Shown: positions 1 to 40,008 of the stretch, one piece after another | Layout of the letters: every line of letters begins with the position of its first letter | How positions within the stretch are numbered: the first letter of the stretch is position 1 | Source: Pseudomonadota bacterium | GTDB lineage: Bacteria; Pseudomonadota; Gammaproteobacteria; Burkholderiales; Burkholderiaceae_C | Reading direction: 5' to 3' | Assembly (NCBI GenBank): GCA_030535425.1 | Contig: JAUNHQ010000024.1 | Location: forward strand, 1 to 40,008 | DNA length: 40,008 bases | Program-made: the position numbers and the translations under genes | The notes under the pieces: generated by a model | Seen by the model: only the letters and a program-made list of their open reading frames with translations | What the model was told of the DNA's origin: nothing | The model's database searches: none

Positions 1-296
1 AAAAGCGCGTGGACCTGGGCCGCGCCCTGGCCATGGAGCCGCAGGTGCTGCTGCTGGACGAGCCCATGGCCGGCATGAACGTGGAAGAAAAGCAGGACAT
101 GAGCCGCTTCATCCTGGACGTGAACGACGAGTTCGGCACCACCATCGTGCTGATCGAGCACGACATGGGCGTGGTCATGGACATCTCCGACCGCGTGGTG
201 GTGCTGGACTACGGCAAGAAGATCGGCGACGGCACGCCCGATGAGGTGATTCACAACGAAGACGTGATCCGGGCCTACCTGGGCACCAGCCACTGA
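1..296 (+). CDS. livG: Branched-chain-type ABC transporter ATP-binding protein, C-terminal part (LivG-like)
   Basis: This is the 3' end of a gene cut by the left edge; the reading frame starts at base 3 and runs to a TGA at 294-296. What remains is the second half of an ABC ATPase: the Walker B stretch VLLLDEPMAG, the switch histidine in LIEHDMG, and a LivG-like tail ending in YLGTSH. The family binds and hydrolyses ATP on the cytoplasmic face of a branched-chain amino-acid-type (HAAT) importer. It is followed 35 bp later by the two permease genes, so it is almost certainly the first ATPase of this importer, with the gene at 4027 the second. Walker A and the signature motif lie outside the window and cannot be checked. 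Confidence 0.93.
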   Translation, partial: KRVDLGRALAMEPQVLLLDEPMAGMNVEEKQDMSRFILDVNDEFGTTIVLIEHDMGVVMDISDRVVVLDYGKKIGDGTPDEVIHNEDVIRAYLGTSH

Positions 297-331
297 CACG
301 GCCCCAGCGCACGCACGAGGAGACAACACTC

Positions 332-1261
332 ATGGCATTTTTTCTGGAAGCACTGCTGGGCGGGCTGATGACCGGCATGCTGTATTCGCTGGTGGCGCTG
401 GGCTTCGTGCTCATCTTCAAGGCCAGCGGCGTGTTCAACTTTGCGCAGGGCGCAATGGTGCTGTTTGCCGCGCTGGCGATGGCGCGGTTTTCCGAGTGGA
501 TTCCCAAGTGGCTGGGCATTGACAACCCCTGGGTGGCCAACATCGCCGCCTTCGTCATTGCCGCGGCCATCATGTTCGTGGTGGCCTGGTGCATCGAGCG
601 CCTGGTGCTGCGCCACCTGGTCAACCAGGAAGGCGCCACGCTGCTGATGGCCACGCTGGGCATCACCTACTTTCTCGAAGGCGTGGGCCAGACCATCTTC
701 GGCAGCGAGATTTACTCCATCCACATCGGCATGCCCAAGGATCCGGTGTTCATTCTCGACTCGGTGTTTGAAGGCGGCGTGCTGGTCAGCAAGGAAGACC
801 TGATTGCCGCGCTGATTGCCGCCGCGCTGGTGGTGCTGCTGACCCTGTTTTTCCAGAAAACCGGCACGGGCCGCGCGCTGCGCGCCGTGGCCGACGACCA
901 CCAGGCCGCGCAATCCATCGGCATTCCGCTCTCGCGCATCTGGGTCATTGTGTGGACGGTGGCCGGCGTGGTGGCCCTGGTGGCCGGCATGATCTGGGGC
1001 AGCAAGCTGGGGGTGCAGTTCTCGCTGGCCACGGTGGCGCTGCGCGCGCTGCCGGTGGTGATTCTGGGCGGGCTCACGTCCGTGCCCGGCGCCATCATCG
1101 GCGGGCTGATCATCGGCGTGGGCGAAAAGCTCTCGGAGGTGTACCTGGGCCCGTATGTGGGCGGCGGCATCGAGATCTGGTTTGCCTACGTGCTGGCGCT
1201 GGTGTTCCTGCTGTTCAGGCCGCAAGGGCTGTTCGGCGAAAAAATCATTGATCGCGTGTAA
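332..1261 (+). CDS. livH: Branched-chain-type ABC transporter permease (LivH family)
   Basis: This encodes a 309-residue very hydrophobic inner-membrane protein with about eight predicted membrane spans, the usual LivH length. It opens MAFFLEALLGGLMTGMLYSL, the typical LivH start, and has the conserved GITYFLEGVGQ and RALPVVILGGLTSVPGA stretches. The ATG follows a GAGGAGAC ribosome-binding site about 8 bases upstream. With LivM it forms the transmembrane pore of a HAAT-type importer. It is tightly linked to the livG end upstream and livM downstream (21 bp gap), so the genes are very likely cotranscribed. The transported substrate cannot be read from the permease; the neighbouring CoA-ligase-like gene suggests an organic acid rather than leucine. 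Confidence 0.95.
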   Translation: MAFFLEALLGGLMTGMLYSLVALGFVLIFKASGVFNFAQGAMVLFAALAMARFSEWIPKWLGIDNPWVANIAAFVIAAAIMFVVAWCIERLVLRHLVNQEGATLLMATLGITYFLEGVGQTIFGSEIYSIHIGMPKDPVFILDSVFEGGVLVSKEDLIAALIAAALVVLLTLFFQKTGTGRALRAVADDHQAAQSIGIPLSRIWVIVWTVAGVVALVAGMIWGSKLGVQFSLATVALRALPVVILGGLTSVPGAIIGGLIIGVGEKLSEVYLGPYVGGGIEIWFAYVLALVFLLFRPQGLFGEKIIDRV

Positions 1262-1282
1262 AGCCAGGGAGGAAGTCGCACC

Positions 1283-2362
1283 ATGTTCTACCGCGAAAAC
1301 GGCCAGTTCAAGACCAGCTACCGGGCCGACCAGCAAATCTTCCCCATCGCGCAAGACCGCTGGGCCGTGCTGGCTCTGGTGGCCTTTGCCTTCATCGGCG
1401 TGCCGCTGCTGGCCAGCGACTACCTGTTTCTGTCCATCCTGCTGCCCTTTGTCATCCTCTCGCTGGCGGCGCTGGGGGTGAACATTCTGGTGGGCTACTG
1501 CGGGCAAATCTCGCTGGGCTCGGGCGCCTTCATGGCCATGGGCGCCTATGCCGCCTACAACGCCTACATGCGCGTGCCGGGCATGCCGCTGCTGGCCGCG
1601 CTCATCATCGGCGGCGTGTCGGCCATGCTGTTTGGCGTGCTGTTTGGCCTGCCCAGCCTGCGCGTGAAAGGGCTGTATTTGGCCGTGGCCACGCTGGCGG
1701 CGCAGTTCTTTGCGGACTGGATGTTCCTGCGCGTGAAGTGGTTCACCATGGACTCGCCTTCGGGCTCGGTGTCGGTGTCCAACCTCAAGGTGCTGGGCCT
1801 GCCGCTGGATGCGCCCGTGGCCAAGTACCTGTTCTGCCTGGTCATTCTGGTCGTGGTGGCGGTGCTGGCCAAGAACCTGGTGCGCAGCGCCACGGGGCGC
1901 GAGTGGATGGCCATTCGCGACATGGACGTGGCCGCCGCCGTGATCGGCATCCGCCCGCTGTACGCCAAGCTCAGCGCCTTTGCCGTCAGCAGCTTCATCG
2001 TGGGCCTGGCCGGCGCGCTGTGGGCCTTCATCTACCTGGGCGCGTGGGAGCCGGCGGCGTTTTCGCTGGAGGCCATGTCCTTCAAGCTGCTGTTCATGGT
2101 CATCATCGGCGGCATGGGCTCCATCATGGGCAGCTTCTTTGGCGCGGCCTTCATCGTGGTGCTGCCCATTGCCCTGAACCGCATCCTGCCCATGCTGGCC
2201 GGGCTGCTGGGCGTGGAGTTTTCCACCACCGCTGTGTCGCACACCGAGCTGATGATTTTTGGCGCGCTGATCGTGTGGTTCCTCATCGTCGAGCCGCACG
2301 GCCTGGCCAAGCTGTGGTCCACGGCCAAGCAGAAGCTGCGGGTGTGGCCGTTCCCGCATTAG
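1283..2362 (+). CDS. livM: Branched-chain-type ABC transporter permease (LivM family)
   Basis: This 359-residue protein is the second pore subunit of the importer. It has a short polar N-terminus followed by about ten hydrophobic segments. The LivM hallmark LGVNILVGYCGQISLGSGAF lies near residues 68-87, and MVIIGGMGSIMGSFFGA lies in the C-terminal third. A GGAGG-like site sits just ahead of the ATG. It is the last gene before a 226-bp intergenic region that carries a dispersed repeat and the leader of the binding-protein gene. The binding protein may therefore be expressed partly independently of livGHM. Family assignment is firm; the substrate is unknown. Confidence 0.95.
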   Translation: MFYRENGQFKTSYRADQQIFPIAQDRWAVLALVAFAFIGVPLLASDYLFLSILLPFVILSLAALGVNILVGYCGQISLGSGAFMAMGAYAAYNAYMRVPGMPLLAALIIGGVSAMLFGVLFGLPSLRVKGLYLAVATLAAQFFADWMFLRVKWFTMDSPSGSVSVSNLKVLGLPLDAPVAKYLFCLVILVVVAVLAKNLVRSATGREWMAIRDMDVAAAVIGIRPLYAKLSAFAVSSFIVGLAGALWAFIYLGAWEPAAFSLEAMSFKLLFMVIIGGMGSIMGSFFGAAFIVVLPIALNRILPMLAGLLGVEFSTTAVSHTELMIFGALIVWFLIVEPHGLAKLWSTAKQKLRVWPFPH

Positions 2363-2366
2363 ATAT

Positions 2367-2500
2367 GGCACACCCCCCTGAGTCGCCTTCGGCGCCTTCC
2401 CCCCTCTTGCTGCGCGAGGGGGGACACCGCCAGTGGCCGGCGCAGGTCCGGCCACGGCGGTCGCTGGGATGGCCTGCTCCGCGGCCACTCGAATGTTGGG
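2367..2500 (+). repeat. Dispersed intergenic repeat, family B, copy 1
   Basis: This GC-rich block between livM and the substrate-binding gene resembles the block at 4851-4985. Shared features in the same order are a run of C, a short hairpin around GGCGCCTTCCCCCCTC, GGGGGAC, a CGC..TGG segment, ACGGCG.TCGC, and GCCTGCT.CGCGGCC. The segment CCCCCTCTTGCTGCGCGAGGGGG can itself form a stem. No coding frame is needed to explain it. I recall similar GC-rich intergenic blocks from other Comamonadaceae but could not verify this. The boundaries are approximate. Confidence 0.6.
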
Positions 2501-2588
2501 GGGCGCAGCGGGCTGGCACCGGTTCGGCTGCGGTGACGTTGTTTGTGTTCGGTTTTTCTTGCTTCAACCATCATCAAAGGAGACATGC

Positions 2589-3899
2589 ATGAAGCTATCC
2601 AAGACCCTGATCGCTGCCGCCGTGGTCGCGGCTTCGTCGGTCGCCAGCAGCGCTTTTGCGCAAGAGCAGTTCATCCCGGTGCTGACCTACCGCACCGGCC
2701 CTTACGCGCCCAATGGCACGCCCATTGCCAACGGCACGGTGGATTACTACAAGTACGTCAACGCCAAGGGCGGCATCAACGGTGTGAAGATCGCCTTTGA
2801 AGAGTGCGAAACCGGCTACGACACCGCGCGCAGCGTGGAGTGCTACGAGCGCCTGAAGACCAAGGGCGCCTCGCTGGTGCACCCCTGGTCCACCGGCGCC
2901 ACCTTTGCGCTGACCGAAAAAGCGCCTGTGGACAAAATCCCCCTCATCACCACCGGCTATGGCCGCAGCGAAAGCCAGGACGGTATGGTGTTCAAGTGGA
3001 ACTTTCCGCTGGGCGGCTCCTACTGGGTGGCGGCAGACGTCATCATGAAAGCCATTGCCGCCAAGGAAGGCGGCGTGGACAAGCTCAAGGGCAAGAAGAT
3101 CGCCCTGGTCTATCACGACAGCCCCTTTGGCAAAGAGCCCATTCCGCTGTTGCAGGAAATGGCCAAGAAGCAGGGCTTTACCCTGCAACTGCTGCCCGTC
3201 ACCGCCCCCGGTGTGGAGCAAAAAGCCACCTGGCTGCAAGTGCGCCGCGACCGCCCCGACTACGTGCTGCTGTGGGGCTGGGGCGTGATGAACTCCACCG
3301 CGCTGAAAGAAGCCCAGGCCACCGGCTACCCGCGCGAGAAGATGTACGGCGTGTGGTGGTCCAGCGCCGAGCCTGACGTGAAAGACGTGGGCGCAGGCGC
3401 CAAGGGCTACAACGGCGTCACGCTGATGCACTCGGCCGACAAGAACTCCCAAATCGTCAAGGACATCCTGGCCACCCTGCACGCCAAGGGCCAGGGCACC
3501 GGCCCGAAAGAAGAAGTGGGCGATGTGCTGTACCTGCGCGGCGTGTTCAGCGCCATGCTGGGCGTGGAAGGCATTCGCGCCGCGCAGGAAAAGTTTGGCA
3601 AGGGCAAGGTCATGACCGGCGAGCAGGTGCGCTGGGGCCTGGAGAACCTGAACCTCACGCAGGACAAGCTGGACGCGCTGGGTTTCAAGGGCGTGCTGCG
3701 CCCCATCAAGACCACGTGCAGCGACCACATGGGCAACATGCAAGGGCGCATCCACACCTGGGACGGCAAGGCCTGGAACTACACCACCGACTGGCTGCAA
3801 GCCGACCCAGCCGTCATCAACCCGCTGGTCAAGACCACGGCCGAGCGCTACGCGGCTGAGAAAAAGATCGCCGCGCGCCCCGCGTCCGACTGCCAGTAA
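2589..3899 (+). CDS. ABC transporter periplasmic substrate-binding protein (branched-chain/aromatic-acid type)
   Basis: This 436-residue protein begins with a clear Sec signal peptide (MKLSKTLIAAAVVAASSV, cleavage after SSAFA), followed by a type I periplasmic-binding fold of the Peripla_BP_6 kind. Visible family features are the opening VLTYRTGPYAPNG, DYYKYVNAKGGINGVKI, and the hinge region around KKIALVYHDSPFGKEP. It delivers the ligand to the LivHM pore. An AAGGAGA ribosome-binding site sits 6 bases before the chosen ATG; a longer frame extends upstream but has no signal peptide and runs through the repeat. Its position between livM and livF, with a CoA-ligase-like gene downstream, fits uptake of an acid such as an aromatic carboxylate, but this is inference. 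Confidence 0.92.
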   Translation: MKLSKTLIAAAVVAASSVASSAFAQEQFIPVLTYRTGPYAPNGTPIANGTVDYYKYVNAKGGINGVKIAFEECETGYDTARSVECYERLKTKGASLVHPWSTGATFALTEKAPVDKIPLITTGYGRSESQDGMVFKWNFPLGGSYWVAADVIMKAIAAKEGGVDKLKGKKIALVYHDSPFGKEPIPLLQEMAKKQGFTLQLLPVTAPGVEQKATWLQVRRDRPDYVLLWGWGVMNSTALKEAQATGYPREKMYGVWWSSAEPDVKDVGAGAKGYNGVTLMHSADKNSQIVKDILATLHAKGQGTGPKEEVGDVLYLRGVFSAMLGVEGIRAAQEKFGKGKVMTGEQVRWGLENLNLTQDKLDALGFKGVLRPIKTTCSDHMGNMQGRIHTWDGKAWNYTTDWLQADPAVINPLVKTTAERYAAEKKIAARPASDCQ

Positions 3900-4026
3900 G
3901 GGCGCCAGCGCCTTTGCAGGCATCACGCTGGCGCGGGCACACCCGCTGCGCGCGCCAGCGCCACTGTCTCTTTTCCTTCTTGAAGGCGCCTTGGTGCGCC
4001 TAGGTTGCACAAGAAAGCCCGCTTAC

Positions 4027-4845
4027 ATGAGCTCCAACGCACCCGCATCCACCCTGCTCACGGTCAACGGCATTGAGGTCATCTACAACCACGTCATCCT
4101 GGTGCTCAAGGGCGTGTCCCTTGCCGTGCCCGAAGGCGGCATCGTGGCGCTGATGGGCGGCAACGGCGCGGGCAAGACCACCACGCTGCGCGCCATCAGC
4201 AACCTGCTCAAAGGCGAGCGCGGCGAAGTCACCAAGGGCTTCATCCAGTACAAGGGCGAGCGCATTGAAAACTTGAGCCCTGCTGACCTGGTCAAGCGCG
4301 GCGTGGTGCAGGTGATGGAAGGGCGCCACTGCTTTGCCCACCTGACCATCGAGGAAAACCTGCTCACCGGCGCCTACACCCGCACCGACAAGGCCGAGAT
4401 CGCGCGCAACCTGGAGAAGGTCTACACCTACTTCCCGCGCCTGAAAACCCGCCGCACCAGCCAGGCGGCCTACACCTCTGGCGGTGAGCAGCAGATGTGC
4501 GCCATTGGCCGCGCCCTCATGACCAACCCCACCATGGTGCTGCTGGACGAGCCCAGCATGGGCCTGGCCCCGCAAATCGTGGAAGAGGTGTTCAACATCG
4601 TGCGCGACCTCAACACCAAGGAACGCACCACCTTCCTCATTGCCGAGCAAAACACCAACATGGCGCTGAAGTACGCCGACTACGGCTACATCATGGAAAG
4701 CGGCCGCATCGTCATGGACGGCAAGGCCAGCGACCTGGCCAGCAACGAGGACGTGAAAGAGTTCTACCTGGGCGTGGGCGGCGGCGAGCGCAAAAGCTTC
4801 AAGGATGTCAAAAGCTACAAGCGGCGCAAACGCTGGCTGGCTTGA
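4027..4845 (+). CDS. livF: Branched-chain-type ABC transporter ATP-binding protein (LivF family)
   Basis: This is a 272-residue ABC ATPase with Walker A GGNGAGKTT near residue 45, the signature SGGEQQ, Walker B MVLLDEPSMGL and the switch region LIAEQN. The phrase EPSMGLAP marks it as LivF rather than LivG. It has a C-terminal extension rich in K and R (KSFKDVKSYKRRKRW) beyond the typical LivF end, a feature I associate with LivF-like proteins next to CoA ligases. The chosen ATG (MSSNAPAS) follows a spacer that includes an AGGCGC hairpin; a longer frame starting at 3991 is less likely. It lies 127 bp after the binding-protein gene and is presumably in the same unit. Confidence 0.93.
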   Translation: MSSNAPASTLLTVNGIEVIYNHVILVLKGVSLAVPEGGIVALMGGNGAGKTTTLRAISNLLKGERGEVTKGFIQYKGERIENLSPADLVKRGVVQVMEGRHCFAHLTIEENLLTGAYTRTDKAEIARNLEKVYTYFPRLKTRRTSQAAYTSGGEQQMCAIGRALMTNPTMVLLDEPSMGLAPQIVEEVFNIVRDLNTKERTTFLIAEQNTNMALKYADYGYIMESGRIVMDGKASDLASNEDVKEFYLGVGGGERKSFKDVKSYKRRKRWLA

Positions 4846-4850
4846 TAACT

Positions 4851-4985
4851 CCCCTCTTAAGGCGCTGACGCGCCTTCCCCCCTCAAGGGGGACAACGCTG
4901 GTGCTCGGGCGAACCCCGAGCACGGCGTTCGCAAATGGCTGGGCTTTAGCAGCCGTTTGGCGGGCCTGCTTCGCGGCCCTTGGCT
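4851..4985 (+). repeat. Dispersed intergenic repeat, family B, copy 2
   Basis: This is a diverged copy of the block at 2367-2500, in the same orientation, here between livF and the CoA-ligase-like gene. The best-preserved part is a CCCCT start, GGCGC..ACGCGCCTTCCCCCCTC, AGGGGGAC and CGCTGGTG, followed by ACGGCGTTCGC and GCCTGCTTCGCGGCC. The two copies flank the binding-protein/livF gene pair as direct repeats. The boundaries are approximate. Confidence 0.55.
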
Positions 4986-4991
4986 TTAGCG

Positions 4992-5015
4992 CCCTCTCCC
5001 GCTTGCGGGGGAGGG
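4992..5015 (+). repeat. REP-like palindrome
   Basis: CCCTCTCCCGC and GCGGGGGAGGG form an 11-bp stem with one G:T wobble, followed by GCTGGGGTGGGGG. The pattern resembles short palindromic extragenic elements common in Proteobacteria. It lies 64 bp before the CoA-ligase-like start. There is no T run after it, so it is not a canonical terminator. Confidence 0.5.
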
Positions 5016-5078
5016 CTGGGGTGGGGGCAGCGGCCTTTGCCTGCACCCATCGGGTCACTTACTCAACGGACACACACC

Positions 5079-6326
5079 ATGACCACCTTCTACGACGCCC
5101 TGGAAACCCGTGACCCGGCCGATCGCGAGGCCGCGCTGATGGCCGCATTGCCCGAGCACGTGGCCCACGCCAAGCAGGCCAGCCGCGCCCTGGGCGACAT
5201 TCTGGCCGGTGTGGATGCCGCCAGCATCCACAGCCGCGCCGCGCTGGCGCGCCTGCCCGTCACCCGCAAAAGCGAGCTGCTGGCGCGCCAGCAAGCCGCA
5301 CGCGCTGCCGGGGGCGATGCCTTTGGCGGCTTTGCCGCCGTGGGCTATGGCCCCGCCATGCGGCGCCTGTACGCCAGCCCTGGCCCCATTTACGAGCCGG
5401 AAGGCATGGCACGCGACTACTGGCGCATGGGCCGCGCGCTGTACGCGGCGGGTTTTCGCGCCGGGGAGCTGGCGCACAACGCCTTCAGCTACCACATGAC
5501 CCCCGGCGCCTTCATGATGGAAAGCGGCGCCCACGCCGTAGGCTGCACCGTCTTTCCCGCCGGCACGGGCCAGACCGAGCAGCAGCTGCAAGCCCTGGCC
5601 GAGCTTCAACCCGCCGGCTACCTGGGCACCCCCAGCTTTCTGCGCATCCTGCTGGAAAAGGCACAGGAAGCAGGCCAGCCCTTGAGCCTGCGCAAAGCCC
5701 TGGTCAGCGGCGAAGCCTGCCCGCCTTCTTTGCGCGACTGGTTTGCCCAGCACCACGTGGCCGCCTACCAGTGCTACGCCACCGCCGACTGCGGCCTCAT
5801 CGCCTACGAAACCACCGCGCGCGAAGGGCTGGTGCTGGACGAAAACGTCATCCTCGAAATCGTGCGCCCCGGCACGGGCGATGTGCTGCCCGATGGCGAA
5901 GTGGGCGAAGTCGTCGTGACCGTGCTCAACCGCGACTACCCGCTCATCCGCTTTGGCACGGGCGACCTCTCGGCCGTGCTGCCCGGCGCCTGCCCCAGCG
6001 GCCGCAGCAACACCCGCATCAAAGGCTGGCTGGGCCGCGCCGACCAGACCACCAAAGTGCGCGGCATGTTCGTGCACCCCGGCCAGGTGGCCGAAGTGGT
6101 GCGGCGCTTTGCCGAGGTCAGCAAAGCGCGCCTGGTCATCAGCGGCGAAATGGCCAACGACCAGATGACCCTGCACATCGAAAGCGAGCCCCTGGACGGC
6201 TTGGCCGAGCGCGTGGCCGAAGCGGTGCGCGAAGTGACCAAGCTGCGCGGCGAGGTGCGCATCGTGCCCCCAGGCAGCCTGCCCAACGACGGCAAGGTGA
6301 TTGAGGACGCGCGCAAGTACGACTAG
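5079..6326 (+). CDS. Phenylacetate-CoA-ligase-like AMP-binding enzyme
   Basis: This 415-residue protein of the ANL adenylating superfamily is closest in layout to PaaK. The adenylate-site motif appears as YATADCGLIAYE (residues 233-244), and the RFGTGDLS motif at 291-298 holds the conserved Asp of the hinge region. The C-terminal small domain carries KVRGMFVHPGQV. Such enzymes activate a carboxylic acid to acyl-AMP and then acyl-CoA in the cytoplasm. The P-loop position, normally rich in S/T and G, reads YASPGPIYEPEG (98-109), so the phosphate-binding loop is atypical. The ATG was chosen because upstream sequence is repeat. Position after the importer suggests it traps the imported acid as its CoA ester. 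The true substrate is unknown. Confidence 0.82.
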   Translation: MTTFYDALETRDPADREAALMAALPEHVAHAKQASRALGDILAGVDAASIHSRAALARLPVTRKSELLARQQAARAAGGDAFGGFAAVGYGPAMRRLYASPGPIYEPEGMARDYWRMGRALYAAGFRAGELAHNAFSYHMTPGAFMMESGAHAVGCTVFPAGTGQTEQQLQALAELQPAGYLGTPSFLRILLEKAQEAGQPLSLRKALVSGEACPPSLRDWFAQHHVAAYQCYATADCGLIAYETTAREGLVLDENVILEIVRPGTGDVLPDGEVGEVVVTVLNRDYPLIRFGTGDLSAVLPGACPSGRSNTRIKGWLGRADQTTKVRGMFVHPGQVAEVVRRFAEVSKARLVISGEMANDQMTLHIESEPLDGLAERVAEAVREVTKLRGEVRIVPPGSLPNDGKVIEDARKYD

Positions 6327-6397
6327 GGCGCTGTGCGGCTTCTCTGCGGGGCCGTGCACTGGCCCCAAGGCCAGCAAACGGCGTTTGGGGCGATGCT

Positions 6398-6452
6398 AAA
6401 AATGGCTGTTTGCGCGCGTTTTATAAGGGTTTTAAGCTATTAAAACAGTAGC
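6398..6452 (+). repeat. 55-bp dispersed element, copy 1
   Basis: This AT-rich element lies in the convergent gap between the CoA-ligase-like gene and the siderophore receptor. It matches the family pattern: AAAA..GGC..TTTGCGCGC, then TATAAGGGTTTTAA, ending in the inverted repeat GCTAT/GTAGC. With flanking bases, AAGCTA...TAGCTT forms a 6-bp stem. Its length is exactly 55 bp. Confidence 0.85.
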
Positions 6453-6487
6453 TTTCGCGGAATGGTGCCCGTCTGCCCCGTGCCGGC

Positions 6488-8665
6488 TCAGAACGCCAGG
6501 TTGGCCTTGACCATGATCGAGCGGGGCGCACCGGGCATGGCCGATGAGCGCCAGTAGGTTTTGTCAAACACGTTTTGCACGGCGGCGGTGAAGGTCCAGG
6601 GCGCGCGGTGGTAGCCAACCATGGCGTCCACGCGCGTAAAGCCGGGCAGGCTGTGCTGCACGTTTTGCACGGTGTAGTAGCGCTTGCCCAGGTGGGTGAT
6701 GCCGACTTCGGCAAACCAGGGTTGCGGCGCGTAGCGCACGAACAGGTTGCTGCTGACGCGGGCGGTGTTGTCCAGGTAGCGGCCTTCGCGCTCGGGACTT
6801 TGGCGGTCTTGCACAACTTTGGCCGACATCAGCCCCAGCGAGCCGCGCACGTACCACCGCGGGTGCAGGCGGCCAATGGCGCTGAATTCGATGCCACGCG
6901 AGCGCTCTTTGCCGCGCACGGCCCAGCGGGTCAGATCGTCCGGGTCGGGGCGGTAGCGCACGTTCAGGTGCTCCAGGTTGTAGATGGACAAGGTGGTGCT
7001 GAGCTGGCGGTCGAGCCAGTCGCTTTTGATGCCTACTTCGAACTGGCGCGACTCTTCCGGGTCCGTGTTGGCCGCCGCGTCGGTGGGCAGCACGCCCAGG
7101 TAGCTGCGCCCGCCGTAGGGGGAAAAGCTTTTGTTCCACGCCGCGTACACCGTGTGGGCGGGCGAGACGTCCCACACCACGCCCACGTTGGGGCTGAAGC
7201 TGCTGCCGCTGTAGGCAAAGCTGCGGTTCTGAATGTCGGTGGTCTTGAAGCGGTAGCGGTCATACCGCCCGCCCAGCAGCACCTTCAGGTCAGGGCGCAG
7301 GGCGATCAGGTCTTGCACGAACAGCCCGGCCGAGGGCGCGCGGTGGCGGTTGTCGATGGTGGCCGCCGGGCGGGGGCTGATGCGCGTCCAGGTGCTGGCG
7401 TCGGCAAACGGGTCGATGGGCTGGTTGCTGCGGCTGGTCAGCAGCGGATGGCGTTCTTCGCGCGCCAGATCCAGCCCCAGGCTGAGCTTGTGCTCGATGG
7501 CGCCGGTGGTGACGCGGCCATTGAGCGTGAGCGCGCTGCTCAGGGTCTTGTTGCTGGTTTCCTGCCAGGCGTAGCTTTGGTTGAGCACGCGGCGCGTGGC
7601 GTCGTAGGTGCCGCCAAAGTAATGGTCAAAGTCTTGCGAGGCGCTGCGGTGCGCCAGTTGCCAACGCAGGTTCCACTGGCTGCTCAGGGCGTAGTGCAGG
7701 TCCGAGCGCAGCACGCGCAGCTCATCGCGCACGAAGTCGCCCGGGCGGGCAAAGCCCTGGTGGTAGTCGATTCCCATGGCGTCGTACACGTCGCGCGTGG
7801 GGTTGCGGTCGGGCACGCGGCGGGCGCTGTCCCAGGTGTACTGGCCGGTCCAGCTCAAATCGCCAGAGCGCACGGTGATGCTGGGCGAGAGCATGTAGCC
7901 CTTGGTGTGCACGCCCGAGCGAAAGGAATTGGCCCGCGCCACCTCGCCGGTCAGCCGCACGGCCACCTGGGGGGTGATGACCTGGTTGATGTCGAACGTG
8001 GCGCTGCGGTTGGCCCACGCGCCGTAGGCCAGGCCCACGCTGCGCCGCTGGGTGAAGTTGGCGAACTTGCTCACCATGTTGATGACCCCGCCGCCGGCGC
8101 TGCGGCCATACAGCACCGATGCCGGGCCTTTGAGCACTTCCACCCGTTCGATGTTAGCCGTGGAGCGGCGCACCTGGCCGCTTTCGCGCACGCCGTCGCG
8201 GTAGATGTCGCTGGCGTCGGCCTGAAAGCCGCGGATGTAAATGCTTTCGCCGCGCATGTCGTAGGTGGCGTCGATGCCCGCCGTGCCCTCCAGGATGGAA
8301 CTGAGGTCGTTGGTGCCGTAGTTCTTGTTCTTCTGAATGTCCAGCACGTCCACTGTTTGCGGCGTTTCCCGCACGCTGAGCTGGTTGCGCGTGACATCGG
8401 CCTCTTCGTAGCCGATGTAGCCCTTGGTGACGCTGGTTTCCGCCGTGTCCACCACCTGCACTGTGGGCAGGGTGGCGGTGTAGTTGTCGGCATCGTCTGG
8501 TGCGGCAACAGGCTGGGCCGTGGCCGCAGGCGCAGCGGCGCTGGCAGCCGCCGAGGGCGTGGCGGGCGCGGCGGCTGGTGGCGTCTGGCCGTGCGCGGGC
8601 AGGGCGAGCAAAGCCAGTACGGCGCCGGCCACGGCCGTCGGGGCGAAGGAGCAAGGGATACGCAT
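6488..8665 (-). CDS. TonB-dependent siderophore receptor
   Basis: This 725-residue outer-membrane receptor imports ferric siderophores using TonB energy. It has a signal peptide (MRIPCSFAPTAVAGAVLALL, cleavage near AHG-Q), an Ala/Pro-rich linker, and a plug domain with TPQTVDVLD, the DMRGESIYIRGF stretch and VEVLKGPASVLYGRSAGGGVINM. The 22-strand barrel ends in the outer-membrane C-terminal signature with a final Phe (MVKANLAF). The ATG at 8665 was chosen because the signal peptide starts there, although the open frame runs much further upstream. Regulation is likely by iron: a Fur-box-like site lies just upstream, and an 11-bp repeat array lies beyond it. No siderophore synthesis genes are nearby, so it may take up a foreign siderophore. 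Confidence 0.93.
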   Translation of the reverse strand: MRIPCSFAPTAVAGAVLALLALPAHGQTPPAAAPATPSAAASAAAPAATAQPVAAPDDADNYTATLPTVQVVDTAETSVTKGYIGYEEADVTRNQLSVRETPQTVDVLDIQKNKNYGTNDLSSILEGTAGIDATYDMRGESIYIRGFQADASDIYRDGVRESGQVRRSTANIERVEVLKGPASVLYGRSAGGGVINMVSKFANFTQRRSVGLAYGAWANRSATFDINQVITPQVAVRLTGEVARANSFRSGVHTKGYMLSPSITVRSGDLSWTGQYTWDSARRVPDRNPTRDVYDAMGIDYHQGFARPGDFVRDELRVLRSDLHYALSSQWNLRWQLAHRSASQDFDHYFGGTYDATRRVLNQSYAWQETSNKTLSSALTLNGRVTTGAIEHKLSLGLDLAREERHPLLTSRSNQPIDPFADASTWTRISPRPAATIDNRHRAPSAGLFVQDLIALRPDLKVLLGGRYDRYRFKTTDIQNRSFAYSGSSFSPNVGVVWDVSPAHTVYAAWNKSFSPYGGRSYLGVLPTDAAANTDPEESRQFEVGIKSDWLDRQLSTTLSIYNLEHLNVRYRPDPDDLTRWAVRGKERSRGIEFSAIGRLHPRWYVRGSLGLMSAKVVQDRQSPEREGRYLDNTARVSSNLFVRYAPQPWFAEVGITHLGKRYYTVQNVQHSLPGFTRVDAMVGYHRAPWTFTAAVQNVFDKTYWRSSAMPGAPRSIMVKANLAF

Positions 8666-8673
8666 GTGAATGG

Positions 8674-8695
8674 TTAATAAGAGTGATTTGCATTT
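8674..8695 (-). promoter_or_regulatory. Possible Fur box upstream of the siderophore receptor
   Basis: On the minus strand this reads AAATGCAAATCACTCTTATT, close to the GCAAAT..TTCTCATT form of Fur boxes seen ahead of siderophore receptors. It starts 9 bases upstream of the receptor ATG, so it would overlap the leader or core promoter. The match is imperfect, and iron regulation is inferred. Confidence 0.4.
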
Positions 8696-8707
8696 GTATT
8701 TTAAGAT

Positions 8708-8771
8708 CAATGTATCTGGTGTATCTGTTTTGTGTCTGCGGCATGTCGGAAATGTGTCTGATGTGTGTCTG
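8708..8771 (-). repeat. Phased 11-bp repeat array (CAGAYACA units) in the divergent promoter region
   Basis: Read on the minus strand, six consecutive units start CAGACACA, CAGACACA, CCGACATG, CAGACACA, CAGATACA and CAGATACA. The unit lengths are 11, 11, 11, 11, 9 and 11 bp. Five of the six keep CAGAYACA, so the motif returns about once per helical turn on one face of the DNA. It lies 43-106 bp upstream of the siderophore-receptor ATG, a place where an activator array could sit. Confidence 0.7.
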
Positions 8772-8939
8772 GTCTGCGTGTGGCGCGCATCTGGCCAGTG
8801 CCGGCTGCATGCCTGTTGGGCAGGGGCGGGCATCCGCAGGGCGACGACCGACTTGGTGGACAATGGCCGCCGCTTTTTTGAGGCCCGCCGCCGTGTTTGC
8901 CGCGCGTGTTGCGCAAGCCTTTGCCATTGGATTTGCCAA

Positions 8940-10163
8940 GTGACTGCTGCCTCTACCGCTGACCATGCCTTGCCCGCCGCCGACCGCATGACCGCCGCCG
9001 AGCGGCGCGCCAGCGTGTCGCTGGCCAGTGTGTTTGCGCTGCGCATGCTGGGGCTGTTTCTGGTGTTGCCCGTGTTCGCGCTGGAGGCCGCGCGCCTGCC
9101 CGGCGGCGATGACCCGGCGCTGGTGGGCCTGGCCATGGGCATGTATGGGCTGACGCAGGCGCTGATGCAGGCGCCGCTGGGGCTGCTGTCTGACCGCCTG
9201 GGGCGCAAGCGCGTCATCGTGCTGGGCCTGCTGGTGTTTGCCCTGGGCAGCGTGGGGGCCGCGCTGGCGCCCAGCGTGCAGTGGCTGGCCGTGGCGCGCG
9301 GGGTGCAGGGCGCGGGGGCGGTGTCGGCGGCGGTGACGGCGCTGCTGGCCGATTTGACGCGCGATGCGGTGCGCACCAAGGCCATGGCGCTGGTGGGCAT
9401 GAGCATTGGCGCCATGTTTGCGCTGTCGCTGGTGGTGGCGCCGCCGCTGGCGGCGGCGGTGGGCCTGGGCGGCTTGTTCGGGCTGACGGCGCTGCTGGCG
9501 CTGGCGGCCGTGGCGGCGGTGCTGTGGCACACCCCGCCCGAGCCGCCCCGCCAGCCGGGGGCTGCGCGCGTGCCGCTGGCGCAGGTGCTGGGCCACCCGC
9601 TGCTGTGGCGGCTGAACCTGGGCGTGTTCGTGCTGCACACGGTGCAAATGGCCTTGTGGGGCGTGGTGCCGGGCCTGCTGGTGGCCGCCGGGCTGGCTAA
9701 GGCGGCGCATTGGCAGGTGTATCTGCCGGCGGTGGGCTTGTCGTTCGTGCTGCTGGGCGGGCTGTTTGCGCTGGAGCGGCGCGGCAAGCTGGCCGGTGCC
9801 CTGCGCGGGGCGGTGGCGCTGCTGCTGCTGGTGCAGCTGGCGCTGCTGTGGCTGGCGCCGCGCGCGCCGGGGGTGTGGGCGCTGGGGGCGGTGCTGTTTT
9901 TCTTCTTCGTGGCCTTCAACGTGCTGGAGGCCAGCCAGCCCAGCCTGGTGTCGCGCCTGGCGCCGCCGGCGTCGCGCGGGGCGGCGCTGGGGGTTTACAA
10001 CACCTTGCAGTCGCTGGGCCTGTTTGCCGGGGGGGTGCTGGGCGGGTGGCTGCTCAAGGCTGGGGGGGCGGCGGCGGTGCTGGCGGCAACGTCGGCGCTG
10101 GTGCTGCTGTGGCTGGCGCTGGGCTGGGGGCAGCCGGTGCCGGCGCGTCAGCCGCAGCGCTAG
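8940..10163 (+). CDS. Major facilitator superfamily transporter
   Basis: This inner-membrane transporter of about 407 residues has 12 predicted spans. Motif A appears as [15 protein letters not shown] after span 2, and [19 protein letters not shown] lies in the region of spans 4-5, as in drug:proton antiporters. Two starts are possible: GTG at 8940 ([17 protein letters not shown]) and ATG at 8988 ([12 protein letters not shown]). I prefer the GTG because relatives, as I recall them, carry a short polar extension, but neither has a strong ribosome-binding site. It is divergent from the siderophore receptor, so it could export or import a siderophore, but that rests only on position. Its 3' end overlaps the oppositely oriented chloride channel gene by 110 bp. 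Confidence 0.85.
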
Positions 10164-11484
10164 CCTTGGGCGCGGCCAGGCGCCGCACCAGCACTTCGGC
10201 CAGCGTGGGGTACAGCGGGCGGCTGACCATGCGCGAGACCAAGCTGGCCACCATGGCGCTGGCCATCAGTCCCAGCACCATGGCGTAGCCATCGACCATT
10301 TCCATCACGATGATCATGGCGGTGATGGGGGTTTGTGTGACGGCGGCCAAAAACCCGGCCATGCCCAGGGCGATGAGCACCATGGCGTATTCGGGCGCCA
10401 GCAGTTGCGCCACGTCGTGGCCCAGGCTGGCGCCAATGGACAGCGCGGGCGCAAACAGCCCGCCGGGCACGCCCGACCAGGCCGACAGCCAGGTGGCGAT
10501 GAATTTCAGCAGCGTCCACACCACGGGCAGCGAGGACTCGTGCGTGGGCGTCAGCAGCAGGCGCGTGTGGTCGTGCCCGCCGCCGCTGGTGCTGGCGCCG
10601 GTGACCAGGCCAATGACGGCCACGGCCAGCCCGCAGGCGGCGGCAAAGTACACCGGGCGCTTGCGGCGCAGGGCGTTGAAGCGGTCCACCGAGCCCATCA
10701 GGCTGGCAATCAGCAGCCGCGCCAGCAGCCCGCCGCCCAGCCCGCACAGCAGGGCCAGCGCCATGCCGGGGGCCAGCACTCCCCAGCCGGTTTGTTCGAT
10801 GCGGATGCGGCCGAAGTAAGACAGGTTGCCAAAGGCGGACACGGCCACCAGACCGGCTAGCACGATGGCGCCCATCATCAGGCCGGACGAGCGCGTTTCC
10901 AGCTTGCGCGAGAGCTCTTCGATGGCGAACACGATGCCGCCCAGCGGGGTGTTGAACGCCGCCGCAATGCCTGCCGCGCCGCCGGCCACCAGCAGCTCGC
11001 GCGCGGTGATGCCCGAGCGCGGCGAGAGAAAGCGCCGCGCCGCATACATGACCCCCGCGGCAATTTGCACCGACGGGCCCTGCCGCCCCGCCGACAGGCC
11101 GGCCAGCAGCCCGCCGGTGACGGCCAGCAGCTTGGCCAGGGAGTTTTTCAGCGAAATCAGCGCGCTGCGGCCGTTGGCGTCCAGGCGCGCATCCAGCGCG
11201 GCCGACAGCTGCGGCGGCCCCGAGCCGCCCGCGCCCGGCGCCCAGCGGCGCACGGCCCACACCACCAGGGCGCTGATGGCCGGTGTCCACAGCAGCGGCC
11301 ACAGCGGCGATGCGGCGGCCATGTCGCGAAACGCCTGCTCGGCCGCATCGGCCAGCAGCGTGAACAGCACCACCGCCAGCGCAGCCAGCAGCGCAAAGAG
11401 GATGACCACGGCGCGATCGAGCCAGATGCGCGGGTCGGTCACCTCGTTACGCATCTGGCCCAGAAAATCGGGGTCGTTTTTCAT
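10054..11484 (-). CDS. ClC-family chloride channel/transporter
   Basis: This 476-residue inner-membrane protein has the ClC motifs in order: GGSGPPQL (residues 87-93, the GSGIP loop), GRQGPSVQ (133-140, the GREGP loop) and GGLFAPAL (the GxFxP loop). In well-studied ClC exchangers the third residue of GREGP is the gating glutamate; here it is Gln135, which is expected to weaken proton coupling and leave the pore more open. The ATG at 11484 gives the usual short N-terminus. The last ~45 residues form an Ala/Pro-rich tail unlike ClC proteins, encoded partly by sequence antisense to the end of the MFS gene. A CBS domain is absent. Confidence 0.9.
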
Positions 11485-11644
11485 GGCGCTGCATTCTGGC
11501 ACTGCTGGGCTGTGGCAGCCGGCCCTTGTCGCCTTCAGGCTTTCCTGCCCAGGGGCATAGGGCACAATCGCACGCTGCTTTTGCACGCTGTTTTTTTCAA
11601 GCGCCGTTTTCCTTCACCGCAGTTTCTTTTTTGGGCAAGAAGCC

Positions 11645-12154
11645 ATGGCCTCCGTCAACAAAGTCATCCTCGTCGGCAACCTGGGGCGCGACCCTGAGAC
11701 GCGCACCTTTCCCAGTGGCGACCAGATCTGCAATGTGCGCATCGCCACCACCGACCGCTGGAAGGACAAGCAAAGCGGTGAAATGCGCGAACACACCGAG
11801 TGGCACAGCGTCATCTTCAATGGCCGTCTGGCCGAGATTGCCGCGCAATACCTGCGCAAGGGCAGCCAGGTGTATGTGGAAGGCAGCCTGCGCACACGCA
11901 AGTGGCAAGACAAGGACACTGGCGCCGACCGCTATGCCACCGAGATCCGGGGCGACGCCATGCAAATGCTGGGCAGCCGCCAGGGCATGGGCGGCCCCGG
12001 CGGTGACGAGGGCGGCTATGGCGGCGGCTATGACGCGCCGCGCCGCGCCGCGCCCGCACCGCGCCCGGCGCCTGCACCGCGCGCTGCACCTGCGCCGGCC
12101 AGCAAGCCGGCGGCAGATGCGTTTGGCGATATGGACGACGACATCCCGTTCTGA
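11645..12154 (+). CDS. ssb: Single-stranded DNA-binding protein
   Basis: This 169-residue SSB has an N-terminal OB fold ([20 protein letters not shown] to about residue 110), a flexible linker rich in Gly then Ala/Pro/Arg, and the conserved acidic tip MDDDIPF that docks partner proteins. It coats single-stranded DNA in replication, recombination and repair. It is expected to act as a tetramer like E. coli SSB. The linker carries repeated APAPR-type units (121-148). The ATG is preceded by a GGGCAAGAAG stretch. It is followed by a hairpin likely to end transcription. Confidence 0.97.
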
Positions 12155-12165
12155 GGCCGCTGCGA

Positions 12166-12216
12166 GGCAAGCGCCGCGCATCCGGCGGCGGCTTGCCCTT
12201 GAGCCTTTCTTTTTTG
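12166..12216 (+). terminator. Likely rho-independent terminator of ssb
   Basis: GGCAAGCGCCGC pairs with GCGGCGGCTTGCC (one bulged G), and a T-rich tract (CTTTCTTTTTTG) follows after a short spacer. It starts 12 bases after the ssb stop. The gap between the stem and the T run makes it less than ideal. Confidence 0.5.
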
Positions 12217-12239
12217 TTTCAACCTTCGTTTTTTGACGC

Positions 12240-12662
12240 ATGAGCCTGACTCTTGAACAAGCCAACACCATCATCAACGCCGCCCTGGCCAAGGCACGGG
12301 CATCGGGCTTCAAGCCCATGGGCGTCGCTGTCGTGGATGCGGGGGGCAACCTCAAGGCCTTTGCCAGCGAGGACGGCGCCTCCATGTTCCGCTTTGACGT
12401 GGCACGCGGCAAGGCCTGGGGGGCGGTGGGCATGGGTGTGTCCAGCCGCACACTGGCCGAGCGTGCGCGTGAAAACCCCAATTTCTTCGTGTCGCTAGCC
12501 TCAGCGGCGCAAGGCCGCTTTCTGCCGCAAACGGGCGCGGTCGTTATCAAGAACGCCCAGGGCGACGTGCTGGGTGCGGTGGGCGCCAGCGGCGGCACGG
12601 GCGATGAGGACGAGCTGATCTGCATCGCCGGCGTGGCTGCCGCTGGCCTGGCGCACGGCTAG
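12240..12662 (+). CDS. GlcG/HbpS family haem-degrading-like protein (DUF336)
   Basis: This small 140-residue soluble protein has the DUF336/GlcG fold. It starts MSLTLEQANTIINAALAKAR, has the central VAVVDAGGNLKAF strand-turn, the RGKAW segment, and the glycine-rich GAVGASGGTGDEDE loop near residues 118-130. Family members include HbpS-like haem-binding proteins and GlcG of glycolate operons; many are simply uncharacterised. No glycolate oxidase or haem-uptake gene is adjacent, so no role can be assigned from context. It sits alone between ssb with its terminator and the repeat upstream of dapF. No convincing ribosome-binding site was seen before the ATG. Confidence 0.85.
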   Translation: MSLTLEQANTIINAALAKARASGFKPMGVAVVDAGGNLKAFASEDGASMFRFDVARGKAWGAVGMGVSSRTLAERARENPNFFVSLASAAQGRFLPQTGAVVIKNAQGDVLGAVGASGGTGDEDELICIAGVAAAGLAHG

Positions 12663-12683
12663 GTGGCGTCAAGAGTCATAAGC

Positions 12684-12738
12684 CAAATAGGCCGTTTGCG
12701 CGCGTTCTATAAGGGCTTTTTGCTACTTTAAAAATAGC
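12684..12738 (+). repeat. 55-bp dispersed element, copy 2
   Basis: This copy lies between the GlcG-like gene and dapF. It shows the conserved GGCCGTTTGCGCGCG block, TATAAGGG, and the end GCTAC...ATAGC. It occupies most of the 124-bp gap and ends 48 bases before the dapF ATG. Confidence 0.85.
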
Positions 12739-12786
12739 ATTTACCTGCAAAAAACCGTTGTGCCAGCCGGGGGATAATTCAGCCCC

Positions 12787-13719
12787 ATGCATATTCGCTT
12801 TACCAAGATGCAGGGTGCGGGCAATGACTTTGTCGTACTCGATGAAACACAGGGGCTGCTGGGGCTGACACCAGCGCAGTACCGCTGGCTGGGCGACAGG
12901 CGCTTTGGCATCGGGGCGGATCAGATTCTCAGCGTGCGCGCGGCGCCTTCGTCGCAGGTGGATTTTGAGTACGTCATCCACAACGGCGGCGACGGCGGCG
13001 AGGTGGAGCACTGCGGCAATGGTGCGCGCTGCTTTGTGCGCTACGTGCGCAGCAAAGGGCTGACAGACAAGCGCACCGTGCGCGTGCAGGTCAAGCACGG
13101 CGTGATTTCGCTGACCGAGCAGGACGATGGCCGCGTCGTGGTCGACATGGGCGCGCCCGTGTTCGACTTGGCTGCCGTGCCTTTTGATGCCACTGGCCTG
13201 TCGCCTGTGCCTGCGGGCGTGGGCACGGCCGGGCCGTGGCAGTACTGGCCTCTGGACTTGCGGCGCAACGCCGCTGCGCTGGCGCGCCTGCCGCAGGCGC
13301 TGGCCGCGCACGAAGCGTGGGTCAACGTGGCGGTGCTGTCCATGGGCAACCCGCACGCGGTGCAGCTGGTGGCCGATGTGGATGCCGCGCCTGTGGCTGT
13401 GCAAGGGCCGTTGATCGAGTCGCACCCGGCGTTTCCGCAGCGCGTGAACGCGGGCTTTTTGCAAATCGTCAACCGCGCGCAGGTGCGCCTGCGCGTGTAT
13501 GAGCGCGGTGCGGGCGAAACCCTGGCCTGCGGCACGGGGGCTTGCGCCGCCGTGGTGGCGGGCGTGCGCCTGGGACTGCTGGACACGCGGGTGGATGTGC
13601 ATACCCGTGGCGGCGTGCTCACCATCGAGTGGGCGGGCGGCGCACAGGATGCGGTGCGCATGACCGGCCCGGCGACCACCGTGTTCGAGGGCGAAGCCGA
13701 TATTCCAGAGCTGACATGA
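12787..13719 (+). CDS. dapF: Diaminopimelate epimerase
   Basis: This converts LL-diaminopimelate to the meso form, the precursor of lysine and of the peptidoglycan cross-bridge. The two catalytic cysteines are visible: Cys76 in HCGNGARC and Cys248 in [11 protein letters not shown]. The N-terminal [13 protein letters not shown] and the MGNPHAV motif are typical. At 310 residues it is longer than the E. coli enzyme (274). The extra length is partly an insertion between about 140 and 175 ([17 protein letters not shown]). It shares an ATGA overlap with the DUF484 gene, so the two are translationally coupled. The dapF-DUF484-xerC order is widespread in Proteobacteria. Confidence 0.97.
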
Positions 13720-14396
13720 ACACTCCTGCCATGAACCCCATCACCGAAGACGACATTGCCCAGTTTCTGGTGCATACCCCTGATTTTTTTGAGCGCCATG
13801 CCGACCTGCTGGCCGCTGTGCAGCTGACCAGCCCGCATGGCGGGCGCGCCGTGAGCCTGCAAGAGCGCCAGGCAGAGATGCTGCGCGAGAAGATCAAGGT
13901 GCTGGAGCTGCGCCTGATGGAGATGATGCGCCACGGCAACGAGAACATGCTGATTGCCGATAAGCTGCTGCGCTGGTCGCGCCAGCTGTTTCTGGTGGCG
14001 CGCCCGGTGGATCTGCCCGCCGTGCTGGTCAGCGAGATCCGCAGCCAGTTCAGCGTGCCGCAGGCCGCGCTGAAGGTGTGGGAGGTGGCCGAGGTCTACG
14101 CCGATCAGCCCTTTGCCCAGGGCGCCAGCGACGACATCAAGAGCCTGGCCTCGTCACTGGCCACGCCCTACTGTGGCGTGAACGCAGGCTTTGACGCCGT
14201 GCAGTGGCTGGAGGAGCCAGACGATGCCGCTTCGCTGGCGCTCATTCCCTTGCGCACCGGTGCCGACCAGCCCGCTTTTGGCCTGCTGGTGCTGGCCTCG
14301 CCAGACAGCCAGCGTTACCAGGCGGGCATGGCGACCGACTTTCTGGAGCGCATTGCCGAGCTGGCCAGCGCCGCGCTCTCGCGCGTGCGGGACTGA
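13716..14396 (+). CDS. DUF484 family protein
   Basis: This 226-residue cytoplasmic protein begins [24 protein letters not shown], the usual DUF484 opening. A heptad-like stretch ([21 protein letters not shown], 43-62) is probably a short coiled coil, and a GAF-like C-terminal part follows. The family has no settled function but is regularly encoded between dapF and xerC. The ATG at 13716 overlaps the dapF stop (ATGA); a second in-frame ATG at 13731 is possible. A stretch of about 145 bp with a 55-bp element separates it from xerC here. Confidence 0.9.
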
Positions 14397-14485
14397 CATA
14401 TAGCAGCGCAGGCAATGCAAGCGCGCCGGCGAATGCACAGCATGTGCGGCGGGGCGGGGCAGGGGGTGCATGTGAGGTATCTGCT

Positions 14486-14540
14486 CAAAAAGGCCATTTG
14501 CGCGCGTCTGGAAAGCGCTAGCAGCTATTAATTAAATAGC
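14486..14540 (+). repeat. 55-bp dispersed element, copy 3, abutting xerC
   Basis: This copy ends at the base directly before the xerC ATG. It keeps GGCCATTTGCGCGCG and the terminal GCTAT...ATAGC, while its middle reads GAAAGCGCTAGCAGC, like the pgi copy. It therefore supplies the whole region where a ribosome-binding site would be expected, and none is evident. Confidence 0.85.
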
Positions 14541-15506
14541 ATGGGTGATGATGCTTCCGTGAACGATGCCGCGCTGCTGGCGCGCTATCTGGCCTATGTG
14601 CGTGAGCAAAAGCGCCTGGCCGGGCGTACCGTGGCCTTGTATGAGGACGACTTGCGCGCCCTGTCTGCCTTTGCCGCGCAGGCCGGTGTGGCGCTGGTGC
14701 GGGTGCACAACGCGCAAGTGCGCCAGTGGGTAGCCCGCATGCACGCGGGCGGACGCAGCGGGCGCGGCATCGCGCGCATTCTCTCGGGCTGGCGCGGGTT
14801 TTACGCCTGGCTGGGGCACGAGGGGCTGATTGCCGTCAATCCGGTGCAGGACGTGCGTGCGCCGCGCCAGCCACGACCGCTGCCCAAAGCCTTGCCCGTG
14901 GATGAAACCATGCGCCTAGCCGGGCATGTGCAAGAGGATGACGATCCCTGGCTGGAGGCGCGCGACGCGGCCATGGTTGAGCTGCTTTATGGCTGCGGCC
15001 TGCGCGTGGCCGAGCTGACGGGGCTGGACGTGGCCGAGACCGACGCGGCGCGGCTGGCCGGGCGCGGCTGGATTGACCTGGCTGATGCCCAGGCGCATGT
15101 GCAGGGCAAGGGCAGCCGCCGCCGCAGTGTGCCGCTGGGCCGGCAGGCGCTGGATGCGCTGGCGCGCTGGCTGCCGCAGCGCGTGCCGGGCGCGCGCACG
15201 CCGCCACAGGGCAGCGCGGCGGATGCGCTGTTCATAGGGCGCGACGGCACGCGGCTGACCTCGCAATCCATCTGGCAGCGCCTGCGCCGCCGCAGCCTGC
15301 TGGCGGGCATGCCATCGCCCGTGCATCCGCACATGCTGCGCCACTCCTTTGCCAGCCATTTGCTGCAATCCAGCGGAGACTTGCGCGGCGTGCAAGAGCT
15401 GCTGGGCCACGCCAGCGTGCGCACCACGCAGGTCTATACCCGGCTGGACTTTCAGCACCTGGCGCGCATTTACGACGCCAGCCACCCCAAGGCCAAGCGG
15501 GGCTGA
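14541..15506 (+). CDS. xerC: Tyrosine recombinase XerC
   Basis: This 321-residue site-specific recombinase resolves chromosome dimers at dif together with XerD. The N-terminal SAM-like DNA-binding domain covers about residues 8-105. The catalytic set is visible: Arg155 (GLRVAEL), Lys190 (QGKGSRR), His264 and Arg267 (HPHMLRHSF), His290 (LLGHAS) and nucleophile Tyr299 (TTQVYTR). Together with the dapF context this favours the housekeeping enzyme over a phage or integron integrase. The ATG follows a 55-bp element with no Shine-Dalgarno sequence; GTG at 14559 is an alternative start that would shorten the protein by six residues. Confidence 0.93.
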   Translation: MGDDASVNDAALLARYLAYVREQKRLAGRTVALYEDDLRALSAFAAQAGVALVRVHNAQVRQWVARMHAGGRSGRGIARILSGWRGFYAWLGHEGLIAVNPVQDVRAPRQPRPLPKALPVDETMRLAGHVQEDDDPWLEARDAAMVELLYGCGLRVAELTGLDVAETDAARLAGRGWIDLADAQAHVQGKGSRRRSVPLGRQALDALARWLPQRVPGARTPPQGSAADALFIGRDGTRLTSQSIWQRLRRRSLLAGMPSPVHPHMLRHSFASHLLQSSGDLRGVQELLGHASVRTTQVYTRLDFQHLARIYDASHPKAKRG

Positions 15507-15585
15507 ACAGCCGGGCCAAGCACGCCAGCGCCGCTGGGAGTGTTCAGGGGGTGTTCAGGGAAATGGAGGATGGCGCGCCATGGGC

Positions 15586-15640
15586 CAAAATGGCCTTTTG
15601 CGCGCGTTGCATAAGGGTTTTAAGCTATCAAAAGAGTAGC
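15586..15640 (+). repeat. 55-bp dispersed element, copy 4
   Basis: This copy lies in the convergent gap between xerC and ccsB. It is nearly identical in layout to copy 1: GGCCTTTTGCGCGCG, ATAAGGGTTTTAA, GCTAT...GTAGC. With flanks, AAGCTA pairs with TAGCTT and is followed by TT, giving a weak terminator-like hairpin 15 bp from the end of ccsB. Confidence 0.85.
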
Positions 15641-15654
15641 TTTTCGCTGGGGGC

Positions 15655-17016
15655 TCACAACGCGCCGTAGCTGTGCAGGCCCGAGAGGAACATGTTCACG
15701 CCGATAAAGGCAAAAGTGGTGATGGCCAGGCCCACCAGCGCCCACCACGAGGCCACGGTGCCGCGCAGCCCCTTGATGAGCCGCATGTGCAGCCAGGCGG
15801 CGTAGTTCAGCCACACGATCAGGGCCCAGGTTTCCTTGGGGTCCCAGCTCCAGTAGCCGCCCCAGGCCTCAGCGGCCCACAGCGCGCCCAGCACGGTGGC
15901 GATGGTGAAGAAGGCAAAGCCCACGGCGATGGCCTTGTACATCACGTCGTCCAGCACTTCAAAGCTGGGCAGGCGCTGGGCAATGCGCCTGCGGCCCAGC
16001 AAGATGCCGCCCACGATCAGCGCGGCCACGATGGCGTAGCCGAACCAGTAGCTGCCCCCTGCCTCGCCCACGGCGCGCTGGCGAAAGGCCAGGGGCACGA
16101 AGCACAGGGCCACGCCCAGAATCCAGATGGGGGCGAGCTTGTACCAGCGCGTTTCCTCGGCCTGCTGCTTGATCAGGTAGGCAAAGCCCAGCATGGCCGC
16201 CAGGGCAAAGGTGCCGTAGCCGATGAAGTTGGCCGGCACATGCAGCTTCATCCACCAGCTTTGCAGCGCGGGCACCAGGGGCTGGATTTCGTGCGCCTCG
16301 CGCACCAGCGTGTACCACAGCAAAAAGCCCACGGCGGCGCTGACGACGAGCATGACGAAAGCGCCCATGGCGCGGGTTTTGTACTGCGCTTCGTAGTACA
16401 GGTAAAACAGCGCCGTCATCCAGCAAAACAGCACGAACACTTCGTACAGGTTGCTGACCGGTATGTGGCCAATGCCCGTGCCGATCTGGTGGCTTTCGTA
16501 CCAGCGCACCAAGGTGCCGATGAGCGCTAGCCCCACGGCCACCCAGGCCAGCTTGCTGCCCAGGCCTTCAAACGTGTCTTGCTGGCTGCGCACGAACATG
16601 CCCAGCCAGTAAAACACTGTGCTCATGAAAAAGAGCACGCTCATCCACAGAATGGCCGACTGGCTGGAGAGAAAGTACTTGAGCCAGAACACGGTGTCGC
16701 CGCGCCGCAGGTCGGCCCCCTGCTCGCCCTGGTAGCTGAAGATGGCCAGCAGCGCCAGCGCGCCCACCACCAGCATGAGCGTGCGCAGCGGGCGCCAGAA
16801 CCAGCCCAGCCAGATGAGCACGGGTGCGGTGCCAGCCAGGATCCATTTCTCGTACACGTCCATGGCGCCGTGGTAGCGCTGAAAGGCCAGCAGCGCGCCG
16901 GCCAGCACGATCAGGGCAAACAGCCAGTCGCCCCAGCTGCGGCGGGCAAAGTAGCCCTCGCTGAGCGTGAGGGTGCGGGCCTGGGCGGCGGGTGCGGCGG
17001 CAGCGTGGGTGTTCAT
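15655..17016 (-). CDS. ccsB: System II cytochrome c biogenesis protein CcsB (CcsA/ResC-like)
   Basis: This 453-residue polytopic inner-membrane protein works with ResB to export haem and attach it to apocytochromes c in the periplasm. The tryptophan-rich haem-handling WWD segment appears as WGGYWSWDPKETWALIVWLN near residue 395, with flanking conserved histidines (for example KLHVPANFIGYG and the AWLHMRL end). The ATG gives the N-terminus MNTHAAAAPAAQ. It starts 11 bp after the resB stop on the same strand, so resB-ccsB is an operon. Such pairs carry out the whole of system II ligation in many betaproteobacteria. Naming varies between ccsA, ccsB and resC. Confidence 0.93.
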   Translation of the reverse strand: MNTHAAAAPAAQARTLTLSEGYFARRSWGDWLFALIVLAGALLAFQRYHGAMDVYEKWILAGTAPVLIWLGWFWRPLRTLMLVVGALALLAIFSYQGEQGADLRRGDTVFWLKYFLSSQSAILWMSVLFFMSTVFYWLGMFVRSQQDTFEGLGSKLAWVAVGLALIGTLVRWYESHQIGTGIGHIPVSNLYEVFVLFCWMTALFYLYYEAQYKTRAMGAFVMLVVSAAVGFLLWYTLVREAHEIQPLVPALQSWWMKLHVPANFIGYGTFALAAMLGFAYLIKQQAEETRWYKLAPIWILGVALCFVPLAFRQRAVGEAGGSYWFGYAIVAALIVGGILLGRRRIAQRLPSFEVLDDVMYKAIAVGFAFFTIATVLGALWAAEAWGGYWSWDPKETWALIVWLNYAAWLHMRLIKGLRGTVASWWALVGLAITTFAFIGVNMFLSGLHSYGAL

Positions 17017-17027
17017 GACAGGCTCTT

Positions 17028-19169
17028 TCAGGCAGCGGGCGTGGAAGACGGCGGCTGCGGCACAGGCGCCAGCAGCTTGCGGTGCAGTTGTTCAAATTCG
17101 CGGTCGGCGTCCAGCGTCTTGCGGTTGGTGGACAAGGCCATCTGGGCCTGGCTGCCCTGTTCGGTGGGCGCCAGCCAGACCCACAGGCGCCGCTCGCGCA
17201 CGTAGAGCATGGCAAAGATGCCCACGATCAGCAACAGGCAACCCAGATAGACCACGTTCTGCCCGGGGGCGCGCGCGACTTGAAAGACGCTGGCTTGCTT
17301 GTGCTCGAAGCTCAGCAGCTCAAAGGCCAGGGGCGCGGGGTAAAAGGGCAGGTCGGACAAGGCCAGCACGGCCTGGGTCATGAACTGGCTGGTGGCTTCG
17401 CCCTCGGGCATGGGCGGCTTGCCCGCGGCTTCGCGCGCCAGGGCGTTGAGCTGAAACAGGCTGCCGTTGAGGATGCGCAGCAGCACGTCGGCGGCGCGCT
17501 CGCGCTCGGCCTCGGGCACGGCGCTTTCAATGAAGTCGGACACCGCCTGCAGGCCGCTGACGCTGCGGCCATTGACCTGCTCGGCCCCGGCAAACAAGCC
17601 CAGCGCGCGGCTGGCCGATTCGCCGAGCTGCCCGGCCATCTCTGAGCGGTCTGCGTCCACCGCCAGGGCCACGTAGCGGCGCACGGCACGCGCGCGCATC
17701 TCGGGGTCGTGCAGCGCGTCGCGCAGTTGCAAAAAGCCCTGCATGCTGCCGTCTTCGTCGGCCGGCAGGCGCAGGTAGCGCATGGGCTCGGCAGCGGTTT
17801 CGCGCACGCCCAGCAAGAACACGGGCACGCCATCGCCCATGTCCACCGGCAGCATGTAGTTGTGGTATTCGCGCGCCTGGCCGGCCGCGTCGCGCAGCTT
17901 GTATTCGATGCTGGGGCCGACGTTGCGCAGCTCGCGCGGGGTAACGGTCTTGTCGGCCGCGCCCAGGCGCTGGGCGAGGGTGTTGCGCAGGTCCACCGTG
18001 CGCACGTCGGTGCCGCTGCCCTGGGTGGAGAGGTTTTCCACGTTGATGACGCGCAGGCCGGTGTATTCGATCGTGAGCTGATCGTCGTCGCTGACGAGGC
18101 GCGAGGACGAGCCAATGACCCCGTCCAGCTCCAAAGGCTGCACACCCGCCTGCATGGGCACGCCGCGCAGGCGCACGCTGGAGCCGCCGTCGTCGAAGCT
18201 GCTTTGGTAAATGGCCACGCCCTTGTAGTGGCCGGGGTGGTTGACTTCGATGCGCTGGGGCACCTGCCCGCCCGTGGCTTTGTCGTGAATGACCACTTCG
18301 CTGGCAAACAGCCGGGGCATGCCGGTGGGGTAGTACTCGACGATGAACTTTTTCAGCTCCACCGCAAAGGGCAGCTCTTGCAGCAGCACGCCGTCGGACT
18401 GGCTGAGGATGGCGGTGCTGGACTGCGTGCCCTCGGCCACCACCAGGTTGCCGCGAAAGGCGGGGTTGCTCTCGGGCAGGCGGTGCTCGGGCTTGACGTC
18501 GGCCACCAGGCCGCCGCCCGCGTACACCGACTTGCCGCCAAACCAGGTCATGGCGCGCACGAACAAGTCGCCATCGAACAGCCCGCCCAGGCAGATCAGC
18601 ACGATGGCGCTGTGCGCGGCGATGTAGCCGATCTTGTTGGCCGCCCCGGCCTTGGCCGCCACCATCCAGCCCTGGCCGGCGGGGGTGTCGCGCGCTTGCA
18701 GGCGCACTTTCCAGCCGCCGCCCGTGAGCATCTGGCCGATGCGGCGGGCCTCGGCCTCGGGCGTGCCCGCCAGCGTGGCCGAAGCCTTGTGGTGAAAGGC
18801 GCGCAGGCTTTGCTCGCGAATGTTTTCCTTGTAGCTGCGGATGTCGGCCAGGTATTTGGGCGTGTTGCGCGCAATGCACAAGCTGGTGCTGATGACCAAA
18901 AACGCCAGGATCAGCAAGAACCACCAGGCGCTGTACACCGCGTTGAGCTTGAGCGCCAGAAACAGCTCGCCCCAGAAGGGGCCGAACTGGTTCATGTAAT
19001 TGACCGCCGGCTCGTGCTGCTTGATCACGGTGCCGATCACCGAGGCGATGCAGATCACCGTCAGCAGCGCAATGGCAAAGCGCATGGACGACAGCAGCTC
19101 GGCCAGCGCGCGCCAGGCGTGGGCAGCGCGCGCAGGCGGCGTGTCAGCGGAAGAAGCGGGTGAGGTCAT
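17028..19169 (-). CDS. resB: Cytochrome c biogenesis protein ResB
   Basis: This 713-residue protein is the partner of CcsB in system II. It has hydrophobic spans near residues 28-50 (FAIALLTVICIASVIGTVI), about 78-98, about 180-198, and one near the C-terminus (VVYLGCLLLIVGIFAMLYV). A long periplasmic domain lies between the third and fourth. The opening LAELLSSMRFAIALL is typical of ResB/Ccs1. It is thought to hold the apocytochrome and help reduce or deliver the haem. It precedes ccsB in an evident operon, and the cytochrome c4 gene, a likely client, lies just upstream on the same strand behind a terminator. Confidence 0.93.
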   Translation of the reverse strand: MTSPASSADTPPARAAHAWRALAELLSSMRFAIALLTVICIASVIGTVIKQHEPAVNYMNQFGPFWGELFLALKLNAVYSAWWFLLILAFLVISTSLCIARNTPKYLADIRSYKENIREQSLRAFHHKASATLAGTPEAEARRIGQMLTGGGWKVRLQARDTPAGQGWMVAAKAGAANKIGYIAAHSAIVLICLGGLFDGDLFVRAMTWFGGKSVYAGGGLVADVKPEHRLPESNPAFRGNLVVAEGTQSSTAILSQSDGVLLQELPFAVELKKFIVEYYPTGMPRLFASEVVIHDKATGGQVPQRIEVNHPGHYKGVAIYQSSFDDGGSSVRLRGVPMQAGVQPLELDGVIGSSSRLVSDDDQLTIEYTGLRVINVENLSTQGSGTDVRTVDLRNTLAQRLGAADKTVTPRELRNVGPSIEYKLRDAAGQAREYHNYMLPVDMGDGVPVFLLGVRETAAEPMRYLRLPADEDGSMQGFLQLRDALHDPEMRARAVRRYVALAVDADRSEMAGQLGESASRALGLFAGAEQVNGRSVSGLQAVSDFIESAVPEAERERAADVLLRILNGSLFQLNALAREAAGKPPMPEGEATSQFMTQAVLALSDLPFYPAPLAFELLSFEHKQASVFQVARAPGQNVVYLGCLLLIVGIFAMLYVRERRLWVWLAPTEQGSQAQMALSTNRKTLDADREFEQLHRKLLAPVPQPPSSTPAA

Positions 19170-19273
19170 GCCAGATAAGGTCGGGGCTGCCCGCCACCAT
19201 GCCGGGCGGGCCGGGCTTGGAGCCGCCTGAAAGGCCGAGGTTCAATGCCTCCTGCTGCTGGCCGGGCTTGACC

Positions 19274-19313
19274 AAAAACAAAGCCGCGCTGGCGGCAGGG
19301 CCAGGCGCGGCTT
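19274..19313 (-). terminator. Rho-independent terminator after cytochrome c4
   Basis: On the minus strand, AAGCCGCG and CGCGGCTT form a perfect 8-bp stem followed directly by TGTTTTTGG. It starts 46 bases after the cytochrome stop and separates it from resB-ccsB. resB is therefore expected to have its own promoter in the remaining ~100 bp. Confidence 0.7.
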
Positions 19314-19358
19314 GGCGGCTTTTGGGGCAAGGGCCGGGCCTTTGGGCGGGCGGGTGTG

Positions 19359-19976
19359 TCAGCGCAGGCCGGCGATGTAGTCGGCCACGGCCTTGATCTC
19401 GCGGTCGTTCATCTTCGCCGCCACGTCGCGCATGGGGCCGTTGTTGGTGCGCGTGCCGCTGCGGAAGTCCGTCAGCTGCTTGACCGTGTATTCGGCGTGC
19501 TGGCCCGACAGACGCGGGTATTGCGATGGAATGCCCGCGCCATTGGGGCTGTGGCAGCCCGCGCAGGCGGGAATCTGGCGGTCGGGAATGCCGCCGCGGT
19601 AAATGCGCTCGCCCATGAACACCGTGGCCGCGTCGCGGGCAAAGCCGGGCTTGGCCTTTTGCGTGGCCAGCCAATAGGAAATGTTGCGCGCATCTTCCTC
19701 GCTCAGCGCAGCGGCAAAGCCCTGCATCACCGGGTCTTTGCGTGCGCCGCTTTTGTATTCCAGCAGTTGCTTGAGCAGGTACTCGGGGTGCTGCTGCGCC
19801 AGGCTGGGTTGCAGCGGCACGGTGGAGTTGCCGTCGGCCGCGTGGCAGGCCACGCACACGGCGGCATAGCTGGCAGCGCCTTTGGCCAAGTCAACCTTGG
19901 GTGCTGCCGGTGCGTCGGCGGCGTGGGCATGGGCGGCCAGCAGCGTGGCGGCAAACAGGGCGGCAAGCGGCTTCAT
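19359..19976 (-). CDS. Dihaem cytochrome c4
   Basis: This 205-residue periplasmic electron carrier has a Sec signal peptide (MKPLAALFAATLLAAHAHA, cleavage before ADAP) and two c-type haem sites: CVACH at residues 41-45 and CAGCH at 138-142. The two halves are related, each with a distal Met region (for example NNGPMRDVAAKM in the second), as in cytochrome c4. It passes electrons toward terminal oxidases. The ATG at 19976 was chosen for the signal peptide. It lies upstream of the cytochrome-assembly genes that would mature it, and is divergent from engB with 95 bp between. That pairing is, as far as I recall, common in betaproteobacteria. Confidence 0.93.
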   Translation of the reverse strand: MKPLAALFAATLLAAHAHAADAPAAPKVDLAKGAASYAAVCVACHAADGNSTVPLQPSLAQQHPEYLLKQLLEYKSGARKDPVMQGFAAALSEEDARNISYWLATQKAKPGFARDAATVFMGERIYRGGIPDRQIPACAGCHSPNGAGIPSQYPRLSGQHAEYTVKQLTDFRSGTRTNNGPMRDVAAKMNDREIKAVADYIAGLR

Positions 19977-20071
19977 GGGCGTGCGGTCTTGTGTTATGGG
20001 TCTCTTGGAAAAGGCGTGTCGCCATGCGTTTGTTGCAAGCGGCGCCAAACCTTGCAATTCTACAATGCCCC

Positions 20072-20806
20072 ATGTCCAGCACCCGCCCGCCGTCCGCCCG
20101 CCCCAAGCCCGCCGCCCAGCCGGGTGACAGCCCCCAAGCCCGCGATGCGCTGGGCTGGCTGCACACGGCGCGTTTTCTCACCACCGCCGCGCAGCTGCAC
20201 CAGCTGCCCGCGCTGGACGTGCCCGAAATCGCCTTCGTGGGCCGCTCCAACGCGGGCAAGTCCACCGCCATCAACACGCTCACGCAGCAAAACCAGCTGG
20301 CCTTTGCCAGCAAAAAGCCTGGGCGCACGCAGCACATCAACCTGTTTGCCCTGGGCCGCCAGGGCACGCAGGACGCGGTGCTGGCCGACCTGCCCGGCTA
20401 CGGCTACGCCGCCGTGCCGTTGGCCGACAAGCAGCGCTGGCAGCGGGTGATGGCCAACTACCTGGTCAGCCGCGCCAACCTGGTGGGCGTGGTCATGCTG
20501 TGCGACCCGCGCCACGGGCTCAAGGAGCTGGACGAGGCGCTGCTGGAGGTGATCCGCCCGCGCGTGGAGCAGGGCCTGCGCTTTCTGGTGCTGCTGACCA
20601 AGGCCGACAAGCTCACCCGCGCCGAGCAGGCCAAGGCGCTGCAAATCGCCCGCCTGCAAGCCGGCGGCGGCGAGGTCATGCTGTTTTCCGCCCTCAAGCG
20701 CCAGGGCGTGGCCGACGCCGCCCTGTGGCTGCAAGCCCTGGCGCAAAGCCACAGGGCCGATGACGCCGGCGCAGCCGATGCAGCGGCGCCTGACGGCGAC
20801 GCCTGA
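20072..20806 (+). CDS. engB: Ribosome biogenesis GTPase EngB (YihA/YsxC)
   Basis: This 244-residue TRAFAC GTPase is needed for assembly of the large ribosomal subunit. GTP-binding motifs are G1 GRSNAGKS (57-64), G3 DLPGYG (106-111) and G4 TKAD (176-179). The pattern PGRTQ..N in switch I is diagnostic of EngB. The N-terminal 25 residues are a polar Pro/Ala extension, and the C-terminal 20 are acidic/Ala-rich, both variable in the family. The ATG at 20072 is 95 bp from the divergent cytochrome c4 start. The longer frame upstream would run into that gene's promoter. Confidence 0.95.
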   Translation: MSSTRPPSARPKPAAQPGDSPQARDALGWLHTARFLTTAAQLHQLPALDVPEIAFVGRSNAGKSTAINTLTQQNQLAFASKKPGRTQHINLFALGRQGTQDAVLADLPGYGYAAVPLADKQRWQRVMANYLVSRANLVGVVMLCDPRHGLKELDEALLEVIRPRVEQGLRFLVLLTKADKLTRAEQAKALQIARLQAGGGEVMLFSALKRQGVADAALWLQALAQSHRADDAGAADAAAPDGDA

Positions 20807-20827
20807 AAAAACCAGCGCCAGCAGACC

Positions 20828-21238
20828 CTAGGCCACCAGCGCCGCCCCGCGCTCGGCCAGCAGCGCGCGCAGCACCGAGCGGTGGCAGCGCGCCTCGTCC
20901 TCGCAATAGCAGCCCACCGAAAACTGCGCACCGTGCGACAGTGCGGCCAGCACGTCCAGCGAGCGCGCCGCGTCCGGCTGCGCCATCTCCTTGCGAAACA
21001 GGCGCGTGAACAAGGCCCAGTTTTTCTGTGCCGTGGCGCGGTCAGGCTCGGTATGGGTGGACAGCGCCAGCTTCATCAGCTCGGGCGTGGGCGAGAGGTT
21101 GGGATACCACACGTCATACCAGTTCTGCCGCGCAAACTCGGCCTTGGGCACGCCGCGCGGCGGACGGCGCACGGTGCCGATGCGCGTGCCCTCATCCGGC
21201 GCGCGCGGGCTGCCCAGGCGAACGATGCGAATGGCCAT
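20828..21238 (-). CDS. DUF488 family protein
   Basis: This 136-residue cytoplasmic protein has the DUF488 pattern: VRRPPRGVPKAEFA in the first third, WYDVWYPNLSPT, and the Cys-containing end CYCEDEARCHRSVLRALL. The family has no established biochemical function. The start at 21238 is preferred over an upstream in-frame GTG at 21247 because an AAGGAG ribosome-binding site lies 10 bases before this ATG, overlapping the region of the GTG. It is convergent with engB (21 bp gap). A 55-bp element begins 15 bp upstream of the start, in the region it shares with a divergent hydrolase gene. Confidence 0.85.
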   Translation of the reverse strand: MAIRIVRLGSPRAPDEGTRIGTVRRPPRGVPKAEFARQNWYDVWYPNLSPTPELMKLALSTHTEPDRATAQKNWALFTRLFRKEMAQPDAARSLDVLAALSHGAQFSVGCYCEDEARCHRSVLRALLAERGAALVA

Positions 21239-21253
21239 GATCGACACTCCTTG

Positions 21254-21308
21254 ACTATTATTTTGATAGCTGTTCGCACGCTCCTATCAAGCGCAAAACC
21301 TGTTTTTG
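21254..21308 (-). repeat. 55-bp dispersed element, copy 5
   Basis: This minus-strand copy lies between the divergent DUF488 and hydrolase genes. It reads CAAAAACAGGTTTTGCGCTT, then GATAGGAGCG, then AGCTATC...ATAGT. It belongs to the GCGCTT subgroup and keeps the same 55-bp register as the other copies. It lies directly upstream of the DUF488 ribosome-binding site. Confidence 0.75.
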
Positions 21309-21423
21309 ATTCATAAGCATGCCACAAGGCCGAACCTGCACGCCACCTGCGCGACACGCCTTGGCACGGCCAGCGCCTAGCATGCTGCGCGCCCCTACCC
21401 CAGCCCCCCGAGGAGACAGGCCC

Positions 21424-22464
21424 ATGATCGACACCTGGATGGCCGAGCTGCCGCACGGTATCACCCTCAGCTGCCGCAGCGCAGGCGCGCGCGGGCGGCC
21501 CGTGCTGATGTTTTTGCACGGTTTTCCCGAAGCCGCCTTCGTGTGGGACGCGCTGATGCAGCACTTTGCCCGGCCCGAGCACGGCGGTTTTCGCTGCGTG
21601 GCGCCCAACCTGCGCGGCTACGAACAATCCAGCAGCCCGGCCGACGTGGCCGCCTACCGCGCCAAGCATTTGATGCAGGACGTGGCCGCGCTCATTGCCG
21701 CCGAAAGCACGGATGCGCAAGGCGCCCCGGCCCCACTGGCCGCCCTGGTGGCACACGACTGGGGCGGCGCCGTGGCCTGGAACCTGGCCGCCGAGCGCCC
21801 GGCGCTGATGCAGCGGCTGGTCATCATCAACTCGCCCCACCCGCAAACCTTCTGGCGCGGCCTGACCCACAGCCCCGCGCAGCAGGCGGCCAGCGCGTAC
21901 ATGAACTTCCTCATCCGCCCCGACGCCGAGGCCCTGCTGGCCGAGGGCGACTTTGCCCGCCTGTGGCCCTTTTTCGACCTGATGGGCGCCAGCGGCGCGC
22001 CTGCCATGCAGCGCGCCGCCACCACGCTGGCCGGCGATGCCGCGCGGCCCGGTAACGCCACCACACCCCCCGCCCTGCCCCAAGGCGCGGGCTGGATGAC
22101 CGAGGCCCTGCGCGCGCAATACCGCGCCGTGTGGCAAGGCGACGGCAGCCGCCCCGGTGCGGGGCTGACCGGCGGGCTGAACTACTACCGCGCCTCGCCC
22201 ATGCGCCCGCCGCGCGCGGGCGATGCCGCCGCCGCAGGCATCGACCTGCCGCCTGATGCCTTTCGCATCAGTGTGCCCACCCTGCTGCTGTGGGCCATGC
22301 AAGACAGCGCCTTGCTGCCCGAGCTGACGCAAGGGCTGGCGCCCTGGGTGCCGCAGCTCACGCTGCACCCCATCGAGCACGCCACGCACTGGGTGGTGCA
22401 CGAGCAGCCCGAGCGCGTGGCGCGGGAGATGGGGCGCTTTCTGGGCGTGCCTGCCGCTGGCTAA
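21424..22464 (+). CDS. Alpha/beta hydrolase, epoxide-hydrolase-like
   Basis: This 346-residue hydrolase has the epoxide hydrolase/haloalkane dehalogenase layout. The oxyanion-hole motif is HGFPE (32-36), the nucleophile elbow HDWGG gives Asp112 in place of the usual Ser, and the cap region contains [10 protein letters not shown], which supplies candidate cap tyrosines. A C-terminal His lies in [11 protein letters not shown]. An Asp nucleophile with this elbow points to an epoxide or other C-O/C-halogen hydrolase rather than an esterase. A GAGGAGAC site lies before the ATG. A low-complexity insertion (about 205-225, Ala/Pro/Gly-rich) is unusual. The substrate is unknown and no pathway genes are adjacent. 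Confidence 0.85.
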
Positions 22465-22538
22465 TGGTGGCTGAGGGTGACGGGCCGAACCGGGCTTTGT
22501 GCCAGACTCGCAGACCTGACTTTTTTTGCGTGTTTCTC

Positions 22539-23528
22539 ATGTCCCGACGCTGCCAATCAGGCTTTGACCACCCGCACCCTGGCGACATTACCCCGCAGGC
22601 CGTGTATGACAGCCGGCGCACACTGCTGCGCACCCTGGCGGCGGGTGCGGCAGGCGGCGCGCTGGCTGCCTGGGCCGGCCGGCAGGCACTGGCCGCAGCC
22701 CCCGCCACCGGGCTGGCGCCGCTGCCTGGGGCCAAGTCCCAGGTGCCGGGCGCCGTCACCATGGAGCGTGCCACCGACTGGGGTGATGCCACCAGCTACA
22801 ACAACTTTTATGAGTTCGGCACCGACAAGGCCGACCCCGCACGCCACGCGCATCGCTTGCAGACCCGCCCGTGGACGGTGCGCATCGACGGACTGGTGAA
22901 CAAGCCCGGCCCACTGGCGCTGGAAGATCTGCTGCGGCTGGCCCCGATGGAAGAGCGCATCTACCGCCTGCGCTGTGTGGAGGGCTGGTCCATGGTCATC
23001 CCGTGGGTAGGCTATTCGCTGGATGCGCTGATCCGGCACGTGCAGCCGCTGGGCAGCGCCAAGTACGTGGCCTTCTTCACCCTGGCCGATGCCCGGCAAA
23101 TGCCTGGCCTGCGCAGCCGCGTGATCGACTGGCCCTACACCGAGGCGCTGCGGCTGGATGAGGCGCGGCACCCGCTGGCGCTGCTGGCTTTTGGCATGTA
23201 TGGGCAGGTGCTGCCCAACCAGAACGGGGCACCCGTGCGGCTGGTGGTGCCGTGGAAATACGGCTTCAAGTCGGCCAAATCCATCGTGGCGATCCGCTTT
23301 CTGGAGCAGCGCCCCGTCACCTCGTGGATGAAATCCGCCCCCAGCGAATACGGCTTTTACGCCAACGTCAACCCGCAGGTGGATCACCCGCGCTGGAGCC
23401 AGGCCAGCGAGCGGCGCATTGGCGAAGACGGCCTGCTGTCGCGCAAGCGCCCCACGGCCATGTTCAACGGCTACGCGGCGCAGGTGGGGCATCTGTACGC
23501 GGGCATGGACCTGCGCCAGAACTACTGA
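22539..23528 (+). CDS. msrP: Protein-methionine-sulfoxide reductase catalytic subunit MsrP (YedY)
   Basis: This 329-residue molybdenum-cofactor enzyme repairs oxidised methionines in periplasmic proteins. It has a twin-arginine signal ([21 protein letters not shown] from residue 25, cleavage near ALA-AAP) and the molybdenum-ligating Cys146 in [10 protein letters not shown]. The end [20 protein letters not shown] is typical of the family. The ATG at 22539 gives an N-terminus of normal length with the [12 protein letters not shown] lead. The usual partner msrQ, a haem-binding membrane subunit that feeds electrons, is not next to it. The downstream gene is on the opposite strand. MsrQ may be encoded elsewhere, or another donor is used. 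Confidence 0.93.
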
Positions 23529-23541
23529 AAAGCAAGGCGCG

Positions 23542-24870
23542 CTACAGGGTGGCCGTGGGCGGGCCGGCAGGGCGCGCCAGGGGAGCATCGCCGCGGGTCA
23601 CGAGCACCTGGTCGATGCGGTGGTTGTCCACGTCCAGCACCTCAAAGCGGTGCCCGCCCCACACCACGCAATCGGTGCGGCGCGGCACGCGGCGCAGCAT
23701 CACCATCAGAAAGCCGGCCAGCGTGTCGTATTGATCGGCGCTGGGCGGCTCTTCCAGATGCAGCGCGCGCTGTACGTCCGTCATGGGCGTGTGCCCGTCG
23801 ATCAGCCACGAGCCGTCGTCGCGCCGCACGATCATCTCCTCGTCCTCGGGCGTGACCAGCTCGCCCATCACCGTGCTCATCACGTCGTTGAGCGTGACCA
23901 CGCCCACCACTGTGCTGTACTCGTTCACGATCAGGGCAAAGTCCTCCTGCTGCTCGCGAAACTGCATCAGCACTTCCGACAGGCTCAGCGAATCGGGCAC
24001 CACCACCAGCTTGTGCAGCAGCCCCTCGTCGGTCAGCCGGATGGGCGTGCCGCTGAGCACGCGCTGAAACAAATCCTTGGCGTCCACATAGCCCAGCACG
24101 CGGTCGAGCTCGTCATCGCACACGGGATAGGTGGAAAACGGCTCGGCTGCGATTTGCAGGCGGATCTCCTCGTCGCTGGCATCGTGGCGCAGCCAGGCGA
24201 TGCGGTCGCGCGGCGTCATGGCGCTGGTCACCGTGCGCGTGTCCAGCTCAAACACGTTCTCGATCACCTGCTGCTCGGGCCGGTCGATCACCCCCGCCTG
24301 CGTGCCGGCCTCAGCCAGCGCCAGAATGTCGTCGGGCGTGATGCGCTCATCGCGCGTGGTCGGCAGGCCCAGCGCGCGCATGATCAAATCCGTGGCGCGC
24401 GTGTACAGCCACACCACGGGCTTGAACGCCCATAAAAAACGCTCCATCGGCCCCACCACCCACAGCGCCACGCGCTCAGGCTCGGCCATGCCCAGGCGCT
24501 TGGGCACCAGATCGGCAAACACCACAAACAGCGACGTGACCACCGCCACCGACCCCGCGAATGCCACGGAAGCGGCCGTGCCCGCAGACAGCCAGGGGGT
24601 CAGAAGCGCCGCCAGATAGGGGCTGAACAGCCCCTCGCCCACGATGCCGCCCAAAATGGCAATCGCATTCACCCCAATCTGCACTGCCGTGAAATAGTGG
24701 CCCGGCTGCTCCTGAATGCGCAGCACCCGCAGCGCGCGGGCATCGCCGTCGTCGGCAAGCTGGCGCAGCCGCAGGCGGCGCGAGGCCGCCAGCGCCATCT
24801 CCGCCACGGAGAAAAAGGCGCTGGCAGCAATCAGCACAAGAATGAGGATCAGGCTCTGCGTCAGGCTCAT
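23542..24870 (-). CDS. CNNM/CorC family membrane protein (DUF21-CBS-CorC domains)
   Basis: This 442-residue inner-membrane protein has an N-terminal DUF21 domain with about four hydrophobic segments (1-190), including SAFFSVAEMALAASRRLRLR and GVNAIAILGGIVGEGL. A CBS pair follows (about 215-340, with MTPRDRIAWL and the segment ending VVGVVTLNDVMSTVMG), then a CorC/HlyC C-terminal domain (from about 345, with DGSWLIDGHTPMTDV). The family is linked to Mg2+/Co2+ efflux, and older annotations call it haemolysin. The ATG at 24870 fits the start MSLTQSLILILVLIAASAFF. It is convergent with msrP with a 13-bp gap. Confidence 0.9.
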   Translation of the reverse strand: MSLTQSLILILVLIAASAFFSVAEMALAASRRLRLRQLADDGDARALRVLRIQEQPGHYFTAVQIGVNAIAILGGIVGEGLFSPYLAALLTPWLSAGTAASVAFAGSVAVVTSLFVVFADLVPKRLGMAEPERVALWVVGPMERFLWAFKPVVWLYTRATDLIMRALGLPTTRDERITPDDILALAEAGTQAGVIDRPEQQVIENVFELDTRTVTSAMTPRDRIAWLRHDASDEEIRLQIAAEPFSTYPVCDDELDRVLGYVDAKDLFQRVLSGTPIRLTDEGLLHKLVVVPDSLSLSEVLMQFREQQEDFALIVNEYSTVVGVVTLNDVMSTVMGELVTPEDEEMIVRRDDGSWLIDGHTPMTDVQRALHLEEPPSADQYDTLAGFLMVMLRRVPRRTDCVVWGGHRFEVLDVDNHRIDQVLVTRGDAPLARPAGPPTATL

Positions 24871-25009
24871 GGCACAGGGGCTTGGCGCGCGCCGCCGACA
24901 ACACGGCAAAACCAGACAAGGCAAAGGGCGCGCGGGCCAGGCAGTTTACACAGGGCGCCTGGCGCGCCCGCTTCGCCCACACGTCCAGCAGCCGATGGGT
25001 GTGGCAGGT

Positions 25010-25064
25010 CAAAATGGCCATTTGCGCTTTATTTATAAAGACTTTAAGCTATACAAAAAATAGC
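25010..25064 (+). repeat. 55-bp dispersed element, copy 6
   Basis: This copy reads GGCCATTTGCGCTTT, TTATAAAGACTTTAA and GCTAT...ATAGC with a perfect 5-bp terminal inverted repeat. It lies between divergent genes, so it cannot be a shared terminator here. Confidence 0.85.
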
Positions 25065-25157
25065 AATGACGCAAGGCGCTGCCCCTGGCCGCAGTGCGCA
25101 TGGGCGCTGGCTGTGTGAGGGGGCTGTGCGCGGCGGGTGTGCCATGCGGCTGTTTTT

Positions 25158-25163
25158 TATAAT
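25158..25163 (+). promoter_or_regulatory. Possible -10 box for the YidB-OmpA gene
   Basis: A perfect TATAAT lies in a locally AT-rich patch (TTTTTTATAATTTT) within otherwise GC-rich DNA. No matching -35 box is seen 17 bases upstream, and the distance to the ATG is 127 bp. This is a weak call. Confidence 0.3.
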
Positions 25164-25290
25164 TTTGGTCTTCCTTTCCTGCCCTTCACAGTGCGCTGGG
25201 TCCGCCCGGGCCATGCCAAGCGCCACGCGCGGTGCCGTCTGACCGCCGCTCTTTCTTTCCCCTCCTTCTTTTTTTTGAAAGGCACATCCC

Positions 25291-26487
25291 ATGTTCGACG
25301 TACTGATCCGTGAAGCCGGTGCCCGCTTCGGCTTGGGCGAAAAAGCCTTGCCGCTGGTGCAAATGCTGCTGGCGCGCATGACCAGCCAGGACACTGGCGG
25401 CCTGCCCGGCTTTCTGGAAGCTTTCAAGACCGCAGGCCTGGGCCCTATCGTGCAGTCCTGGCTGGGCGGCGGCCCCAGCGCCCAGCCCATCAGCAACAGC
25501 CAGATCGAAACGGTGCTGGGCGCTGGCGGCGGCCTGCTGTCGCAGCTGACCGCGCGCCTGGACGCCAACCGTGACAACGTGACCTCGGCCCTGGGCTACC
25601 TGCTGCCGGCCATCGTGGGCAAGCTCACCCCCGGCGGCAGCATGCCCGCCCGCCTGCCGCCGGAAGTGATGGCTCTGGCTGCCACGGGCCAAAGCCTGCT
25701 GGCCACCCCCGCAGCGGCTGAAACGGCGGCGGCCAGCGGCGGCATGATGAAGTGGCTGCCCTGGGTGGCCGTGGCCCTGGCCGCGCTCATTGGCGTGAGC
25801 TACTGCACCAAAAAAGGCGGCGACACCCCGGCCAGCGGTGCGCCCGTGCAGCAGGCGCCTGCGGAATCCACAGCGCCCGCCGCGTCTGCCGCGCAGGCAG
25901 ACGCACCGTCTGCGGCGGCGTTTGGCGGCTCGCCCCCGCCCAACGCCGCTGCCAGCAGTGCCAGCGAGCCGGCTGTCACAAATGCCCAGGCGAGCGGCGG
26001 CGCGGCCTTTGGCGGTGGCGGCCAGCCGCCAGCCCCGGCTGCCACGGGCGATACCGGCGGCGCAGCCTTTGGCGGCGGTGGCCAGCCAGCCGCCAGCCAG
26101 GCCAGCGCGCCTGCTCCTGCTGCTGCACCCACGGGTTCGGCCGTGGTGGCGCTGCAAGATGCCAGCCAGCGCCCCGCACTGAACGTGTACTTCGACAGCG
26201 GCAGCACGGCGGTGCATGGCGACTTTGCCGCCAAGGCGGGCGAGCTGCTGGCGTATCTGAAGGCCAACGCAGGGGCCAAGGCCGTGATTTCCGGCTACAA
26301 CGACCCCACAGGCAATGCCGCAGCCAATGCCGAGCTGTCCAAAAACCGCGCCCAGGCTGTGCAGCAGGCTTTGCTGGCGCTGGGTGTGGCAGAGGATCGC
26401 ACCGTGCTGGAAAAGCCCGCCGAGACCACGGGCACCGCCGATAGCAACGCTGCCTCGCGCCGCGTGGAAGTGGTGCTGCGCGATTGA
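25291..26487 (+). CDS. YidB-like (DUF937) - OmpA fusion protein
   Basis: This 398-residue protein has four parts. The first is an N-terminal DUF937/YidB-like domain (about 1-130). A single hydrophobic span follows (WLPWVAVALAALIGVSYC, about 154-171). Then comes a long low-complexity linker rich in Ala, Pro and Gly with repeated AAFGG units (AAFGGSPP, then GGAAFGGGGQP twice). Last is a C-terminal OmpA-like peptidoglycan-binding domain with VYFDSGSTAV, the NAELSKNRAQAVQQAL helix and the ASRRVEVVL end. The span probably anchors it in the inner membrane with the OmpA domain in the periplasm, binding cell wall. I recall similar fusions in related bacteria. Function is unknown. A strong terminator follows. 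Confidence 0.85.
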   Translation: MFDVLIREAGARFGLGEKALPLVQMLLARMTSQDTGGLPGFLEAFKTAGLGPIVQSWLGGGPSAQPISNSQIETVLGAGGGLLSQLTARLDANRDNVTSALGYLLPAIVGKLTPGGSMPARLPPEVMALAATGQSLLATPAAAETAAASGGMMKWLPWVAVALAALIGVSYCTKKGGDTPASGAPVQQAPAESTAPAASAAQADAPSAAAFGGSPPPNAAASSASEPAVTNAQASGGAAFGGGGQPPAPAATGDTGGAAFGGGGQPAASQASAPAPAAAPTGSAVVALQDASQRPALNVYFDSGSTAVHGDFAAKAGELLAYLKANAGAKAVISGYNDPTGNAAANAELSKNRAQAVQQALLALGVAEDRTVLEKPAETTGTADSNAASRRVEVVLRD

Positions 26488-26544
26488 GGCGCCGCAGGCG
26501 GTCTGCCGCTGGCCGGTTTCGGCTGGCGGCACATGCCTAAATCC

Positions 26545-26578
26545 AGAAGGACGCTTGAGCCGCGTCCTTCTTTTTTTC
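26545..26578 (+). terminator. Rho-independent terminator of the YidB-OmpA gene
   Basis: AGAAGGACGC and GCGTCCTTCT form a perfect 10-bp stem with a 7-base loop, followed immediately by a run of T. It starts 58 bases after the stop. This is the clearest terminator in the window. Confidence 0.9.
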
Positions 26579-26632
26579 TGGCGCACAGCGTGCCGCAGGC
26601 GCGGGTCAGGCTTGGCGGATGTGCTTGTTGCT

Positions 26633-26687
26633 TAAAAAGGCCATTTGCGCGCTTTTCATAAGGATTTCTAGCTACTTTTAAAATAGC
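26633..26687 (+). repeat. 55-bp dispersed element, copy 7
   Basis: This copy lies in the convergent gap after the YidB-OmpA terminator and before the end of the CoA-transferase gene. It shows GGCCATTTGCGCGC, CATAAGGATTTC and GCTAC...ATAGC. Confidence 0.85.
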
Positions 26688-26708
26688 GTAGAGAGCAGTG
26701 AACAGACC

Positions 26709-27968
26709 TTAGCCGATCACCCCTTGCGCGCGCAGTGCGTGCAGGCGCGCTTCGTCGCAGCCCAGCAGCTGGCGCAGCACCTCGTCGGTGTGCTGGCCCA
26801 GCAGGGGCGGGGGCAGGGCCTGGCGCACGGGGGTTTGGCTGAGCTTGAGCGGGCTGCCGACCAGGCGCAGCCCGCTTTTGCGCGGGTGCTGCCATTCGGT
26901 GAGCATGCCGCGCGCTTGCACCTGCGGGTCGGCAAACACTTCGTCTAAGCGGTTGATGGCGCCGCAGGGCACCTTGGCCGCTTCCAGCTGGGCCAGCCAC
27001 TGGGCTTTGGTGCGGGTTTTCATCAGCGCCTCCAGCAGCGGCACCAGCGTGGCGCGGTGCGTGACGCGGCCGCTGTTGCGCGCAAAACGCGGGTCGCTGG
27101 CCAGGTCGGGGCGGCCGGCCACGTCGCAGAACTTGGCGTACTGCCCGTCGTTGCCCACGGCCAGGATGATGAAGTCCTTTTGCCCATCGGGCGCGGGGGC
27201 CACTTCAAACACCTGGTAAGGCACGATGTTCTGGTGCGCATTGCCCATGCGGCCCGGCGCCTGTCCGCTGACCAGGTAGCCCGCGCTCAGGTTGGCCAGC
27301 ATGGCCACTTGCGTGTCCAGCAGCGCCATGTCCAGGTGCTGGCCCTGGCCCGTGCGCTCGGCATGGCGCAGCGCGGCCAGAATGCCCACGGCGCTGTACA
27401 TGCCGGTGAACAGATCGGCCACGGCCACCCCCACTTTCTGCGGGCCGCCGCCAGCGTCGTCGCGCTCGCCGGTCACGCTCATCAGCCCGCCCATGCCCTG
27501 GATGATGTAGTCGTAACCCGCGCGCGGGGCGTAGGGGCCGGTCTGGCCAAAGCCGGTGAGGCTGCAATACACCAGGCGCGGGTTCAGTGCGTGCAGGCTG
27601 TCGTAGTCCAGCCCGTAGCGGGCCATGTCGCCGACCTTGAAGTTTTCAATGAACACGTCGCAGTGCCGCACCAGCTCGCGGATGAGCTGCTGGCCTTCGG
27701 GCTGGGCGATGTCGCAGGTGATGGAGCGCTTGTTGCGGTTGGCGCCCAGGTAGTAGGCCGCCTCCTGGGTGGGGGTGCCCTCGTCGTCGGTCAGAAACGG
27801 CGGGCCCCAGCCGCGCGTGTCGTCGCCCGTGCCGGGGCGCTCGACCTTGATGACGTCAGCACCCAGGTCGGCCAGGGTCTGGGTGCACCAGGGGCCGGCC
27901 AGCACGCGGGACAGGTCAAGCACGCGGATGCCTTGCAAGGCGGCAGGGGGGGCAGAGGCGGTGGTCAT
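26709..27968 (-). CDS. CaiB/BaiF family (family III) CoA-transferase
   Basis: This 419-residue enzyme moves CoA between carboxylic acids by an interlocked-dimer mechanism. It opens LQGIRVLDLSRVLAGPWCTQTLADLGADVIKVE, the family signature. The catalytic Asp is probably Asp185 in KVGVAVADLFTGMY. GPYAPRAGYDYIIQGMGGLMSVTG and the C-terminal half with the AGRPDLASDPRFA motif are also typical. Members act on oxalate, carnitine, mesaconate, succinyl and aromatic acids, and sequence reading alone does not tell which. No partner acyl-CoA dehydrogenase or ligase is adjacent. It lies downstream of prfC on the same strand, separated by a 55-bp element, and probably has its own promoter there. Confidence 0.92.
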   Translation of the reverse strand: MTTASAPPAALQGIRVLDLSRVLAGPWCTQTLADLGADVIKVERPGTGDDTRGWGPPFLTDDEGTPTQEAAYYLGANRNKRSITCDIAQPEGQQLIRELVRHCDVFIENFKVGDMARYGLDYDSLHALNPRLVYCSLTGFGQTGPYAPRAGYDYIIQGMGGLMSVTGERDDAGGGPQKVGVAVADLFTGMYSAVGILAALRHAERTGQGQHLDMALLDTQVAMLANLSAGYLVSGQAPGRMGNAHQNIVPYQVFEVAPAPDGQKDFIILAVGNDGQYAKFCDVAGRPDLASDPRFARNSGRVTHRATLVPLLEALMKTRTKAQWLAQLEAAKVPCGAINRLDEVFADPQVQARGMLTEWQHPRKSGLRLVGSPLKLSQTPVRQALPPPLLGQHTDEVLRQLLGCDEARLHALRAQGVIG

Positions 27969-27989
27969 GGGTAAAGAAAGCTATGTGCT

Positions 27990-28044
27990 TTAAAAGGCTG
28001 TTTGCGCTTTATGCACAATGGTTTTTTGCTATGGAAATAATATT
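27990..28044 (+). repeat. 55-bp dispersed element, copy 8
   Basis: This is a more diverged copy: AAAAGGCTGTTTGCGCTTT, then CAATGGTTTTTT, with GCTAT at the right register but a degraded end (ATATT rather than ATAGC). It lies between the prfC stop and the CoA-transferase start. Confidence 0.75.
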
Positions 28045-28062
28045 TCTGGCCAGTGGATGCCG

Positions 28063-29688
28063 TCACGCGCCTTGCAGGGCCAGGCCCGCGTGCTCGCGCA
28101 AGGGGTGGAAGTGGATTTTGGGAAAGCGCTCTTGCGCCAGGCGCACGTCATACGGGCTGGTGCACAGGTAGGCCAGGGCATCGGCCGCGTCGTGGGCCAT
28201 GCGCATGGGGTAGGCGTTTTCAAACTCGCGCAGCTCGGCCGGGGTGTCGGCGGTGATCCAGCGCGCGCCGGTGTACTGGCAGCCTTCCAGGCGCACGTCG
28301 CAGTCGTACTCGGTTTTCAGGCGGTGCTGCACCACTTCGAACTGCAGCTGGCCCACGGCGCCCAGCAGCATGTTGCCGCCGGCGTCGGGCTTGAAGACCT
28401 GGATGGCCCCCTCTTCGCCCAGCTGCGCCAGCCCTTGTTGCAGCTGCTTGGTGCGCAAGGGGTTTTTCAGCACCACGGTCATGAACATCTCGGGCGCAAA
28501 AAAGGGCAGGCCGGTGAATTGCAGGTTGGCCCCGTCGGTGATGGTGTCGCCCAGCTGCACGCCGCCGTGGGTGGTAAAGCCGATGATGTCGCCCGCATAG
28601 GCTTCATCCACCGCCTCGCGCCGCTGGCTCAGGAAGGTGACGACGCTGGTGGGGCGCAGCTCTTTGCCGGTGCGCTGCACCTTCATCTTCATGCCCGGCG
28701 TGTACTGGCCGCTGGTCACGCGCACGAAGGCGATGCGGTCGCGGTGGTTGGCGTCCATGTTGGCCTGCACCTTGAAGACCACGCCGGCAAAGGTGTCGTC
28801 CTCGGGCTGGATGGTTTGCTCGCGCCGCTCTTTGTTGACCACCACGCTGCTGGTGCGCGGGCGCGGCGGCGGGGCCATGTCCACCAGCGCGTCCAGCACC
28901 TCCATCACGCCAAAGTTGTTGACGCCGGAGCCAAAGAACACCGGGGTTTGGCGGGCGGCCAGAAACGCGTCGTGATCCCATGCAGGCGAGGCGCCCACGG
29001 ACAGCTCCATGCTCTCGATAGCCGTTTCAAACGCGCTGCCAAAGCGGGCGATGAGCTTGTCGCGCTCGCTCAGGGGGATGGTTTCAAACTCTTCCGGGCG
29101 CTTTTCGCTGCCGGGCTGAAACACCGTCATCGCCTGCGTGCGCAGGTTGATGATGCCGCCAAAAGACTTGCCCTGGCCCACGGGCCAGGTCATGGGCACG
29201 CAGGGCATGCCCAGCTCGCGCTCCACCTCATCCAGAATGTCCAGCGGGTCGCGCACTTCGCGGTCCATCTTGTTGACGAAGGTGATGATGGGCGTGTCCC
29301 GCTGGCGGCAGACTTCGATCAGGCGGCGGGTTTGCGATTCCACGCCGTTGGCCGCGTCGATCACCATCAGCGCGGAATCGACGGCGGTGAGCACGCGGTA
29401 GGTGTCTTCGGAGAAGTCCTTGTGGCCGGGGGTGTCCAGCAGGTTGATGACGTGATCGCGGTAGCTCATCTGCATCACGCTGGAGGCTACCGAGATGCCG
29501 CGCTGCTTTTCAATCTCCATCCAGTCGCTGGTGGCGTGGCGGCTGGCCTTGCGGGCCTTGACGCTGCCGGCGATCTGAATGGCGCCGGAAAACAGCAGCA
29601 GCTTTTCGGTCAGCGTGGTCTTGCCGGCATCGGGGTGGCTGATGATGGCGAAGGTGCGGCGGCGGCGGGTTTCTGTTGCAAAAGTCAC
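28063..29688 (-). CDS. prfC: Peptide chain release factor 3
   Basis: This 541-residue translational GTPase recycles release factors 1 and 2 from the ribosome. G motifs are SHPDAGKTT (17-25), DTPGHKDF (85-92) and NKMD (139-142). The usual length is about 530. No ATG fits: the frame is open far upstream, but homology begins at VTFATETRRRRTFAIISHPD, so a GTG at 29688 is taken as the start. A five-codon open frame (ATG AAT CTG CCG TGA) ends over this GTG, and the degraded parE frame stops just before it, so translation may be coupled. The upstream gene remnants are on the same strand. Confidence 0.92.
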   Translation of the reverse strand: MTFATETRRRRTFAIISHPDAGKTTLTEKLLLFSGAIQIAGSVKARKASRHATSDWMEIEKQRGISVASSVMQMSYRDHVINLLDTPGHKDFSEDTYRVLTAVDSALMVIDAANGVESQTRRLIEVCRQRDTPIITFVNKMDREVRDPLDILDEVERELGMPCVPMTWPVGQGKSFGGIINLRTQAMTVFQPGSEKRPEEFETIPLSERDKLIARFGSAFETAIESMELSVGASPAWDHDAFLAARQTPVFFGSGVNNFGVMEVLDALVDMAPPPRPRTSSVVVNKERREQTIQPEDDTFAGVVFKVQANMDANHRDRIAFVRVTSGQYTPGMKMKVQRTGKELRPTSVVTFLSQRREAVDEAYAGDIIGFTTHGGVQLGDTITDGANLQFTGLPFFAPEMFMTVVLKNPLRTKQLQQGLAQLGEEGAIQVFKPDAGGNMLLGAVGQLQFEVVQHRLKTEYDCDVRLEGCQYTGARWITADTPAELREFENAYPMRMAHDAADALAYLCTSPYDVRLAQERFPKIHFHPLREHAGLALQGA

Positions 29689-29699
29689 GGCAGATTCAT

Positions 29700-30023
29700 T
29701 CAGGTTCGGGGGGTCAGAGGGCGTGGCAGGTGGCTGGCCTGGTGCAGCACGCGCACCGCGCTTTGCGCTCAATCCATAGAAAACGGCGAAGGGCAAGTGT
29801 GCAAGCCGCCCAAAGCGCCAGCCCGCGTGGGCGGGCTTGGGGCGGCGGCTGGCGCATGGCGCAGCGGGCCGGTGCCGGGCTGGTGGCGGGCGATGTGGGT
29901 CAGCGCGGCTTCGCAAGCCTGCACGAAACGCCCGGCCACGCCTTCGCCCGCGTGCGCCAGATACCCACCCAGCGCTTGCTGCACATCCCATGTGGCCTGC
30001 GGGTGCCTGTGCAGGGGCTTCAT
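29700..30023 (-). pseudogene. parE: Degraded ParE-type toxin gene
   Basis: The frame starts at an ATG overlapping the parD stop by 4 bases (ATGA), as in intact parDE operons. Its first part (MKPLHRHPQATWDVQQALGG, then AGEGVAGRFVQACEAALTHIAR) matches ParE. After about residue 57 the frame turns to Ala/Pro/Arg-rich sequence and stops at 29769. The expected ParE core, WRFGRLAHLPFAVFYG, is found in another frame over the same bases. The expected C-terminus, AVRVLHQASHLPRPL, is back in the first frame, ending at 29700. Total length (108 codons) fits a ParE, so two compensating indels would explain it. A sequencing error is the alternative. Confidence 0.65.
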
Positions 30024-30211
30024 GGGGCGCGGCGTTTTTCCGCGCGGGCGCTGTCGATGCCCGCGACAAAGCGCTCTTCGGCGGCTTGTTCTTCGTCGCG
30101 GCGCACCAGCTCGCGCATGTATTCGCTGGCGCTGCTGTAGCCGCGCGCCTTGACGCGGGCATCGACGTGGGCTTTGAGCCCGTCGGGCAGGGAGAGGGTC
30201 ACGGTGCGCAT
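30020..30211 (-). CDS. parD: ParD-type antitoxin (ribbon-helix-helix)
   Basis: This 63-residue protein has the short N-terminal strand MRTVTLSLPDGLKAHVDARV and the helix-turn-helix GYSSASEYMRELVRRDEEQ, typical of ParD/CopG antitoxins. A charged C-terminal tail (EERFVAGIDSARAEKRRAP) would wrap the toxin. It should dimerise, bind its own promoter and neutralise ParE. The ATG at 30211 is the family start; the longer frame upstream is not conserved-looking. It overlaps the toxin remnant by ATGA. With the toxin broken, it may be relic or may still act as a regulator or as an antitoxin against related toxins elsewhere. Confidence 0.82.
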   Translation of the reverse strand: MRTVTLSLPDGLKAHVDARVKARGYSSASEYMRELVRRDEEQAAEERFVAGIDSARAEKRRAP

Positions 30212-30250
30212 GGCCGCCGATTCTAGGCGGCGCATGGCCAGCCTTGCCAA

Positions 30251-30286
30251 GGGCGTGGGCCGGGGCGCGGGCCGGGGCGTGGGCCA
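30251..30286. repeat. Three tandem 12-bp repeats
   Basis: GGGCGTGGGCCG, GGGCGCGGGCCG and GGGCGTGGGCCA follow each other without a gap, between the parD start and the pgi stop. They lie 40 bp upstream of parD, where an antitoxin operator might be, but they are also simple GC-rich sequence. Confidence 0.6.
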
Positions 30287-30348
30287 GAAGGCGGTGGCCT
30301 TGGCCGCAAGGCTCTGGCCCGGCTTGTTGCGCCACCAAGGCGCTGTCA

Positions 30349-32001
30349 TCAGGGGAGTGGACAGGGCTGTGGGTGCAGCCGCGCCAGCAGTGCGGCGGTT
30401 GAGCCGTCCATGTCAGCGCTGCTGCCGCTGCTCAGGCAGGCTTCAATGTCGCCCGCGTGGCGCTTGCCCAGCTCGACGCCCCATTGGTCGAAGCTGTTGA
30501 TGCCCCACAGCGCGCCGAGCACGAAGGTGCGGTGCTCGTACAAGGCCAGCAGCGCGCCTAGGCTGGCCGGGGTCAGATCGGGCAGCAGCAGCAAGGTGGA
30601 GGGGCGGTTGCCGGGAAAGTGGCGCTCGGGTGCGTCGCCGGTCTGCCCCAGCATGAGCGCGCGCGCCTGCGCCAGGGCGTTTGCCAGCTGCTTGGCCTGG
30701 TGGCCCGGCAGGCCGTGAGTGGCGTGCTGCACCAGCACGAACTCCACCGGCACCACGTCGGTGCCCAGGTGCAGCATCTGGAAAAAGGCGTGCTGGCTGT
30801 TGCTGCCCACTTCGCCCCAGGTGACGGCGGCGGTGTCAAAGGGCAGCGGGCGGCCCCGGCTGTCCACGCGCTTGCCGTTGCTTTCCATCTCCAGCTGCTG
30901 CAAGTACGCGGGCAGGCGGCGCAGGCCGTGGTGGTAGGGGGCCACGCAGCGGCTGGCAAAGCGGTGGAAGTTGCGGTACCACACGTCCAGCAAGGCCAGT
31001 TGCACGGGCAGGTTGTGCGCCAGGGGGGTGTGGGCAAAGTGCTGGTCCATGGCGTGGGCGCCGGCCAGCAGCTGGGCAAAGGCGGCGCTGCCGGCGGCAA
31101 GGGCGATGGACAGGCCAATGGCCGACCACAGCGAAAAGCGCCCGCCCACGCCGTCATCAAAGGCAAAGCATTGCCCGGCGCCAAAGGCCTGGGCGGCGGC
31201 GCGGTTGGCGCTCAAGGCGACGAAGTGGCGCGCCACGTCGGTGCCGCCTTGGGCGGTGAACCAGTCGCGCGCCGAGTGGGCGTTGCGCATGGTTTCGGCC
31301 GTGCCAAAGGTTTTGGAGGCCACGATGAACAGCGTGCTGGCCGGGCGCAGCTGGGGCAGCAGCTCGGCCAGCTCGTGCCCGTCCATGTTGGCCACGAAGT
31401 GCACGCGCGGGCCATGGCCGGGCGGCTGGCCCAGATGGCCGCTGGCGCGCAGGGCTTGCACCACGGTGCGCGGCCCCAGGTCTGAGCCGCCAATGCCGAT
31501 GTTGACCACGTCGGTGATGGCCGCGTCGGCGCGCACCGCGTCGGCATAGGCCATCATGGCCGCGTGGCAGCGGGCCGCGTCGGTCAGCACGTCAGCTACC
31601 AAATGCATAGCTGCTGGCGCTTTGCCAGCAAGCGCCAGGGCTTGATGGGGCTGATGGCGCCAGTGCGTATGGGTGACGGGGCGCTGCTCGCTGGTATTGA
31701 TGCGCTCGCCCGCCAGCATGGCGTCGCGGTACACGTCCACCTGGCACTGGGCGGCCAGCGCGGTCAGCAGCTGCTGGGCCTGGCTGTCGATCAGGTTCTT
31801 GGACAGATCGGCACACAGGTGCGGGGCGGTGAGCGTGAAGCGCTGGGCGCGCTGCGCATCCTGTGCAAAGGCCTGGCGCAGGTCAAACGCCTGCGGCCCG
31901 GCAAAGTGGCGCGCAAAGTGCGCCGCCAGCTGGGGCCAGGCGGCGGTTTCGTCGCAGCGGGGGCGGTGTTGCCAATGCATGCCAAAAAGCTGCCGCCGCA
32001 T
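30349..32001 (-). CDS. pgi: Glucose-6-phosphate isomerase
   Basis: This 550-residue cytoplasmic enzyme interconverts glucose-6-phosphate and fructose-6-phosphate. Signature parts are NIGIGGSDLGP (about 158-168), GGRFSLWSAIGL, the DSRGRPLPFDTAAVTWGEVGSNSQHAFFQ region holding the catalytic Glu, and NSFDQWGVELGK. Length matches E. coli (549). Its ATG overlaps the tal stop (TGATG), so tal and pgi are coupled; an alternative ATG seven codons on is possible. Residues 118-136 (PHQALALAGKAPAAMHLVA) are encoded by a 55-bp dispersed element of the intergenic family, placed in a region where other PGIs have a variable loop. The frame is intact through it. Confidence 0.96.
   Translation of the reverse strand: MRRQLFGMHWQHRPRCDETAAWPQLAAHFARHFAGPQAFDLRQAFAQDAQRAQRFTLTAPHLCADLSKNLIDSQAQQLLTALAAQCQVDVYRDAMLAGERINTSEQRPVTHTHWRHQPHQALALAGKAPAAMHLVADVLTDAARCHAAMMAYADAVRADAAITDVVNIGIGGSDLGPRTVVQALRASGHLGQPPGHGPRVHFVANMDGHELAELLPQLRPASTLFIVASKTFGTAETMRNAHSARDWFTAQGGTDVARHFVALSANRAAAQAFGAGQCFAFDDGVGGRFSLWSAIGLSIALAAGSAAFAQLLAGAHAMDQHFAHTPLAHNLPVQLALLDVWYRNFHRFASRCVAPYHHGLRRLPAYLQQLEMESNGKRVDSRGRPLPFDTAAVTWGEVGSNSQHAFFQMLHLGTDVVPVEFVLVQHATHGLPGHQAKQLANALAQARALMLGQTGDAPERHFPGNRPSTLLLLPDLTPASLGALLALYEHRTFVLGALWGINSFDQWGVELGKRHAGDIEACLSSGSSADMDGSTAALLARLHPQPCPLP
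31595..31649 (-). repeat. 55-bp dispersed element, copy 10, inside pgi
   Basis: This minus-strand copy has the same 55-bp register. The core GCGCTT...AAAGCGCCAGCAGCTAT and the end GGTAGC are intact. Compared with copy 3, 29 of the 41 bases from the GCGC block onward are identical. The copy is read in frame in pgi and contains no stop in that frame. It is more GC-rich than the intergenic copies. Confidence 0.7.
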
Positions 32002-32957
32002 CAGGCCGCTTGCAGCAGCGCATCCAGTTTTTCGGCGTCGGCAATGAAGGTGCGGATGCCCTCGGCCAGCTTTTCGGTGGCCATGGCGTCCTGGTTCAGC
32101 GCCAGGCGAAAGGCCGCTTCGTCCTCAGGCCCATAGCGCAGCAGCGGCAAATCCATGGCGCGCGCCGCGTCGGCGCTCAGCACGCGGGGCAGCGGCGCCT
32201 GGCTGGCGGCCAGCTGGGCCAGCAGCTCGGGGCTGATGGTGAGCAGGTCGCACCCGGCCAGCGCGGTGATCTGGCCCACGTTGCGAAAGCTCGCGCCCAT
32301 CACCTCGGTGGCCATGCCGTGGCGCTTGTAGTAGTGGTAGATGCGGGTGACGGACTGCACGCCAGGGTCTTGCGCGCCGGCCATGGCCGCTTCGTCCCAC
32401 GCCGCGCCGGCCTTGGCCTTGTACCAGTCGTAAATGCGGCCCACGAAGGGGGAAATGAGCTGCACCTTGGCCTGGCCGCAGGCCACGGCCTGGCAAAAGG
32501 CAAACAGCAGCGTCAGGTTGCAGCGGATGCCGCGCCGCTCCAGCCGCTCGGCAGCGCGAATGCCTTCCCAGGTGCTGGCGATCTTGATGAGCACGCGATC
32601 CACCGGCACGCCCTCGGCCTGGTACAGCTCAATGATGCGCTCGGCCCGGGTGTAGGTGGCGTCTTCGTCAAAGGACAGGCGCGCGTCCACTTCGGTGGAC
32701 ACGCGGCCCGGGATGGTTTGCAAAATCTCCAGACCAAAGCGCACCAGCAGGCGGTCGGTCACTTCATCCAGCGCGCGGCCGCGGTAGGCATTGGCGGTGG
32801 CCTTGAGCAGCGGCGCGTAGTCGGGCTTTTGCACCGCCTTGAGGATGAGCGAGGGGTTGGTGGTGGCGTCTTGCGGCTGAAACTGCGCCAGTTGCTTGAA
32901 GTCACCCGTGTCGGCCACGACCGTGGTGTATTGCTTGAGGGCGTCGAGCTGGTTCAT
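32001..32957 (-). CDS. tal: Transaldolase
   Basis: This 318-residue enzyme of the non-oxidative pentose phosphate pathway transfers a dihydroxyacetone unit through a Schiff base. The catalytic Lys125 lies in [12 protein letters not shown]. Other conserved parts are DATTNPSLI near residue 30, [12 protein letters not shown] (87-98), and [14 protein letters not shown] followed by [12 protein letters not shown]. Length equals that of E. coli TalB. It is directly upstream of pgi with a one-base overlap, forming a small sugar-phosphate operon. The 186-bp region upstream is divergent with an orphan binding-protein gene. Confidence 0.97.
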
Positions 32958-33143
32958 GGGGCGCGATTATCTCTTTTGCCCAAAATGTAACGCCGCCTGA
33001 AAAAGCCGCCTGACAAGACATTTGCTGGTGAAAACCCTCGTCTGAAATGGGGATGCAGTATTCACAATCAGTCACATGACCGCATGTCGTGCCCGCCGCT
33101 GGTAGTGGGGTGCGGCGGGCTCGTTTCACGGAAAGGACATGTT

Positions 33144-34298
33144 TTGAGCGCGCGATCTGTTCATTCCCCATCTTTGAGCTTAAGCCGCCGCCGCACGGTA
33201 TGGCGTTTGGCCGCTGGTGCTGCCAGCGCGGCTTTGCCTGCGCTGGCGCGGGCGCAGGGCAAGCCTATCCGCATTGGCACCACGCTGGACAACAGTGGCG
33301 TGGAGCGCACCAATGGCACCGGCATGGTTATTGGCACCAACGCGTGTTTCACGGCCTTGAACAAGGTGGGCGGCATTCACGGCAGCCCGCTGGAGCTGGT
33401 GGTTAAGGACGATCAGTTCAAACCCGAGCTGGCCAAGGACAACGCCCTGGCGTTGGCGGCCGATGCGTCGGTGCTGGCCATCTTGCACCCGCTGGGCACG
33501 CGCCAGGTGGCTGCCGTCAGCGATGCCGTGCCCGGCATGGCGGTGGTAGGGCCCAACACGGGCACGGTGGCGCTGCACAAGCGGAACACGCCTAACACGT
33601 TCTGGACGCGCGCCAACTACCAGCAGGAGATAGAGCGGCTGGTGCAGCAGGCGGCGTCGGTGGGGCAAACACGCATGGGGCTGGTGCACTCCAACGACCC
33701 GTTGGGCCAGGGCATGCTGGCGGGCTTTCGCGCGGCCATGCAGGCGCTCAAGCTTGAGCCCGTGGTCATCGCCACCACGCCCAGCACCACCAGCCTGGAG
33801 GTGGCCCCCGCCGCCAAGGCCGTGGCCGAGGCACGTCCGCAAGTGCTCATCATGGGGCTGGCCGGCACCGCTGGCGCGCTCATCAGCGCCTTGCAGGTGG
33901 CTCGTTTTCAAGGCACGGTTTATGGCGTGTCTATCGGCGCGGGGTCGGTGCTGAACATGGGTGCGCGTGCACAAGGGGTGGGCTTTGCCATGATCGTGCC
34001 TTCGCCTTTTGCGGCCCGAACGGCCATTGCCCGCCGTTACCAGGCCGACATGGCCGCCATTGGGCAAAAGAACTATTCACTGGCCAGCATGGAGGGCTAC
34101 ATCGCCGCCAGCGTGCTGGCCGAAGGGCTGCGCCGCGCCGGCCCCGGCGCCAGCCGTGCGGCGCTGATCGCGGGGCTGGAGCGCATTCAGGGGTTGGATC
34201 TGGGCGGTATCCACTTCAGCTTCGACCGCAACCAGCGCGAAGGCACTCGCTTTGTGGATATCGGCATCATCGGCCGCACGGGCCAGCTGATGACTTGA
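33144..34298 (+). CDS. ABC transporter substrate-binding protein, branched-chain type, orphan
   Basis: This type I periplasmic-binding protein of about 384 residues (Peripla_BP_6) has a likely twin-arginine signal (SRRRTVWRLAAGAASAALPA, cleavage near ARA-QG). The mature part starts KPIRIGTTLDNSGVERTNG and includes LNKVGGIHGSPLELVVKDDQ and AVSDAVPGMAVVGPN. A GAAAGGA ribosome-binding site precedes a TTG at 33144 by 6 bases; the intervening ATG at 33139 is out of frame and stops at once. An in-frame ATG at 33084 is an alternative but would put a poor leader before the signal. No permease or ATPase genes adjoin it, so it either serves a transporter encoded elsewhere or has a sensing role. Confidence 0.85.
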   Translation: MSARSVHSPSLSLSRRRTVWRLAAGAASAALPALARAQGKPIRIGTTLDNSGVERTNGTGMVIGTNACFTALNKVGGIHGSPLELVVKDDQFKPELAKDNALALAADASVLAILHPLGTRQVAAVSDAVPGMAVVGPNTGTVALHKRNTPNTFWTRANYQQEIERLVQQAASVGQTRMGLVHSNDPLGQGMLAGFRAAMQALKLEPVVIATTPSTTSLEVAPAAKAVAEARPQVLIMGLAGTAGALISALQVARFQGTVYGVSIGAGSVLNMGARAQGVGFAMIVPSPFAARTAIARRYQADMAAIGQKNYSLASMEGYIAASVLAEGLRRAGPGASRAALIAGLERIQGLDLGGIHFSFDRNQREGTRFVDIGIIGRTGQLMT

Positions 34299-34301
34299 GC
34301 C

Positions 34302-34330
34302 AAGGCGGCAGCCAGCCGCTGGCCGCCTTT
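34302..34330 (+). terminator. Likely terminator of the orphan binding-protein gene
   Basis: AAGGCGGC and GCCGCCTT form a perfect 8-bp stem with a 12-base loop 3 bp after the stop, followed by only a short T run (TTTG). It lies between convergent genes and might serve both. Confidence 0.5.
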
Positions 34331-34351
34331 GCCCGCTGGCGCCTGAAAAGC

Positions 34352-35152
34352 TCAGAACGCGGCCAGCACCGAGCCTTTGAACTCGGTTTTGACGAACTGG
34401 CGCACCGCGTCGGAGTGGTAAGCCTTGAGCAGCTTGGCCACCCACGGGGCGGCTTTGTCTTGCTCGCGCACGGCGATCAGGTTGACGTAAGGGCTTTTGG
34501 CGCTTTCACGCACGATGGCGTCGCGCGCCGGGTCGAGCCCGGCGGACAGGGCAAAGTTGGTGTTCACCGCCGAGGCGTCCAGATCGTTCAGCGAGCGCGG
34601 CAGTTGCGCGGCTTCCAGTTCGACAAAGCGCAGCTTCTTGGGGTTGTCCACCACGTCCAGCGGTGTGGCTTTCAGGCCCGCGTTGGGTTTGAGCTTGATC
34701 AGCCCCTGCTCTTGCAGCAACAGCAGCACGCGCCCGCCGTTGGTGGGGTCGTTGGGAATGCCAAAGCGCGCGCCGGGCTGCAACTCGGCCAGGGACTTGA
34801 CTTTTTTGGAATACAGGCCGATGGGGAAGTTGACGGTCAGGCCCACGCTCACCAGCTTGTAGCCGCGGTCTTTGACCTGCGCATCCAAAAAGGGCTGGTG
34901 CTGGTAGCTGTTGGCGTCCAGATCGCCGGCGGCCAGGGCAGCGTTGGGCTGCACGTAGTCGCTGAACTCGACGATCTGGATGTCCAGCCCGTCCTTGGCG
35001 GCCACTTGCTTGACCTGTTCCATGATTTGCGCGTGCGGCCCGGCGGTGACGCCAACCTTGATGCGGGTTTTGTCCTGCGCCAGTGCCAGCCCCCAGGTGT
35101 TGGCTGAAAAGGCAAGTACTGCCACGGCGCGCAACAAGTGACGTTTGTTCAT
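34352..35152 (-). CDS. metQ: MetQ/NlpA family methionine-type substrate-binding protein (copy 1)
   Basis: This 266-residue protein has a Sec signal (MNKRHLLRAVAVLAFSANTW, cleavage near ALA-Q). The NlpA/MetQ core reads IKVGVTAGPHAQIMEQVKQV, VEFSDYVQPNAAL, DANSYQHQPFLD, GIPNDPTNGGRVL and LRFVELEAAQLPRSL. It binds methionine or a related compound in the periplasm for MetNI. Unlike E. coli MetQ, a lipoprotein, it has no lipobox Cys after the signal, so it should be soluble. An AAGGAG site lies 8 bases before the ATG. It is the last gene of the met cluster and about 60% similar by eye to its neighbour, suggesting duplication with divergence. Confidence 0.93.
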   Translation of the reverse strand: MNKRHLLRAVAVLAFSANTWGLALAQDKTRIKVGVTAGPHAQIMEQVKQVAAKDGLDIQIVEFSDYVQPNAALAAGDLDANSYQHQPFLDAQVKDRGYKLVSVGLTVNFPIGLYSKKVKSLAELQPGARFGIPNDPTNGGRVLLLLQEQGLIKLKPNAGLKATPLDVVDNPKKLRFVELEAAQLPRSLNDLDASAVNTNFALSAGLDPARDAIVRESAKSPYVNLIAVREQDKAAPWVAKLLKAYHSDAVRQFVKTEFKGSVLAAF

Positions 35153-35192
35153 GTTGATGACTCCTTGAATGTCTGGAAGGAAAAGGGTAGGG

Positions 35193-35247
35193 TGAAAAAC
35201 GCTTTTGGCGCTTGTCCCTATTCAAAGTTAGCTATAGTTTTTTGACA
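35193..35247 (+). repeat. Possible degenerate 55-bp element, copy 11
   Basis: This lies between the two metQ genes. The sequence TGAAAAACGC, GGCGCTTGT, AAAGTTAGCTATAG follows the family layout with GCTAT in register, but the GCGCTT block is one base off and the terminal ATAGC is lost. The call rests on resemblance to copy 9 only. Confidence 0.45.
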
Positions 35248-35257
35248 AAGACATGGC

Positions 35258-36070
35258 TTACCAGGCGGCGGTGTAGGCGCCCTTGAAGGTTGTGTCGATG
35301 AACTGGCGCACTTCGGGCGACTGGTAGGCCTTGACGAAGGCCTGCAGGGCCGGGTCGCGCTCATGTCCGGCGCGAGTGGCGATAAGCACGGTGACGTAGG
35401 GGGTGTCGGTGCCTTCCAGTGCCAGTGAGTCGCCTGTGGGGGACAGGCCAGCGGCCACGGCGTAGCTGCTGTTGACGGCAGCGGCGTCCAGATCGCCCAG
35501 CGAGCGGGGGAGTTGCGCGGCTTCCAGCTCAATGAAGCGCAGTTTCTTGGGGTTGGCGGCAATGTCCAGCACCGAGGCGCGGGTGCCCACGCCATCCTTG
35601 AGCTGGATCAGCCCCTGTGCGGCCAGCACCAGCAGCGCGCGCGAGCCGTTGGTGGGGTCGTTGGGAATGCCGATGCGCGCTCGCTCGGGCAGGTCGGCCA
35701 GCTTGCGCACTTTTTTGGAATACACGCCCATTTGCTGCCGCACGGCGGCCGCCACGGGCACGAGCTGGTAGCCGCGATCTTTGTTTTGCGCATCCAGAAA
35801 AGGGCGGTGCTGGTAGATATTGGCATCCAGCTGGCCTTGCGCCAGTGCGGCGTTGGGCTGGATGAAGTCGCTGAACTCCACCAGCTTGACCTTCAGCCCA
35901 TTTTTCTCCGCCACCTGTTTGGCCACTTCGGCAATTTGTGCGTGCGGCCCTGCCGTCACGCCAATGGTGACGCTGCTGTTGGCCATGGCCGCTAGCGGCA
36001 GCAGTGCAGCCGCGACCGCGCCAGTCAGCCAAGTCCGGTGGCGTGACAGAAAAGACAAAGCCCTGCGCAT
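35258..36070 (-). CDS. metQ: MetQ/NlpA family methionine-type substrate-binding protein (copy 2)
   Basis: This 270-residue paralogue of the gene at 34352 has the same core motifs: VTIGVTAGPHAQIAEVAKQV, VEFSDFIQPNAAL, DANIYQHRPFLDAQ, GIPNDPTNGSRALL and LRFIELEAAQLPRSL. The signal peptide (RTWLTGAVAAALLPLAAMA-N) has no lipobox Cys either. Differences concentrate in the middle (VAAAVRQQMGVYSKK against VGLTVNFPIGLYSKK) and the last third, so the two may differ in ligand. It lies 203 bp downstream of metI, a gap holding a stem-loop and a 55-bp element, and 105 bp upstream of the other metQ. Sulfonate or another sulfur compound is an alternative ligand. Confidence 0.93.
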   Translation of the reverse strand: MRRALSFLSRHRTWLTGAVAAALLPLAAMANSSVTIGVTAGPHAQIAEVAKQVAEKNGLKVKLVEFSDFIQPNAALAQGQLDANIYQHRPFLDAQNKDRGYQLVPVAAAVRQQMGVYSKKVRKLADLPERARIGIPNDPTNGSRALLVLAAQGLIQLKDGVGTRASVLDIAANPKKLRFIELEAAQLPRSLGDLDAAAVNSSYAVAAGLSPTGDSLALEGTDTPYVTVLIATRAGHERDPALQAFVKAYQSPEVRQFIDTTFKGAYTAAW

Positions 36071-36108
36071 GATGAAGTCTCTCTTTCTCAGTGAAAACCA
36101 GTAATGGT

Positions 36109-36163
36109 TAAAAAGGCCATTCGCGCTTGTCTATCAAGTGCTGAATGCTATTAAAAATGTAGT
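36109..36163 (+). repeat. 55-bp dispersed element, copy 9
   Basis: This copy lies upstream of metQ copy 2 in the metI-metQ gap. It has AAAAAGGCCATTCGCGCTTGT, then a diverged centre, and GCTAT...GTAGT at the end. Its orientation is opposite to the met genes. Confidence 0.8.
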
Positions 36164-36222
36164 TTTTGGTGCGAGCCGCTCTGATCTGCCTTTGGCGCAG
36201 GCAGCAGGGCGGGGTCAGGGCC

Positions 36223-36260
36223 GGCCGTGCAGGTCTTGAGGGCGCCTGCACGGCCTTTTT
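36223..36260 (+). terminator. Strong stem-loop between metI and metQ
   Basis: GGCCGTGCAGG and CCTGCACGGCC make a perfect 11-bp stem with an 11-base loop; TTTTT follows on the plus strand. That makes it a canonical terminator for plus-strand RNA, yet no plus-strand gene is present. On the minus strand it lies 14 bases after the metI stop with no T run. It may protect the metNI mRNA end or block antisense transcription. Confidence 0.7.
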
Positions 36261-36273
36261 GCCAAGGGGGCGT

Positions 36274-36939
36274 TCATTTGTGACTCAATCGCCGCACCGC
36301 CCAGTCCCCCAGGCTTTGCACGGCCTGCACGAAGACGATGAGCACCAGCACCACGGCCAGCATCACGTCGGGCAAAAAGCGCTGGTAGCCGTAGCGGATG
36401 CCCAGATCGCCCAGGCCGCCGCCGCCAATGGCCCCGGCCATGGCCGAGTAGCCCGTCAGGCTGACCAGGGTGATGGTCAGGCCCGCCACGATGCCGGGCA
36501 GCGCCTCGGGCAGCAGCACTTTCCACACGATTTGCGGCGTGGTCGCGCCCATGGCCTGGGCGGCTTCGATCAGGCCCGCGTCCACTTCGCGCAGCGAGGT
36601 TTCCACCAGCCGGGCCACAAAGGGCGCGGCGGCCAGGGTCAGCGGCACCACGGCGGCGGCCGTGCCGATGGACGAGCCGGTGATAAAGCGCGTGAACGGG
36701 ATGATGGCCACCAGCAAGATGATGAAAGGCGTGGAGCGCACGGCGTTGACGATGCCGCCCACCACCTTGTTCAGCGGGCCGTTTTCCAGCACGCCGCCCA
36801 CGTCCGTCAGGCGCAGAAACACGCCCAGCGGAATGCCAATGGCCGCACCGGCCAGGCCCGAGATGCCGACCATGAGCACCGTTTCCCACAGCGAGGTGGC
36901 AAACAGCTCCAGCATGGCAGAAGAGAAGTTTTCAAACAT
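36274..36939 (-). CDS. metI: Methionine ABC transporter permease
   Basis: This 221-residue inner-membrane permease of the D-methionine-type importer has about five spans and the cytoplasmic coupling loop EAAQAMGATTPQIVWKVLLPEALPGIVAGLTI (about 145-176), the EAA motif that docks with MetN. It starts MFENFSSAMLELFATSLWETVLM, as MetI proteins do. It lies 23 bp after metN on the same strand, so metN-metI are cotranscribed. After it comes the stem-loop and element that separate it from the binding-protein genes. Confidence 0.95.
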   Translation of the reverse strand: MFENFSSAMLELFATSLWETVLMVGISGLAGAAIGIPLGVFLRLTDVGGVLENGPLNKVVGGIVNAVRSTPFIILLVAIIPFTRFITGSSIGTAAAVVPLTLAAAPFVARLVETSLREVDAGLIEAAQAMGATTPQIVWKVLLPEALPGIVAGLTITLVSLTGYSAMAGAIGGGGLGDLGIRYGYQRFLPDVMLAVVLVLIVFVQAVQSLGDWAVRRLSHK

Positions 36940-36962
36940 GGTGTGTACCTGCGCTTTTTTGC

Positions 36963-38024
36963 TTAAGCCGCTGCTGCGGTGTCGTCCGTGACGTCTTGCA
37001 CCTGCACGCCCTGGGCTTGCAGGCTGTCCACCACGGCCTGCACGGCGCTGGCGGGGCCGCTGGCGTACACGGCCAGGGCGCCAAAGGTCTGGCCCTGGAT
37101 CTCGTCCATCTGCCCGTGCAGGATGCTCACGTCCACCCCGTGCTGGCGGATCAGCCGCGCCAGCAGGGGCTGCTCGGCCTGATCGCCCGCGTACACCAGC
37201 CGCAGCAGGCGGCCCGCGTGCCCGGCGGGCAGCTGCGTGTGCAGCCGCGCCATGTGCGCGCGCACGCTGGCGGGCAGGCTTTGCGGCAGGATTTCGTCGA
37301 TCAGGCTGCGCGTGATGGCTTCGCGCGGGCGGGTGAACACCTCCAGCACCGTGCCTTGCTCCACCACGCGGCCGGCTTCCATCACCGCCACGCGGTGGGC
37401 GATTTGCTTGATGACCTGCATCTGGTGCGTGATCAGCACCACGGTCAGGCCCAGCTCGCGGTTGATTTTTTGCAGCAGCGCCAGGATGGAGCGCGTGGTC
37501 TCCGGGTCCAGTGCGCTGGTGGCTTCGTCGCTGAGCAGCACCTTGGGCTGGCTGGCCAGCGCGCGCGCAATGCCCACGCGCTGCTTTTGCCCGCCGCTGA
37601 TTTGCGCCGGGTAACGATCGGCCAGCGCCGACAGGCCCACCAGCTCCAGCAGCGGCGTCACGCGCGCGGCAATGTCGGCGCGGCGCATGCCCGCCAGCTC
37701 CAGCGGCAGGGCCACGTTGTCAAACACCGTGCGCGAAGACAGCAGGTTGAAGTGCTGGAACACCATGCCGATGTCGCGCCGCGCCGCGCGCAGGCCGGGC
37801 GCGTCAAGCGCCATCAGGTCGGTGCCGGCCACCTGCACGCGCCCGCCCGTGGGGCGGTTGAGCAGGTTGATGCAGCGCACCAGCGAGCTTTTGCCCGCGC
37901 CGCTGCGGCCGATGATGCCGAACACCTCGCCCGGCTGGATGTGCAGGCTCACGTCGTGCAGCGCGCGCACGGTGGTGCCCTTGGGGCCGGGGTAGTCCAG
38001 GTCGATGTGGTCAAGCGCAATCAT
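36963..38024 (-). CDS. metN: Methionine ABC transporter ATP-binding protein
   Basis: This 353-residue ATPase of the MetNIQ importer has Walker [10 protein letters not shown] (39-47), signature [15 protein letters not shown] (142-156), Walker [14 protein letters not shown] (161-173) and switch LITHQM. The C-terminal ~90 residues form a NIL domain ([19 protein letters not shown] and on), the regulatory part that in E. coli MetN binds methionine and shuts off transport. The ATG at 38024 ([13 protein letters not shown]) was chosen because upstream frame sequence to 38174 is Pro/Ala-rich and not MetN-like. It is the first gene of the met cluster, with an AT-rich promoter region upstream. Confidence 0.94.
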
Positions 38025-38219
38025 GGGCACGGAAGGCTCAGGCCGTGGCGCCTTGGCGCCAGCGGCCAGAAAAGAAGAAGGGTCGGCGCCAGGTGCCTGC
38101 GCGCCCGGCCCATGGGCAGCGGTGCGGGGCATGGCCAGGCGCCAGGGGCGCGGCAGTGAAGAGGCAAGGGACATGAAAAACAGGGCCTTTGAAGAACGTG
38201 GCAGCCGCCAGCGGCTCTC

Positions 38220-38295
38220 TTAAAAAGCACCCGATCTTCGGGGAAACCCTGATATTTTCAAAAGAATAAAAATTTGTTTCGTTATACCTGTTCGG
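38220..38295 (-). promoter_or_regulatory. AT-rich probable promoter region of the met cluster
   Basis: This short AT-rich island (TTTTCAAAAGAATAAAAATT, then GTTATACC) lies in otherwise GC-rich DNA upstream of metN and downstream of the flavin-reductase stop. It lies where the metNIQ promoter should be. I cannot pick a convincing -35/-10 pair or regulator site; no SAM riboswitch is recognisable. Confidence 0.35.
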
Positions 38296-38319
38296 TCGGG
38301 TGAGGGCGAGGAGGATCGC

Positions 38320-38874
38320 TCACACGGCCAAAAAGCCGCGTGCGGCGGCAATCGCGTCAGCGTCTTGCGCTACGGCACCGGGCGGGCCGCCCTTGCCCCA
38401 CAGCGCGCCGCGCCAGTTCATGCCCAGGAACTCGGCGCACAGGCGAACGGAATCGATCATGGGCTGTGCCTTGTCACGGTTGCCACTGGTGGCGACCAGG
38501 TACAGGCGCTTGCGGGCCATGTCCTCCTTGAAAGCCACGCCGGGCGTGCGCATCCAGCCGCTCCAGTGATCCAGATAGGTTTTCAGCGACGAGGGGATGC
38601 TGAACCAGTACACAGGGGCAACCAGCACCAGATCCGTGCAGACCAAGGTGGCCTCCAGCAAGGTCTTGGCGCTGTCTTTGGGCGGCGGGTAGCTGCCAGT
38701 GGTATGGCGCAAGTCCACAAAGGGGGGCAGCGCCAAGTCGGCCAGGCGAAGCCATTGCTGCGTATCGTGCGCAGGCAAGGCAGCGGCGGCCTGGCGCGCC
38801 AGCCATTCGGTGTTGCCCTCGTGGCCGGGTTCGCGGGTGGATGCGATGAGAAAAAGCAGGTGGCGTGCAGACAT
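38320..38874 (-). CDS. NAD(P)H-dependent flavin reductase / flavodoxin-like oxidoreductase
   Basis: This 184-residue flavoprotein of the FMN_red/flavodoxin_2 kind has the phosphate-binding STREPGHEGNTEWLARQ loop near the N-terminus and the diagnostic APVYWFSIPSSLKTYLDHWSG in the middle. The end ALWGKGGPPGAVAQDADA is less conserved. Such enzymes use NAD(P)H to reduce FMN, quinones or nitro/azo compounds in the cytoplasm. The ATG at 38874 (MSARHLLFL) is preferred over an upstream TTG at 38898. It starts 28 bp after the LysR gene stop on the same strand, so the two may be one unit. A link to the sulfur/methionine cluster downstream is possible but unproved. Confidence 0.87.
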   Translation of the reverse strand: MSARHLLFLIASTREPGHEGNTEWLARQAAAALPAHDTQQWLRLADLALPPFVDLRHTTGSYPPPKDSAKTLLEATLVCTDLVLVAPVYWFSIPSSLKTYLDHWSGWMRTPGVAFKEDMARKRLYLVATSGNRDKAQPMIDSVRLCAEFLGMNWRGALWGKGGPPGAVAQDADAIAAARGFLAV

Positions 38875-38901
38875 GGGAAAACCGTTGCGTTTGTTCAAGT
38901 G

Positions 38902-39921
38902 TCAAGGCTTGCGCTTTGGCTGGGGGCGCCTGGAGCGGGATGGCTTGGCGGCGGGCAAGGCGCTGCCCGCCGCCGAAGGCGTGGCCGGCATGTCGCGATG
39001 CAGCAGTGCCAGAAACTGGCGCGCAGGCAGGCTCAGCGCATGGTCGCGCCGCACGATGCTGCCATACGCTTGCAGGTGGCTCTGAAAGCGAAAAGGCAGC
39101 ACACGCAGCATGCCGTGCTCGGCATGGCCGCGTGCGACCACGGCCGGTATCACTGCCAGCATCTGCGACTGACGCACCAGGTAAATGCTGGTGAGGATGG
39201 AGCCGGTCTCGATCAAGCCCGGCGGCAGCGCCAGCCCGTGCTCGCGAAAGGTCTGGTCAATCAGCATGCGCATGGGGCTGCCTGGCGGCTGCAATACCCA
39301 ACCATAGGGCTGCATGTCGTGCAGCGACACCGCTCGCTTGCGCGCCAGCGGATGGTCTAGCCCCGCCACGACGGCCAGCGCCTCATCGGCAATGGGCTGG
39401 AACAGGTAGCTGCCCGCATGCGCGCCGGCCAGGCGGCCCACCACCACCTCCAGCACGCCTTCGCGCAGTTGCGCCAGCAGCCGGTCGCTGGTGTCCACCG
39501 CCACTTCAATGGACAGCCGCGGGCTTTGGCGCTTGATGGTCAGCAAGGCGCTGGCCAAGCGCCCAGGGGAAGCGGCCATGATGCTGCCCACGGCCAGCCG
39601 CCCCGCGCTGCCCTGTTGCCATTCCAGCAGCTCGCGGTTGAGCGCCTCCATGCTGCCGCGCAGCCCCTGGCAATAGTCCAGCACCCGCTGGCCTGCGTCA
39701 TTGCGCTTGAGCGCCCGTCCCTCGCGCTCGAACAGCGGCAGGCCCAGCGTGGCTTCCAGCTCATGCAGCATCTTGGTGGCCGCAGGCTGCGACATGCCCA
39801 GCGCCTGCGCGGCTGCGCGCAGCGTGCGCTGCTCGTCAATGGCTAGCATCAGCGCGATCTGGCGCATGCGCAGACGGTTGAGCAGCTGCGGCGTGCTGGT
39901 TTTTCGGTCGATCGATCCCAC
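38902..39921 (-). CDS. LysR family transcriptional regulator
   Basis: This 339-residue regulator has an N-terminal winged helix-turn-helix (RMRQIALMLAIDEQRTLRAA, then ALGMSQPAATKMLHELEATLG, residues about 18-68) and a periplasmic-binding-like effector domain (about 105-310). The variant SQPAATKML in the recognition helix recalls the GbpR/CbnR-like branch. The C-terminal tail is rich in Lys/Arg/Pro (PSRSRRPQPKRKP), which is unusual. The start is a GTG with a good AAAAGGAA site 6 bases upstream. Its target is not evident; the flavin-reductase gene follows on the same strand, and the gene to the right is outside the window. Confidence 0.9.
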   Translation of the reverse strand: MGSIDRKTSTPQLLNRLRMRQIALMLAIDEQRTLRAAAQALGMSQPAATKMLHELEATLGLPLFEREGRALKRNDAGQRVLDYCQGLRGSMEALNRELLEWQQGSAGRLAVGSIMAASPGRLASALLTIKRQSPRLSIEVAVDTSDRLLAQLREGVLEVVVGRLAGAHAGSYLFQPIADEALAVVAGLDHPLARKRAVSLHDMQPYGWVLQPPGSPMRMLIDQTFREHGLALPPGLIETGSILTSIYLVRQSQMLAVIPAVVARGHAEHGMLRVLPFRFQSHLQAYGSIVRRDHALSLPARQFLALLHRDMPATPSAAGSALPAAKPSRSRRPQPKRKP

Positions 39922-40008
39922 GGCTGTTCCTTTTTTGCCGCTGATTACCCCTGGTTATCTGTCGAATCCCGGACGATTGGATAGATACTAAGCGCTATGC
40001 GCTGTTCA

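Follow-up and report, generated by a model that had tools for sequence, protein, structure and literature searches.

A short sequence recurs at a length of 55 bp along the 40,008-nucleotide window analysed here (positions 1-40,008 of the forward strand of contig JAUNHQ010000024.1, assembly GCA_030535425.1, from a Pseudomonadota bacterium of Burkholderiaceae_C), which raises the question of what kind of element keeps its length while its sequence drifts. All ten copies given in a preliminary description were found at their coordinates, eight on the plus strand and two on the minus strand. Nine of them reach 38-73 bits with a leave-one-out window profile and the tenth, at 31595, reaches 3.6 bits; the best chance score from 60 shuffled windows was 15.9 bits.

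With a genome profile, the copies on the plus strand are 6398..6452 (68.3 bits), in the gap between an AMP-binding gene (5079-6326) and a TonB receptor gene (6488-8632); 12684..12738 (74.7 bits), between an HbpS-like gene (12240-12662) and a DAP epimerase gene (12787-13719); 14486..14540 (68.7 bits), whose last base adjoins the start codon of a xerC-like gene (14541-15506); 15586..15640 (65.8 bits), lying between that xerC-like gene and one for cytochrome c assembly; 25010..25064 (69.2 bits); 26633..26687 (65.9 bits), in the convergent gap between an OmpA-type gene (25291-26487) and a CoA-transferase gene (26709-27968); 27990..28044 (53.7 bits), between the CoA-transferase and release factor 3 genes; and 36109..36163 (68.7 bits), between genes for an NlpA lipoprotein and an ABC permease. 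Of the minus-strand copies, that at 21254..21308 scores 56.7 bits, and a diverged one at 31595..31649 (27.5 bits) lies within a phosphoglucose isomerase gene (30349-32001, minus strand). A degenerate copy had been proposed at 35193..35247 on the plus strand. It scores 17.4 bits with the genome profile and less than 5 bits with a profile built from the window alone, and it is graded as weak because mirror or chance-like matches in the window already score up to 16.8 bits. Among genus genomes with both flanks found, a copy occupies the site at 14486 in 6 of 7 (all except G014), the site at 21254 in 6 of 6 and the site at 25010 in 1 of 8 (G005), counts that may include mirror matches of the right-hand dyad.

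The element is abundant throughout the genome. A profile search over 440 kb gave 77 copies above 8 bits compared with none in an order-2 Markov null of the same length; 170 copies were found in 834,882 bases, and the genome total is about 550-760. The fixed length proposed from the window was borne out by a count of distances between left and right blocks (distances 10-139 examined), in which 143 of 152 pairs were at distance 38 (55 bp) and five at 37 (54 bp), making 148 in one of these two registers, with one pair each at four other distances. About 1% of the genome is one repeat that reaches start codons and reading frames, which is relevant to annotators.

The more than 100 copies are mainly extragenic, with the midpoint outside called genes in 138 of 170 and inside in 32, and genic as well as intergenic copies are found on both strands. 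Of the gaps spanning at least 55 bases, a copy is present in 49 of the 90 that are convergent, in 71 of the 261 tandem ones and in 11 of the 97 divergent ones. The sequence GCTAT...ATTT sits at the position of a -10 box for xerC, but a general promoter role was rejected because convergent gaps are preferred over divergent ones. Spacing is irregular (CV 0.76 over 144 gaps), and when copies are set against GC skew there is no bias towards the G-rich strand (259 vs 236, P 0.32). A replication-strand polarity was suggested by genome G430, where the listed places from 0.87 to 2.98 Mb, 21 in number, are all on one strand. It was rejected as an artefact because the place lists are uneven by strand, with reverse-strand matches absent from them (G430 1223570, G199 583775, G455 502619 and 812633). 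A comparison with Rfam matched nothing in the window at gathering scores, and no element was hit at E up to 1; a plasmid search with one 55-bp copy as query gave no match.

Base pairing had been considered as a structural constraint on the length. The GCTAT/ATAGC inverted repeat is a conserved sequence dyad, but compensatory changes are not evident: pair tests within genomes gave z above 2 in 6 of 72 cases and z of -2 or below in 4, and compensatory pairing in the element is weak or absent. Between genomes, the middle dyad is altered on both sides in G014 (GCGCTTG/CAAGCGC) and G199 (GCCGGCG/CGCCGGC) and is imperfect in the source genome, G019 and G351. An RNA or single-strand structure with two hairpins and an outer stem looked persuasive on visual inspection; little support for it came from column couplings and shuffles, and it was therefore not adopted as the cause of the fixed length. 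Column counts contain no GTAG, GTRG or CGTC tetranucleotide head before a palindrome; columns 51-54 read ATAG, or GTAG in fewer cases, and these lie solely at the 3' side. The consensus has no terminal inverted repeats.

The expected presence in other Comamonadaceae was confirmed by the exact end pattern, which occurs in 37 of 120 genomes of the family and in 1 of 387 other genomes of the order. The ends are common across Comamonadaceae, the middle (columns 11-37) has a genome-specific consensus, and copies from the same genome have a common dialect in these columns. The two subgroups noticed in the window are part of this wider pattern of constant ends and a middle that varies by genome.

A gene for a REP-associated tyrosine transposase (RAYT; Y1_Tnp / NF047646), also anticipated in the preliminary description, is present in the source genome with a 55-bp copy at its 3' end. 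The gene (L084:4875-5615) passes the NF047646 cut-off of 80 with 85.8 bits; among the four proteins tested, that of G019 is above the cut-off (81.9) and those of G455 (70.0) and G518 (72.2) are below. In 15 of 21 RAYT loci, comprising the source genome's own and 20 chosen ones mostly from known carriers, the first base of an element lies at -15 to +8 relative to the RAYT stop, on the same strand. As a baseline, 28 of 803 other genes of the source genome have an element start -25 to +15 from the stop. The binomial P is about 6e-18 for the 15 of 21 loci, which are not independent inside one genus, and about 4e-12 when genera are counted (9 of 11). In a scan for the junction pattern, whose records were selected on the right end of the element and are likewise not independent inside a genus, the RAYT stop lies -15 to +12 from the element start in 27 of 29 records, the other two having too little upstream DNA to tell. 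Between genera, a copy is common to 2 of 2 RAYT sites vs 1 of 8 distinct other sites with both flanks found.

RAYT usually occurs once per genome in Comamonadaceae. No element was found at the stop, at the threshold used, for the RAYT genes of G003, G008, G017, G022, G487 and G232, nor at the end of the second Y1_Tnp gene of the source genome (C92, L085). A record matching G487 shows a faint element at the RAYT stop (9 bits). Two inverted elements flanking RAYT are not the rule: an inverted upstream copy within 100 bases was seen in 1 of 21 loci (G018), and a direct one in G011. In a hand count of 120 family genomes, a Y1_Tnp match was present in 28 of 32 carriers (at least five pattern hits) vs 60 of 88 below that threshold (Fisher P 0.04). 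Carriers with no Y1_Tnp match are G199 (127 pattern hits, 100% complete), G005 (single contig, 99%), G464, G491, G016 and, by absence from the matched rows, G514.

On balance we favour the view that this is a REP-like element of 55 bp belonging to the RAYT of Comamonadaceae. We take it to represent a new form of REP-like system linked to RAYT, one that lacks the GTAG head and the inverted pair and has dialects and turnover in place. The earlier interpretation is supported for the fixed length, the subgroups, the spread in Comamonadaceae and RAYT, and not supported for base pairing, target duplication and clean empty sites. In this view the enzyme would recognise single-stranded element DNA; the ends would form the invariant portion of its site, and the middle would co-evolve with RAYT. 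The enzyme would have seeded the copies, an event placed long ago because copy positions differ between genera, and today it would act mainly by turning over the sequence at existing sites, whereby the length would stay at 55. Copies may in addition serve the host, as in the region upstream of xerC and at convergent gene ends. Besides the junctions with RAYT, a concerted pattern at orthologous sites speaks for this reading: within the genus the copies mostly remain in place while the dialect changes, and each middle tends to follow its genome, 95 of 143 being assigned correctly compared with at most 39 in 20 shuffles. Against the RAYT reading are the two well-assembled carriers without a RAYT match (G199 and G005), the many RAYT genomes without the pattern and the absence of any observed insertion event.

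Less probably, the element is a conserved site bound by a protein of the chromosome or of transcription (acting in the nucleoid, in termination or in blocking read-through) and is maintained at gene ends by selection. A genome would carry from several hundred to more than a thousand such sites, the dialect would follow the specificity of the protein, and the RAYT neighbour would be one conserved site among others. Among seven genus genomes the position is kept in 604 of 738 overlapping comparisons, counted with a 75-base spacing that removes mirror matches of the right-hand dyad, which speaks for such a site, as do the preference for convergent gaps and the weak or absent pairing. The motif is conserved at the DNA level even inside reading frames: rare codons are kept at the element in mnmE, where Leu CTA has a frequency of 0.65 vs 0.02 expected, more extreme than in all 338 other columns, and in a few columns of thiL and glnD. 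This fits the protein-binding part of the constraint suggested earlier, and copies in essential genes offer built-in controls for DNA-level constraint. However, joint dialect change of a thousand sites by selection alone is hard, no candidate protein was identified, spacing is not regular, and other sites are rarely kept between genera whereas the RAYT junction is kept.

A stricter form of the RAYT reading, in which the enzyme hardly inserts any more and rewrites existing 55-base sites in place, is regarded as unlikely, a little more so than the binding site. Excised or copied single strands would anneal over the resident site at the replication fork, leaving the length unchanged and the positions fixed for the lifetime of the genus while the copies drift jointly into a species dialect. 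Clean empty sites and a target duplication were not supported by orthologous gaps with and without the element. Among 145 'absent' comparisons, the source was longer by 45-75 bases in 4 and the target in 7, with no peak at about 55 bases, and the lengths were equal within 12 bases in 60. Since no insertion event of about 55 bp stood out and comparisons of purK and mnmE showed no net insertion at their copies, transposition is not supported as the source of copies. If true, rewriting in place would explain the equal-length copies inside purK and mnmE and would make this a family of bacterial repeats whose concerted evolution is driven by an enzyme.

Presence that differs without a change in length, at those 60 comparisons and in purK and mnmE, would suit a motif similar to DNA uptake sequences, with sites that arise by point mutation and that biased uptake and recombination then drive to a genome dialect, the precedents being Neisseriaceae and Pasteurellaceae. 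The dialects by lineage, the genic and intergenic copies on both strands and the lack of G-rich-strand bias agree with this, but we consider it improbable. ComEC matches occur in 116 of 120 family genomes with no split by carriage and are absent from the carrier G351 (completeness rated at 100%), and the RAYT junction is left unexplained. Known uptake motifs are also far shorter than 55 bp, those of Neisseriaceae being 10-12 bp. A passive MITE family derived from ordinary insertions and now decaying is hardly credible, because the high copy number, subfamilies and gene-end location that suit it are opposed by the missing 55-base peak, the DNA-level conservation inside genes, the middles that follow the genome at orthologous sites and a consensus without terminal inverted repeats.

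Three known systems resemble the element in part. The beta-proteobacterial repeat element BRE is reported as a dispersed repeat in Comamonadaceae and Bordetella, of about 90 bp, 69% GC in Bordetella and at most 29 copies, with tandem arrays (PMC3110155). The 55-bp element shares the dispersal in Comamonadaceae and is set apart from BRE, on that description, by size, copy number and tandem arrays. The Neisseriaceae uptake sequences are likewise a genome-wide motif with lineage dialects (PMC3630211), but the present element has 55 bp and no receptor or uptake evidence. The REP/RAYT systems (REPtrons) of E. coli, Pseudomonas and Stenotrophomonas are portrayed as hundreds of short, mostly intergenic copies with genome-specific sequence, together with a RAYT gene whose stop codon is adjoined by an element (PMC2817692, PMC8266576, PMC8049555), and the RAYT-linked element resembles them in these respects. 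It differs in having 55 bp instead of 20-50 nt, in the missing GTAG/GTRG head, in an inverted pair around RAYT at just one locus, in the lack of BIME-like clusters (10 of 144 spacings below 600 bases) and of a clear covarying stem within genomes, in keeping its positions while the dialect changes and in the location of some copies within reading frames. Two of these reports treat RAYTs as domesticated transposases and describe the mode of REP spread as unknown (PMC8266576, PMC8049555). With positions, dialects and enzyme traceable through many genera, this family makes it testable whether RAYT enzymes insert or rewrite their repeats.

The copies named in the preliminary description are present where it placed them in the window; two lie on the minus strand. 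When each copy in turn is left out, a profile of the others recovers nine at 38-73 bits and gives 31595 only 3.6 bits, the top score in 60 shuffled windows being 15.9; a genome-wide profile raises 31595 to 27.5 bits. The degenerate copy at 35193 scores 17.4 bits with the genome-wide profile and is regarded as a weak copy because chance-like hits and mirror hits (extra matches from the right-hand dyad) in the window reach 16.8 bits.

The assembly comprises 3.31 Mb in 144 contigs, with the window on contig C69. In 440 kb of searched DNA 77 copies exceed 8 bits, 73 of them also 15 bits, compared with none above 8 bits under a Markov null, and with the sequence-only model R1 the best 150 of 1756 first-look candidates all have E <=1.5e-9. 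Larger samples contain 170 copies (834,882 bases) or, with ends-only scoring and mirror hits removed, 195 copies (855,092 bases), which scales to about 550-760 copies in the whole genome; the exact end pattern has 229 matches in the whole assembly. The constant length reported earlier is borne out: the distance from left to right block is 38 in 143 of 152 pairs and 37 in 5, and a spacing of 38 or 37 in 148 pairs shows that the fixed length is real.

All profiled genomes (G008 and G017 are left out, having too little DNA) have the 55-bp register and the ends in common, with variation, the left end being AAAW..GSC and the right end AGCTAT-N8-TAGC. Columns 11-37 carry a consensus, or dialect, particular to each genome: GCGCgcg...caaGgG.tt in the genome of the window, GCGCTTG...CAAGCGC in G014, CAGCGC...GCGCTGG in G011, GCCCTa...ccAtCtGCGC in G019, GCCGGCG in G007, ..tTccACtaGGAC.T in G005, GCCGGCG...CGCCGGC in G199 and GCCGGCGTATTTATTGCCTAAGC in G455. 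Loci L199-L201 of G003 have a second dialect, with TCTGAAA near columns 9-15, alongside the main one. In a minority of copies AAAA is swapped blockwise for TTTT in the A-tracts of columns 2-6 and 46-49, as if the AT-tract counted and its strand did not.

Middle identity is 0.503 (cluster bootstrap 0.477-0.533) in 313 orthologous pairs, the close pair G010-G023 excluded, against 0.454 (0.442-0.468) for random copies from the same two genomes and 0.513 (0.502-0.524) for random copies inside one genome. The corresponding values are 0.684, 0.598 and 0.604 for the right end and 0.558, 0.454 and 0.457 for the left end. Thus the ends retain a memory of the site only, while in the middles the genome weighs as much as the site. 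From the middle by itself, 95 of 143 copies at orthologous sites are assigned to their own genome when G010 is excluded, compared with an average of 20.1 and a maximum of 39 in 20 shuffles of the labels.

Among seven genomes of the genus (G003, G007, G010, G011, G014, G019 and G023) 604 of 738 comparisons show a copy in the orthologous gap; the comparisons are ordered, overlapping and non-independent and include G010-G023. From the more distant genome of the window the count is 18 of 36, a figure that rises to 24 of 36 if genome-specific profiles are applied and mirror hits retained. Individual copies differ: among genomes in which both flanks are present, a counterpart exists in 6 of 7 for 14486, in all 6 for 21254 and in 1 of 8 for 25010. 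In genome pairs with at least 8 'absent' comparisons (145 in all), gap length is equal within 12 bases in 60, although such a site can also be a copy under the score threshold; the source is longer by 45-75 bases in 4 and the target in 7. G010 and G023, 90% identical, have some identical sites and others that differ across the element and adjoining gap. Within the genus, no birth by insertion is visible and sequence turnover at constant length is.

The dyads are treated as sequence motifs, and the element is not clearly a fold. Pairing in 72 tests (24 pairs, from two dyads and the outer stem, in three copy sets) gave z >2 in 6 and z <=-2 in 4, and the strongest column couplings fall off the stems. 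Between genomes, some middle dyads are altered on each side (G014 vs G199) and others are imperfect.

Among gaps of at least 55 bases, copies occur in 49 of the 90 that are convergent, 71 of the 261 that are tandem and 11 of the 97 that are divergent. Relative to tandem neighbour genes both orientations are seen, the same in 33 cases and the opposite in 41, and 14 genomes show no GC-skew orientation bias (259 vs 236, P 0.32). An apparent strand polarity in place lists for G430, G199 and G405 was rejected as an artefact, because reverse-strand matches are absent from those lists. Copy spacing has a CV of 0.76 over 144 gaps, 10 of them below 600 bases. At 14486-14541 the right end abuts the xerC start codon, here and in several relatives; copy 14486 may serve as the xerC promoter, since its conserved GCTA..ATTT resembles a -10 box.

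The midpoints of 32 of the 170 copies lie within genes called by a purpose-made ORF caller, several being weak or at gene edges. At the strong copy in purK and the weak one (30-35 bits) in mnmE, the coded stretch aligns gap-free to the best solved homologue. There are 8 extra residues at the element in truB, 8 split over two gaps in an amidohydrolase gene, and 17 against one homologue in thiL, and many genus members have the motif there; for a response regulator and metX the homologue alignments end within the first element residues. Of the 12 codon columns of the element that are usable across 26 mnmE sequences, 8 are ordinary and 4 stand out: Leu CTA at 0.65 (0.02 expected, a deviation unsurpassed in the 338 other columns), TTG at 0.71 (0.10), CAA at 0.95 (0.27) and GGA at 0.30 (0.03). 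Codon usage agrees in thiL, where 3 columns could be used, and in glnD, where 2 could. Inside genes it is the DNA motif itself that is conserved.

The preliminary description proposed looking for a REP-associated tyrosine transposase (RAYT) gene, and one exists with a copy at its stop codon. The genome has two Y1_Tnp matches; a hand count gave one match in 67 of 88 matched family genomes. The gene on C67 (L084:4875-5615) scores above the cut-off of the RAYT model NF047646, and its stop codon overlaps a 55-bp copy by two bases, the last two of the codon and the first two of the copy; the right end of this copy continues into TGTCCCCAATT. The second gene, on C92, has no element at its end. Judged by eye, using the local dialect where known, the element lies at the RAYT stop in 15 of 21 loci, 20 of them hand-chosen and mostly from known carriers (present in the genome of the window, G007, G011, G014, G018, G019, G023, G322, G430, G455, G459, G463, G493, G494 and G518; absent in G003, G008, G017, G022, G232 and G487), compared with 28 of 803 other genes. 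Between genera, 2 of 2 RAYT sites and 1 of 8 non-RAYT sites are shared. A junction-pattern scan found the arrangement in 27 of 29 records, which supports the arrangement and the names and is not an independent rate, because the scan preselects on the element right end and TGTCCCC; in some members, Variovorax records among them, the middle is degenerate. TGTCCCC(A)ATT is conserved directly after the RAYT-linked copy (L084:5669-5680 and other RAYT loci) and may represent a terminal motif that belongs to the transposase gene itself. G014 also has multi-copy short IS200-type transposase frames (153 aa) and one RAYT-like gene.

Within the family, 37 of 120 genomes, from 36 of 119 genera, carry the end pattern. 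In an order sample it is present in 8 of 12 family genomes, that of the window included, and in 1 of 387 outside the family (G203, a single match), the reversed control pattern giving 4 single matches among 399 order genomes. The 29 junction records, which include strain E41 twice, are from Polaromonas, Rhodoferax, Variovorax, Acidovorax, Ottowia, Simplicispira, Xenophilus and Giesbergeria, the others being named only at Comamonadaceae, Burkholderiaceae or higher level. One carrier, G351, rated 100% complete, is without any ComEC_Rec2 match.

The enzyme adjoining the element, together with the genome dialects, points to a REPtron-like pair of element and RAYT. A continuous need for the RAYT is spoken against by the carriers G199 and G005, which have no RAYT match. 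Turnover of the sequence in place would proceed by the RAYT or because of it; selection by another protein or uptake-driven homogenisation may instead be its driver.

No description of the 55-bp Comamonadaceae element was found in the literature searched, which takes in few subscription papers and preprints. RAYTs are reported from gammaproteobacteria and Thauera, the Thauera RAYT reportedly having no counterpart in other betaproteobacteria (PMC2817692), and the terms searched gave no mention of Comamonadaceae or betaproteobacteria in PMC3733652. The beta-proteobacterial repeat element BRE differs in size and composition, as far as the accessible part of its description goes (PMC3110155), and is set apart by that description, not by sequence. 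According to the REP literature, RAYTs are single-copy and vertically inherited, REPs are often located near the stop codon of rayt, and how REPs disseminate is reported as unknown (PMC2817692, PMC8266576, PMC8049555). The 55-bp element differs from REPtrons in that in-genus insertion is not visible here, but its turnover at constant length is.
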